A stretch of 64,000 bases of DNA from contig JAZBRS010000026.1 in assembly GCA_037176725.1 (NCBI GenBank), positions 151,725,501 to 151,789,500 on the forward strand. Reading direction: 5' to 3'. Below are positions 1-64,000 of the stretch, one piece after another; the first letter of the stretch is position 1, and every line of letters begins with the position of its first letter. The notes beneath the pieces are model-generated. The model had not been told where the DNA came from. It did not search any database and saw only the letters and a program-made list of their open reading frames with translations. This stretch comes from Posidonia oceanica. Lineage: Eukaryota; Streptophyta; Magnoliopsida; Alismatales; Posidoniaceae. A program made the translations under genes and the position numbers.

Positions 1-891
1 CTTTTTGGATTTTGGATTTTCTTATTTTTTGGATTTTTCTGGTTTTCTTATTTTTTGGATTTTTGGGTTTTCTTTTTTTTTTTGGATTTATGGGTTTTCT
101 TATTTTTTTGCATTTTTGGGGGAAGAAGAATTCTCCATGGAATTGGGAAACAGGAGACCTCATGGTTGGAAAACCTTGATAATTGAGTCCCTTGTGCATC
201 TTGGAGCCGAGAGATACTTCAGGCTTGCTTTGGCACCTAACTACCCCTAGACCTAGGTTTCTGCCCCTTGCTTCTTAGTGTGCAGTGCAGGGTGTGGGGG
301 AGGGTCAATGTTCTATCCTAGGATTTCAGCTAAAGATTTGGAGCCTATACCCCTCCTAGTTCAAGGTTGACTCCTACTGCGCTTAGTAATTTCCTATTTT
401 TTCGGTTTTGACTCTTGGACAGCTTCTTTGCTGCCTTCTTTTCCCCTCTCTTTCTTTTGTTGCACATGGGCAGCTTTTACTGCCTTCTTTTTTTTTCTCT
501 TCTTTCTTTTCTTGGGTATTTTGGCAAGTGTCAGTGGTCTCACCCCAGTTTGAGTGCTCGGCCAAGAGATATTCATTTTTTTGATGGACCGAAACACTCT
601 TTTTTGGTACACCTCCTCTTTTGCACTTCTAAGCTTGGCCTTGGACACCTACCCCGTCATAATTTTACTGTGATTTGCACTAGGGTAGTATGTCTAACTC
701 AAGGGATGTGTGTGGACTTGTTGTTCATGAACTGGGAGGGGGCTTCTTATGATTTGCCTCTATCTTATTGTTGGATTATTTCCCCTCCTTCTCCCACAAG
801 GTGTTTGTGAGGTGAGGCTAAGGTACAACTCCTAGGCTTCGGAAAACAATAGGTTCACAAGCATGGGTAATCCAGTGGCTCAGTGTACATG
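1..891 (-). other. Post-pol non-coding region of element I
   Basis: No coding sequence is credible here. Bases 1-125 hold degenerate tandem copies of a T-rich unit (minus strand: AAACCCAAAAATCC-like). Bases about 400-570 contain, on the minus strand, units resembling GGCAGCAAAGAAGCTGTCC. Both blocks have clear counterparts at the same distance after pol in element III (55590-56200). This conservation of order supports homology of the two elements beyond their coding part. Small ORFs in this stretch are low-complexity shadows. Confidence 0.6.
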
Positions 892-2211
892 TCAAGGGTA
901 GTATCTTTTGAGGTGCAGTGCATTCCATGGATATTCAAGCCTAGTACCATCCTCTCTGGCCAAACAATAGGCATTGCCCAGATATGCTTCAACTACCAAG
1001 TATGGTCATTCCCAGTTTGATCTCAGTTTCCCATGTTTGCGAGGAAGGATTTCTTTAAGCACCCATTCACCAATATTGAATTTACGTTCAATTACTTTCT
1101 TTTTATAAGCTCTTGCAAGTCGTTCTTGGTAGAGGCATGCATACTCAGCTGCTTGCAACAGCCTCTCATGTAGTAAATCTAACTGGAAACTTAATAACTG
1201 CCTCTTATCCTCGACATTTATCTCATCAACGAGTTGAATTCTAGATGAGGGAACCATGATTTCAAATGGAACTACAATTTCCATACCATAAGTAAGCGCG
1301 AATAGGATTTGACCCGTAGGCGTTCTTATGGAGGTTCGATAGGCCCACAAGGTATCAATTAGTTTATTTGTCCAATCAGGTCCCTTGGCACCTCCTACCA
1401 TTTTCTTAAGGATTCGGATTAACATTTTATTAGTAGCTTCAGCTTGCCCATTACCTTGGGGGTAATATGGTGATGAATGATGCAGCTCGATCTTGAACTT
1501 CTTACAGAGCTTTCTGAAGTCCTGGGATACGAAGATTGCACCATTGTCCGCTATTAGTCTCTTTGGAATCCTGAATCTTGAGTGAATGTTTTTCCGTATG
1601 AACTTGCAAAGGTTTGGAGCTTTGATTTCAGTGAATGCTTCTGCTTTGGCCCATTTGGTGAAGTATTCAGTGGCAGTGAGTATGAACTTGTTCTATTTTT
1701 CAGTGTCGAACGGTCCTACAACATCGAAAGCCCACATGGAGAAGGGCCATACTGCTTGAGTTGGATTTAATTTTGAGGTTGGTGCGTGTATCCTGTCTGC
1801 ATGGATCTGGCACTGCTTGCACCTTCTCACTTTATCTGCACAATCTACCTCCATTGTGGGCCAGTAATAGCCTCTTCGCAGTATCATCTTAGCCATGAAT
1901 TGAGAACTGATGTGTCCTCCACATATTCCTTCGTGCATTTCTCTAAGGATGACTTCGACCTCCTCGTAGGTGACACAATGAAGCTCTATTCTGCTGAAGG
2001 ATCTCTTGAAAAGGACTCCGGCTTTCATGAAGTATCTTGTGGCCATCCTTCTAACTGCGTCTTTGTCTTGCGAAGTTGCATACTCAGGGAAGGTCCCATC
2101 TTGAATGTAGTTCCGGATGTCAAAGAACCACGGATTTCCGTCATCTTCTATGTTGTAGCAAACTTCAAGCTTGGTTGCCTTTGATTCCCCAATTCTCTGT
2201 TTAAGCTCCAC
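892..2211 (-). pseudogene. Element I integrase (pol 3' domain), two in-frame stops
   Basis: Integrase inserts the cDNA into host DNA. In one frame from 2211 to the stop at 892-894 I read an HHCC zinc domain (H-x-GICGGH ... CKQCQIH), the catalytic core (WAFDVVGPF, then ADNGAIF, then YYPQGNGQAEATNK, supplying the D, D and E) and a C-terminal SNWE...NAYCL...HLKRYYP tail. Stops interrupt at about 1693 (TAG after FDTEK) and 1006 (TGA after SNWE). Each could come from one transition. The upstream boundary with the RNase H is a frameshift at about 2212-2370. The element III integrase is a close homologue. Confidence 0.88.
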
Positions 2212-2369
2212 CGCCCATGCTTCAGTTGAGTCAATGACGGATGTCTCGTGCTACTGCATCATAATTGTCTGCTCCTGAGTATTGATGGGGAACTTGATTG
2301 AAGAGGCCAATGAAGCAAGACATCTGCCAGAAGGTTATGACTTCAGAGGGTATGGACATACACCACTTG

Positions 2370-4448
2370 CTAGAAGAGGGCTAACAATAGACGGGCAATG
2401 CCTTTGTATGTTTCTAGCCTAGGGTTGAGGGTTCTGTACTTGTTCAGAATTTGCCTCAGAACCAACTGGGAGTCACCAATGAGTTTTAGCCATTTTGCCC
2501 CTAGATCCAGAGCTAGGCATAATCCAAGGATCAAGGCCTCGTATTCTGCGATGTTGTTGGTATTTGCGGTGAAGTTCAGTTGGACAGCTCGCAGGATGAG
2601 GACTCCTTCCAGGGTAAGAAGCGCCACTCCGATGCTTGCCCCTTGCCTGTTGAGTGCTCCATCGAAGTAGAGGGTCCACTGTTGACTTGGAGGCTCTGCA
2701 GCTTGTATTTTCAGTATTTCCTCATCTGGGAAGTCTGTCTGGACTAGTTGATAGTCTTCTATTGGTAAACTCCCTAAATGATCCGCTATGACTTGCCCCT
2801 TGACTGTTTTATGAGGTACATATTGGAGGTCAAACTCAATGAGGAGGAGCTGCCATCTTGCTAATCTTCCAGAGAGGGCTGGTTTCTTGAACATGTACTT
2901 GATTGGATCTATTTTGGCAATGTAACAGACTTTGTGAGCCAAGAAATAGTGCCTCAACTTTTGGGATACCCATACCAAGGCTACGCAATGCTTTTCTATG
3001 GCTGTGCATTTTTCCTCGTAATCTAGGAAAGTTCTACTCAGGTAGTAGATAGCCTTCTCTTTCTTTTTGTCTTCATCATGCTAGACTAGCACTACTCCTA
3101 TTGAGGATGAGGTGACCGCCACATACAACAACAAAGGCTTCCCCGGTACAGGTGCTGATAGGACCGGAGGGCTCATGAGATATGCCTTGAGCTCATCAAA
3201 AGCTTTCTGGCAACTTTTATCCCAAGCAAACTCCTTTCCTCCTTTTAATAGCTCATAGAAAGGCTTACATCGGTCGACGTGTTGCGAAATGAATCTCCTA
3301 ATGGATTGTAAGCGCCCGATAAGTCCTCTGAGCTCCTTGATATTTCGTGGAGGAGGCATTTGTGCTATTGCTCTAGTCTTCTGTGGGTCCACTTCAATTC
3401 CTCTTTTGCTGATGATGAAACCCAGTAGTTTCCCAGCAGTTAGTCCAAACACACACTTCTTTGGGTTTATTTTCAACTGATATTGCCTTGCTCTACTCAG
3501 TACCCTTCTTAGTGCCTCGAAGTGCCCTTCCCTTGTCTTTGATTTGACCAGGATGTCGTCAACATACACCTCCATGCAGTCGTGCATCATGTCGTGGAAG
3601 ATAGCCATCATCGCTCTTTGATATGTCGCACCGGCATTCCTGAGACCAAATGGCATGACCACATAACAATATGTCCCCCATGGTGTAATGAATGATGTCT
3701 TCTCCTGGTCTTCTTCTGCTAGATTGATCTGATTGTAGCCAGAGAAGCCAACCAAGAATGATAGCATCTCGAATCCTGCCGTATTGTCAACTAGCAAGTC
3801 GATGTGTGGCAAAGGGAAGTCATCTTTGGGACAGGCGGCATTGAGGTTGCGGTAGTCAATGCAAACTCTAACTCTTCTGTCTTTCTTGGCCACTAGTACT
3901 ATGTTGGAGACCCAGTCTGGGTATACAACCACCCTGATGAATTTTTCCTTATGGAGCTTGTCGATCTCCTCTTTGACTTTAAGCACTAGCTCCGGCCTTA
4001 ATCGCCTCAGTTTCTACTTGGCGGGTTTGGCTCCAGGGTTCAGTGGAAGTAGGTGTTCCACTAGGGCTGATTGTAGACCGAGCATGTCTTCGTATTTGAA
4101 AGCCAACACATCCACAAACTCCTTCAGGATTTGCACCATCTCTGCTTGTTCTTCTGGGCTCAAATTGGCACTTATGAGTGTTGGCTTTGGTTCCTCTGTG
4201 GTCCCTAGGTTGACTTCTATGGTTTCTTCCTCGGCTGCCTTAGTCTGCTCATCATATTTGTCCATGAGGTGCTTAAGTAGGTCTGAGTCGGCCTCTTGAT
4301 CTTCTTCATCACTACTACAGTTGATTAGCTCATATGCCTCAACCCCTGCACACTTTCCAGATCGATCAAATTCTTCTACCAGGTAAACCATGTTAGTAGT
4401 AGTTAGCTCCTGAGGCATTGCCTCCGTGTATTGACACACTTGAACCAT
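2370..4448 (-). pseudogene. Element I reverse transcriptase, RNase H and second (archaeal-type) RNase H
   Basis: One minus-strand frame carries all three domains with three visible breaks. The N-terminal part (4448-4014) ends in PGAKPAK followed by TAG where homologues have Gln. RT (3986-3081) keeps the YVDD box but its motif A reads LVGFSGYNQ: codon 3750-3752 is GTT (Val) where elements III and IV have the catalytic Asp. The degenerate Ty3 RNase H follows (YYLSRTF ... WVSQKLRHYF), then the Tat-lineage second RNase H (WTLYFDGALN ... NIAEYEALILGL ... GDSQLV), which keeps its acidic residues. The frame is lost at 2370. The enzyme is dead by both stops and the Asp-to-Val change. Confidence 0.9.
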
Positions 4449-4482
4449 TTTCGAAGTAGTGGTCGAAATTGACCTCTAGCTG

Positions 4483-4965
4483 TTACAGCCAACATGGTGA
4501 TCCTTTCTGACCATCTGGAGGCAGAGGAATTTCTTTTGCAGTCTGACCATCTGGAGGCTCTGCTGGCAAATAAAGTGTTTGGAATAGATCAGAAATGTCT
4601 TCGTCAGCTGTGCCCTCATCACTTGGGGGGGTAAACTTTGTTGGTTTTGCCAATATTATGTTTCCCAGCGGGGATGTATTCGGATCGAAGATCCCTATGC
4701 TGGTGAAGTGATTTTGTAAGCTCCACTGTAACGGTTGCTCATCGGGGAACTGGTTGAAGCCAAGTCCCACTTTTCCTTCTCCATCATAAGCCTGTACTGG
4801 CTCCTTCATTCCTTTTCCTTTCAGGCCTAGGCCCTGACCTTCCTTGTAGCCAATTTTTCTCATTATTTTCCACACTATGTTCATGAGGGATATTTTACTC
4901 TTGGGGGATGATCTCATTTTGTAAGTCAGCTTGGGCTTGGTCCATTTCTCCCTCTGCTCAACCAT
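4483..4965 (-). pseudogene. Element I G-patch-like segment between protease and RT
   Basis: The segment reads IVWKIMRKIGYKEGQGLGLK then a KGMKEPV turn and VGLGF, which fits the G-patch pattern (aromatic-hydrophobic, GxGLG, G-hydrophobic, terminal GLG). G-patch domains bind RNA or RNA helicases and are known next to the protease in betaretroviruses. Homologous segments occur at the same place in elements III and IV. The reading frame differs from that of RT (4448), with only about 35 bases between them, so a frameshift, recoding or loss of an intron must join them. Function in this element is inferred from the family only. Confidence 0.65.
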
Positions 4966-5220
4966 TAATACAATGTTCTTGCCTTTCTACGCTCTGGTTG
5001 ATTTTTCTCGCACACTGACCTTGTGTGGCAAGTATATTACATTGGCTTCAGCTTCTTTGATTGGTATGTCCCCCGCTATCTTTATAATCTTCCCGTTGTG
5101 AGGGAACTTCAGACATTGGTGTCAAGGGGATGAGACTCTTTTTAAGCTATCAAGCCATTGCCTCCCCAAGATGATCTGGTATGGGACATTCTTGTCTATG
5201 ACAATTAACTAGGTTAAAAC

Positions 5221-5833
5221 CTAGGTTGGTCCTATCCCGATCTTGGTAGTCCATTTGCCATGAGCCTTTCTTTTGCTGTCGTCATAGTCGGCAATAGTCA
5301 TGTCTATGGGGGTCAATGAGGCCTCATTTACACCCAGAGTTCTTATAGTGGACAAAGAGCAGATGTTCATTGATGCCTTGCTGTCTACTAGCACACCAGA
5401 CACTAAATGATTATTTACAGAAATAGTTACATTTAGTGGTGATTTTCTTCTTTCTAATGGTGCCAGCTCACTATCAGAAAATGTGATTACAGGCTCTACA
5501 AAAGCTGCCATAGCTATTACATGAAGATCTTCTACTGGCATGTCAGGGGTGACTTGTGCCTTTTCTAGTACTTCTTGTAGAGCCTTTTCTATGTAGGTTC
5601 GAGCTACTAATGAGGTCAAAGATGGAGATCCTGGCTTGTGTTTTCTTTAACTGCTCCAGGATGTCATATTCTATCGGCACCGGTCCATCTTGTGGCCTAT
5701 ATGGCCCTACTTGCTCTGATGGTGGTACGATTCGATTTGATAACCTTCCCCCTCTGGTGATAGGTGTTGCTGCCTCTTCTGCCTTGTTTTGGCTATTTGG
5801 CTCTTCTTTCCTTCTGACCATCATGTGCAGCAA
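5221..5833 (-). pseudogene. Element I linker and second aspartic protease-like domain
   Basis: A linker motif (DILEQLKKTQARISIFDL, 5833-5543) is followed, after a frameshift, by a second retropepsin-like fold (5619-5221): PLNVTISVNNHLVSGVLVDS then KASMNICSLSTI. The residues corresponding to the catalytic DTG/S triad are D-S-K (codons from 5383), so this copy is probably inactive. Element III has the same second domain with D-I-G-A. A first, canonical protease lies upstream at 5912-6574. Two tandem protease folds in one polyprotein are unusual; the second may be structural or substrate-binding. Confidence 0.7.
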
Positions 5834-5911
5834 GGTGAAGACAGGCTCTCTCTGTGTAGGTCTCCCAAGCTCTGGCGGATTTGTGGATCTAGCTGACTAT
5901 CCTGCTAATGT

Positions 5912-6574
5912 TCAGAAAATCGAAGATGGTGGAGTAGGAGTAGTCGAAAATGCCGCAATGTTTTGTGAGCCTTGTGCCTTAAAGATTGGCAGTTGGCCTG
6001 ATGGTGGCCTGACAGTTCTGAATATTGGGGAGATCGGAGGTGACTGTGGTTTGGGGCCCCACAGCGATGACCATCTCCATGGCAGGAGTTGTGAGCTTTC
6101 CTTTCCCTCATCGCGAAGAGTAGCTATTTGAGATTGGGGTACATGCAACTTGAATTTGCACAGTATTCCTGAGCGATTAGCAGGAATGCTAACAACCGTT
6201 CCCTCGTGCTTGAATTTTAGCAACTGGTGAATAGGGGACGCCATAGCTTCAGCTTCCGCCAGCAAAGACCTTCCGAGGATGAGGGGTTCTAGGACTTCTT
6301 CTTCCATTATAATCACTGTGGTGGTGCTGGTTAAAGGAGCCACTGTAATTTTCATTTGTACTGTCCCTAGAGCCAGCTTCTCACCCTGATCAAATCCAGT
6401 GCACATGAATGGAGTCTTGTCTAATCCATCCTCATTGATCCCTAGGCTCCGGAGCGTGGATAAGGAACTAAGGCTTCGACTTGCTCCAGTATCAACTAGC
6501 ACTCCTTGCAACACATAGTCATTGATGCCCATTGTAATGACGAGTGGTAGTTCCTGCTGGGACGGTAGCGACAT
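5912..6574 (-). pseudogene. Element I first aspartic protease domain
   Basis: The domain begins LPLVITMGINDYVLQGVLVD and continues TGASRSLSSLSTL, with the catalytic DTGA at about residues 28-31 (codon 6491-6493), and later PLILGRSLLAEAEAMASPIHQ, the typical flap and ILGR segment. It would cleave the Gag-Pol precursor. It lies in the same frame as gag, separated by one stop at about 6575-6583, which fits a single gag-pro reading frame. The stretch 5834-5911 is a degenerate joint to the linker. Confidence 0.82.
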
Positions 6575-6583
6575 CTCGGATTC

Positions 6584-8848
6584 TCAGAAGATGATATTTT
6601 CTTGTTTAAATTGCTTGGTTGCTTTTTGAACTAAGGCAAGAGAGTTTTCTTCCTCCATGCTATTCTGCTCATCTATTGCACCAAAGTTGAACTGGTTGAG
6701 GAGGCCAAGATCTTCAATTATTTGCTCTTCCTCTGCCCCGCTGTCCCAGTCATCATCTGAGATTATTTCTTCTCCCTCTGCTTGACTATCCCAGTCATCG
6801 TCTGAGATTGTGCCCCATTCCTCCTCAGGTTGCTGAAGCTCCTCTTCTAGTGCTTGTAGGTCATGAATCTCAGGGACTTCATCATCTTTGAATGCCATTA
6901 TTTTGTGATTAGGGAGGGGATTATTGTAGATTTGTTGATGTACCCCTATTCGCTCCCTCTGTTTGGCCCTTTCAACCAGGACATCCCACTCAAACAAATC
7001 TGCCTCTACCATGTCATATACTATATCTCTGAAAGTCCAGCAATCATCTATGTTGTGACCACGTCTCTTGTGGAATGGGCAGTAGTTGCTCTGGTCACAA
7101 TTTGGAGCTTCTAGCTTGGTTGGCGGGAGTTCAATTGCTTTTGCGCCATCTAATTCTATGAACATGTGTACCAGAGTGATCGGTAGAGGAGGGTAATGGT
7201 CCCTTTTTGATCCTCTGGGTGGCAATAGCAGTGGAGGGGGAACATTATGATAATTGCCTCTGCTCACAGTGCGGGGGTTGCCATTGTTGCCTTGGTTGCC
7301 CTGATTGCCCCTATTCCATTGTGGCTGGGGAGCATTCCATTGGGGGCGGATTTGCTACTGTTGGGGAGGGTTCCAAGCTTGTTGCTGGGGAGGATTCCAA
7401 GCTTGTTGCTGGGGAGGACCACTTCATGTTTGCTGTGGCGGAGGATGGCTCCATGCTTGTTGTTGAGGAGGGCGATTCTAGGATTGCTGCTAGGGAGGAT
7501 GGCTCCGCTGTGGGTCATGAGTCACTACAATCCTTTGCTCTGGTGGTTTTGGTGCAGTACTTATTCTGTTTATGGTTCCAGTCACACCTTCCACCACTTG
7601 TGCTTTTCTGCTCTTCTTAGGCTCCTCTATAAATTCATGAAGATTTTCTCTAATAGAGGTGGCCACTTCATAAAGAGCTGCTACATTGGGATAGTAAGCA
7701 TTTACAAGCCCCTTCTTCATTATTCCAGTAGTGTTGGCAATGAGGGTTTGGACCACTTGTCTTTCTGGAATGGTCAAGCCTGATCTGGCTGCCAATTCAT
7801 GCCATCTGTTGGCAAAGGTTATCCAACTTTCATCTTGCTTCATGACCTCTTTGCTTAGGTCATGGAAGGTTTGCTTTGGATCTATCTTATGCTGGTATTT
7901 AGTAAGGAAGCTTTCTCGAATTTTATCAAAGCTGCTGAGATCTTCCTTGGAGAGGGTGAGGAACCAGTCCATGGGTTCGCCCTCTAGTGAATAGAAAAAT
8001 AAATGTATAACGAGCCCCAGGTTAAAGAAGTAAGGGGCTGACTCCATTTAGAATCGCACAAGATGACTGTGTGGGTTAGTGGTTCCATTGAACTTAGGAG
8101 TCTTCAGGTATTTGAAACCTGGGGGAAGTATAAAAGGGGGAAACCGGGTCATGTCAAAGTTTACCGGAGCCTGGGTGTGTACCCCTAGTGCGCTGAGCAC
8201 TTTCCTCATCTCGTCTAGATTTGTCATCCCGACTGCTGGGGTTGGGATGTGTGAGTCGGTTGCTTGACGATTGAGCTACTGATGATGGTAGCCGCTGCAA
8301 AAATATTGAGGTGCGACTGGCTCATGTTGCGGGAGAGGTGCCTGATGGGGGTTGTATTCTGGCAGGGGCTGGTTGCCGACTGTCGGTGCTCGAAGAAGAG
8401 GTTCCTGGTGCCTGTAGGGAAGACCAACTCTTTCTCTGTACTCGCCATGTGGAATTTGAGGTTGTTCCTGGATCAAGGGGTTCACCCTTGTCTTGTAAAC
8501 TCCATTGAGTGTTGTACCTTGCCCTTGGTGATTTGTGTCCGGCGGTTGGTTGCCAAATTGTCCCTGGTGTAGTTCGTCAGGGATATGGTCCGCAGCAAGC
8601 CTTCATTGCCTTTCACTAAGGGGGGGTGGCTCTTGGAGATTTGTATTTTGGCACGGCCTCGTTGAGGCAGGTGCATCATTGTTTAAAAACTGATATATGG
8701 CTCTGTACTGGCTTGAGTCTTGGTCCAGGGCTTCTCCGGTGATAGGATGGTAGATGATGAGGGTAGGCTCTTCTCCTCATACACTGGCCGTCTCTGACCA
8801 TTCTCTTTCTGGTCTTGATTGGTTGGCTTCAGCAATCTGGTTTATCAT
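6584..8848 (-). pseudogene. Element I gag (capsid and Cys/His knuckle)
   Basis: I choose the ATG at 8848 (MINQIAEAN), the first in the gag frame after the purine-rich leader; the frame is marked by several stops. Capsid-like sequence (8047-7490) includes FYSLEGEPMDWFLTLSKEDL and LTIPERQVVQTLIANTTG, a Retrotrans_gag domain. It is followed by a Q/P/N-rich stretch where several Gln codons have become TAG (about 7260-7500), then a variant knuckle CPFHKRRGHNIDDC (CX2H-X4-H-X4-C) and an acidic tail ending at 6584. Gag packages the genomic RNA. Most breaks look like C-to-T changes. Confidence 0.8.
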
Positions 8849-8967
8849 TGTACCAGCTTGAAGGAGGATATCTGCCTCAGGGGTGTAGAATGTTGAGAAA
8901 CAGGCGTTCAACGTTGAATGCAAGATGTCTGGTGTTCAACGGCTTCAGCAGCACTTTTCAGTTTTCT

Positions 8968-9089
8968 TTCTTCCCTTTCTCTCTTTTTTCTTTCTGTTTT
9001 TCTCTTCTTCTTCTTTTTCTCTTTTTTCTTTCCTGTTTTTTTTCTTTTCCTTTTTTTTTTATTTTTCTTTTCTATTTTTTCCTTTTTTT
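8968..9089 (-). promoter_or_regulatory. Purine-only gag leader tract of element I
   Basis: On the plus strand this is about 120 bases of almost pure T/C; on the element's coding strand it is A-rich with scattered G (AAAAGAAAGAAAAAGAG-like). It lies just upstream of gag, as does a comparable A/G tract at 46870-46972 in element III. Such unstructured purine-rich leaders can support cap-independent initiation in plants; that role is inferred here. Confidence 0.55.
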
Positions 9090-10364
9090 GCTATAAATGG
9101 GGGAGAATTACAAGTAATACACTTGGAAGGAAATAAAATTTACAAAAGATTTTGATGACCTAATACAAGTTTCTAGGAAGGAAATTAAAAATTTATAAAC
9201 TAGAATATCAGTTTCTGCTTTAAACGTCCTGTAGCAAATAGTCAATCATCAAGAAACAGAAAAAATAAAACAAATCAACAGACAAAGTGTTGAACGCGTG
9301 ACCTGGGCCGTTCAACATAGAATGCAGGTTTCTACGTGTTCAATGCTCCTGTGTTAGATAGCTGCACAATCACACTTTCAGACAGCATTTAGCAGTTGGA
9401 TTCGTTTGGTTTTTGCTTGATTATTGATGTTTTAATCTTTGTGGCTCTCAAGGTACCTAAAGCTTAGGTATGGCTTTCTTCAGCGATTATCTATGGATCC
9501 TCACAAATGGGAATAAAGGCTCCTTCTTGGTACTGCCCCTACCTCAACTCTTGAGGATTTTAGGGGAGCCTAAGCACACTTAGATCTCTACCCCATAGAG
9601 GTAGGGCTCAGCATACTTAGGATTGATTGGGTCTCTCTCATATCAAGGACAAACAATCCACAACAATCCACCGAGGGGGGGGGGGAAGAAAACAATTCTT
9701 AGCTTAGGGTTCTAACTTATTTTTACAAGAGTCAAGGGAAGAAAATGTGACTCTTGGAAAAACAAGTGACAATACAAACACTTTTCTTAGATCCTTTGCA
9801 ACATTGGTGTTCGGGATCTAAGAAGTTATTTGTATAGCCTAAGAAAAGACATAAACAATTTAGTTCGCAATAAGGGCCATGCAAGTCATAGAGGAAACTT
9901 GATTTTTTTTTTTTTTTGAGAAGCACCCAAAGATTAAGGTTCCGATTCCTACGGCAAAGCCGATCACCTCACACCTTGCTCCTTGGGCCAGTTATAAAAA
10001 GAAAACAAAGAAAAATTTGTAAAACTGTAGAGTTTCCGTTCAGTGTTGTTGAACACTGAGACTGGGCCGTTCAATGTTGAATGCTCAGAGTTAAGTGTTT
10101 AACGTACTGACAGAGAATTTTCCAGAAAGCAGTGATTTTTAATTAACCACCCCCACTCCCGAGAATCATAGAGAAAAGGGGTGTGATTTCATGTATTTTC
10201 AACGTAGAAAAACAAAAAAAAAAACAAAAATGAGTTGTGGTGCTTTAAAACACTATGAGGAATTTCGACACAAACTCATAAAATCTGCAAAAAAAAATAG
10301 AAAAATGCAAGGAAAAGAATAGAAGAAGAAGAGGATGCTCACCTTAGCATGGGGGCACTTTTAG
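9090..10364 (-). other. Untranslated leader of element I
   Basis: About 1.3 kb between primer site and purine tract with no credible coding sequence. It contains two clusters of the family motif GTTGAACGC / GCGTTCAAC (9290-9345 and 10035-10106) and A-rich stretches. Confidence 0.6.
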
Positions 10365-10384
10365 CTGTTCCACCGTGATAGCCA
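10365..10384 (-). other. Primer binding site of element I
   Basis: Three bases inside the LTR end the minus strand reads TGGCTATCACGGTGGAACAG. The element III site, TGGCGATCACGGTGGGAC, differs at two of 18 positions. It begins with the obligatory TGG (complement of CCA) and reads like the 3' end of a tRNA; a tRNA-Arg is my best guess, not verified. Confidence 0.75.
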
Positions 10385-10387
10385 TTC

Positions 10388-10996
10388 TATGGATATTGGG
10401 GTTTTGAGAGGAGAAAAGCGTTTTTGTGTGTTTGTTGCTTTCTCAGCGTCCCCTTCTGTTTGTATTCGATCTCGCCACTCCACGGGTGATGAGGTCAATG
10501 TGATCGCCACTCTCGGTTTGCTTGTGCTGGCCCTCGAGACGCTTGGGGAGATTGATTGGTGTGGGTTCAGCTACCTTGGAATAACACCAGCGTTGCCCAA
10601 GGGTGCCCATGCTTGGTGGGCTTCTTCTTCTTCTTCTTTTCCTTGCAAAACAGTGATAGAGATCCGAATTAATATGGTGTAGTAAATTATCCCAAAATAA
10701 AACTAAAAACCAACATAAATTAATCCGAAAAGTACTTACCCAAGGGGTTTTATCCCCCCGGTTGCAACTAATATGAGTATACCTAGCAACAACAATATGT
10801 AAAATGACATGCAATATGCAAAATACTAAGGAAGAAAACCCCTTTTAATCTATGAAATGTGATGTGTTGACGTGATGTGGTCAGAGAAAGAAGAAGGCAA
10901 ACTCTTTTGCTCTCTCTTTTTCTCCAATTTCTCTCTTCAAATTCGTGTCCACTCTAATTTTCGGTCTTCCCAACTTCCCCAATACCCAGATTCGTC
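10388..10996 (-). repeat. Element I 5' LTR, 3' half (cut by element IV)
   Basis: This half is about 95% similar by eye to 37590-38150 in the intact LTR of element II, apart from a roughly 28-base indel. It ends at 10996 exactly where element IV begins; the sequence resumes at 33383. The outer end reads TATGGATAT where element II has TGTGGATAT. Confidence 0.9.
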
Positions 10997-11924
10997 TGTA
11001 GTAACCCTGAAAATTGGCACGTCCATGCATGCTGCCAAAGATCGCGCGCACCGACCGATGATAGGTCACTGATAGCGGTGGATCCGAGGAGGGACATTTG
11101 ACTCGAAAAACACCTAAAAAACAGAGACCAATGCAAAAGGAAAATAAAAGAAAAGACAAGGAGTCGCCACCTAATCTATTAAAATGGAAAGACTAGGAAA
11201 TTTGTACGCAAATCATGCAAAGAAAGCCTATGCACTTTAAAAGTATGCAAAATCCGATCCAAGTGTATGACACAAAGTCAATGCAGTCCATAGAAAGGGT
11301 AAGGACTCCTGTTACGCACGGGGAAGGTGTTAGACACCCTCGACATGCTCAAGGAATCGGTCTTTCTAAACTGATTTGCTATTGTATGGCAAATGTTGGC
11401 AAATAAATGCCGGTTTATGTTCGCCCTAAGGCGGTATGCAGTATGCAATTATAAACCATGCAAAGCTTAGCAAATCGAGTTAAAACATGGCGGTAAAGTA
11501 ATAAGCGAACTTGGGAAACAAAACTTAAAGCTAAGCGAAGCGACTAAACATAACACAAGGCTGTCAAACGAATAAACAGAAAATATAACTAAAATCAAAT
11601 GGTACGGATAAGCAAAAGATAACCAAAGTTGAAAGAAATAGACAAACAAGATATAAGGCTGCTGCATGGGACAAGTAAACAAGAATCATAACTAAAGCCA
11701 AACGGGATAAGTAAACAGGAAATAAAACTAAAGTTGAAATGAAACAAGTAACAGGATATAATGCAGCTAAAGGAAGCAAATCAGAAACAAGACTAAGGCA
11801 AGATAAGATAAATAACAAGGTTTACCTAAAGCTAAGTGAAGCCCAAAGGAAAGCAAAGCACAAAGGGGATAGATGAAACAAGTAAACCAAGTAAAAGATG
11901 GCCAAAGGAAGGTTCTACCCACTG

Positions 11925-11932
11925 TTTATATA
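11925..11932 (-). promoter_or_regulatory. TATA box of element IV 3' LTR
   Basis: Minus strand TATATAAA about 930 bases from the LTR 3' end. The corresponding bases in the 5' LTR (about 30507-30518) read TATACAGA, so the promoter that should drive the element has lost its box. Confidence 0.6.
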
Positions 11933-12060
11933 CTACAAAATACGCACAGCCTACATGCATAGGCTATACATGCATCAGTTTGCTGTCCCAGACAGCGAAC
12001 TCCAACACTCAATCTAGCTATGCCAATGAAATCAAAACAAGAAAACAAGGACATGGCAAG

Positions 12061-12900
12061 CTAAAGCATATATCCAAGTACAAATCCATGCAGCTAGATT
12101 CCTAAATGGGTGCTGGGAAGGTGTGAAACCCTGGCCCAAAAGTCGGCCTGAACTGCCCAGATACGCGCAGTGAACACACACACCAGTCTAAACAGTTCAG
12201 ACAACGAACTTTGGTGCCTGATTCAGCCATGCAAATGGTTGTAAAATATGAAATAGAATGCATGCAGACCTAGATGGCATACTAGGGAACACACTCATGC
12301 AATTACAACTAAAAATGGGTGCATGGGAAGGTGCAAAATCTTGACTCAAAAGTCGACCTGAGCTGCCCAAATACGCGCACTAAATACACGCACCAGTTTG
12401 GACAGTTCAGACGACGAACTTTGGTGCCTCATTCAGCCATGCAAATGGTTGTAAAATATGAAATAGAATGCATGCAGACCTAGATGGCATACTAGGGAAC
12501 ACACTCATGCAATTACAACTAAAAATGGGTGCATGGGAAGGTGCAAAATCTTGGCTCAAAAGTCGACCTGAGCTGCCCAAATACGCGCACTGAATAAGCG
12601 CACCAGTTTGGACAGTTCAGACGACGAAATTTGGCGTTTGATTTAGCCATGCAAATGGTTGTAAAATATGAAATAGAATGCATGCAAACCTAGATGGCAT
12701 ACTAGGGAACACACTCATGCAATTACAACTAAAAATGGGTGCATGGGAAGGTGCAAAATCTTGGCTCAAAAGTCGACCTGAACTGCCCAAATACGCGCAA
12801 TGAATATGCGCACCAGTCTGGACAGTTCAGACAAAGAACTTTAGCGCCTGATTTAGCCATGCAAATGGTTGTAAAAGTTGGAAATAAACACATGCAAACA
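12061..12900. repeat. 210-base tandem repeats in element IV 3' LTR
   Basis: The word CCATGCAAATGGTTGTAAAA recurs at about 12228, 12438, 12648 and 12858, a strict 210-base period. Each unit also carries GCACCAGT, GGACAGTTCAGAC and CGCGCA words. The same array is present at 30670-31480 in the other LTR. Confidence 0.9.
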
Positions 12901-14770
12901 TAGACGGCACTGCAAGGAGTACAGGCATGGGTTTATCTTGGGATGTGGGTGCCTGGATCTCTCCCCTGACCTCTGTGGCTTCGTCGGCCAGAAATGGCAG
13001 GTTCGCCGACCCTAGTGAGGGTCAAGAGCCTCCGAGACGTGACTAAGGAACTCCAAGACATTCGAAGAAGGTCCAAGAGATGCATGGGATCTAGTACAAG
13101 CAATAAAAGGCAGCCATGGCCTCTTCCCACCTCCATTGGGCATCCGTCAGTCGTCGATGCATGCGTCCGACCACGTAGGAGGCTGGGAGCACGCGGGAGA
13201 CCGTCTGGGATGTCTACAGGAGTGAAGGAAGAAACGCAACGGCCTAAAGAAGCTAAACGTAGAATGAAAACCGCTGGTCGCATCCCTCTTCTTTCTCTGT
13301 CAAACGCTGAAATTCTCGAGCCACCTCGGCCGTCTCGATGGCAATGAGCTCGTGAGCTCCTGTGAAGTGTGATGGAGGCCAAGGAAGAAGGGGAAAGGAC
13401 CGAAATGCAAACGGAAAGCGAGGGAAGCTCCGAGACGTGCCGTGTCGCGCATTTAGTGGCCGACCGGTCTCATGCGAGCGGCAGACGTTGCCGAAGAAGG
13501 AAACCCAACTTAAAAGGAGGTAAAAAACGTTGCAATTAAATAAAGAAAAGGCATGAAAACATTCATGCTACAGCAGGGAGTAAAACCAGATGGAAGTAGA
13601 GTGGATTACCTGCGCGGAGCTACTGCAGCTATTGTCTCGAGCACCGGCGAAGCTATGCATGGTCGGAGCTCGGTGGGAGGCGATGCTGGAGACCGGTGCG
13701 AGGCTGGGAATCACTCGAGAAGGTTCGCTAAAACTCACGGAAGGTCGAGGGAGGCTTGGGAGGCTCTGGAGTTCTCTCAATTCTCTCTGCAACTGGTGAA
13801 AGATGGTGAACTTTGGCGGTGGGTTCTGGGTTTTGATCAAGGGGGCCAATTGAGTGGGATGGCGGTGGCAGTGAGGGAGAAGAGGAGGGAAAGGTGGTCG
13901 TGGCTGTTAGAGGAAGTGGTAGGAAAGTTAGTGAGGAGGCGACAAAGTTGCGGCCGGTGTCCGATGGCAAACGGTCGGCGTGTCGGTGGTGAGAAAGCAA
14001 GTGGTCGACGAGGGCATGGGTTTGTCAGGGAAGTAAGTGAACTTTGTTTCTAGTAGGTGGAGTCAAGTGGAGGCAGTAAGTGGGCTTGACAGTGGAGAGG
14101 ACACGAGGTCGTCGGCGTCAGAGGAAGAGAGGCGGTGGCCGGAAAAGTTAAAAACACAACCGCGTGGGGAAAGTTCAACCACAGCTGGGGGCTGAGCTGG
14201 GAGGAGCTACGCGAAGTTGGTGGCCTGAGGCTCGAGCCTGATAACCAGGCTACCTAAGGGAGTGCGCTGGAGCTCGGGCAGAGGCTGGCTAGCCATGCTG
14301 TGAAGCGAGCTAGGTCGGCCTACAACTACACTGAACCAGGGGAGCCACGTAGCAAACACGCGCAGTGTTTATGCGCATCAGTCTGGACAGGGCTTTTGCC
14401 TTGGATTTTGGGCCCGTTTCCTTGGAGTTTGGGACCACCAGTGGGCTCTAGGTTGTGGAGGCTGGTGTTGTGGAAGTTTTGGGTCAGTTTGGAAGGTTTT
14501 GGGACTTAAGTCAGGGTTTAGGGTTTAAGTCAGGGATTAGGTTGAAAGTTTGAAAAAAACTAGAAATTGGGATATGGCTCTAGAGTTAGGGTTTGTGCTA
14601 GGATGAGGGTCCAAGTGTGGTTTGAGATTAAAAATTAGGGTCTAGGTCAAGGTTTGGGCTAGAGGTTGGGTTAGAGTTTAGGATTAGGTTTTGGATTGTC
14701 AAACCACTATCCGAGCAGGCCTCCAGAGATCCACCAATCATCAGTAGCCAAAATGGGGTGTCTACAGATG

Positions 14771-14779
14771 CCCCTCCCT
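14771..14779 (-). other. Polypurine tract of element IV
   Basis: Minus strand AGGGAGGGG, then CATC, then the LTR start TGTAG. This is the expected plus-strand primer next to the 3' LTR and fixes the element's orientation. Confidence 0.8.
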
Positions 14780-15189
14780 GAGCAAGGTCAAGGGAATCGA
14801 GGCTGCTGCTCGAGGTTGACAAAGACACTCCACCTAACTCCGGCAGGAGCACAGTTGCTGTTGGCGTGAGTCACTTATTCGGCGGATACACCGAAGGTCA
14901 TGACTCATTGCCGCAATGCAAATGTAAATGCAGATGCTAATGAAAAGGTTGGTGTGCGATGCTAATGCTGATGTTGAACCAATATGCGCTAATGCTCATT
15001 GCGCTGAGCTCCGCTGAGGGAGGCATGGGTGATGCATGCGTGTGATGACGTTGGATAAGGAAATGTTGTGTCGATGTATGTCGGAATAGTGTAAGATGTG
15101 ATCCGACTGGGGGTGCATGTAAAATATGCGGTGCTGGTATGCATGCGTTGCTGGTGCAAATCACCTAGCATACGATGTTGGGGCAATGG
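14780..15189. other. Element IV 3' non-coding stretch
   Basis: No gene is seen. The sequence is rich in ATGC-type words (GATGCTAATG) and leads into the 55-base array. Confidence 0.5.
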
Positions 15190-15715
15190 AACTTAATGTG
15201 TGATGCGAGTACAAAGAACCTATGCACGTTGCTCGGCGCAAGGGGACTTAATGCATGATGCGAGTGCAAAGAACCTATGTGTGGTGCTCGGTGCAAAGGG
15301 ACTTGATGCATGATGTGAATGCAAAGAACCTATGCACGGTGCTCGGCGCAAAGGGACTTGATGCATGATGCGAATGCAAAGAACCTATGCGTGTTGCTCG
15401 GCGCAAAGGGACTTGATGCATGATGCGAACGCAAAGAACCTATGTGCGTTGCTTGGCGCAAAGGGTCTTAATGCATGATGCGAATGCAAAGAACCTATGC
15501 GCATTGCTTGGCACAAAGGGACTTGATGCATGATGCGAATGCAAAGAACCTATGCACGTTGCTTGGCACAAAGGGACTTGATGCATGATGCGAATGCAAA
15601 GAACCTATGCGCGTTACTTGGCGCAAAGGGACTTGATGCATGATGCGAATGCAAAGAACCTATGCGTGTTGCTTGGCGCAAAGGGACATAATGCATGATG
15701 TGAATGCAAATGATT
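15190..15715. repeat. 55-base tandem array, nine to ten copies
   Basis: The word CAAAGAACCTATG recurs at 15212, 15267, 15322, 15377, 15432, 15487, 15542, 15597 and 15652, exactly 55 bases apart. Units include GGCGCAAAGGGACTTGATGC and differ by scattered point changes. Confidence 0.95.
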
Positions 15716-16019
15716 ATGAGTTGATAGATTCATCACAGGATAGTTTAGGTTATTGGCATAGAGAGTTTACGGACTCGTCACCAGATAGTTAGGGGTATCA
15801 GCCTGATGAGGAGTTAACGGACTCATCATCAGATAGTTGGGGGTATCAGCTTGAAAAAAGGACGCCTGACATTATGACGGATGTTGTCCGGGTAGTTAGG
15901 GCTACCAACCCGAAAGAGAAGAAAGATAACTTATCCTCGCCCGAGGAAGCAAACAAACGGCTAGAGCCGTGTGAAAAAAGAAGGGGCAAAATCCGAGAAT
16001 GCGCGAAAGAAGAGGGAGG

Positions 16020-16190
16020 GCATCTCTTCCTACCAAGCAAGAAAGTGAACAAGAAAAGCAAGCAAGCAAAGGGGCATCCTTTCCTGCCGAGAAAGAAAGC
16101 AAAGTACGAAAAGGGGCATCCTTTCCTGCTGAGAAAGAAAGCAAAGCAAGAAAGGGGATCCTTTCCTGCTGAGAAAGAAAGCAAAGCAAG
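16020..16190. repeat. Short tandem array (about 30-45 bases per unit)
   Basis: Four degenerate copies of a unit containing CATCCTTTCCTGCYGAGAAA and GAAAGCAAAG. It lies between the 55-base and 71-base arrays. Confidence 0.75.
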
Positions 16191-16192
16191 AA

Positions 16193-17165
16193 AGTGATGA
16201 GTTTCGGATCATCAGTCAAGGATGCAAATGCAAATGATAAGTTTTCAGACTTATCAACTGGAAGTGATGAGTTTTGGATCATTAGCCGAGGATGCATATG
16301 CAAATGATAAGTTTTCAGACTTATTGATCGGAAGTGATGAGTTTCTGATCATCAGCCGAGGATGCAAATGCAAATGATAAGTTTTCGGACTTATCAACCG
16401 GAAGTGATGAGTTTCGGATCATCAGCCGAGGATGCAAATGCAAATGATAAGTTATCGGACTTATCGACCAGAAGTGATGAGTTTCGGATCATTAGCTGAG
16501 GAAAGGATAAAGCAAATGATAAGTTATCAAACTTATCAACCAGGTGGGATGAGTTTCAGATCATCAACCAAGGAAAGGAAAAACAAATGATAAGTTATCG
16601 GACTTATCGACTAGGAAGTGATGAGTTTCGGATCATCAGTCGAGGATGCAAATGCAAATGATAAGTTATCGGACTTATCGACCAGAAGTGATGAGTTTCG
16701 GATCATTAGCCGAGGAAAGGAAAAAGCAAATGATAAGTTATTAGACTTATCGACCAGGAGGGATGAGTTTCGGATCATCAGTCGAGGAAAGGAAAAGCAA
16801 ATGATAAGTTATCGAACTTATCGACCAGGAGGGATGAGTTTCAGATCATCGGCCGAGAAAAGGGTAAAGCAAATGATAAGTTATCAGACTTATCGACCAG
16901 GAAGGATGAGTTTCGGATCATTAGCCGAGGAAAGGGAAAGCAAATGATAAGTTATCGGACTTATCGACCAGAAGGGATGAGTTTCTGATCATCAGCCGAG
17001 GAAAGGAAAAAGCAAATGATAAGTTATCGGACTTATCGACCACAAGGGATGAGTTTCAGATCATCAGTCGAGGAAAGGAAAAAGCAAATGATAAGTTATT
17101 GGACTTATCGACTAGAAGTGATGAGTTTCGGATCATCAGCCGAGGAAAAGAAAAAAAGCAAATGA
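16193..17165. repeat. 70-72-base tandem array, about 14 copies
   Basis: GATGAGTTTCGGATCATC-like words recur at 16196, 16266, 16336, 16406, 16476, 16548, 16620, 16690, 16762, 16833, 16904, 16976, 17048 and 17120. Early units (70) contain GAGGATGCAAATGC, later ones (71-72) GAGGAAAGGAAAAAGC, so the array has two subfamilies. ORFs through it are repeats, not genes. Confidence 0.95.
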
Positions 17166-17276
17166 TAGAAAAGAAAAAGAAAAGGAAAGGAGCATCAGCA
17201 GATGAACCCGTGATAGTTAGGTATGTCAGTGGGGGAAAGACAGGGGAGCGATACCATAGGGCAACCAAAAAAGATG

Positions 17277-17304
17277 CCCCTGGTATCAGGAATGATACCA
17301 GGGG
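17277..17304. other. Perfect 12-base-pair hairpin with GGAA loop
   Basis: CCCCTGGTATCA, then GGAA, then TGATACCAGGGG: a perfect inverted repeat just beyond the 71-base array in the 3' untranslated part of element IV. Confidence 0.85.
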
Positions 17305-17730
17305 ACAACCGAAACGCCCTTGGCATCAAAATGTGAAGGATAGAGACAAAACTGATGCGTTTGCCAAATGAGTAGTTAGGGGTACTAGCCTGGTGATGAA
17401 GATCCGAGCGAGGGTGCTCGGCGGCCTTGCTTGATTTGATGGCGCTGGTCTGTAGAGATTCTGGCATCTGGATAGAATGTGGGGGCTTTCTTGCAGCTTC
17501 CTTGTGCTGAAAGTCCTGGTTGCTGCTCCTAACTCTGTGAACTACTCAATCCATCCCATGCGGCGTTTTGGTAGCAAACCTGGCTAGAGGCGCAAGGCAT
17601 GATTGGAAAGAACATATATGTATCAAGTAAACTTGAAACACGAGTAGATGGCACAAAACATCTTTCTATTGATGAAGTTCTGGTTACATGCCTATAGCAG
17701 GCCGAACAAGATACAACATGACTCAAAACA

Positions 17731-17893
17731 GAACATGGAATTGCGCAAATGCCCTAACTAGTTTGGGCTTTCTTTGACCTCCTGGAATCAGGGAATAGAG
17801 GTGCACCAGGTGGGATCTTGCTGATGGGCCAGAGTCCCTGCATCTCAGTCACATACTCAGGGGTGCACCCTGAGCCTCTTGCAGATGCTATGT
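17731..17893 (-). repeat. Duplicated C-terminal tail of the element IV PMD ORF
   Basis: This about 160-base block is a direct, slightly diverged copy of 17905-18060, which encodes the end of the PMD ORF (GCTPEYVTE ... PPGAPLFPDS). It lies past the stop and is not translated with the ORF. Confidence 0.8.
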
Positions 17894-17922
17894 TCGTCAG
17901 AACATGCAACCGCGCAAACGCC

Positions 17923-19125
17923 CTAACTAGTTCGGGCTCTCTTTGACCTCCTAGAATCAGGGAATAGAGGTGCGCCAGGTGGGATCTCGCTAATGGGCCA
18001 GAGTCCCTGCACCTCAGTCACATACTCAGGGGTGCACCCTGAGCCTCTTGCAGTTGCGATGTCTGTCGACTGCACTCCGTGGTGCATCAGGTTGGCAAGT
18101 TCTATTGTAGCAGCAGTTGAATTGAGAGGATAGGGCTGAAGAAGACTAGGTGCTGTGCTGTCGTCAAAGGCACCCTACTGGAAGCCGAATTGCCGCATGA
18201 CCCGGATAGGGTGATACTCCATACCCCCGGTAAACCCTGGTAGCACCACTAGTCACATGTCGCAAGTACTGAAGAAGACAGTGAACGGCTCAGCCATGGA
18301 TGGGATGATACGCCAGGTTACTGCATTATCCGTTAGCTTTTCTAGCTTCTCATATTCCTTGTGGGCGCTTTGGATGGTCCAGGCATGGCCGCTGCGGTTG
18401 TAAGATTCAAAAGCCGATCACTGTGGGCGCAGAAGGTCCATCCTTAGATGTCCAGCCAGCCAAACCTGTACTAGGGCCCTGCAGCCGTGAAAGTGGCGGT
18501 AGCGGTGTGAGATGCGGTTCAGTCCTTGGTAAGTCTCTGCTAGGACTATTGGTGCCAAGTCGATCTGCTGGGTCACCATAGCAAGTGCAATTCTAGCAAC
18601 CTTGATGGCAACCGTCATCCGACCATGGCTGAAAATTAGCTCGCCTAGAAAGCGGGTAACAAAACCACGGAGCCACAGCTCATCTCCAAGCTCGGCATGC
18701 TTCTCGGTAGCTTCACCAAAGTATCCCAGGTGGAGCATGGGCGTGGGCCCATCGGGGTAGATCAGTCTCTTCTTGCAGTCCATTGTGGAGAGTCTAGTCG
18801 GCTGGCTCAAGACTGCAACATAGCTGTCCTGCCTCATGAACACAGATGGTCCCATGAGCTTGGAGAAGCCGTAGATTCGGCGTACTTCCTCTAGCGTGGG
18901 CGTTAGCTCCGTTCTGCCAAAGCGGAAGACATGGTGTGCTGGCTTCCAGAACCTTGCAGCAGCGCACAAGAGATGTTGGCTCACGTCTACATCAGTAGCC
19001 TTCAAAAGTTTGGACGGTATGCCCCACAAGTGCAACCTCTCACAGTCACCCTCAGTGAGCCAACCGATCCATTCTCGAAGAGTCTCGGAGCAATGTGTCG
19101 GGGTCACCAAAGTGGGGAAACCCAT
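17923..19125 (-). pseudogene. Element IV plant mobile domain ORF (sense, intronless)
   Basis: A 400-codon frame opens at the ATG at 19125 and closes with TAG at 17923-17925, broken by three in-frame stops in its last third (TGA, TGA, TAG). PMD features: AAARFWKPAHHVFRFG (about residues 55-70), TELTPTLEEVRRIYGF (72-87), and late in the frame TWRIIPSMAEP and YHPIRVMRQFGFQ, then a basic end, RRSKRART, that could be a nuclear signal. PMD proteins (MAIN, MAIL1) act in gene silencing in Arabidopsis and PMDs recur in Tat elements. It lies between integrase and 3' LTR on the same strand as pol, and has no introns, as expected of cargo passing through spliced-competent sense RNA. Confidence 0.8.
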
Positions 19126-20305
19126 TGCACAAGAGAGAAAATGCAGGCGACTGGTGCAAAGTCTTCAAATACCTGCAACCAAGGCTGTGGTTCATCAGAT
19201 CATATACAGGCACATAACCACCGGCTGTCAAGGAAGCAGATTTCAAAGCTAGTACAGCAGTTCAATATGTTAACAGCTAGCATTCAAATCACAGAAGCTA
19301 AACAGATTCAAGCCAAGGGGTTTCGCCTGCACGGGGCGAAGTGGCTCAAGAAAGAGCTGGTAGGAGCCTTGGACCAGTGTAACTCGAAGGAGGTCAACTT
19401 GTGCTCCGTAGAAGTACTGTCTCAGTGCTGAGATAAGTCTCGCAGAGCGGAAGGATAGAGGAAAAGTGGATGATTAATGCTGTAGATATATGCATGGTTT
19501 ATGATTGATATGTATTGCCCTCAGCATATGGAGTGCTTAGCGCCTGTTGTAGAGGAAGAGAGTGGTCCCTAACTCACTGGACTCTACTCAGACTCCTAAC
19601 TTGTTGGTGGCACTCCGGAAAGGGTGATGATTTTGTGTTTAGATGGTGGTGTGGTGAGGACAGGCTCCATGCCAAACTCTCAAGGACCTACACTTACTCT
19701 TTTCATTTTTTCTTGTTTCTTTTGCTCCCACATAGGCATGTAGGTTTCCTCTATCCCTAGCTCGAAGGTAATGGACACCTGGTTTGAGGTTGGGGAGCTG
19801 CTTGCTAGACAAGGATGGCTAGGCCTTGTGGGATTTGTAGATTTCCCAAGCGTGAACTTCGACTCCTCTCGAAGGTAAGCAGGAGGGAGAGGGTTACACT
19901 GCACACCTCTATCTCTAGGGCCGACTTCTGTCTTCGCCTTCTATTTTCTTTATTTCTTTTTATGCCCATGCTTAGACGTGTATTCTTTTTTAGCTTACAC
20001 TCTCGCTCACATCCTAGCATTTTATCTCCCTCTGGAGGCGTAAGTTCTAGAGGGTTTGGGTATTTCGCCTGTTCTCACTGAGTGGTGGCTCCCTCACTGG
20101 TTATGACATCTAAGTAGTGTCAGGTGAGGTAGAGTAGACTCTTTCCAGAGCAGGCAAGCACTTCCGATTTCATCATCAGGCTATGGTTGTAATGCATGAT
20201 TTTTTTTTTCTCAAATAAACCTGACTAGTAAAGGGAATGCGTGGAGATGCTAAGATGTATGCAAATGGAAAGAAGGGGGTTTTACAAGGCGAGGGTTGCC
20301 CCAGG
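19126..20305 (-). other. Spacer between element IV integrase and PMD ORF
   Basis: About 1.2 kb with no recognised domain; the minus strand is purine-rich in places. I see no promoter or gene that I can support. Confidence 0.4.
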
Positions 20306-21595
20306 CTACTGATAGTACTTCTTGAGGTAACATGAGTTGACCGACTCTGACTGCCCGACCTGGTCCATGTCCTCAATGATTGTTATACCGCCAGAGAAGG
20401 TCTGCTTAACCACAAAGGGGCCACACTAGTTGGGTCAGAATTTGCCTCGACCATCAGGGAGATGATTGGCTCACAGGACAAGATCCCTTGGCTGGAAGCT
20501 TCTGGGCTGATTTTTCTTCTGGTATGATCTGGCCATTCGCTTTTGGTAACACCAAGCATTGTGCATGGCTTGCAGTCTATGCTCATCAACCAGGTTTAGC
20601 TAGACGCAGTGGTCTTTGACCCATTTTGCCTCCTCCAGCTTAGCCTCTCCTAGGATCCGCAGTGAGGGGATCTCTACTTCAATGGGCAGCACCACCTCCA
20701 TGCCGTATGCCAGTGAGTATGAGGTGGCCCCTGTCGAGGTTCGGACTGATGTCCTGTACGCCCATAGTGCGTACAGAAGCTTGTCATGCCAGTCTTTGTG
20801 GGTTTCTGCCATATTTTTCATGATCTTCACAATGTTCTTGTTGGCAGACTCCACTGCTCCGTTCATCTACGGCCGATAAGGCGAAGACTTGTGATGTTTG
20901 ATCTTGAGGTTCTGAAAATACTCCTCAATCCTTTTGGTCGTGAAATTTGCTCCATTGTCAGAGATGAGGGAGTGTGGGACCCCATACCGGGCGATGATGT
21001 TGTTTCTAATAAACTTCTCTGTCACCGCGGCCATGACAGCCTTGTAAAAGGCTGCTTCCACCCACTTGGTGAAGTAGTCGATCGCCACAAGGATGAAGCG
21101 ATGACCATTCGAGGTAGTAGGATGTATAGCGCCGATGACATCAATCCCCCAGGTGGAGAAGGGGCATGGCGACGACATGTTGTGTAGCTATTGTGGGGGA
21201 GCACGAATGAAGTTCCCATGGATCTGGCAATTATGGCATCTGCACACGAACTAGCAGTAGTTTGCCTCCATGGTTGACCAGGAGTAACCTTGGAGCATAA
21301 TCTTCTTGGCCAGCAGCACACCGTTCATATGAGGGCCGCAGGTCCCTGCATGTACTTGAAGCATCAGCGTGTTAGCTTCCATCTTTCCTAGGCAGCGTAG
21401 GAGCATCTGGTTGTAGGATCTTCTGTATAGCTGCCCTGCTCCTAATACATTCTTTGACGCCAGACGCGCCAAAGTCCTTCTATCTGCTGCTGAGGTGTCA
21501 AGTGGGAGGCTGCCAGATTCTAGGAAGGCCTTAATGTCATGATACCATGGCCGTTCTTCTACTGGATCTACCTCTTTTATATTCATGCAATGCAC
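20306..21595 (-). pseudogene. Element IV integrase
   Basis: Three open segments in one frame: zinc domain (HAGTCGPHMNGVLL ... CRCHNCQIHG, with a stop inside), core (WGIDVIGAIHP, SDNGANF, then SSPYRP, stop, MNGAVESANKN giving D, D and E) and a C-terminal part, frame-shifted after about 20600, that ends CYLKKYYQ at the stop 20306-20308. The order and sequences fit Ogre/Tat integrase. At least four breaks make it inactive. Confidence 0.85.
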
Positions 21596-21724
21596 AGGCT
21601 ACTCCATACGGGTAACTGATACATCCACTGCACGGTCTTCAGGTATGCTGAGCTAGGACGCCAAGGTTGCCAATGCATCTGCATATGCGTTCCTTGCTCT
21701 GTTCGTGTACGTGAAGCTGATGCT

Positions 21725-22528
21725 TTATAACTCTTCTATCAGCTTCAGCAGGTATTCGTGATATGGCACCAGCTTGGGATCCTTTGTCCTCCAGTCGCCA
21801 TTCACTTGGGAGATCACTAGCATGGCATCGCTGTGTACATGCAGCTCGTGCGCCTTATGATCGAGTGCGACCTTCAATTCTAGGATGCACGCTTCATATT
21901 CTACTTCGCTGTTGGTGCATTTGAAGGTCAACTTCCTCGCAAAAGGAATCATTTGTCCCTACGGCATTGTCAGCGCTGCGCCTACGCCTCGACTTTTTTT
22001 GTTGACAGCACCATCAAAGTACAGCTGCCACTGCTCCTGGTCTTTAGGGTCCTTCTCATCAGAATCCTCCATTGTGAAATGGATGTCCTCATCAGGGAAC
22101 TGTGTCTGGAGAGAATGATACTCAGGCAATGGAAAGTCGGCCAGGTGATCTGCCATGGCCTGTCCCTTCATCGATTTCTACGTGACGAAGGTGATGTCGT
22201 ATTGAGATAGCAACACCTGCCACTTGACACATCTGCCCACCATAGCTGGCTTTTGGAAGAGGAACTTAATGGGGTCATGCCGACATAGGAGCTGAACTGG
22301 GTACGCCATCATGTAGTGCCTCAGTTTCTGTGCGGCCCAGACGAGAGATAGGCAGGTTTTCTCTATAGTGTTATATTTGGCTTCACAATCATTAAATTTC
22401 TTGCTCAGGTAGTAGATGGCACACTCCTTTCTACCCGATTCATTATGTTGGCCCAAGACTGCGCCCATGGAATGCTGCGTGGTAGAAAGGTAGAGAATCA
22501 AAGGTCTCCCTGGCGTGGGAGGAACCAA
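21725..22528 (-). pseudogene. Element IV RNase H and second RNase H
   Basis: The first RNase H remnant (22528-22178) reads AIYYLSKKFNDCE ... VWAAQKLRHYM and is typical of the degraded Ty3 RNase H that follows RT in Tat elements. After a TAG, the second, archaeal-type RNase H (22171-21725) reads QWQLYFDGAVNKKSRGVG ... EVEYEACILEL ... HSDAML, with its acidic residues kept, but interrupted by another stop. Degrading the RNA strand of the hybrid is the expected role. Confidence 0.85.
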
Positions 22529-22648
22529 AACAGGAGGCTTGATCAGGAGCTGCTTGATTTTGTCAAATGCAGCCTGCCGTTCGTCGCTCCAGTTGATCAG
22601 TGCATTTTTCCTCAGGAGCTTGAAAATCGGTTCGTAGATGGGAGTAAG

Positions 22649-23809
22649 CTATGCAATGAACCGACTGATATATTGTAATCGCCCCAACAGGCCTCGGATC
22701 TCCTTTTCAGTTCTAGGAGGTGGCATTTCCACAATGGCTTTTGCCTTGCTCGGGTCCACTTCAATTCCCCTATGACTGACAATATACCCCAGGAGCTTTC
22801 CGGATGACACCCCGAATACACATTTGTTGGGGTTGAGACGCAGCTTGTACTTCCTCAAGCGGTCAAAGAGCTTCTTCAGGCAGACGAGGTGATCCTCGGG
22901 CTCTTTGAACTTGGCAATCATATCATCCACGTAGACCTCAACTTCTTGGTGCATGAGGTCGTGGAACCGTGCCGTCATGGTCCTCTGATAAGTGGCCCCG
23001 ATGTTCTTGAGCCCAAATGGCATAACTTGGTAGCAGAAGACTCCCCAAGGGGTGATGAATGATGTCTTTTCCATGTCTTCTTCTGCCATTCTGATCTGGT
23101 TATAGCCGGAGAAACCATCCATAAAGGAGAGCATTTTGTGGCCCGCTGTGTTGTCGACTAGGACGTCAATGTGCAGTAGTGGGAAATCGTCCTTGGAACT
23201 TGCCTTGCTCAGGTCCCTATAGTCGATGCACATGCAGACCCGGCCGTCTTTCTTGGGCACTGACACAACATTTGCAAGCCATTCAGGATATAGGACGACC
23301 TTGAGAAAACTGACATTATGCTGCTTCATGATCTCTTCCTTGATCTTGAGCAGCCATTGTGGTCGCCATCTCCTTAGCTTCTGCTTCACAGGCTTTGCAT
23401 CTAGATTCAAAGGCAGGTTGTGCACTACTATCTCGACGTCGAGGCCGACCATGTCTTCATAACTCCAGGCGAAGACATCCGCATATTCCATGAGGAATGT
23501 TATAAACTCTGCTCTGGCCTGGGGCGACAGTTTAGCACTAATGCGGACCTCCTTGGCCTCGTCGACTATGCCGATGTTGATAACCTTCGTCTCTTCTTCG
23601 ACATGGAGGTTAGGGCCTTTTGGATTGTCATCATAGGGCTGGAACTTAGGTGATGGTACATCATTCTCATCTATGCTTGTATCATCCTCCTCTCCATATG
23701 CAATGAGTTCTGAGAGGATCTCCTTCTCAAAGGTTGGGTCTGTAATATCGAAGGAGTGTATTTGTTCTGCTTCTTGGCCTTGGTGACGCTTTAGGATAGC
23801 CACGCTCAC
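22649..23809 (-). pseudogene. Element IV reverse transcriptase
   Basis: A 386-codon open stretch holds the full RT palm and fingers: VPKKDGRVCMCIDYRDL, LSFMDGFSGYNQIRMAEED (motif A Asp kept), VMPFGLKNIGATYQRTM, VEVYVDDMIAKFK (YVDD) and KLLGYIVSHRGIEVDP. The first 150 residues (about DVFAWSYEDMVGLD onward) are the conserved Tat pre-RT region. This is the least damaged pol domain of the element; it ends at a stop after RFIA. The lineage call (Ogre-like) rests mainly on this segment. Confidence 0.92.
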
Positions 23810-23827
23810 CCAAGTGTTTCTATATCC

Positions 23828-24910
23828 TCAGTGTGCGACCCCTGCTCTGGCAGTCTCCTCTGCCGGTACTGCTATTATTGCTACTGCTTGGGCTGCTATC
23901 TCTACTACTGTCTGTGCTGCTGTTTCCCTGTCCACATTTTCTGATGTACTTGCGGGGAGTATATTGGATTGGCGGCTGATCTGTGTACTGCCACTTGCTG
24001 CACTGCCTGAGTGGGGCATGTGCTGCACAAACCACCTAGACCCGCCTCCCACCTGTAGAGTGATTAACTCATCTAGTCTAGTGGGGGTTGTTGCTGGATC
24101 TTCTTCTAAGACCATGATAGAGGGATGGTCTTTCTGTGGGGAGGGATCCGTAGCCACGGCTTTCGCTTTCTTCACCGCCTGACACTTTGCGGGGTCCTCT
24201 GCTAGTGACACAAGTTGCTCTCGGTACAGTAGCTTCACGTCTCCCATCACAAAGTCAATGTGAGCCTCTACAGCCGCTCCTCCATCCTCGTTTGAGGGTG
24301 AGTCGACATAGTAAGCGTTGACGGCCTCTAGCTCTGGCTCGGCTGCTAGTTGTATCATTGGCTGAGGTGCTTGCTTTGCTGTCGGTTGCACTGCTTGGCC
24401 GTCTGGCTGGCCTCCTGACACGACTGACTGCGGTGCTGTGGCAATCAGAGATGCAAACAGGCTGGATAGTGGTGCCGTTGATGGGTGTGCTGGCAAAGTT
24501 ACTGCTGCTGCTGATGGTAGAAGTAATGGATTTGTGGGAGCTACTGGGTGTGCCTGATCTGTCTGTACCTTAGACTGCTCATCATCTGAGTAGTAGTCTT
24601 CGATACAAACGCACTCCTCTATCGGCAGTGGGGAAGTCTGGTACGGCTCTTGCTGTGCTGCGGCTTGACTGCTGTTCGGATCAAGGGTACATGCATTTGT
24701 AAAGTTAGTGAGTCCCAAGGGATGGCCATCTTCCGATTCTTTGGCTGCAAGCGTCTATCTTCATTGGACTGTGAGTCATACCTAAGACCTTCGGAATCTC
24801 TTCGCTCCTCTGCCATGATCGGCTCAGTGATCCCTTGGCTGTACCGCCCAAGCGGCGTTCCCTTTACGTAGCCCTACCTGTGACAGACATTTTTGACCAT
24901 CCGAAAGGGG
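23828..24910 (-). pseudogene. Element IV G-patch remnant and acidic linker
   Basis: Just after the protease frame ends, the minus strand reads GYVKGTPLGRYSQGI then a TEPI turn and EGLRY, a degraded G-patch at the place where elements I and III have one. It is followed by an Ala/Pro/Gln-rich and acidic linker (24718-23828, with VCIEDYYSDDEQ and VNAYYVDSPSNEDGG) up to the RT frame. In Ogre elements an intron has been described near the protease-RT junction; I see no clear splice pair here. Confidence 0.5.
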
Positions 24911-25472
24911 TTGTTGTGAACGGCCAGAGAGTTGACACGCTCAAGATCAACGATAAAGTTAACCAGCTCAAACCGATTAACGTGGTACAAAGTGTTAGAA
25001 AGCTCAGGGTCAAACTGGACAGTCTGTGAGGAGACAGAAGAAATCGCCTCAATCCGCTCCTTCTCAAAGTTTTCTGCCATGACAATGATAACATCATCGC
25101 CCCAAGAAAACTTGATCATGCGATGGAGGGTCGAGGGGATGACTTGATGCTTGTGCAGCCAAAGGCGCCCAAGCAGAAGGTTGAAATTGGACTCCAAGTC
25201 GACGATGTAGAATTCTACATTGAATATGACCGGGCCAATTGTGAGGGGAATAATTAGAATCCCCAAAGAGTCATGGTTGTGTTGTCAAAAGCTATCATTC
25301 CTTTTATAGCTGGCATGATATCCTTGGCTTTGAATCCGAGCTTTGTTGCAGTCTGCAAGGGATAGACGTTAAGGCTTGAACCATTATCAACCAGTGAAAG
25401 GGGAATGTGGAAGTTTTTAAACTGCACTGTGAGAAATAGGGGTTGGTTATGATTAATCCCTACCGGAGGCAC
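24874..25472 (-). pseudogene. Element IV aspartic protease
   Basis: Two overlapping open stretches in different frames make one protease: FHIPLSLVDNGSSLNVYPL (catalytic D-N-G-S, the variant usual for the Ogre group) and, after a frameshift near 25260, NVEFYIVDLESNFNLLLGRL with the LLGR flap motif. Only one protease domain is visible, unlike elements I and III. Confidence 0.8.
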
Positions 25473-26614
25473 CTCATTGCTCGTAAATGAGATGACCTGG
25501 GCTTCGCGATCATACCTATCATGCTTTCCAGGGTTGCAGGCTCAATGGTTTGGGACACATGGGCCGCCTGGAACACATGGAGAAAAGCCTCGCGGTGTTC
25601 AGAGGATGTATGGATGAGGTCCCAAAAGGAAACGTTTGCCTTGACCATCTTAAGCTGGAAGGTGATGTCGGCCTTGGGTTGGCCCTTTTTGGTGGTGGGA
25701 GGAGTGGCTTTGGTAGTAGGCTCTGCTGTGATGGGTACAGGGGGTTGGCTTGATGGTGGAGGTACAGCATGTTCTGGACGGCTAGGCCTAGCCACCGGTG
25801 TTGTAGGCTTGTAGATCCTCCCAGATCGCGTGACTTCCGTGCACATTTTTGTGGCATAGCTATAGGGCACGCGATGGGTGTCCTTGGTTAAGTTAATAAC
25901 CACAGGAGCATGTGCTGCGAGCACAAGAGGGGCTACATGGGTATTTGCTGGATGATGGGGGGATGGGTAATGCTGCTGGAAAGGCGATGAGGGTTCTGGC
26001 TGGGACCTAGCTAGTAGGTGGACAGGGGGTCCTGACTGGGGTCTACCTAGGAGGTGGACAATGGATTCTAGCTGGGGTCTACCCAAAAGGTGGACAGGGG
26101 CTTCTAACTGGGGTCTACCTAGAAGGTGGACAAGGGATTCTACTTGGGGTCTACCTAGAAGGTGGACAGGGGCTTGAGCCTGAGGATGCATGGTGGGCCG
26201 CGCAATAGAGCACTCCGGCCTGACGTGCGGTCGGATCATATGAATTCCTGACTCAGAGCGTGCAACTGCCACACGATAAAGGGAGAAGGGAAAGGGCTCA
26301 GAGATGTCATAGATGAGCTCAGAGGGGTTTACCACGGACGTGGCGGGCCCAAAGGGGAAGAGAGTGTGTATTCCCGAGGTCCCCGTGCCTCCCAGGTTGG
26401 AATGCTCTGGCAGAGGCTGGTGGACAATGCTAGGATGGGAGGGTGCTAATCCTAATGCAGGTGTAGATGCTGATGGAGGTGCAGAAGTGGATGCCTCGTG
26501 CGTGTCGATCACAATAGTCTTTGACTCGATCAAGTCCTGAATAATGCCCCGCAACGCGAAACAACTATCCGTCGAGTGCCCTACGGCTTGATGGAAGTTG
26601 CAGAAAAGATTCAC
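25460..26614 (-). pseudogene. Element IV gag C-terminal region with Cys/His knuckle
   Basis: The segment begins NLFCNFHQAVGHSTDSCFAL, a CX2H-X4-GH-X4-C knuckle of the Tat type that would bind RNA. It continues through a Pro-rich linker with five tandem copies of a peptide VHLLGRPQLE-like (26005-26175) and ends with ANVSFWDLIHTSSEHREAF, the conserved pre-protease helix. It is the longest undamaged stretch of this gag. Confidence 0.8.
26005..26175 (-). repeat. Tandem repeat coding VHLLGRPQ units
   Basis: Five degenerate units of about 36-39 bases, each containing the plus-strand words GGTCTACC and AGGTGGACA. Translated on the minus strand they give VHLLGRPQ followed by a variable 4-5 residue spacer. 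Confidence 0.9.
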
Positions 26615-26879
26615 TCTGTGCCAACGCGGAAGCGGATTTGGCAGTGGGCAAATCTCGAGGAACCTCAGGAGTGACGCAACATTGGGGAGGATGACACTCA
26701 GTGGTTCCGCCAGTGGGGCAAATTGGCGCCGATTTGTGATAGGTCGTCTCTGCCCTTGGTATTGTCCTTGCCGAACTGGTGCAGTAGGATAGACCGGTCA
26801 GACGGTGGTTGTGATTTGTGGAGTGGGGGTGCCCTAGGTGCAGGTGTGTACACTACCTGATTCAGGGCAAGTCGAGCCG

Positions 26880-28349
26880 CTAGATGACTGGGTGCGACAA
26901 GGGAGTCGACGTATGCAACAGCTGCTTTCGAAGGATCCTTCTTCCTAAGGCGGCTACTGCAGCTGCCGCTATTGTTGTTGCTGCTGCTGTTGTTGCTGGC
27001 GGTGGCCTACTTAGCGAACGTAGAGAGTGCAGGGAAGTTGCCACTCCACAGTGAACTCTCCACATGAGCGCCATGTCAAGAGATGCAAATCTTGATGTGG
27101 CCATGTCAAGAGATGTGAACCACTTGAGGGCCATGCCGGTCAGACTTTTTTGGAACAGGCAGATCAGCAGCGTCTCGTCAGCTTGGAGCTGAGTGAGATC
27201 TCTACAATACGCCTTCAAATAGGCAATGGGGCAGTCCCTATCATTGTATTTGTTAAAATCTAGGATACAAAATTTCGATGGGAGCACTGGCTCTGGAAAG
27301 TAACAGAGGTCCTGGAACTGGTAGGACTGGTGATCAACACCCTGCACTAGACGTAGTGCCTTTTCCAGAACACCCACCCTATTATCGAGGGGGGCTGGAC
27401 TTGCTGCCAAAGGTGATGGGGCAGCTAGGGCAGGGATCACATACGCCGACTAGGTCGCACCAAGGTGCTCTTCCAGATCCACCATCGCCTCGCTTGGTGA
27501 TGCGACGTGATGGCCAGTGTATCTGTGCATGGGTGCAGTGTATGATGGTATGCATGCTGGGGTAGGAATCTACTGATGCATGGGGTTGGGGTAGGTAGAG
27601 TGCTGTGCAGTGGGTGGTGCAGAGTGCTGGAGTAACAGCTGCTGCGCAGGCACGGTGCCAGGCAGCGGGCCTGTAGGGTACTGTGCTCCAACCAACCCAA
27701 GGGGCTGGCCACCAAGTGGTGGAGGTAAATGCTGTGCAGTGAGCGGTGTAAATGCAGGAGGCGGAAGCTGTGCCCCTATTGCCGGAGCAGTGAGTAGCTG
27801 GGGCGATGGTCTAGGCAGGGGTGTAGTGGGGAAAGCCTGAAATGCAAGAGCAGGCTGCAAGGGAACCTCAGGAGCGGTGGGAATGAAAGAGGGGCGAACA
27901 GATATAGCCATGCCCTACAGTTTCTGGGAAGTCTCCATCAGGTGCTGATACTGCACGTCAAGGGGCCCATTAGTGGGAATGCTGAGGTGCAGTGCCGGTG
28001 AGGGACCACATCTAAGAGGCAAGGACACAGACTGTCCAGAAGGCAGGGATCCTATAGCAAAGGTCACCGCAGCAGAAGGGGTGTTGAAAGCGACATAGCC
28101 ATGGGACAGAGGGGTCAGAGGTGCCTCCAGAGCATGAGTGGCAGTCATCAAGATGGACTCGGTGACAGGATCCGGAGGGGCGTAGGTCTGCCAATGCCCC
28201 GTAGAATGTAGGGGTGTCCCAAGCACCAGAGGGTGGAACCCTAGTGTCACAAGGGGCACAGAGGGAGTCAAAGTGAGAGTCGGAGGGACCGAAGTGGAAA
28301 TCTCCTCCGGGGCAACAGAAATCAGGGGCTCACCGGCAAACTGGGCCAT
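26880..28349 (-). pseudogene. Element IV gag N-terminal and capsid region
   Basis: The frame opens at 28349 (MAQFAGEPL) and has stops at about 27912, 27567 and 27441. A Pro/Ala/Thr-rich N-terminal part of about 300 residues precedes a Retrotrans_gag-like capsid segment (FPEPVLPSKFCILDFNKYN, DCPIAYLKAYCRDLTQLQ, LTGMALKWFTSLDMA). A 36-base direct duplication at about 27070-27125 repeats the SLDMA region. The frame is lost after about 27000. Confidence 0.75.
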
Positions 28350-29564
28350 AGCTGACCGAGAGCGAGTGAGAACAAGACTACGACGGAAAGTGAGAGGACG
28401 GGTCCTAGGAGGAGCTATCGTCGCAAAGGCGAATAGCTCGGGAGAGGATGGTCGGGAACAGGTATCGCAACAGGGGTGTCAGTAAGAGAAAGAACTCAAG
28501 CTCCAGCTAGGGAACTTGCTGACTGACCTGTACGACGAGACACAACACATGCAAAATAGGCGTTAAAACCTGAAAGTAAAATGGAAATGTATTTAATTGT
28601 GGTATGAATGGCATTCATGCAAACGTATGCTCTCTAGTATGCTCTCTCTCACCAATCTAGTGTGTCCTAGTAGGTTATCTACTTCGGATACTCACAGGTG
28701 TATGGGTTGCCGACTCAGGTTAGAAAAAGTAGGTCCCCATCTAAATCCTGGCCAAAGCTCAGGTAGTAACAGGGTGGTGCGTTAGGAGCCTCGACCCTGC
28801 CAAAGCATGGGTTGTACCCTCTACTAACACCTACACAACCCTTGACAAGGGAGGACAGACCGACCAACTCACCCCATGCCAAAGCAATGGAACAAGAGAC
28901 CGGGACTATCCTTCTCAGACTAGTTGGTGGACTCAAAGATGAGAAGATGCATGCCCTATATGATCATTCATGCAAATATGATTAAAGTTTTTTATCTTAC
29001 ATGTTTTATTAACTCAAAGGGGATGAAGGTGTGTTGATGTCTCTAGTTGCTCCTAGTATTGATTTTACTAGCCAGTTTTAATTAGCCATGGGGGAAGCAA
29101 CCAATCTCTAATTGTCCTTAGGCTTAGTGCAAAAAGGAGAAGAAAATCACCCAAACATGGCAAGCAAACATTACACATCATTGCAAAAAGCATGCTCATG
29201 GCATGTGCTAGTGTTGTGTCACATGATATGTGAAAATGAAAGACAATCAACACATCAAAAAGCATATAAAAGCATGGCATGTGTATAAGTGAAGTGACAT
29301 GGCATATTTGTGTAAAATAAGCCAAACATTAGGCAAAAGGCATGGATTAATGCAATAATCATGGAAGTATGGCAATTAAATGCTAAAATAAGGAAAGTGC
29401 ATGAATTAAAACGGTAATTAAGCAAATAAGGTAAATAAATGCTGAGGTAAGCAAAGAATAAAGATTAATTTGATAAGTAAACAAACAAGGTAACAAATGC
29501 TAAACTAAGTAGAGAAACAAGCCACACAAAGTGGAAGAGTGGAAACGAAAGACGGAGTCTAGTA
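28350..29564 (-). other. Untranslated leader of element IV
   Basis: About 1.2 kb between primer site and gag. The right half (28970-29530) is A/T-rich with GGCATG and AAGCAAATAAG words. No upstream ORF1 of the kind described in legume Ogre elements is visible. Confidence 0.55.
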
Positions 29565-29582
29565 TCCCCAGCGGAGTTGCCA
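29565..29582 (-). other. Primer binding site of element IV
   Basis: One base inside the 5' LTR the minus strand reads TGGCAACTCCGCTGGGGA. It differs clearly from the sites of elements I and III, so a different tRNA is used. Confidence 0.75.
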
Positions 29583-29583
29583 C

Positions 29584-32500
29584 TGTAGTAACCCTGAAAA
29601 TCGATACGTCCATGCACGCTGCCAAAGCTCGCACCGATTGATGATAGGCCACTAATAGCGGTGGATTAGAGGAGGGACATTTGATTCGAAAAACACCGAA
29701 AAAACAGAGACGAACGCAAAAGGAAAATAAAAGAAAAGACAAGGAGTTGCCACCTAATCTATTAAACTAGAAAGACTAGGAAAACCATATGCAAATCATG
29801 CAAAGAAAGCCTATGCACTTTAAAAGTATGCAAAATCCGATCCAAGTGTATGACACAAAGTCAATGCAGTCCAGAGAAAGTGTAAGGACTCCTGTTAGGC
29901 GTGGGGAAGGTGTTAGGCACCCCCGACACGCCCGAGAAATCAGTCTTTCTAAATTGATCCGCTATTATGTGGCAAATGCTGGCAAATAAATGCCGGTTTA
30001 TGTTCGTCCTAAGGCTGTATGCAGTATGCAATTATAAACCATGAAAAGCTTAGCAAATCGAGTTAAAACATGGCGGTAAAGTAATAAGCGAACTTGGGAA
30101 ACAAAACTTAAAGCTAAGCGAAGCAACTAAACAAAACACAAGGCTATCAACTGAATAAACAAAAAATATAATTAAAATCAAATGGTACGGATAAGCAAAA
30201 GAAAACCAAAGTTGAAAGAAACAGACAAACAAGAAACAAGGCTGCTGCATGGGACAAGTAAACAAGAATCATAACTAAAGCCAAACGGGATAAGTAAACA
30301 GGATATAAAACTAAAGTTGAAATGAAACAAGTAACAGGATATAATGCAGCTAAAGGAAGCGAATCAGAAACAAGACTAGGGCAAGATAAGATAAATAACA
30401 AGGTTTAACTAAAGCTAAGTGAAGCCCAAAGGAAAGCAAAGCATAATGGGGCTAGATGAAACAAGTAAACCAAGTAAAAGATGACCAAAGGAAGGTTCTA
30501 CCCACTGTCTGTATACTGCAAAATACGCGTAGCCTACAGGCGCAGGCTATACGTGCATCAGTTTGCTATTATAGACAGCGAACTCCAACGCTCAATCTAG
30601 GTATGCCAATGAAATCAAAACAAGAAAACAAGGACATGGCAAGCTAGAGCATATATCCAGGTACAAATCCATGCAACTAGATTCCAAAATGGGTGCAGGG
30701 GAAGGTGCAAAACCTTGGCCCAAAAGTCGCCCTGAACTGCCCAGATACACACAATGAACATGCACACCAGTCTGGACAGTTCAGACGACAAACTTTGGTG
30801 CCTCATTCAGCCATGCAAATGGTTGTAAAATATGAAATAGAATGCATGCAGACCTAGATGGCATACTAGGGAACACACTCATGCAATTACAACTAAAAAT
30901 GGGTGCATGGGAAGGTGCAAAATCTTGGCTCAAAAGTCGACCTGAGCTGCCCAAATACGCGCACTGGATAAGCACACCAGTTTGGACAGTTCAGACGACG
31001 AAATTTGGCACTTGATTCAGCCATGCAAATGGTTGTAAAATATGAAATAGAATGCATGCAAACCTAGATGGCATACTAGGGAACACACTCTTGCAATTAC
31101 AACTAAAAATGGGTGCATGGGAAGGTGCAAAATCTTGACTCAAAAGTCGGCCTGAGCTGCCCAAATACGCGCAATGAATACGCACACTAGTCTGGACAGT
31201 TCAGACAAGGAAATTTGGTGCCTGATTCAGCCATGCAAATGGCTGTAAAATATGAAATAGAATGCATGCAGACCTAGATGGCATACTAGGGAACACACTC
31301 ATGCAATTACAACTAAAAATGGGTGCATGGGAAGGTGCAGAATCTTGGCTCAAAAGTCGACCTGAACTGCCCAAATACGCGCAATGAATACGTGCACCAG
31401 TCTGGACAGTTCAGACGATGAACTTTGGCGCCTGATTTAGCCATGCAAATGGTTGTAAAAGTTGGAAATAAACACATGCAATCATAGACGACACTGCAAG
31501 GAGTACAGGCATGGGTTTATCTTGGGAAGTGGGTGCCTGTATCTCTCCCCCGACCTTCGTGGCTTCGTCGGCTAGAAACGGCAGGTTCACCGACCCTGGT
31601 GAGGGTCAAGAGCCTCCAAGACGCGACTAAGGAACTCCAAGACATTCGGAGAAGGTCCAGGAGATGCATGGGATCTAGTACGAGCAATAAAAGGCAGCCA
31701 TGGCCTCTTCCCACCTCCGCTGGGCATCCACTGGTCGTCGACGCACGCGTCCAGCCACGTAGGAGGCTGGGAGCACGCGGGAGACCATCTGGGATGTCTA
31801 CAGGCGTGAAGGAAGAAATGCAATGGCCTAAAGAAGCTAAATGCAGAATGAAAACCGCCAGTCGCATCCCTCTCCTTTCCCTATCAAACGTCGAAATTCG
31901 CGAGCCTCACCAGTCGTCTCGATGGCAGTGAGCTCGTGAGCTTCTGTGAAGCGTGATGGAGGCCAAGGAAGAAGGGCAAAGGACCGAAATATAAACGAGA
32001 AGCGAGGCAAGCTCCGAGACGCGCTGTGCCGCACATTAAGTGGCCGGACGGCCTCATGTGGGTGGCGGACATCGCCGGAGAAGGAAACCCAACTTAGAAG
32101 GAGGTAAAAAACATTGAAATTAAATAAAGAAAAGGTGCGAAAACATTCATGCTACAACAGGGAGTAAAACCAGATGGAAGGAGAGTGGCTTACCGACGTG
32201 GAGCTACTGCAGCTGTCGTCTCCGGCACCGGCGGAGCTGTGTGTAGTCGGTGCTCGGTGGGAGGCGATGCTGGAGACCGGTGCGAGGCTGGGAATCACTC
32301 GGGAAGGTTCGCTCAAACTCATTGAAGGTCAAGGGAGGCTTGGGAGGCTCTGGAGTTCTCTCAATTCTCTCTACAACTGGTGAAAGGTGGTGAACTTCGG
32401 CGGGGGGTTCTAGGTTTTGATCAAGGGGGCCAATCGAGTGGGACGGCAGTGGCAGTGAGGGAGAAGAGGAGGGAAATGTGGTTGTGGCTGTCTGAGGAAG

Positions 32501-33382
32501 TGGTAGGGAGTGACAGGGAAGTTAGTGAGGAGGCGACGAAGTCGCGGCCGGTGTCTGGTGGCAGACGGCCGACGAGTTGGTGGTGAGAAAGCAAGTGGTC
32601 GACGAGGGCTTGGGTTTGTCAGGGAAGTATGTGAACTTTGTTTCTAGGGGTGGAGTCGAGTGGAGGCAGTAAGTGGGCCTGACAGTGGAGAGGACGCAAG
32701 GTCATCGGCGTCAAAGGAAGAGAGGTGATGGCCGAAAAAGATAAAAATGCAGCCGCGTGGGGAAAGTTCAATCGCAGCTGGGGGCTGAGCTGGACGGAGC
32801 TGCGCAAAGTTGGTGGCCGGAGGCTCGAGCCTGATAACCAGGCTACCCAAGGGAGTGCGCTGGAGCTCAGGCGGAGGCTGGCTAGCCATGCTGTGAAGCG
32901 AGCTAGGTTGGCTTGCAACTGCACTGAACCAAGGGAGACGTGCAGCAAACACGCGTAGTACTTACATTCATCAGTATGGACAGGGCTTTTGCATTGGATT
33001 CTGGGCCCGTTTCTTTGGAGTTTGGGACCACCAGTGGGCTCTAGCTTGTGGAGGCTAGTGTTGTGGAAGTTTTGGGTCAGTTTGGAAGGTTTTGGGCTAG
33101 GTTTTGGGACTTAAGTCAGGATTTAGGGTTTAAGTCGAGTTTAAGTCGGGGATTAGGTTGAAAGTTTGAAAAAAACTAGAAGTTGGGATTTGGCTCAAGA
33201 GTTAGGGTTTGGGCTAGGATGAGGGTCCAAGTGTGGTTTGAAATTAAAAATTAGGGTCTAGGTCAAGGTTTGGGCTAGAGGTTGGGTTAGAGTTTAGGAT
33301 TAGGTTTTGGATTGTCAAACCACTATCTGAGCAGGCCTCTAGAGATCCACCAATCATCAGCTGCCAAAATGGGGTGTCTACA
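29584..33382 (-). repeat. Element IV 5' LTR
   Basis: This 3799-base LTR is bounded by TGTAG and CTACA and collinear with 10997-14766. It contains the 210-base array at 30670-31480. Its TATA position is mutated (30507-30518). Confidence 0.93.
30670..31480. repeat. 210-base tandem repeats in element IV 5' LTR
   Basis: CCATGCAAATGG recurs at about 30810, 31020, 31230 and 31440. Units match those of the 3' LTR in order. Confidence 0.9.
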
Positions 33383-34118
33383 CCGTCCTTCTCAAGGCTG
33401 GGATACCCCTGCTTTTATAGAAGCAAGGGAGGAACAATTATGAGTCAAAGGAGTCAACTCAGCAAAAGTTCCCAAAACAGAAGTGTTGAACACTGATTTC
33501 TCTGCGTTCAACGTTGAATGCTGGAAACCCAGCGTTCAACAGCCACTCGTGCTCCAACTGCTAAGGATAAAGAATATTCTCCAATAATTGTTGATTGACG
33601 TAGATTAAGCCAGTTTTAATTGGTTTGATTGGTCAACAAACTTCAGATAAGGCAAAGAAATGGATTTCAAATCTTGGCAAAAAAGGAAAGTTGATCTAGC
33701 AAATTGCCGTCGTAGAATGCTAGGAACCCAGTGTTCTACGTTGAACGCTGGAAACCCAGCGTTCAACGACCACCTGAGGTACAACTATGGATTTGGAGGA
33801 ATAATCAGCAATTAAAGGTGGATAAATGCTCTAATTAACTCAAGATTTGGCTGCTCACATGATCAACGAGCTTCCAGAAGTGGAAAATAATTTGGCTTTC
33901 AACGTAGAATGCTTGATATTCAGCGCTCAATGTAGAATGCTGTATTTTAGGCCTCTAACGTTGAACGCCTAGAACTGTGCGTTCAACACCCCAGATAAGC
34001 AATTGGCCCAAATGAGAACACTTGGATTGAGAGATAAGCCACGAGAGGCGAACTGAACATGATATGGTGCAAAGAGGTTTCATGATGATGAGGGGAGTGC
34101 CAAAATGGGATATCTACA
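33383..34118 (-). repeat. Element I 5' LTR, 5' half
   Basis: The minus strand starts TGTAGATATCCCATTTTGGC at 34118 and is collinear with 38170-38898 of element II. It contains the TATA box (33413-33419) and, upstream of it, three clusters of the GTTGAACGC family motif (33484-33543, 33712-33774, 33898-33990). Confidence 0.92.
33413..33419 (-). promoter_or_regulatory. TATA box of element I LTR
   Basis: Minus strand CTATAAAAGC, flanked by a 9-base inverted repeat. Element IV is inserted 36 bases downstream of its first T, close to the expected transcription start. Confidence 0.75.
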
Positions 34119-35359
34119 ACTCCATCTCCTCACTCTTGGCAAACAACCAGGAAGACAAATCATGTGTAGAAATAGCCTCAGAATAAGAAGAGAACTCATC
34201 TTCGTCTGTAGTTTCTTCTACCACTGAAAGTACATATGCAACTGTTGAGTAGGCATACCTTGGATTTGGGTTAATTGTTCTTCTTGATCTCCCGTTGGCA
34301 ATGTTGTATGATTCTTCTTCAACTGCTTCATCCTCTTTATGCCCACCATCGTGAACATCAACTACAACAGGTTGTGGATGCTCAGTTTCTAGCTCCACTT
34401 GCTTGGAGACACTCTCCTGAGAACCTATATCCTTAGAAGCAACAAAATCTTCCTTTGGAGATAACCAGGCTGATTCATGAAAGACCACATTCCTTTCTAT
34501 CAATAGTCTTGGAGTCTTTGTGTCAGTGCATCATAATTTATAGCCTTTCACATCGGAAGCATAACCCAAGAAAATACATTTTCTAGCTCTAGCATTCAGT
34601 TTTCCATTATCACAATGAGCATATGCAGGACATCCAAAAAATTTTAATTTAAAATAACTTGTAGGAGTGCCAGACCAAACCTCTTCTGGATTTTGAAAAT
34701 CTATGGATGATGCCGAAGAACAGTTCACCACATAACATGCAGTAAACATAGCCTCGGCCTAGAAGGATTTAGAAGACTAGCATTCAACAATATGCATCGA
34801 GCTCTCTCAACAAGAGTTTGGTTCATTCTTTTGCAACACTGTTCTGTTGAGAACTGTAAGGAGTAGTATGGTGACGCTCAATGCCTTCGTCTCTATGAAA
34901 TTCATCAAACTGTGAATTGCAAAATTCAAGTCCATTATCTGTTCTGAGCCACTTGACTTTCTTTCCTATCTGATTCTCCATTAGAGCTTTTCATTGCTTG
35001 AAGTACTTCAGTGCTTCATCTTTGTGTTTCAACATGTAGACCCATACTTTCCTTGAGAAGTCATTTATAAAAGTCAACATATATCGAGCACCTCCAAGGG
35101 ATGGAACATTTGCCGGACCCCACAAATATGAGTGAATATAGTCCAACTTGCTTTTGGTTTTATGGATACCTGTCTTGAAACTCACTCTTTTCATCTTTTC
35201 AAGTACACAATGCTCATAGAAGTCAAGTTTGCTTGTGCACTGGCCACTGAGGAGTCCCCTTTTGCTCAACAATGTCATCCCCTTCTCGCTCATATGTCTT
35301 AGCCTCAAATGCCACAATCTTGTTGTATCATTTTCAAGGTTAGGTGATGATGATGTCAT
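34119..35359 (-). pseudogene. Copia integrase, truncated by element I
   Basis: GAG-pre-integrase zinc domain (LWHLRLRHMSEKG ... EHCVLEKMKR) is followed by the core. The first catalytic Asp is lost: YIHSYLWGP has TAT (35126-35128) where copia integrases have HSDLWGP. The second Asp is in RTDNGLEF, in a segment separated by a stop (34985), and the third acidic region is frame-shifted near 34830. The C-terminal part (34749-34531, 34503-34119) reads FFGCPAYAH and RKCIFLGYASDVKGYKL then an acidic linker, ending at the insertion point. Confidence 0.85.
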
Positions 35360-35398
35360 TGATGCACTTGAACCTATGACTGTACTTCCCTACAAGAT

Positions 35399-35910
35399 TT
35401 ACAGACTCCCAACACGCTTGGCTTTCATAACAACCAAAACTCTTTTGGAAATAGTCAAAACTCCACCTTCAGTTGAGTATTTCAACCCGTTTGATTCAAG
35501 AGTGCCCACAGAAATAAGATTTTTTGCCAAATCTAGAACATAACGAACATTGGATGGTATCCTCACTATACCATCATGCATCTTAACTTGAACTGTACCT
35601 CTCCCAACAGTTTTACATGGTGAGTCATCCCCATGAGCATATCTCCACCATCAATAGATTTATAAGTGGAGCAATATCTGTTAGGACACATATGATCAGT
35701 ACAATCGGAGTCAAGTATCCACTCATTCTTGTACTTGCTTTCATTCGTGGTAAGAAAAACAAAACCGTCTGAATCTTCATCAGCAACATTTGCTTGGGCT
35801 GCATCAGGCTTGCCTTGGTTCTTATTGTCATTCTTTCTCTTTTCTTTGTTTTGTAACTTGTAACACTCCTCCAAAATGTGACCCTTCTTCTTGCAGTAAT
35901 TGCAAACTTA
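35399..35910 (-). pseudogene. Copia Cys-knuckle and protease
   Basis: The minus strand gives a CCHC knuckle CNYCKKKGHILEEC near 35910-35870, then a protease WILDSDCTDHMCPN (35740 region): the usual D-S-G is D-S-D, so the active site is altered. A frameshift near 35590 leads to ISVGTLESNGLKY, the segment before the GAG-pre-integrase domain. Confidence 0.8.
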
Positions 35911-36014
35911 GATCTTGCCTTGGATTTTGATCTGGACCTGTTCTTGCTGTTGTTTGACCCTTTCTCCACTAATCTTCCTCTTGTGAATAGGGCTTCACTC
36001 TTCACATCATCTTC

Positions 36015-36587
36015 TCAGGTTAATTCTCTATCCATCAATTCTTTTGAGAGCAAAGATTTCTTTACATCTTCTAAAGAAATAGAGTATTTCCCGTAGATAA
36101 GGGTTTCCCAAAACTTCTTGAAGGATGGTGGCAAAGAGCATAAAAGTAACAAAGCTTGATCCTCATCTTCAATCTTGACATCGGCATTATCTAAATCCAT
36201 AATAATAGAAGTAAACTCATCCATATGATGTTTGACAGGCATACCTTCATTCATGCGAAGCATAAATAGCCTTTGCTTCAAATGTAGATGGCTAGCAAGG
36301 GACTTCGTCATGTATAAAGATTCAAACTTCCGCCAAGCACTCACTGCGCTTTCTTCGTGAACGATCTCATGTAGAACTTCATTGGACATGGCTAACTGAA
36401 TCATGGTTAACACATTTTCATCAAGTTCTTCCCATTGTTCATCCGTCATGGTGTTGGGCTTCATCTCCTTTCCAAGGATTGCCTTCATCAATTCGTTTTG
36501 GATCAAACAACCACACATCTTTACTTGCCAAAGACCAAAGTTGTCATCCCAGTTGAACTTCTCAATCTCAAACTTGGTTGTAGACAT
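36015..36587 (-). pseudogene. Copia gag
   Basis: I take the ATG at 36587 (MSTTKFEIEKFNWDDNFGLW), the usual copia gag start, over the upstream in-frame ATG at 36605. The frame continues through WRKFESLYMTKSLASHLHLK, MDEFTSIIMDLDNADV and LLCSLPPSFKKFWETLIYG, a UBN2-type gag, and stops at 36015; a further piece in the same frame runs to the knuckle. It would form the particle shell. Confidence 0.88.
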
Positions 36588-36621
36588 CTTCACATGAGCA
36601 ATCAAACAAACCCAACAACAA

Positions 36622-36634
36622 GGCTATAATACCA
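36622..36634 (-). other. Copia primer binding site (initiator tRNA-Met type)
   Basis: Minus strand TGGTATTATAGCC two bases from the LTR end; the standard plant site is TGGTATCAGAGCC, so it differs by two transitions. Confidence 0.8.
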
Positions 36635-36945
36635 CTTGTTAGGACGTCGTAGACGTTGAAGGGATCGCGAAATATGGATTGATACATGTGAAATAAACCA
36701 AAACCAACCAAAGAATTCGTGGGAGAAAGAAATAGTGCAAGAGAAGAAGGAAGAAAGAAGTATACACTACAAAACACAAAGATCTTACGTGATTCGGTCG
36801 AAACTTACGTCCACGGGTGGAGGAGAACTCAAATCCACTATATTTTGGGAATACAAGGATGAGGGAGGAGCGTAGGAGAATAGCCATCGCCTTCCTCTAG
36901 GGTTACAAGACAAACACCCACAAGTTACAATGCCCTAACAAGGGG

Positions 36946-36958
36946 TTATATATTTATA
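36946..36958 (-). promoter_or_regulatory. TATA box of copia LTR
   Basis: Minus strand TATAAATATATAA, followed on the right (upstream) by the GGACGTCC motif array. Confidence 0.7.
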
Positions 36959-36966
36959 GCCTACCG

Positions 36967-36994
36967 TAACGGACGTCCATGTGGACGTCCGTTA
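36967..36994. other. 28-base near-perfect palindrome in copia LTR
   Basis: Two 13-base arms, TAACGGACGTCCA and TGGACGTCCGTTA, around a 2-base centre. Each arm holds GACGTC, the C-box core recognised by plant bZIP factors. Confidence 0.9.
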
Positions 36995-37197
36995 TTTCAC
37001 TGGATTCAAACTTTAAAATCGTAGAATGAAGCGGATGTCCGTTTTTCCACTATGGACGTTCGTTATTTCGTTGGATTCAAACTTTAAAATCGTAGAACAA
37101 AGCGGATGTCCATTTTTCCACTTTAATGATGGCATGCTTCAGCAGACATCCAGAGTGGATGTCCATTAAACTCCTGAATTGTGGCAGTATGTTGGCA

Positions 37198-37476
37198 GAC
37201 GTTCGCAAAAGCTATGTGTTGCAATAGTGTTGAAACAGACGTCCGCATGGACGTCTGCCAGGCGGTATTTGGCTAATTCATGGTACAAAACTCAACTTGA
37301 AGGATCATCAACTGTAGGAGGAGGAACACCACCTCCAAGGACGGACGTTCACAAAAGCTCTGTGTTGCAATAGTGATGAAACGGACGTCTGCCAGGTTGT
37401 ATTTGGCTAATTCAAGCTACAAAACTCAACATGAAGGATCATCAATTGTAGGAGGAGGAACACCACCACCAAGGAG
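37198..37476. repeat. Tandem duplication in copia LTR (about 135-146 bases)
   Basis: GACGTTCGCAAAAGC at 37198 and GACGTTCACAAAAGC at 37344 start two collinear units that share GGTATTTGGCTAATTCA-like and GTAGGAGGAGGAACACC words. The second unit lacks 14 bases containing one motif copy. Confidence 0.9.
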
Positions 37477-37589
37477 TACTCCTACCTCACATCCAACCAT
37501 TGAAAAAAGGCAAAAGATAACTATTGTGATCATGCTAGAAAGGTATTCACTATTTACAAGTAGTCTACAAGGCTTTATACAATGACTAC

Positions 37590-38898
37590 TGTGGATATGG
37601 GGTTTTGAGAGGAGAAAAGCGTTTTTCTGTGTTTGTTGCTTTCTTGGCGTCTCCTTCTATTTGTATTCGATCTGGCCACTCTCGGTTTGCTTGCGCTGGC
37701 CCTCGAGACGCCTGGGGAGATTGATCGGTGTGGGTTCAGCTACCTTGGGACAACGCCAGCATTGCCCAAGGGTACCCGTGCTTGGTGAGCTTCTTCTTCT
37801 TCTTATTTTCCTTGCAAAACAGTGTTAGAGATTCGGATTAATATGGTGTAGTAAATTATCCCAAAATAAAACTAAAAACCAACATAAACTAATCAAAAAA
37901 GTACTTACCTGAGGGGTTTTATCCCCCTGGTTGCAACAAAATATGAGTATGCCTAGCTACATCAATATGTAAAATGACATGCAATATGCAAAATACTAAG
38001 GAAGAAAACCCCTTTTAGTCTAAGAAATGTGATGTGGTCGGAGAAAGAAGAAGGCAAGCTCTTTGGCTCTCTCTTTCTCTCCAATTTCTCTCTTCGAATT
38101 TGTGTCTCTCTCTTAATTCTAATTTTCGGTCTTCCCTCACTCCAAAAATCCATCCTCCTGATCCCTTTTTCCGATCCCTTTCAAGGCTGGAGTACCCCTA
38201 CTTTTATAGAAGCAGGGGAGGAACAATTACGAGTCAAAGGGGTCAACTCAGCAAAAGTTTCCAAAACAGAAGTGTTGAACGCTGATTTCTCTGCGTTCAA
38301 CGTTGAAAACCCAGCGTTCAACAGCCACCCGTGCTCCAGCTGCTAAGGATAAAGAATATTCTCCAATAATTGTTGATTGACACATATTAAGCCAGTTTTA
38401 ATTGGTTTGACTGGTTAACAAACTCCAGATAAGGCAAAGAAATGGATTTCAAATCTGGCCAAAAAAGGAAAGTTGGTCCAGCAGATTGCCGTCGTAGAAT
38501 GCTAGGAACCTAGCATTCAACGTTGAAGGCTGGAAACCCAGCGTTCAACGACCACTTGAGGTACAATTGTGGATTTGGAGGAACAATCAGCAATTAAAGG
38601 TGGATAAATGCTAATTAACTTAAGATTTGGCTGCTCACTTGATCAACGGGCTTCCAGAAGTGGAAAATAATTTGACTTTCAACGTAGAATGCTTGATATC
38701 CAGCGTTCAATGTAGAACGCTGTGTTTCAGGCGTATAATGTTGAACGCCTAGAACTGTGTGTTCAACACCCTAGATATGCAATTGGCCCGAATTAGAACA
38801 CTTGGATTGAGAGATAAGCCTTGAGAGGCGAACTGAACATGATATGGTGAATAGAGGTTTCATGATGATGAGGGGAGTGCCAAAACGGGATATCTACA
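37590..38898 (-). repeat. Element II 3' LTR (1309 bases, intact)
   Basis: On the minus strand it starts TGTAGATATCCCGTTTTGGC and ends CCCCATATCCACA. It has a TATA box (38202-38208) and motif clusters at 38275-38326, 38490-38551 and 38676-38769. It serves as the undisturbed reference showing that 10388-10996 and 33383-34118 were once joined. Confidence 0.92.
38202..38208 (-). promoter_or_regulatory. TATA box of element II LTR
   Basis: Minus strand TATAAAA between inverted arms CCCCTGCTT and AAGTAGGGG (one mismatch). Confidence 0.75.
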
Positions 38899-38916
38899 GA
38901 TTACGCCTCCTTGAAG
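38899..38916 (-). other. Probable polypurine tract of element II
   Basis: Minus strand CAAGGAGGCGTAATC precedes the LTR start. It resembles element IV's AGGGAGGGGCATC, which makes this the 3' rather than the 5' LTR; no primer site is found on the other side. Confidence 0.5.
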
Positions 38917-39029
38917 ATTGCTTCGGAACGAAACTAGCTTCAAGGCAAGATGATACTCCCATGTGGCGCTACCCAGGGGTCCTAAAAGAGATCCAACACC
39001 TACTGCCACCAGGCTGGACAAAATATAAA

Positions 39030-40345
39030 GAGGGTCAAATTAAAGAGACATGGCCAAGGACGTTGCCCGAGGGGGTCAAGCTAAAGGGTACGACTTCGGG
39101 CGTTGCCCAAAGGAAACAAGCTAAATAGACACGGCCAAGGGAGTTGCCCAAGGGGGTCGAACTAGGAATGAAAAGACACGACCGAGGGCGTTGCCCACGG
39201 GGGTCAAACTAAAAGACACGGCCAGGGGCTTTGCCCGAGGGGGTCAAACAGGAATGAAAAGACACGACCGAGGGCATTGCCCACGGGGGTCAAACTGGAA
39301 ATGAAAAGACACAGCCGAGGGCGTTGCCCACGGGGATCAAACTAAAAGACACTACCAGGGGCGTTGCCCAAGGGGGTCGAACATGAAATGAAAGGACACA
39401 ACTGAGGGTGTTGCTCATGGGGGTCGAATTTAAAAGACATGGCTAGTGGCATTGCCCGAGGGGGTCGAACAGGAAATGAAAAGACACAGTCGAGGGCGTT
39501 GCCCACAGGGGTCGAATAGGAAATGAAAAGACACGACCAAGGGCGTTGCCCATGGGGGTCAAATTAAAAGACACGGCCAGGGGCGTTGCCCAAGGAGGTC
39601 AAACTAAAAGACACGGCTAGGGGTGTTGCCCACAGGGGTTGAATAGGAAATGAAAAGACACGACCGAGGGCATTGCCCATGGGGGTCAAACTGAAAGACA
39701 CGGCCAGGGGCATTGCCCGAGGGGTTCAAACTAAAAGACACGGCCAGGGGCATTGCCCACGGGGGTCAAACTGAAAGACACGACCAGGGGCATTGCCCGA
39801 GGGGGTCAAACTAAAAGACATGGCCAGGGTCGTTGCCCGAGGGGGGTCAAATAGGAAATGAAAAGACACGGCTGAGGGCATTGGCCACGGGGGTCGAACT
39901 AAAAGACACGGCCAACGGCATTGACCGAGGGGGTCAAACAAGAAATGAAAAGACACAGCCAAGGGCGTTGCCCACGGGGGTCGAACTAAAAGACACGGCC
40001 AGGGGCGTTGCCCGAGGGGGTGGAATAGGAAATGAAAAGACACAGCCGAGGGCATTGCCCGTGGGGGTCGAACTAAAAGACACAGCCAGGGGCGTTGCCC
40101 AAGGGGGTTGAACAGGAAATGAAAAGATACGGCCAAGGGTGTTGCCCATTGGGGTCGAACAGGAAATGAAAAGACACGGCCAAGGGCGTTGCCTACGGGG
40201 GTCGAACAAGAAATGAAAAGACATGGCCGAGGGCGTTGCCCACGGGGATCAAACTAAAAGACACGGCTAGGGGCGTTGCCCGAGGGGGTCGAACAAGAAT
40301 GAAAAGACACAGCCGAGGGCATTGCCCAAAAGAGTCAAACTAAAA
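39030..40345. repeat. Tandem array with GGGCGTTGCCC core, about 30 units
   Basis: Two unit types alternate: about 40 bases (CTAAAAGACACGGCCAGG, core, GAGGGGGTC) and about 47 bases (AGGAAATGAAAAGACACGGC, core, CACGGGGGTC). The core GGGCRTTGCCC is self-complementary at its ends. Long ORFs through it are only the repeat read as peptide. Confidence 0.93.
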
Positions 40346-41107
40346 CACACGACAACCAGCACTAGGACGAGGAAGTTAATAGGAGGATGGGAGAGATCGA
40401 TAGTGAAAGTCTCTGACCACGGGATGCGAATGCAATGTAATGCGCTTTGCATGGATGCATGCTGGTGGAAATGCAAGGGAAGTGATCATGATATGCAATG
40501 CATGACTCTAGATAATGAAGTTCCTCCATCATTGCCAGCTTTGATTTGTATACCGGGATGGCTCAGGAATTTTTCTCGTTATCTGGAGCGAACTGACACA
40601 TGTATGAATGCAATTCGTCATAATCAAGAGCCCTTTCATTGAGTGTAGCCTACACTCTCCATAGTGACCGTCGTCCTATGACACGCAAGTTAATGAGTGA
40701 GAGGTCCGTGATGCTCTTGGGTGTCGGGCAAAAGGGGGTGACCTCTCCTCTGCTAGTTGCATTGGCTTAATTTCTCCGATTGTGTACCAGAGATTCTGGA
40801 TTGCCTTTTGTTCTACTTTGGAGTGTTGAACGCTTGATTTGCAGCATTCAATGTTAAACATGCATAACCCAGCGTTCAACGTTGAACGGCCCAGCGGTTG
40901 CGTTTAATGTCTCGAGACAGGCTGCTTTTCCTTCCTTGCTTGTTATTACCAATCCAGCAACAAATCTCTAATTTGTTGATTGTTTCCCTTCTTGTGGGGG
41001 TACCACGGACTATCTTAAGCCTCCCTCCTTGGTTTGAATTTTCAAATCATCAGTAACTCTTTTCTTTTTCAATTCTTTCTGTTTTCGAGGAAATTTTGGC
41101 TATCCTC
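40346..41107 (+). promoter_or_regulatory. Upstream region of antisense gene A (element II)
   Basis: No coding sequence. A motif cluster at 40825-40890 (GTTGAACGC, GCGTTCAACGTTGAACGG) is followed by a T/C-rich stretch to the ATG at 41108, as in a plant promoter and 5' UTR. Confidence 0.5.
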
Positions 41108-42462
41108 ATGGATTTGAGTGAGATTCCTTGTCATGCTTTCAAGGTAGCCAACTTCTCCTCTCCTTCTGACCAAGTGCAGCTTCAACTAGGGGCTATGCCT
41201 AATCACCTGGCGAACCTTCTGGTGAATGGGAAGGTACCATTTATTCATTTTTGTATTATTATTTCTTTTCGTGCTGCTTTTCTGTTGTACCGATCTCCCT
41301 TTCCCTTTGTAGCCTCTAGCTTCTTCGTATAGTGACTGAGATGGTAAGGCCTATCAACTGGATTGGGTCCAAAGTTTTCGCACTTGGGCGCTAAAGAAGT
41401 ACCAAGAACACTTGGAGGAAGTTGGCTTTTGTCAAACCCTCCGGCAACTGCGGCAGCCCATTGACTAGAAGGCACTCTTTGGTCTTTGTGGGCTATGGAA
41501 CCCCCTTACTCATACATTTTTCACTTCTTCGGGGGAGCTTACTGTTCTTCTAGAGGAGGTAAGTGCTTTATTGGGCACTCGACAAGCCGATCCCTCCGTT
41601 TATTCTAGGGATGCGTATCTTTTACCAACTAGGGTGGTAGGGTCCTCTCTTTTGAAATGCATCTTTGGTTCCGTCGTTGTTCCAGAGGATCTGGTACTGG
41701 ATGGCTACATCAACCTTGCTTCTCTGTGGAAATTCTTTTCGAAGCAGCGGGACAACATTCGTTCTGAAGCCTCTTGTTTGGAGTGCATCTTCATTCTGAT
41801 TGGTGGGCTGGTGCTTTTCCCAAACGAGGCTTTGACCATTAGTGCATATCATGCCGAGCTCATGTGCATGAGCGTCCGCAATCCAGAGAAGAGTTTGAGT
41901 TAGTCTGTGCTAGCCTTCACTATTCGTGGTTTATCCAGTGCTTGCCTTGGGGGGGCATTCTTCGGGTCGCCTTTTCTGGTTCAGGGTGGCTAGATGAACA
42001 TATTCTACTACCTGCTCTTGACGATGGTCTTCCTCTCAAGGAGTATGTTCGTCGGTTCTGCATATGCGAGGTCGAACCCCATATAGATTCTTTTAGTCAC
42101 CTCTCAACATTCGGATAGCATATGATCCTAAGTACTTCTTGACGCTGGTTGGGGCGACAGAACTTGTGAGGTACAACCCCCAATGCTGTTTTTCCATGCT
42201 GGGCATTCCTTGGGCTATACTTCCCATGCCTCGTTTCCCAGATATGATCCTTCCGTGCCTAAGGGACACCCCTTGAGATATCGCTTAAGTTTACTTTCAC
42301 ACCGGCATCTGGGATGGAAAAGGACGGAGCCGTGTCCTTTCTTCATGGGACAATCCGAATGTGGACCATGAAGCCTTCTCCAATGCTACTCATGATGTTT
42401 GGTACGAGGGTGTGAGACCCAAATTATGTATTGAATTGCCTACCAAGAAACAAAAGCTGTAA
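41108..42462 (+). pseudogene. Antisense PMD-like gene A of element II
   Basis: From the ATG at 41108 (MDLSEIPCHAFKVANF ... MPNHLANLLVNGK), a GT at 41234 starts a probable intron ending at 41312, 41319 or 41332. Beyond it, over several frames, come GLWNPLTHTFFTSSGE then LTVLLEEVSALLG, CIFILIGGLVLFPNEALTI and LTLVGATELVRYNPQ, each matching gene D of element III (FWIGSSNTFN, GETLITCEEVSSLLG, CLFVVVGGLALFADANF, LVLVGATSVVLYS). The last segment ends at TAA 42460-42462, followed by AATAAA at 42478. The gene is frame-shifted and non-functional. Role unknown; PMD proteins act in transcriptional regulation. Confidence 0.7.
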
Positions 42463-42477
42463 TAAGTTTTTTTTTTT

Positions 42478-42483
42478 AATAAA
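42478..42483 (+). terminator. Poly(A) signal of gene A
   Basis: AATAAA, 16 bases after the stop and within a T-rich stretch. It supports a transcription unit of its own on the plus strand. Confidence 0.5.
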
Positions 42484-42582
42484 ATTCCATTTTATCTCTC
42501 TTTTCATTTTTCCAGCTATTATTATTTTTTAAACTCCATTTTTATGCACAAAATTCAAAGTTCAGAATGCTCACTGTGTCAG

Positions 42583-42795
42583 ATGCGTTGAACGCTGGAG
42601 CTGGCACGTTCAACATTGAACGCGTAGAACCCTGCGTTCAACGTTTTATCTTCCTTGGCACGTTGAACGGCCCGTTTCTTGCGTTCAACGTTTTATCTTC
42701 CTTGGAGCGTTGAACGGCTTGTTTCCAGCATTCAACGAGTCGTCTTCCCCGACGCGTTGAACGGCCCAGTTTGTGTGTTCAACATTGAATGTTAT
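42583..42795. promoter_or_regulatory. Dense GTTGAACG/CGTTCAAC motif cluster upstream of gene B
   Basis: At least nine copies in about 210 bases, in both orientations (GCGTTGAACGCTGG, GCGTTCAACG, GCGTTGAACGGCCC). Two copies of TTTTATCTTCCTTGG lie between them. It directly precedes the gene B ATG at 42919. Confidence 0.9.
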
Positions 42796-42918
42796 AAAAC
42801 CTTTGTTTTACACAACGGGCTGCTATCTTGCTTGCTTTTCTCCTTCTTCTCCGACGACTGCGACTCCTCCTTTTCCAGCAACGACGTGCGGTGGCTGCTT
42901 CATTCCTTTTTTGTGAAA

Positions 42919-44052
42919 ATGCAACGGTTCAGCAAGGTGTGTATGAAACCGACGAAACATGCCCGGATGGGACCGTCCTCCCCCGGTGAGCTTGGGGCGG
43001 CTCCATCCGAGACTCCGGCGATTGTTCTGGTGGTGACAGAGGCGGCGACGACGGTCATGGAGGGCACGGCTATGGAGGGCATGGCTATGGAGGCAGAGGC
43101 GGGGGTTGCCAGGAGAGTAGTCGTGGAGGTAGAGGCGGGGGTCGCCGGGGACGCAGTTGCGGCGGTAGCGGCGGTTCCAACCGTGAGCTCTGGTGGCACC
43201 GAAAGCTCAGGGGAGGAGTCCCTCATGCTGTTGGGGGAGGACTCGGAAGAGACGGCGTCAGTGGAGGTAGTGCCTGAGGTGGGACCCTTAGAGCCCCTCG
43301 TCGTCTAGTTTGGCAAGGAAGACGCTTGGTATCGCACCATTCTTGATTCCGTTCAGCAGGAGGCAGAGGGTGGTGCCATGGATCCCTCGGACATCTCGTG
43401 GGCCCACATTCCCCGTGACGAGATTCACGTATCGGGACCACGTAGGGACGAGTCCCGTATCAAGTTTGCCACTGCTATCCTTGCGTCGAGGGGCCAGGTA
43501 ATATACTTTCTTTTTCAAATTCTTTGCCAGTTAATTTGATTATTCTACTTGTTTGACACTTTTCTTTTATTTTGCAGAGTTGGGCCCCGGGGGTGACTCG
43601 CTGCTACTGGGGGCAGGTCTGCCGGTGCTACCGGATGCTAGCTCCTTTTCAGCAGGAGCGCATGGCACGGATGGGGTTCGGGCACTTTCTGTCCATCCTA
43701 GCATTTCCCCTTCGGCCTATGTTCCTGGAGGCGGTCGTGGAGCAGTACAACTATCGGACCAGCTCCATAGTTACGAGGGCGGGCGAGTTCATCCTTTCAT
43801 TGGAGGACATGGTTTGGCTAACCGGTCTTCGAGTTACAGGCTGCCTGGTGACTGGACGGGTTCGCTCAGACTACATCGTTATGATGATGGAGCTGGTGGG
43901 TAGTCAGGTAGTTATGCATGGACCCCACCTTCTGGTTATTTCTTCCGCTGTCAACCGAGTCAAGGACTCTTTTGAGACGGCGATGGGGCTAGTGTGGATG
44001 CGGATCAGCAGCTTCGGGCTTTTCTCTTGGAGCTGTCCGGGAAGGTTCTCTT
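42919..44052 (+). pseudogene. Antisense PMD gene B of element II, cut by element III
   Basis: Exon 1 (42919-43497) starts MQRFSKVCMKPTKHARMG, has an Ala/Val/Glu-rich low-complexity part, one TAG at 43306 and ends LASRGQ. A clean 80-base intron (43498-43577, GTAATA to TTTTGCAG, phase 0) precedes exon 2: SWAPGVTRCYW, RMARMGFGHFLSI, AGEFILSLEDMVWLTGLRV (PMD core), and, after a frameshift, DADQQLRAFLLELSGKVLF. The match to exons 1-2 of the element III gene C (ELAELGQ|MPLSS; DIADQQLRLFLSILFHRLFF) includes the intron position and phase. Element III enters right after GKVLF. Confidence 0.82.
43498..43577 (+). other. Intron 1 of gene B
   Basis: GTAATATAC donor, T-rich body, TTTTGCAG acceptor; 80 bases, phase 0, same place as the 59298-59391 intron of gene C. 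Confidence 0.8.
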
Positions 44053-44429
44053 TGTAGATATCCTATTTTCGCATTTCTGAGAGTTCTTCTGAGGATAGAA
44101 ACCTTGAGGTGCCCCAAATCTCGTGCCTAAGTTTTGATAACACATCTCCCAGATATTCCTTGACTTCTTTAAGGCATCACTTGAGCCTACCTAGACCCAG
44201 GTTGTTGGCTGTGGCAGAGCTAACTCATTTAGGCTCGTAACAAGTCTAAGTACCCTGGGTATCCTTCAATTCTGCTCAGATTTAAAACTAGATTTGAGTT
44301 AACAGAGATGCCTCCTTGATTTCATAGGCTATCTGTAGTTTCCCGGCCTTCTATCTTGTTTCCTCTGGCCAAAACCTTGGAAAAGGGCTAGAAATGACCA
44401 AAGCTTGATAGTAGCCAGTTGGGGAGGCG

Positions 44430-44890
44430 ACCCAGCTAGTTGCCGCCTAAAGAGGCGACTAGGGCCGTCGCCCATTGCCTAGCCGACTGCTATAGAAGCC
44501 ATCTGAGGAGGCGGCTACGTCAAAAGCCATTTGAGAAGGCGACCCATGTGGATGTCACTTGGCAAGGCGACTGGGCGATCGTGGGCAGCAGATGCTTCAC
44601 ACGATCCCCTCAATCCTTAAGCGCTAGCTCACGAGGCGGCTGAACGGTTCTGGAATCGCCTCGGTCCTCCCTACGATCCTTGACCATTAGGCGTCACTCC
44701 ATGCGGCGACTAACAATCATGGCTCCTCTTGAATTGCTTTTCCACAGTTATTTCCCACTACCCCCTTGACCGCTAGGCGCCATCTTAATCGGTAACTAAC
44801 AGTCGTGGCCTCGTTCCCAGGTCTTCTCACACTTTGACTGAGCGGTTGCTAGCCCTAGGCGCCACCTGAACCGGCACCTAACCCCAACTA
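44430..44890. promoter_or_regulatory. AGGCGACT/AGTCGCCT motif array in element III U3
   Basis: About fifteen copies or variants in both orientations (GAGGCGACCC, GCCGTCGCCC, CGGCGACTAAC, TAGGCGCCA), ending about 50 bases upstream of the TATA box. Confidence 0.85.
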
Positions 44891-44942
44891 CCACTTTTTC
44901 TAGAATTTTCTGAACTCCAACCGTCCCCACACCCCTAGAGTC

Positions 44943-44950
44943 TATAAATA
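44943..44950 (+). promoter_or_regulatory. TATA box of element III LTR
   Basis: TATAAATA followed by GACCCCC; the only good TATA box in the LTR. Confidence 0.75.
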
Positions 44951-45585
44951 GACCCCCTAGGCTGGTGGTTTGAGGGTTGGAATTTTAGAGAGAGGAATTT
45001 CCAAGAGAGACAGAACCTTGTCAGTTGTAAGCCACCTTCAGAGAGCTAGATTTCCAATCCAGAAACTCTATCTCCTGTCCTCAAGAGGCTACCAACCTAG
45101 GCTTCTTCCTCCGATCCCAGAGATCCTCAGCAACGCCGGAGCTCCGACCGTGCTTCCTTCCAACCTCCTTGCATATAACATAAGGGTGAAAGGGAGTATC
45201 TTCCTCTAGTCTAATTTCTCATTGCATTTTTACATTCCTTAGCATAGGACCCATAGCATGTGCATGCGGGGAACAATCCTCGGTTAGTATTTGCTTCTGT
45301 TAGTCATGTTGTTTCATTTGTTTCTGTTGCTGACTACTACACTTAAGCTAATTTAGATCTATGTTGTTTTGTTTTGAAGGGAAGGAAGAAGCTTACGTAA
45401 CATGGGGAAGCCGCTAGACGACATCCAGCCATCGATCTAGTGGTCCGAGGACCCACATCATCATAATCTCCCCCTAGGTGTCTTGTCTACCCAAAGGCGT
45501 GTGGAGATCACAACAGAGTTGACGACGTACGTAGTGGTGCAGTCATCTTCTCAAACACCCCCAAATTCCACACTATAGATAAAGT

Positions 45586-45605
45586 GGCGATCACGGTGGG
45601 ACTCG
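45586..45605 (+). other. Primer binding site of element III
   Basis: TGGCGATCACGGTGGGACTC, 12 bases after the LTR end. It has the shape of the complement of a tRNA T-arm and acceptor; probably tRNA-Arg by resemblance, not verified. Confidence 0.72.
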
Positions 45606-46869
45606 GCTTTAGCCAACCCCCGTGCTACGTAAGCAAGCTTCATCCCTCCTTTCCCCTTTCATTTTCATAGATCTAAGTGTAGTTTTCGTTTCGGGTAACC
45701 GTGCGTTTAGGTTTTCGCGGTACCCCAGACCACTTTCTGTTTTTTTTTCTTTCCTGTTTCTAACATCAGTAAAATCCCAAGCTCCAATAGCTAGGGCTAA
45801 TTTACTGAGGTTAGAAGACTGTGCTGCGACCCGCTTGTCCTAGCAGCGTCCTCCCTAGTCGCTCCTCCAGAGGGCGACGGACAAAGATGCCAGTTATAGA
45901 GGCGACCTCACCAGTCCGTTTTTTTCTGCAGACCTTTGGTTTTTTTCTGTATTTTGTGTTGTATTTTTAGATCTACAGTAGCATAAAAAAAAGAATTTAA
46001 AACAACTCTCCATGTCCACTGTGTTTTAGTTTTTCAACAGTTTTTAGATTTGCTTGTGTCCACCCTTAAGGTGGAAACTAATTGTCTAATATTAAAGTGG
46101 AAGTTCCTTGAGGTAGTCTTCCTCTAGCTAGAACATTTAATCTGAGTGAACCCAGGCCAGTGCAAGTCGCTCTCCCATACTCAGTATTGATTGTAATAGC
46201 TGGATCAAGATCTCAAGGTGTCCTAAGTTTTATTATTGACTCCTCTTCCTCCTTGAGTCAATATTAAGGCTTGGTAAATACTTTACACTTTAGTATTTCA
46301 TGTTTACTTCCTGCTTTATGGTTTGTTAAGTGCCGATCCTAAGGACAGAATCCTAGGTGGAGGGTCCCTCTTTAGAGAGACAAGCCCCCCATCTAGGCCC
46401 CTCTTGGTGGACCCTAGAGAAGGTCAAGGAGGAGTACCTTAAAGCCAACCAATCCTAGTTACTTGTTACCCACATAGGTTTAATTAATCAATTCCTTAAT
46501 TAAACACTTAAACAAGTAAAAGCAACGCATTGTTTGAAACCTGTTCTCTTTTCTTTCCTGACTGTTGCGTGGTCTGTCCAAGACAGACCTAGTTTCCTGA
46601 CTGAACGAGAGGCACAGCCACCCGTTCAGGAGGCACCTCGCTCAGCCGCCGGTGAAATCGGCGACTTGTTTGGCCGCCTGTAAAACAGGCGACTACAAGG
46701 GACCTTACGTTTTGGTGCCTTGCTTGCAGGGGTCTATGCATGTTACTGTTCACAGGGTGGTAAGCTCGAACTGTTTTAATTTATGTTAAGTCTCTTTCAT
46801 TCCATCGAGTCTGTATTAATTAGTGTTCCTTGAGTCTGTAATTTCCTTTCAATCTTCTGTAATAGTCTA
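45606..46869 (+). other. Untranslated leader of element III
   Basis: About 1.3 kb without coding sequence, containing AGGCGAC motif copies at 45840-45910 and 46590-46700. Confidence 0.55.
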
Positions 46870-46972
46870 GAAAGCAAAAAAGAAAAAAAAAAAGCAAAAG
46901 CAAGGAGAAAAAAAAAGAAAAAAAGCAAAAGCAAAAAAAAAGCAAAAGCAAAAAAGAAAATACAAAAGAAAA
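46870..46972 (+). promoter_or_regulatory. Purine-rich gag leader tract of element III
   Basis: Almost only A with G and GCAAAAGC units, no ATG, ending directly at the gag ATG. It is the counterpart of 8968-9089 in element I. Confidence 0.6.
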
Positions 46973-48862
46973 ATGGAGCACGCAAGCACGTCTTCAACCT
47001 CTACCTCCATGGCACAGCAAGGCCTAGGCCCGGATGGGTCTTTCTTCAAAGGCTCAACCTCACAAACGGAACGGCCAGGAACCCCCAGTTTCTCACGAGC
47101 CGCCGGCCGGCGAAGATTCCCACACACCTCCATCCCCTTTGATTACCACACAGATACAAATGAAGAAGGAAGGGAGGCAGATCAATCCCGAGCAATGAAC
47201 ATCCCGCTCGAGTTCACACATCCCGAGGCAACCTCCAACGTCGTACCTCCCGTTGTGACTACCTCCTATCCAACTGAGGAGGAGACCTACGAGGTCCGCC
47301 AATCCCTGGCTCAACCACATTTCACACACACAAGCCCACAAACCTCCACCCTCCAAGAACACCACAACCACCTATTCCATACGCCCGTCTACACACATGC
47401 CATACCTAACCCAGCCTTCCCTAGCCAAAGCTCCTATCCACCATACCACACGACACCCACCTATCCTTATATCCATCCAACTCCGCCATACGCAACCCCA
47501 TATCTACCACAACCTCCCGCTAACACGCCATACTACCCCACTCCACCTCCAACATCATTCTTCCATCTGCAACAACCTCCTATTAACACGGCCTACTACC
47601 CTACACGACCCCAATCATCCCTCTTTCCCCTGCAACATAATCCATCACTACCACCATTCCCACAGACGCAACAGCACCCCGCACCAAGGACTGATCTTAA
47701 GAGGATGATCGCCGAAGCACTAATGGAGGCCGGAGTCACTTCAAAGATGCCCATCGGCTACGACATCTCCAAGTTCCCTCACTTTTCCCTTCCCCCAAGG
47801 TTTAAAATGCCAAAAATGAGGAGATATAATGGTACAGAGGATCCCAGGAACCACATAGCTGCCTTCACTATGGATACTCTACCATACCGTTATGACGCTG
47901 GGCTCACTACATACCTCTTCTTCAAGACGCTTGAGGGAGAAGCTTTAAAGTGGTTTGACACCCTGACTTCCTATGATCTCCAGGATTTTAGGATAATTGA
48001 AGAGAAATTTCTAAATCAGTACAGTCATCGGGTGCCACACAAACCCACTACAGGCGACCTCACAGCTGAGAGGATGAGGTCAAATGAGGACTTCGTCACC
48101 TTCGCTAGCCAGTGGAGGGACATGGCCGCTAGGTTAGAGTGCTACATACTTGAAGGCCAAGCCGTGGAAATAATCGCAAGAAATACCACGGGAGCACTCA
48201 GAGCTGGACTGTTGGTAGGTGACTTCCACACCTATCCACAGTTATATGAACAGGCTGCCAAGGTAATGCGGAACAGAGAAGAGTTGCCATTCCTGGAGCT
48301 CGAAGCAAAAAGCCAGAAGAAGACTGCGGGGCATACAATAGAAGGTGTCACTGGCAACATGGCACAGCTAACCACGCAGCATCAAAGGGGATGGAAAGGG
48401 CAACACTTCCAGCAGGCTCAATATCAAATGGAACAGCAGAGGCAGCCATTCCAACAATTCCAACCCTAGTACTCTAATTCCCCAGTGAATGCCCAACAGG
48501 GGCAGAACAACAATCAATACGAAGCGCCACCGCAAGGGCAAAGGGACTACCACAATGTTCCTCCTCCACAGGCACCTAGAGGACCAAGGAGACAGAGCTA
48601 CCCACCACTTCCAGAGATGATCCCAGACATCTTCAGAATGCTGGTCGAAAGTGGGGACTTACAACTCCCAGTACCGAAGATGAATGCTCCCAACGCAAAC
48701 AAGTCCAAGTACTGTGCATACCACCAGAAAAACGGGCACACACTTGAAGAATGTTTTGTGTTAAAAGATCGAATATATGATCTAAATGATAAGGGAGAAA
48801 TAATGTGGTCGGCCCTCAAAGACAGATTAAAAGAGGCCAGGACGGGACAACACAAGTTGTAG
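46973..48862 (+). pseudogene. Element III gag
   Basis: The ATG at 46973 follows the purine tract. The frame is open for 498 codons: a Ser/Thr- then Pro/Tyr/Thr-rich N-terminal part with a duplicated peptide (NTPYYPTPPPTSFFHLQQPP), and a Retrotrans_gag capsid (RRYNGTEDPRNHIAAF, LEGEALKWFDTL, EEKFLNQYSHR). A TAG at 48467 stands where Gln is likely. In the same frame follow a Q/N-rich linker and the knuckle CAYHQKNGHTLEEC, with another TAG at 48860. It is the best preserved gag in the window. Confidence 0.88.
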
Positions 48863-49018
48863 ATACACCAGAACCCTCTGCCTAATCACCCGGTGGCACA
48901 CCTGGAGACAGAAGGCAGTCCACCTGAGGCCGAGACTGTCACCATGTGCCTAATTAAATCAGAACCGGAGCCAGCTTCCTCCATTGTGAAAAGCAATGAC
49001 ATCGAGGTGTGCTCTGAG

Positions 49019-49651
49019 TAGGGATCCATAGAATGGGAATTCCCAATAGAGGCAGTACAAGACGAAGAAAGCGAGGAGGATGACCTCGAGCTCCTTAGGT
49101 GCTTCAATTTCCTCCCAAGAGAAGGTCAATCCCAAGAACAAAATGGTGAGATAGATCCCTTCGAGCTAGCCTGGAAAATTATCAAAGAATATGAGCGGAG
49201 GAATATAGTCTTCAAGGACTCGGAACTACCCACTTCAGAGAAACAGCTCTGGCCCTTAGTAATCACTGTAGAGGTCAACAGCTATCTCCTCCCCAGCATA
49301 CTTGTAGACACAGGGGCTAGTTGCAGTGCGTGCTCTCCAAACACACTTGACTACCTGGACGTCGAAGAAGAAGATATCACCAGGGAGAGGATCTTCTGCA
49401 AGGGCTTTGATAATAGTCAGACGGAGGTGATAGGGACAGTTCAGCTGGCAATTACCATCAGACCCCTCACCAGCATTACCAAGGTCATGGTGGTGGAGTG
49501 CAAAGTAGCAGAACCGTTAATCCTGGGAAGAACGTGGTTAGCGGAAATATGTGCAGTTGCGTCCCCAACGCACCAGCTATTAAAGTTCAGATTCCAAGGA
49601 GAGATGATCACTATCAAGGCGGATCATGAAACAACCTTGGAAATGATCTAG
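49019..49651 (+). pseudogene. Element III first aspartic protease
   Basis: In the gag frame after a TAG at 49019: an acidic segment, then WPLVITVEVNSYLLPSILVD and TGASCSACSPN (DTGA, Asp codon 49307-49309) and PLILGRTWLAEICAVASPTHQ. All canonical protease features are present. It ends at TAG 49649. Confidence 0.82.
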
Positions 49652-49807
49652 GGACCCTATCTGGCAGGATTTCACATGGGAGACCCAGCACCAAATGGCA
49701 CAGGCGGCTGGATCGATGATTGGGACGATGAAGCCCCAAGCATACAAGCATTCTAGCAGTTCACCAATGGTCAAGCCCAAGGGTATACCCAGGTCTAGAG
49801 GCCTGCA

Positions 49808-50700
49808 TTGCTAAGCTCATCTCAACTGCCCATAAATCAGGGGCAGTCTCTCCTCAGAAGACCTCTATCTCTGCTTAAGTCCGACCATGCCAAGGGAGAA
49901 CACAACCAAGCTCAGCAGGCCCCCATCACAAGAACAGGGCGGATCTCCAACCAAGTCGCACCGCCTCCGCCAGATGCAGAACGAGCCATTTCCCCGCCTC
50001 AACTAGAGTTCCACATACCCCAGAGGATAGAAGGCACCTTCGACATCCTAGAGCAGCTCAGGAAGACACAAGCAAAGATCTCTATCTATGAGCTGGTCAA
50101 GGCCTCAGAGAAGCACCGGGATATCTTGATGGAGGTATTGAAGAAGGCCTAAGTACTAGAGGACATGCCCGCTGAAGCTCTAGCAGCCATTGCCGCTGCC
50201 GTGTTCATGGAGCCCACGGTCATCTTCCCCGACTCTGAACTAGCTCCTCCTGAAAGGAGGACCCAGCCTTTAAGTGTTACTATTGTAATAAACAATTATA
50301 AACTTTGTGGTGTACTTGTGGATATTGGGGCAACTCTAAATGTGAGCTCCCTAGAGACCCTGCAATTAATTGGGCTAACAGAATCTCAATTATGCCCAGC
50401 AGCCCTAACTGTATAAGGGTATGATAACAACAAGAAGGCAACCTTGGGGAAGATCACCGTCAAAGTCACTAATGGCCCTCTCCAAATAGAAACAGAACTG
50501 ATAGTAGTCGATGCCCCAATCTCGTATCGACTCATCTTAGGGCGCCAATGGATCAAAGAGATCAAGGCAGTCACCTCCCTGCGTCACCAATGCATGAAGT
50601 TCCCTTACCAAGGGAAAATAATCAAAATACGGGGAGACGAGCCAGTGGAAACTGAAGCCCACCTGGTAACAATCCCAACTACCACGCCAACACCATTGGT
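49808..50700 (+). pseudogene. Element III linker helix and second aspartic protease
   Basis: Still in the gag frame: a linker with DILEQLRKTQAKISIYELVK, a TAA at 50150, then a second retropepsin fold, PLSVTIVINNYKLCGVLVD, IGATLNVSSLETL (D-I-G-A, Asp codon 50321-50323), a TAA at 50412, and LIVVDAPISYRLILGRQW. It resembles the second protease of element I more than its own first one. The site could be active, unlike element I's D-S-K. Confidence 0.75.
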
Positions 50701-51385
50701 CAGGGACTCAACTGCTAAGGCCATAAACAATGTCAAAAAGGTCCTTGCACCCAAGAGTATTGATATAAATCAATATGATTACCCCGACCACATGAAAAGG
50801 CCTTGCGAGATTCTCCTCAAGATAGGGTACACCGTGGGGAAAGGACTTGGCCGCCAAAAACAAGGAATGAGGGACGTGCTTGAAACGCCTGAGGAGCGCA
50901 GTCATACCGGGCTCGGGTACCTTGGGCAACCAGATCCAAGCAAACCTCTAGCATGGTCACTTACCAACCACTTCATATCAGTTGGGCTACAAGTGCATGA
51001 CAAACAAGTGTCAGACACAGTTCCCAACCTCCCAGCAACAACAACGGCTGCAAAAGCCTCTAAGCCTGTCATCCTCGGCACTCTTACAGATCCCGAGACG
51101 GCACCAACTCCTTCTCCTTGTCCAGAAGAAGTTCCAATCATCCTCAATGCTCAGACGAAGCCCGAGGAAGGGGCATCAACCTCTTGCACAAAAGAGGTCC
51201 CTACTGCTCTCCCCACGTCCCCAAAAGCTCCTTCACCTCCGGACATCCAAGCAAGCGATTCTTCCAAAACCTCCACTGAAGGAACTAAAGCAGAGGACTC
51301 CGACCCTGTCTGCGAGCTCACCTGTCTCTTCAACAACCTACGGCCTTGCCCCTCTAAGCAAGAAGGGGCCGGGGCCACAGAGTAA
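50700..51385 (+). pseudogene. Element III G-patch and Ser/Pro/Thr-rich linker
   Basis: MKRPCEILLKIGYTVGKGLG, RQKQGMRDVLE and HTGLGYLG form a clear G-patch. A linker rich in Pro, Thr and acidic residues follows and ends at TAA 51383-51385. It is the end of the long gag-pro frame; pol resumes in another frame near 51740. Confidence 0.72.
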
Positions 51386-51550
51386 ACTCCCTTACCTCCG
51401 GACATCCAAACAAGCGACTCCTCCGGAACCTCCACTGAAGACACCAAAGCAGAGGACTCCGACCCCATCTGCAAGCTCCCCCGTTTCTTCAGCAACCTAC
51501 GGCCTTGCCCCTCTAAGCAAGAAGGGGCTAGGGCCACAGACTGAACGCCC
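51236..51550 (+). repeat. About 160-base direct duplication before RT
   Basis: CTCCGGACATCCAARCAAGC starts two collinear copies (about 51236 and 51396) that share CCTACGGCCTTGCCCCTC and AAGCAAGAAGGGGC. The first encodes the end of the gag-pro frame. Confidence 0.88.
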
Positions 51551-51740
51551 AATGGCGAACCGCCTCCACCGCAAAGGCAAACGTAGGGGCAAACCCCCTA
51601 CCATTGTAAATAATTTCTTTCCCGCATTTAATTCCTGCATTTTGTTTTCGCATGATTTACTTTCCAGCAATTTACTTCCTAATTTAGTTAGTAGTGGGGA
51701 AGGTAGATGAGGGCAAGGCAAGGACGGCCTAATCGCCACC
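51551..51740 (+). other. A/T-rich gag-pro to pol junction of element III
   Basis: T-rich stretch with a GTAAAT at 51606 and TTTCCAG near 51667, an intron-like pair. Ogre elements have an intron at this place. It has no equivalent in element I. Confidence 0.35.
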
Positions 51741-53480
51741 GTGTCCTCGCAAAATGTATCTAATCACTCTACTAAGTGCGCAGGCTGGAACAGGAAGGAG
51801 CCGATCACCCAAACTGTAAGAGTATGTCACTATACCATAGCATTGCCACAGGAGCTAGCCACGTCGCATGCCATCTTCCTGGTCGAAGAAGTGTCGAACA
51901 TCACCGGCAAAAACACTGGAAATTATGAAGTCTTCGAGCTGGTGGATACAGAAGAAGACCCAGATGAAGAATTGGTAGACCCTGCCATCTTCGAAGAAAT
52001 GATGAAGAAATACGATGAGCAGACCAAGACTGCCGCTGAAGAAATAGAGGAAGTCAATCTGGGCACTAAAGATGATCCAAGACCAGTCTGGATAAGCTCT
52101 GCCCTCAACTTAGGTGAACGGACCAGAATGGAAAAACTACTCAAAAAATATATGAAGGTACTGGCCTTTTCCTACGGAGAAATGCCCGGGCTTGATTCAC
52201 TACTGGTGGAGCACAGGCTCCCTCTCAAGCCAGGCGCTAAGACAGCGAAGCAGAAGCTCCGACGTCTATGTCCAGACCTTGCTCTAAAAGTCAAAGAGGA
52301 GATAGACAAGCTACACAAGGCAAAGTTCATCAGAGTTGTGGTGTATCCAGAATGGATTGCCAACATAGTTCTAGTGATGAAGAAAGATGGCAAAGTGCGC
52401 GTCTGCATTGACTTCAGAAACCTCAATGAAGCATGCCCAAAAGACGATTTCCCTCTTCCACACATAGACATCCTCATAGATGACACTGTAGGCCATGAGA
52501 TGCTCTCATTTATGGACGGTTTCTCCGGTTACAACTAGATTAAACTTGCAGAAGAAGATCAGGAGAAAACCTCATTTACTACTCCATGGGGAACCTACTA
52601 CTATGTAGTCATGCCGTTCGGGTTAAAGAACGCTGGGGCTACCTATCAGTGGGCCATGATGGCAATCTTTCACGACATGATACATGATTGCATGGAGTGC
52701 TATGTGGATGATCTGTTAGTAAAGTCAAAAACAAGAGAGGGACACTTTGAAGCACTAGAAAGAGTACTCTGGAGAGCAGACCAATACAATCTCAGAATGA
52801 ACCCCAAGAAGTGTGTCTTCGGGGTAACTGCCGGAAAGCTGCTCGGCTTCATTGTGAGCAAAATGGGCATAGAAGTGGATCCCACCAAAGCCAAAGCTAT
52901 AATAGCCATGCCACTGCCCAGGAATGTCAAGGAACTCAGAGGACTCATAGGGAGGCTACAGTTCATCCGAAGATTCATCTCTCAACATGCGGAAAAGTGT
53001 AGACCATTCTATGAACTCTTAAAAGGCAGTGCAAAATTCAAGTGGGATCATACCTGTCAGAAGGCCTTCGATGAGCTAAAACTATACCTCCTTAACCCTC
53101 TAGTATTGACTGCTCCAGTCCCCGAGAGGCCATTACTACTCTACTAGGCCGTTACTGATAACTCGGTGGGTGTCATCCTTGCACAACACGACGAGATTGG
53201 GAAGAAGGAGAAAGCGGTTTATTACCTCAGTAGAACATTCATTGAATATGAGAGGAAGTACACCCAGATCGAGAGACACTGCTTAGCCTTAGTATGGGCC
53301 TCACAAAAGCTCAGGCACTATTTTCTTGCACACAAAGTCTGCTACTTAGCCAAGATGGACCCTATCAAGTACATGTTCGAGAAACCAGCATTGTCCGGAA
53401 GGCTAACACGATGGCAAATGCTCCTTACTGAGTTCAACCTGCAATTAATCACTCAGAAGGCGATCAAAGGGCAAGCTATC
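51741..53480 (+). pseudogene. Element III reverse transcriptase and first RNase H
   Basis: No ATG starts this frame; it opens at about 51741. The pre-RT region has EVNLGTKDDPRPVWI and VLAFSYGEMPGLD. RT keeps LSFMDGFSGYN (Asp present) but then reads TAG (52536) in place of Gln; it continues VMPFGLKNAGATYQ, CYVDDLLVKSK and GKLLGFIVSKMGIEVDP. A TAG at 53145 precedes the RNase H remnant (VYYLSRTFIEYERK, WASQKLRHYF). The frame is lost near 53485. Confidence 0.9.
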
Positions 53481-53489
53481 GCAACTCGC

Positions 53490-54075
53490 TGGGCTACCTA
53501 TGTCAGAGTATCAGCCAGTATCAACAGACTTCCTAGACGAGGAAATACTGGCAATCAATAGTGTCGTGCCACTCATCAGAGAATGGACCCTCCATTTCGA
53601 TGGAGCGCTTAATTCACAGGGCGCCGGAATAGGGGCAACACTCCTCACTCCAGAGGGTATTGTTCTCCCCACTGCAGCCTGACTACTCTTCTCAGTGAGT
53701 AATAACATTGCAAAATACGAGGCACTCATTTTAGGGCTCCGGATGGCTCTCGATTTAGGGGCAAGAAGACTAAAAGTAGTTGGGGACTCACAACTCGTCA
53801 TACGGCAAGTCCTCAACAAATACAATACTCTCTTACCAAAACTGCAGGAATACTGCAACCTAGCCAAGGCCTTACTGAAGAAATTTGACTGGGTTATGTA
53901 TGTGCACGCACTTAGAAGCAACAACATCCTGGCTGATTCATTGGCCTCATTGGCATCCTCACTCCCCCTCAGCTCGGAGACAGACAAACAGTCCATCGTG
54001 GTGCGAAGAATCAGTGCTCCAACAGTGGAGTCTGCTGCCGATTGGGTTCAAGAACTCAGAGAGGAACTAAACTAG
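53490..54075 (+). pseudogene. Element III second RNase H
   Basis: After a frameshift at about 53485, EWTLHFDGALNSQGAGIG, NIAKYEALILGLRMAL, VVGDSQLVIRQVLN and SNNILADSLASLAS form a complete archaeal-type RNase H with its Asp/Glu residues. One TGA at 53680 and a TAG at 54073 interrupt it. Confidence 0.85.
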
Positions 54076-54099
54076 GAAAGCTTAATGTGCACATAGGTC

Positions 54100-55389
54100 T
54101 GTTATCAAGGAGCTACAGAAGTAAGTGGCGACAGCAACCCGTGGTATTATGACATACAGAATTATGTACAAGATCGCACCTTCCCGACCTATGCAATCCC
54201 TAAGGACAGAGAAGTACTGAGGAGGATGGCTACGAAGTACTACATCAGAGCCAACACACTCTTTCAGAGAACACCCCTAGGGATCGAACTCCAGTGTGTG
54301 GATGCACCTGAGTCAGCTGAGATTCTCAAAGAAACGCATGAGGGAGTCTGCGGGGGCCACATCAACTCCCAATTCATGGCTAAAATGATCATCAGAAGGG
54401 GGTACTATTGGCCTACCATGGAAGCTAACTGTGCAACTAAAGTCAAGCGGTGCAAGAGCTGCTAGCTGCACGCCAACAAGATCCATGCTCCAGCTTCAGC
54501 GCTTCATGCTTTATCAACACCATGGCCTTTCTCCATGTGGGCCTTCGATGTGGTGGGACCCATCCATTAGGGAAAGGGCAACACTTTCATCCTAACCGCG
54601 ATGGAATACTTCACCAAATGGGCAGAAGCAGAGGCGTTCGCAAACATCAAGGCCACAACCCTGTGCCGATTCGTATAGTGAAATATCATTGCAAGGTTCG
54701 GGGTGCCTAAAGCCTTAGTAGCAGACAACAGACCAATCTTCATCTCAGAAGAATTCAAGCGATTATGCCGAAAATTTGGTATCACTCTACACCACTCTTC
54801 CCCGTATTACCCGCAAGGGAACGGTCAAGCAGAAGCTACAAATAAAACCTTAATCAAAATCATTAAAAAGACGGTAGAAGACGCTAAGGGATCGGATTGG
54901 TCAGATAAGCTTGTTAATGCATTATGGGCATACCGCACCACCATAAGGACGGCAATGGGTCAAACCCCCTATGCTTTAGCCTTTGGTATGGAAGCAGTGG
55001 TCCCATACGAGATCCTGACCCCCTCATTAAGAGTTAAGATTGATAGGAGGTTGTCTGCCAAAGAAAGAAGGCAAGCTTTACTCCTTCACTTAGAATTCCT
55101 TGATGAGAAATGGCTGGCGGCCGTCGAGCATACGCGTGTCTACCAACAAAGGTTAACCAAGGCTTACCAAAAGAAAGTAATCGAACGCAAGTTTAAAATT
55201 GGTGATCTAGTGCTTAAAGAAGTGTTGCCTTACAATAAGCTCCACCCTAAGGGAAAATTAAAGCCAAACTGGGAAGGACCCTGCATAGTGGTTGCTGCAT
55301 ATCTAGGGAATGCTTATCGATTGTCCCATAACGGAACAGATCTTCCTGATCCTTGGAATGCAATGCACCTGAAAAGGTACTACCCTTAG
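54100..55389 (+). pseudogene. Element III integrase
   Basis: One frame runs to the stop at 55387-55389: zinc domain (HEGVCGGHINSQF ... CKSC), stop at 54463 where element I has Gln, core (WAFDVVGPIH, ADNRPIF with the Gly of DNG changed to Arg, YYPQGNGQAEATNK) and a C-terminal WEGPCIVVAAYLGNAY ... HLKRYYP. Further stops lie at 54568 and 54676, the latter in a spot where Trp is expected. The last 228 codons are undamaged. Confidence 0.9.
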
Positions 55390-56771
55390 TCAGCATGTCT
55401 ATATCATTGAAGAGACCTAGGGCCTAACACCAAGCCAGAAAAGGGAGAGACTCCCAAAGCCAATAGGAAGAGGAACACCTAGGGGGACCCATACCTTGTC
55501 CTGTCTCCACGTACACACTACACGGGGAGGTAAGGGAAAAGTAGGCTCGGAGCGGAGGCTTAGAGTACAAACTGCTTGTCAAGTAACCTAGAAAGCGCCA
55601 AGAAAAGACGGCGGCAAAAGCTGCCCAAACAGAGAGGAAAGAAGGCAGCAAAGAAGCTGTCCAAGTAAGGAACAAACGAAAGGAGACAGTAAAAGAAACT
55701 GTCCAACTAAAAGAGGTCAGCAAAGAGCTATCCAAAGAGCGGAAAAGAGCATGGCAACAGCTGTCTATGCATCTAAAAGTATAAACCATAGAAAGACGCA
55801 TTAAGGACTAAAGCAAGGCAAGCAAGAATCAAGGCCTAAGCCAAAACCGAGAGTTCACTATATCCCAAGACTTCCCCTGTCCTATTCTCACTAACAGGCA
55901 AGGAGTAAACAACCCCAGGTGGTTAAGGACTGAAAAGGCCCAGGGAGTAGCAACCCAAGTAAGGACTGGTGTGTAGACCAAAGTCTTTAAAAGGGTGCAA
56001 GCATGGCCCAAGGGACATGTCCACAAATGTAGGGCCCACTCATTTGGTCGAAACAGAACCCAAGGCTAATGCTTAAATAGGTTCTCATCTTTCCCCTTTA
56101 GAAAAACTAAAAATCCAAAAAAATCATATAACCCAAAATCCAAAAAATCATATAACCCAAAAACCCAAAAAAATCATATAACCCAAAAACACCAAGAGAA
56201 TTACAAATCCCAAAAAAGAAAGAAAAAAAAACAAAAAACCAAGGCATCCAACCTACCTACAAGTGAGAACTTAGTAAGTAGGAAAATTGGAATTAATCTG
56301 GCCGATGATGCAACCATTGACTCACCAGGATTCGGAGTTAGCGTCCTACTCAAGCATGTCTCATGGCTTGGGTGCGCTCTCTCAACAAAGACATTACTCG
56401 CATAATGATCTTTAGGGCATCCATGGATGACTCATAATCAGCGTCTACTGGGCTCTGATTTCCATCTCTTTAGCTAAGGCCAGAAATTAATTCCCTCCAC
56501 CCATTTAAAATAAGCATGCATTAACATCTGTTATGCCCCTTGTTAATTAATTAACTTAGCCTAAATCTTTTCATTTGACATACCTTCTCTTTAATTAATT
56601 AGTTAACTTAGCCAAATCTTTCGCCAAGGAAGGTATGCTCATTGATTACTAACAAGAAAAGTAAGCATGTGTAGGAAACAAAGCGAAACAAAAACCTTTC
56701 ATATGAATATTCACAAGTACAAACTCTGGCAAAAGGAAAGTACAGACTCTGACAAAAAGAAAGGTACAAGC
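55390..56771. other. Non-coding stretch between pol and gene C, with tandem repeats
   Basis: Degenerate units with GCAGCAAAGAAGCTGTCC (55600-55760), then four tandem AAAATCATATAACCC units (56103-56190) and an A-rich run. The order matches bases 1-570 of element I. AATTAATTAA-rich sequence (56540-56620) may serve the 3' ends of pol and gene C transcripts. Confidence 0.6.
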
Positions 56772-59593
56772 TCAATGACCGGACTCACCGCTACTCTCGC
56801 GTCCACCGCTTGGAGGCCTCGGCGCAGGCTGCACCACAGAAGACGTCACTCCACTCCGACTCCTCTCTCGAGACTCCCTCAAGATGGAGCGAACCTTCTC
56901 AAGGTGGGGAGAAGACCGCGCTCTTGCGATTTGCTCAGCCGTCAAGACCCTAGAATGCCCTGACCCCGTAGGAGCTGCAGCAATAGGGGCAGGCATCAGA
57001 TCAGCCACATCAGCACCAGGAAGCACTATCGCAACCATTGTCTCTGTCTGCATCAGCCGTATCTCCATTTCCCGCATTTGCCGCCCATGGAAATCGCTCA
57101 ACTAAAATAAAACAAATCACAGAATTAGAGCAGTTTATAAACAGAAAATAGAAAGGCTAGCTACAACTAAAGCATTAAAGACAGAACAGAAATACCCTTC
57201 TCAGGGAAGTAGCCTCAAACTGATCCCTAGCCGCTACCACATCAGATGCCGCCACACGAGCCTCTAACTCCTAGATACGGCTCTCGTGCTGGCTCAGGCA
57301 CTCCTGTAACTCATCAGCATGCCCCAAGGCATCGTCAAGCTGACTCTGAGTGGGACCCATGGCTGGAGGGGTGTGAATCATCTCCATCATCGCCTGAATC
57401 TGTAGAGAAAAACAGGATCACGTAAGCCCAAGGACATATATTCAAAGCAAGGAAAAGAGTAGAAATACCTCTGAATTGCGAGCCTGGACCTCCTCAGCAA
57501 GCACGCCCTCGGCATGCGAAGCGACTGGACCTGTGGTGGCAGTAGGGGTAGGCTCTGCACTCGTTGAAGCACCCTCAACCTATATCAAAGCAAAGACAAC
57601 AATTAGACAAGCAGAAACAGGCACAAACAACTAACAAGAGGAAACTAGACTCACTCGTGCTCGAAGCTCGTCCATCTGGGACAGGAGCTCATCCCTCTCC
57701 CGCACCAGCTCCGCCACTCTCAAGGAGTGCTGCTCCTGCTGAGTCCTGAACGCCTCAGTCATCCCCTCTGAGGCGTCGATCTGCGCAAACAAGGAAGATG
57801 CGTAAGCAAAGTGAACAAGTAAAGGAGCAGTAGAATAACACAACACCAAAAGGGATTGCTTACCAGCTCCTCAATATGGCTGCGGGCAATCGCTAACTCG
57901 TGACGAAGGTCGCCAATGCTCACACTAGGACCAACGCCCATTGGTACGTTGGAGCGACCATAAAAGACGTCACGGTGGAAGACAATCAGACGGCTAAACT
58001 TAGAATCAAACCAGGTCCTCCAGGCTACCTCCGTCTCTGCAGAACCACCAGAAAGGGGCTCTATGCCACCCGAGCGCCAATTCTCGAGCTGCTCTCCAAA
58101 CCACTGAGGAGTATCAGTCCGACCTCCCTAAATGGATCCCCGAGAGCAATCCGCAGGACTTGCCACCAGAACAACCTGCCGAAGACCGAACTGTCGCAGG
58201 ACACGGCCCACCTGGCAGTAGTGACATCGGAAGAGGCTAAAAAGCCAGCACTCTCGAAAGAACAAGTGGGAACCGCGTGCCACGGGCTCCTCATCAGCAT
58301 GCTCACCCTCAGAGTAGGGTCTCCAGACAACCTGCAAGCACAAATCAGTCAGAAACCAGTAAATTGTGTGGAAAAGAGGGATCTAAGCATTGAAACTCAC
58401 CCACTCCTCTGAAAGGATCTCTAACAAAAAGCGGCCCAGGTGTCTTATAGGGCGAAGCCGCTCCGGAGCCCACTGCACCTCGCTCCACCGTCGAGCCCGG
58501 GGAAACTCGACGGGACCATCTCCTGGGACTCCAGGTCAAAGGTACACAAAGTGCTCAAAAATCCAGGCCTATCACACAAAGGAACAGTTCAAAGTCAGCA
58601 ACAGTCAAACAAATAGAAGGCAAAAAATAAATAAAGCACAAACTTGAAAAAGGGGCAAACAGTCTGAAAGAGAGCGGGTCTGGCCCGCAGCAAAAGACTC
58701 CAACCAAGAGATCAGATAGACCAACACGGCTGAACCCCAGGAGTATCTACCAATCCTCTCCACATGCAGAAGGAGAGGGGCAAAATCGGCATGTAACATC
58801 TGTGAAGATGTGCCGAAGAAGAGTCTATGAAATAGAATGGACAAAAAGAGTCGGAGCTGCTGATCCGCTATGTCCGGGGTCACCTCGTCAACAAGAAGAA
58901 GGTCGTCCAGTCGGTCCTTCGGTCACTTGACGTTGACGCGTGTATGGAAACGACCAGAAGGGGGAGGTCGTGCTCCATAACAAGCCTCTAGCTCGTCACC
59001 ATAGCAGGCCTGCAAAGGCACCACCACAAGCTCTCCGTCAACCCTCAGTCCCACCAGTCGAACTACGTCCTCCAAGGTGATCATCATCTCGCCCACGCGA
59101 AAGATGAAGCTGCCGGAACTCTTGTTGTACCTCTCAGCAAAAGAAACCAGAAGTCTGAGGTGAATCTCAAAGGGCATAATCTCTAAGAAATGGCCAAAGC
59201 CCATCCCCACAAGTCTCGCCCACTGGAACTCTGGGAGGTCGATGTACGTCTCATGCAAGTCATTCCAGCTAGAGCGTGTCCGGCTCGACAATGGCATCTG
59301 GCATAAAAGAAAACATTAAAAACATTAGTAACTTAATAACAATCAAGCAAAGTAACTTAATAAAAGCCAAAAACATATAAAATAACCTCACTTATCCTAG
59401 CTCTGCGAGCTCTATCGCTGTACGGGCTCTCCTAGGAGGAGAAGGGACCGCACCTGAATCGGGGACACCCTCGTCACCAACCTCAGGCTAGACAGGAGAC
59501 GGTGCCCGGAGCTTGCGGGGACGAGAGGAGCTCACCTCCGCAGTGGAAGGACCAGCCTTGTCCCTCCCTGTCTCAGCCTCCTCGTCAGAAGCC
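56772..59593 (-). pseudogene. Antisense PMD and coiled-coil gene C of element III, at least eight exons
   Basis: Exons on the minus strand: 59593-59392, 59297-58644, 58568-58401, 58331-57864, 57780-57655, 57579-57469, 57399-57196 and 57101-56772 (stop TGA). All seven introns are 69-94 bases, GT-AG and phase 0. The PMD spans exons 2-4: GMGFGHFLEIMP, GEMMITLEDVVRLVGLRV, ERIGRYSWGSAVLVYL, FPRARRWSEVQW and VGRVLRQFGLRQ. Exons 4-8 read as coiled coil (ELAIARSHIEEL, VAELVRERDELLSQMDELRA, EMEIRLMQTETM), then a Ser/Arg-rich tail. Six in-frame stops (two in exon 1, one each in exons 2, 3, 4 and 7) all fit C-to-T at Gln or Arg codons. PMD proteins act in nuclear gene and transposon silencing; here the role is unknown. 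Confidence 0.82.
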
Positions 59594-60821
59594 CTGAAAT
59601 GGTGTCACAAGCAGAGCATGGTCAGTTAAAGTCATTAATAATCTCCTTAATTGTTTCCCTGAACATTAAGTAATCCACATAACCAACGAAAAGGAGAAGA
59701 AAGACATCACTTTAACTAACCAACTTAAACTTAATCCCTTTAAATTGATCCTTAAAAGAAATCCCAAAAATTAAAACTCCTAAAATTCAACTTTAATTCA
59801 ACTTTCAAAATCCAACTTTAATTCCACTTAAAAAACCCAACTTTAATTCAGCTTTAATCCATCTTTTAAAAAGTCCATCTTTTAAAAATTCCACCTTTAA
59901 GAGTTCATCTTTTAAAGTTATAAAAGATCATCATTTAAAAGTCCAACTTTAATATCCTAACTTTAAAATTCAAAATCCAACTCTAAACCAACTTAAACCT
60001 TTCACTAATCCATTTAGGTAACAAAAATATCATTAAATCCTTTATTCTCAATTAACAAACCAATTAAAGCTTAACAATTAAATCCTTTTACATGTTTAAA
60101 CCCTAAAATCAAATCCCCACATTTAAATTCCAAAAATTAATAAAATCTCTTAAATTTCTGGGAAAAATTCGCCATAACCTCCCTTATAATTTCAACTAAA
60201 AAATTTTTCATTTTCCTGCAAATCAACAACATACATGCACATTTCCACAAAAAAGACTAAATAAACGTCCATATCTCCATAAAAATGGATTTCCATTCAC
60301 ATTCCACATAAAAATTACCATTCCCCTTTCACATTCACATCATCATTTTAACATTTTAAGCATAACTCTAAATAACTAAATAACTGAATTAAAGCCTAAA
60401 TTTAAACCAATTTTCCATGAACTTAAACCAAATTAAGTTTAAACCTAAATTTCCACAATTAAATTTGAATATAAGCTTCCACAACTAAGCCAAATTTAAA
60501 TCTAAAAAAAAAATTCCACAATAAGAACTTAAAAATCCAGGTTTAACTAAAAGACAGAATCTTTAACCAAAAACAGAATTTAACCAAGAAACCGAATTTC
60601 AAATTTCAACCAAAAATTGAAATTCATTGAACCAAAACTGAAATTGGACTTTAATTAAAAACCGAATCTTAATTAAACTAAAACTAAAATTAAAATGTCC
60701 ACAATAAACCTAAATTAAAAATTTCTGTGATGAGTTCAAAACCTGAAACCATTCTAACTCATCCAGATTAACAATAAGAAAACAAAAAAAAGGGGGAAGA
60801 AGCCCCAAAGCTTGCTACTAC
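59594..60821 (-). other. A/T-rich stretch upstream of gene C exons, possible large first intron
   Basis: Strongly A/T-rich on both strands, without ORFs; the coding strand is T-rich like plant introns. The acceptor CACCATTTCAG precedes the exon at 59593. Confidence 0.45.
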
Positions 60822-60987
60822 CCGCCGACGGCCCTCCTCCGGTGAAGTCACAGTTGGCTACAGATCCCGCCGACCACGTCACAAGAACAATGGGAGAGGA
60901 AGGAGGAGGATGGAACCTCCTTCGCCGCCGAGAACCACCGTCCGAACCGCCGCCGCTCGCGTCACCTCCGCTGCCGCCGCTTGCCAT
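60822..60987 (-). other. Possible first coding exon of gene C
   Basis: ATG at 60987 opens MASGGSGGDASGGGSDGG then RRRRRF, Gly/Ser and basic, followed by a candidate GT at 60821. The phase does not match the next exon with this donor, so the exact exon is unresolved. The G+C-rich base composition contrasts with the flank. Confidence 0.3.
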
Positions 60988-61139
60988 TGGAGAATGGGGA
61001 GGAAGGGGAAGCGAAGCCGCCGTACCGCCGGAAGCTACTGCACCAGAACCCGAGGTTGCCGCTGAAACACCAGAGAGCACTGCTGGATGAAGGAGAAGGA
61101 AAAGAAAAGAGTTGGAAGCTCTGGAACACAGGCGTAACG

Positions 61140-61340
61140 GTCCAGTTTTGCAACTAGACTCATACCCTGGTCGCCAGAAGAAGAGGCGACTCATTTAGGC
61201 GGCCCCGCAATCGGCGACTAACCCTTCAGCTTCTTCGCGCGCCGACTTTCTCGCCTCAGTTTGAACCATCAAGGGAGGCGCGACGCTAGATGCCCTAAAA
61301 AGAGGTGACTGGCTCAGGTGCCAAACGGAGCGGTGGCTAA
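61140..61340. promoter_or_regulatory. AGGCGACT motif cluster upstream of gene C
   Basis: About seven copies or variants (GGTCGCCA, AGGCGACTCA, CGGCGACTAAC, AGGCGCGAC) in 200 bases, between genes D and C, on the upstream side of gene C. Confidence 0.8.
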
Positions 61341-61609
61341 AAACAGCAGAGAATTTCATCCATTAATTCCCCTCTAAAATACAAACCTATACATTAACAA
61401 ATAACAAAACACAATTCAGGAGCTAAAATGTAATTCAACCCCAAACTCAAATTCAAGAACTGAAACATAATTCAACCCAAGCTTGAACTTAAAACTAAGA
61501 CATTATTCAACTCCACTTAAAATTAAAATTTAAATCAACCATGCATTGCCATGCTCGAGCGGTTGAGCCCAAGCATCTTCAGGAATTCCCGCCTATCATC
61601 AGCGTATTT

Positions 61610-62894
61610 CTAAGGAGTGGGGCAGCACTGTGCATACCACTTCACATACTTCGCCTCCTGGGACTCCCGAGCAGTTGCAGAAAGCCGAGGCGCACTCAGA
61701 GACACTCGCCTACCGATGTAAACCCAACGTGCTATGTACTCCAGGACCATGCTCTCATCTCGATCACCGACTTCCTTGCGAACGCGGATCGAAGGGGTCA
61801 GAACTGCATCAGCCTGGACAACTAGCTCCTGATTCAGCAGACGTGAACAACGATGGATGGAATATAGCACTACTGATGTGGCACCCACCAGGACGAGCTC
61901 AAGGTCACTGTGAACTGTGCTCATCACCCACGCCTTATGAGCTCTAGGCAGCTTCGGAACAAAGTCAAAATCCTGTAGTGACAAGCGTCCCAGACGAAGA
62001 ACGGAGTCATGGAAGCTTAGGCCTGCGAAATCTATATCACAACAGCAATGGGACATGAACCACCTATGTAGCAGTAGTGGAGAACCAAAGAATTTCCCTG
62101 AACAAGAGGCACTGGTGAGCCCCTCCATGGTGTAAGCCAACACAGCAGGAGCCAAGCACAAATCTAGACGAACAGCAACCAACATCAAGAGATCCACATG
62201 GTGAGGATCCATTGTGAAATTTGCATCTGCAAACAAGGCAAGGCCACCGACTACCACAAACAAGCACTTCCTCAGCTCGGCCTTAGCAAGTTGCCTGGTG
62301 CTAAGAACCTCCCACAAGCCTCGAAGAGAGAGCCTCCATGAGTGCATCAAAGCCTTGCTAGCCTCCTGATCCATTGCTAAATACCCGCCTATCTTTTTGG
62401 AGCCCACTGTCTCAACAGAAATGGCAAAGTGATTATCTGCCGCTTCAGTAGATTCCACCGCCAACCCAAGCAAAGAGGACACCTCCTCACATGTGATCAA
62501 TGTCTCCCCACAAGGAAGATTGAAGGTATTGGAAGAACCAATCCAGAAAGCCATCAAGGCATGCAACAATGGCCAAGGCACAGGCGTGCGAATCAAATCA
62601 AGTAGCTTGTCGAAACCACTACACCCGAAGAGATGCCTATTATTCTCTACACGATTGATCAAGCCAGCCACCCATGGCAGAGTATACCGGAAAGAATTGT
62701 GGAAGTCCAGGCATCCCGTGAGGTTCACTACGGCCTAGACAAGCAACCATCAGAGGCAAAACCACAAAGAAAAGTATGCAAAGACAAAGAGGAAAACATA
62801 CCCGGTCATCCAGGATAGCTTTCATCAAATGGTTGGGGATATGAACCACCCTCTTCACTTGGAAGGTCGAAGAAGAGAAGGAAGGAAGCTTCAT
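61610..62894 (-). CDS. Antisense PMD-like gene D of element III, two exons, intact
   Basis: Exon 1 (62894-62802, MKLPSFSSSTFQ ... ILDDR) and exon 2 (62734-61610) are joined across a 67-base intron (GTATGTTTTCC to TTGTCTAG, phase 0) into a 405-residue frame without any stop. I choose the ATG at 62894 over an in-frame one at 62951 because gene A starts at the matching place (MDLSE). PMD-like features: LLHALMAFW (about 87-95), GETLITCEEVSSLLG (107-121), CLFVVVGGLALF and LVLVGATSVVLYS. It is the only undamaged frame of this size in the window apart from parts of gag and RT. Gene A is its counterpart in element II. Function unknown; nuclear regulation is plausible from the family. Confidence 0.72.
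62735..62801 (-). other. Intron of gene D
   Basis: 67 bases, GTATG donor, T-rich body, TTGTCTAG acceptor, phase 0. Confidence 0.8.
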
Positions 62895-62951
62895 GGTCAA
62901 GATAAAGGGTTTACTTGTGTAGAATGCTTTCCGAAAAGAAAGGACAACCAT

Positions 62952-63829
62952 CTTTTATCTCCCTTTATCAAAAGAATCAAGGTTTAAAACGGTTTCTGAA
63001 TTAAATAAGCCAGGAGATCGCGCGTCGCCCCAAAAACCGGCGACTAGAATAGCCACCTAGTCAAGAGGCGCCTAACTCATCAGAATAGACCATCTACTAC
63101 TGCGGAGCCGAGAAGTGAACTCTTGCCTTGAGTTCACGCACCACCTGCCGCAACTACTGCGAACACCAGACGACACATCGGGTTGGCAAATGAAGGGTTC
63201 ACTCCCTCACCCAGTTCTCTTTGCATGGAATCTCTTTACTTGCCAAATCAAGCTGTGGGACGACGGTCCTTTCCAAAGAGTGCTGGTCACACTCCGGGAT
63301 GGAAAACACCTGACCACAACGAATCACATTCATTCATTTTGCATATGTCCATATGGTTTGGGGCCAACCGTACCCCGCCAGCCTAACCTAGCATATGGAC
63401 CATTCATTGCATTGCATGTTGACCTTGCATTATCATCGTGTGTTTGAATCATCCATCCATGCATTTTCTCATATCATTGGAAGTGGAGCACGGATGGAGC
63501 ACTGTTCTTCAAGAGTGTTAGAAACCCTTCAGGCATATGATTCTCCCAGAACCAAGCCAGTTCATACCTACCCTCTTATCAATTCCAATCTGAGTGAAGT
63601 CTCAAACAAGATGTCACACTCTCCTTTCGATCGTGCCGGAATAACATCCCGCGATTTTCTCCTTAGTGCTTGCCCATTGGAACATCTCTACATGGTTGAC
63701 CTAGTCTTGACTTTGGCTGCGACACAAGATCCGAAACCGACTTGACCCCTCCATGCCTGAGTCTCCAATTTGACGGCAATTTAAATCCTCTTTTATCTTT
63801 CCTTTGGTTACTTTAGTGGTGTAGACACC
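62952..63829. other. Upstream region of gene D and end of element III
   Basis: AGGCGACT-type motifs at 63010-63080 (CGTCGCCCC, CCGGCGACTAG, AGAGGCGCCTA) lie just upstream of gene D. The rest (63115-63829) shows no recognised gene; the plus-strand ORFs of about 110 codons have no family features. Confidence 0.5.
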
Positions 63830-64000
63830 CTATTCTGACAGCCTAGAAGTTGGTTGTTTTCTTTCGCAGGCTCGTGTGGACTCTGGAATGGCATTCTTTT
63901 TCCTAACCCATTTTCTAACCCAAAATCAAGCCTAAAACCCTCACCTAAACCCCAAGCCTTAACCCAAGCCTTTCTACACCTTTTTTAAACCCTTTTAGCC
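63830..64000 (+). mobile_element. Element V, start of an Ogre-like LTR
   Basis: Starts TGTAGACACCCTATTCTGAC, very like the 5' end of element IV's LTR on its own strand (TGTAGACACCCCATTTTGGC), and continues with the same C/A-rich CTAACCC and AAACCCT words. No purine tract precedes it, so it is a 5' or solo LTR rather than element III's 3' LTR. It runs off the window. Confidence 0.65.

Follow-up and report, generated by a model that had tools for sequence, protein, structure and literature searches.

The window analysed here, a 64-kb stretch of the Posidonia oceanica genome, contains the retrotransposons designated elements I to IV together with a copia element. Element IV (10996-33382, minus strand; LTRs at 10996-14766 and 29583-33382) is inserted in the 5' LTR of element I and carries PMD in sense orientation (18421-19164). 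In element I, an open stretch at 2373-3080 encodes RT_RNaseH and then RVT_3, followed by Integrase_H2C2 at 1696-2250, and thus has the second RNase H between RH and INT that marks Ogre elements and is shared with Retand. The other Ogre mark, PMD in an extra ORF, was found antisense to pol in both elements II and III. In element III, gene C (61613-62734, minus; PF10536, E 1.9e-10) and the first PMD part of gene D (58926-59315, E 2.8e-13) scored above the Pfam cut-off, and the remaining three PMD stretches fell below it, namely the second PMD part of this gene D (58608-58922, E 1.9e-7), gene C of element II (41469-41900, plus; E 7.5e-5) and gene D of element II (E 7.3e-6). The stretches of element III gene D (58608-61194, minus), which begins with a Ser/Gly-rich part (60757-61194), are probably exons of one gene; likewise, the two open stretches of element II gene D (42667-44054, plus), an Ala/Gly-rich first part (42667-43305) and a PMD part (43557-44054), would form a single gene, which is ended by element III at ~44079. 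The gene C products of elements II and III shared 27.9% identity (E 3.7e-11), and the reverse transcriptases of elements I and III about 79%. For gene C of element III, 110 genomic copies were scored out of 25,275 first-look candidates. These features suggest that the elements bearing the arrays described below are Ogre-like Tat (Ty3/gypsy) elements. A VANDAL transposon was also considered as the array host and rejected, the hosts being LTR retrotransposons with reverse transcriptase and integrase.

The motif of elements I and II is an inverted dimer, GTTGAACGC-N10-GCGTTCAAC, which makes a 28-bp unit with a 10-bp spacer. With at most one mismatch, GTTGAACGC matched 46 times in the window versus 9.7 expected, a count reached in 0 of 100 shuffles, and 21 convergent pairs were found at spacer 10 versus no more than 2 at every other spacer from 0 to 30. 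A looser setting gave 29 rows; leaving out 26239, where a lone match faces an arm with four mismatches, and 38295, where the dimer is 7 bp short, gives 27 dimers. The dimer scan and the U3 matrix located seven dimers in the U3 of element I (33485-33987, minus; groups of 2+2+3) and six intact dimers plus the one 7 bp shorter in the 3' LTR U3 of element II (38274-38767, minus), the last dimer lying 65 bp from TATAAA in each case (33414-33419 in the 5' LTR of element I and 38203-38208 in element II, both minus). Held-out matches identified three leader arrays of two dimers each in element I (all minus), at 8885-8940 closest to gag, at 9289-9344, and at 10048-10103 closest to the primer-binding site (~10384). 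In element II, they identified three abutting dimers upstream of antisense gene C (40825-40908, plus) and five dimers at 28- and 47-bp steps upstream of antisense gene D (42587-42783, plus), just after which TTATAAAA occurs at ~42792.

The motif of element III is the inverted dimer TTAGTCGCC-N9-GGCGACTAA. As an exact 8-mer, AGGCGACT was weak (5 matches versus 1.5 expected, 5 being reached in 1 of 100 shuffles; 4 of the 5 inside element III), and exact inverted repeats showed no enrichment in the element III U3. As a gapped dimer, the motif was clear, scoring 175-178 bits in U3, where shuffles gave at most 83, and 201 bits in the leader plus antisense-gene regions, where they gave at most 90 (six shuffles each). 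The U3 array comprises ten dimers (44408-44881, plus; dimer scan and U3 matrix), the first six at exact 28-bp steps and the last 61 bp from TATAAA (44943-44948, plus). The leader contains a single dimer downstream of the primer-binding site at 45585 (45855-45881, plus; held-out match 17.5) and an array of three at 28-bp steps, the first of them weak (46614-46696, plus; held-out 12.0, 17.4 and 21.9). Further held-out matches lie upstream of antisense gene D (61167-61340, minus; 2+2 dimers) and of antisense gene C (63021-63075, minus; two dimers), again at 28-bp steps. Among 30 close copies of element III, 70 of 70 neighbour gaps shorter than 60 bp were exactly 28 bp, and the arrays upstream of gene D and of gene C each had at least one matrix match in all 30 loci scanned. 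The leader arrays are not situated at a known promoter.

In elements I/II and III, the 28-bp lattice of dimers occupies the LTR U3, the gag leader and the region upstream of both antisense PMD genes, and matrices trained on U3 alone picked up the remaining compartments and little else in the 64 kb. A sequence-only reading of this DNA had assigned each element family its own palindromic motif. For elements I/II this was borne out more strongly than claimed, and for element III the array became clear once the motif was treated as a gapped dimer. Its placements at 40825-40890, 42583-42795, 61140-61340 and 63010-63080 coincide with matrix matches, and recurrence in the gag leader also held; the range given omitted the leader of element I, which lies to the left of element IV because the latter is inserted in the 5' LTR of element I. 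The two motifs had been described as different in sequence; they are variants, or sub-specificities, of one common framework and are not unrelated. The copia element likewise has the claimed array: palindromes resembling CGGACGTCC precede its TATA box (36970-37391, minus), with 18 matches at up to one mismatch versus 4.5 expected, 14 of the 18 inside the array; most of these places were counted on both strands since the word is nearly palindromic. Grouping it with the other arrays was not upheld, as its sequence and geometry differ and it does not follow the 28-bp lattice, and the copia array is probably separate from the dimer system.

The 2.96-Gb genome was then searched for exact framework dimers, GTTNNNCGC-Nk-GCGNNNAAC, with reversed patterns as controls. 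The counts were 307 at k = 9, 65,123 at k = 10 and 123,619 at k = 11, versus control counts of 71, 5 and 117, respectively; spacers 10 and 11 together thus give 188,742 dimers, counted anywhere in the genome irrespective of element. Abutting divergent half-sites occurred at 81,048 places (control 9), with 43 having 2 bp in between, and exact copies of single sub-types at 1,375 and 2,082 places. Sixteen elements were sampled via the primer-binding site for sub-type and placement. One sub-type predominated in the U3 of 15 of the 16 (three variants, GTTGAACGC being a fourth), the exception, L064, having no array, and the predominant U3 sub-type was also found in the leader stretch taken in 12 of the 15. 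Some elements (L020, L054 and L067) mix triplets, and specificity may therefore be loose. The last dimer ended 59-65 bp before a TATA box in 20 of 24 elements, and the 600 bp before the primer-binding site contained no dimer (up to 4 mismatches of 18) in any of the 16 sampled elements. Placed on the tree of the R/U5-leader stretch, the sub-types require 4 changes, the minimum possible. Both the window and the sampled copies thus bear out family-specific sites at the same landmarks, and across the genome the framework is in very large excess; coevolution of these sites with a binder would fit motifs that turn over along the element tree while the lattice stays fixed.

From the dimer, its spacing, lattice and placement, the predominance of one sub-type and the genome-wide abundance, we propose, at roughly even odds, that the arrays serve Ogre-like Tat (Ty3/gypsy) elements as operators at which a protein pair couples sense and antisense promoters through a family-specific triplet. 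A protein acting as a pair would recognise two half-sites of the form GTTRDMCGC in inverted orientation, separated by 10 or 11 bp; since the dimers abut or nearly do so, their rows form a 28-29 bp lattice. This lattice precedes the LTR TATA box by a near-constant interval and is also present in the gag leader and ahead of both antisense PMD genes. Because the same lattice occurs at the LTR and at both antisense genes, one protein could set sense and antisense promoters jointly, acting either in auto-regulation or in anti-silencing of its own family, and a central triplet differing by family would provide each family with its own switch.

The arrays could instead be enhancers for a dimeric host transcription factor, different members of the factor family being recruited by different element families. 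We consider this possible and rather unlikely. U3 arrays at a near-constant distance from TATA resemble ordinary promoters, the copia array has a GACGTC core that we take to be a plant bZIP-type site, and the framework is common to the families, with triplets mixed in some elements. However, within one element type the U3, the leader and the regions ahead of two antisense genes all carry the same sub-type, the sub-type differs between families while the lattice stays fixed, and no host factor known to us has 9-bp half-sites on a 28-bp lattice.

It is improbable, in our judgement, that the dimers act as RNA hairpins, each a stem of 9 bp closed by a loop of 9-11 nt, serving in packaging, dimerisation or export. 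The 3' LTR U3, the leader and the antisense-gene region are all expected in genomic RNA, the leader placement fits packaging, the GTT/AAC and CGC/GCG ends of framework dimers are able to pair, and inverted repeats beat all 200 shuffles at both settings in 4 of the 12 regions tested (three I/II arrays and the copia array). Against this, no covariation between arms beyond the consensus was detected (permutation p 0.55 for 27 I/II dimers and 0.44 for 20 III dimers), the central triplets were mismatched in 67 and identical in 33 of the 100 genomic dimers listed, element III stems retained a mean of 5.7 of 9 Watson-Crick pairs, and an RNA element would not need a near-constant distance to TATA.

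The half-sites vary less than the intervening spacers in most comparisons (identities 0.829 vs 0.705, 0.801 vs 0.723 and 0.842 vs 0.714), and they are barely above ordinary flanks (0.829 vs 0.807). Around gene C of element III, the half-sites (0.842) were below the flanks (0.913), with the spacers at 0.714; in L005 the half-sites were at 0.911 against 0.947 for the spacer, and between the U3 regions of elements I and II they were the least alike (0.911, versus 0.939 for spacers and 0.927 elsewhere). CpG decay may account for this low conservation. This faster evolution of arrays than of adjacent DNA around gene C, together with local tandem copying of some units (47-bp steps, 42662-42783), would also be expected of functionless palindromes spread by slippage or template switching, an explanation that we consider very improbable, as spacer length and half-sites are constant though spacer sequence differs, the arrays lie in separate compartments and are absent before the primer-binding site, and the TATA distance is near-constant across diverged families. 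Least credible of all are silencing handles, CpG-rich palindromic arrays at which the host sets DNA methylation and from which site turnover offers escape: each half-site does contain a CpG where many I/II changes fall (13 C-to-T and 9 G-to-A of 59), yet loss would benefit the elements and exact single-sub-type copies nevertheless persist.

Returning to the operators, their reader is probably encoded by the elements, and we infer that the dimers are read as DNA, with the products of antisense gene C or D, the PMD proteins, as readers or part of them. PMD is a first candidate only. A PMD gene by itself does not bring an array: element IV had no comparable one in one 500-bp stretch each of its U3, leader and PMD-upstream region, nor did another PMD family, represented by the copies L052 and L053, have one on a 28-bp lattice. 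We found no DNA-binding role for PMD, and the structure model of the gene C product was unusable. A broader version, which we advance tentatively and believe less readily than the operators themselves, is a trans-acting switch owned by the whole clade, in which antisense-encoded proteins, probably PMD, would read GTTRDMCGC-N10/11 operators on the 28-29 bp lattice coupling LTR and antisense promoters, and triplet change would avoid cross-talk, by analogy with the divergence of restriction or homing specificities. If so, the 188,742 exact framework dimers would be among the most abundant protein-recognition sites of a plant genome.

The role of the antisense genes kept by many Tat elements is described as an open question in the accessible portions of PMC7264820 and PMC11963269. 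A precise family-specific site before these genes and the LTR promoter provides a candidate target for them, and such sites would permit family specificity to be annotated across genomes. If an element protein reads them, LTR retrotransposons would have circuits for self-regulation or anti-silencing comparable to the VANDAL and Spm ones, and a plausible ancestral activity would emerge for MAIN and MAIL1, the PMD proteins of the host.

Repeated, often palindromic and regularly spaced promoter sites are bound by regulators in viruses, as in papillomavirus E2 sites, EBNA1 repeats and HTLV 21-bp repeats; the likeness is one of analogy, not of relatedness. In maize Spm/En, the element protein TnpA recognises motifs that are repeated, in either orientation, close to the promoter of the element. 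A 1994 title by Schlappi speaks of the activation of a methylated promoter by TnpA. An element protein on repeated motifs near a promoter is the shared feature; Spm/En is, however, a DNA transposon with a known binder, whereas the present arrays belong to retrotransposons with a candidate reader only, and we know of no fixed dimer lattice in Spm/En.

Retand/Tat elements, as portrayed in the accessible portions of PMC11963269 and PMC7264820, resemble elements II and III in that the region from pol to the 3' LTR holds antisense genes and tandem repeats, and a regulatory role has been proposed for the antisense protein. The Retand antisense gene carries TRP28 in place of the PMD found here, and none of the 12 open stretches scanned on the antisense side of elements II and III matched PF04195 (Transposase_28), a Retand mark. 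These portions describe no half-site arrays at U3, leader or antisense promoters. For Ogre, the accessible portions of PMC6317226 and PMC5418596 report the extra RNase H (aRH) between RH and INT as in Retand, PMD in 57% of elements and two PMD clades encoded only by Gypsy elements, and describe no cis-motif arrays.

For VANDAL transposons of Arabidopsis, the accessible portions of PMC5735166 and PMC10398659 describe short family-specific motifs of 8-9 bp repeated in their own non-coding DNA, which differ between related families and are bound by the elements' own VANC proteins (VANC21 in vivo and in vitro, VANC6 in vitro); "palindrom-" and "spacing" are absent from the main text of PMC5735166. 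VANDAL is a transposon of another kind, and the arrays of the present LTR retrotransposons consist of inverted dimers with a fixed spacer, located at LTR and antisense promoters. Family-specific repeated motifs in an element's own non-coding DNA, differing between related families, are nevertheless common to both systems, and the VANDAL/VANC precedent invoked by the sequence-only reading is apt as an analogy of logic.

The window proved to be a nest of LTR elements, the borders of which represent our reading of the sequence together with sequence comparison. Element I runs on the minus strand, with its gag at 8047-7493 followed by the protease, a G-patch stretch, RT, RNase H plus a second RNase H, and the integrase down to 1009. 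Since element IV, flanked by 3.8-kb LTRs (10996-14766 and 29583-33382; 90.9% identity), sits within the 5' LTR of I, the U3 of I was placed at 34120-33383, with its R/U5 descending from ~10995. A copia fragment (~37596-34121) is followed by the minus-strand 3' LTR of element II (38905-37597) and the adjoining 3' region of II (~39030-40350), which consists of tandem repeats with 40-, 47- and 87-bp steps, and the plus-strand element III, starting at ~44079, cuts II. The RTs of I and III were ~79% identical, and II and III have in common the antisense order of array, gene C, array and gene D, both genes encoding a plant mobile domain (PMD). Elements I, II and III were provisionally matched to Ogre-type Tat by the position of the second RNase H (shared with Retand) and the PMD, as described in PMC6317226. 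The G-patch domain lies between protease and RT at 4486-4986 (I) and 50417-51382 (III). The LTRs of IV carry tandem repeats of 210 bp, with a TATA downstream of them at ~11930, and its 3' region (16192-17167), downstream of its sense PMD gene, holds an array of ~70-bp tandem repeats with palindromes such as GATAAGTTATCGGACTTATC (249 bits vs. a shuffle maximum of 87).

The arrays of I and II are built from a dimer of two inverted half-sites: GTTGAACGC formed 21 inverted pairs at exactly 10 bp, and no more than two at each of the other spacings between 0 and 30. Looser matching gave 27 dimers in seven stretches, namely the two U3s, three leader groups, and the regions preceding genes C and D; most of them abut, resulting in a 28-bp step, and part of 42583-42795 steps by 47 bp. 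A palindromic gapped-motif fit run on hand-picked stretches chose spacer 10 for I/II by itself (720 bits) and yielded TTAGTCGCC-N9-GGCGACTAA for III (366 bits), where neighbouring dimers likewise step by 28 bp; an exact inverted-repeat scan fails to detect the U3 array of III. The U3 fits exceeded all six shuffles in both cases (191 bits vs. a maximum of 77 for I/II, and 178 vs. 83 for III). Matrices trained on U3 were then scanned over the 64 kb at a score of at least 8. The matrix from the two I/II U3 arrays found 14 further places, all confined to the leader of I and the regions preceding genes C and D of II, and scoring at least 18.0. With the III matrix, 11 of the 16 held-out places belonged to the leader of III or the regions preceding its two antisense genes, with nine scores of 16.9-22.4, one of 12.0 and one of 8.3, and five lay elsewhere in the window (8.3-12.4). 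The recovery of the other compartments by U3-trained matrices thus bore out the claim that I/II and III each place their own sub-type at the same landmarks, i.e. U3, leader and upstream of the antisense genes. The copia array, which had been grouped with them, differs in geometry and was excluded from the dimer system on that ground.

Copies elsewhere in the genome showed the same lattice. Thirty loci, including the window's own copy, were cut out from the 110 copies of III gene C that had been scored. In all 30, dimers scoring at least 13 precede both gene C and gene D (at least one apiece), and every gap below 60 bp between neighbours, 70 in all, measured exactly 28 bp, although these copies are close (protein identity at least 90%) and hence not independent. 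Additional dimer matches elsewhere were found in L022 (one) and L051 (two). A further 15 loci were chosen for containing the I/II dimer in its exact form. Ten of these matched window regions (those of the leader, U3, gene C or gene D) at ~65-90% identity, L009-L011 gave alignments shorter than 100 bp, and L008 and L016 were unaligned; L008-L011 overlap or duplicate one another. The 15 loci contained 31 pairs at spacer 10, a number that includes the dimers by which they were chosen, two at spacer 11 and none at other spacers up to 30. L019 and L021 each combine the arrays of U3, gene C and gene D within a single 10-kb stretch. In L018 (8119-8660), an I/II dimer occurs with variants such as GTTAAACGT and AATGGACGC in a stretch barely aligning with the window, which may belong to a different element sharing this site.

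For a sample blind to the motif, 16 of the 9,840 genomic places of the primer-binding site TGGCNATCACGGTGG were taken from one contig, namely the first nine sites of the G variant plus seven of the A variant. Scans with matrices from the window (GAA and AGT, sub-types being named after the central triplet of the half-site) and from the U3 of L059 (ATA) assigned TTAGTCGCC/N9 to nine elements and GTTATACGC/N10 to five, the U3 of L059 matching by construction as the ATA matrix was trained there. A free fit of L069 gave GTTGGACGC/N11 with a 29-bp step (163.5 vs. a shuffle maximum of 142.1), bringing the sub-types to four when GTTGAACGC of I/II is counted. Neither the scans nor the free fit found anything clear in L064, which has the same primer-binding site and the longest branch in the tree. 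Leader matches of at least 14 were absent in L057, L060 and L065, so that 12 of 15 elements carried their sub-type in both places; foreign matrices reached 14 at one dimer each in L068 and L069. Under a 4-mismatch rule, for which shuffled controls gave one dimer in 80 sequences with four types together, each ATA-type element yielded 1-3 GAA-type matches because the half-sites are two bases apart, and L066 yielded two GGA-type matches. By the same rule, all 16 elements lacked dimers over the 600 bp preceding the primer-binding site; motif fits at a 6-bit threshold placed a few weak sites there (e.g. L061 1227; L065 1224; L066 743 and 1232), none of which meets the rule. In a tree of R/U5 plus early leader (18 rows), the five labels required four changes, the minimum possible, as did one of 200 label shuffles; the TTAGTCGCC group formed one clade with full support and the GTTATACGC group had support of 81/81.

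The position of the arrays relative to the TATA box was also consistent. A TATAAA lies 59-65 bp past the end of the last dimer in 20 of 24 distinct elements, the 20 covering all four sub-types. The exceptions were L055 (72 bp), L014 (85 bp), L057, where no suitable TATA was seen, and L064, which lacks an array. The 24 include five GAA-type loci chosen for alignment to the window's U3 and leave out L019 (one and the same element as L015) and the dimer-bearing L008-L011, L016 and L018. Four of the 20 have a second TATA-like match (L059, 2 bp; L066, 83; L015, 25; L006, 94), and the last dimer of L062 has five mismatches. The near-constant distance is partly due to common descent, but the AGT clade was well separated from the GAA/ATA/GGA clade in the tree. 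Among the antisense genes, only gene D of II has a clear TATA by its array, 8 bp past the last dimer; an AT-rich stretch at III gene C is weaker, and none was seen at II gene C and III gene D, so the promoters at these three genes are putative.

All the variants have TTNNNCGC in common. Irrespective of element, GTTNNNCGC-Nk-GCGNNNAAC occurred exactly at 307 (k=9), 65,123 (k=10) and 123,619 (k=11) places genome-wide, compared with 71, 5 and 117 for the reversed patterns; the III form (CGC-to-GCG inner spacing of 11) occurred at 33,270 (control 26), and abutting divergent half-sites at 81,048 (control 9). Because divergent half-sites 2 bp apart gave 43 places against 538 for the control, reversed patterns are an imperfect null, and the contrast between spacers 9, 10 and 11 is the better control. 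In the first 100 k=10 dimers listed, triplet position 1 was R in 197/200, position 2 was never C (200/200) and position 3 was A or C in 193/200, while both arms had the same triplet in 33 of the 100 (permutation mean 14.2, maximum 26). The common framework and triplet pattern indicate that the families differ by sub-specificity within one framework. The sequence-only reading had assigned a different sequence to each family; the variants do differ, but as variations on one theme. Palindromes like GTTGAACGC may also occur in peanut repeats. L020 (45-8366), ~69% identical to II around gene C, keeps the framework with mixed triplets (GTA, ATA, GGA, GAA, AGC and TGA), which may reflect a specificity in transition, and L054 and L067 have mixed triplets as well.

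Across I/II copies, identity was 0.829 in half-sites, 0.705 in the spacers inside dimers and 0.807 in other non-coding DNA. The corresponding values for half-sites, spacers and flanks were 0.801, 0.723 and 0.789 upstream of III gene D, and 0.842, 0.714 and 0.913 upstream of III gene C; between the U3s of I and II, half-sites were not more alike (0.911, vs. 0.939 for spacers and 0.927 for the rest). Whole arrays thus change fast, and in most comparisons half-sites are held relative to the intervening DNA.

Given the fixed half-sites and spacing, the free spacer sequence, the lack of compensation between arms and the mismatched triplets in two thirds of the dimers listed, a DNA site read in two halves fits best. 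As one element's compartments share a sub-type while families differ, the reader may be encoded by the element itself, and the PMD proteins would be the first candidates because theirs are the genes flanked by arrays. Arabidopsis MAIN and MAIL1 have been linked to a promoter motif, their direct recognition of it being only hypothesised in PMC7156037. PMD genes without arrays, found in IV, L052 and L053, are evidence against PMD as the reader. The IV U3 stretch scored 103 vs. a shuffle maximum of 86, within tandem repeats, and its leader and PMD-upstream stretches showed no excess over shuffles; scans without shuffles revealed no dimer lattice near the PMD of L052 and L053, which are of a different PMD family. 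That family is repeated on contig G000:C62 (~0.37-1.86 Mb), the source of L052, often in ~25-kb steps, which suggests a long unit repeated in tandem; L053 is a copy on another contig. A structure model of the gene C PMD was discarded (mean pLDDT 35). Such a reader might activate, auto-repress or anti-silence, all three of which fit the arrays alike.

Among 8,000 protein-database candidates scored, no relative of the III PMD protein was found at E 1e-3; viral contigs contained no RT relatives and no match to the III pattern, and plasmid records had no match to the LTR of element I. The I/II pattern in viral contigs L001 and L002 (~70% GC, with one identical exact 28-mer in both) was read as chance. 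Literature texts containing the 9-mer were unrelated among the matches listed, and such arrays were not described in the open-access literature searched, which omits most subscription papers. Within that literature, VANDAL transposons with their VANC proteins offer the closest logic; the arrays here would be element-specific recognition arrays of that known kind, carried by LTR retrotransposons and set in a strict dimer lattice.
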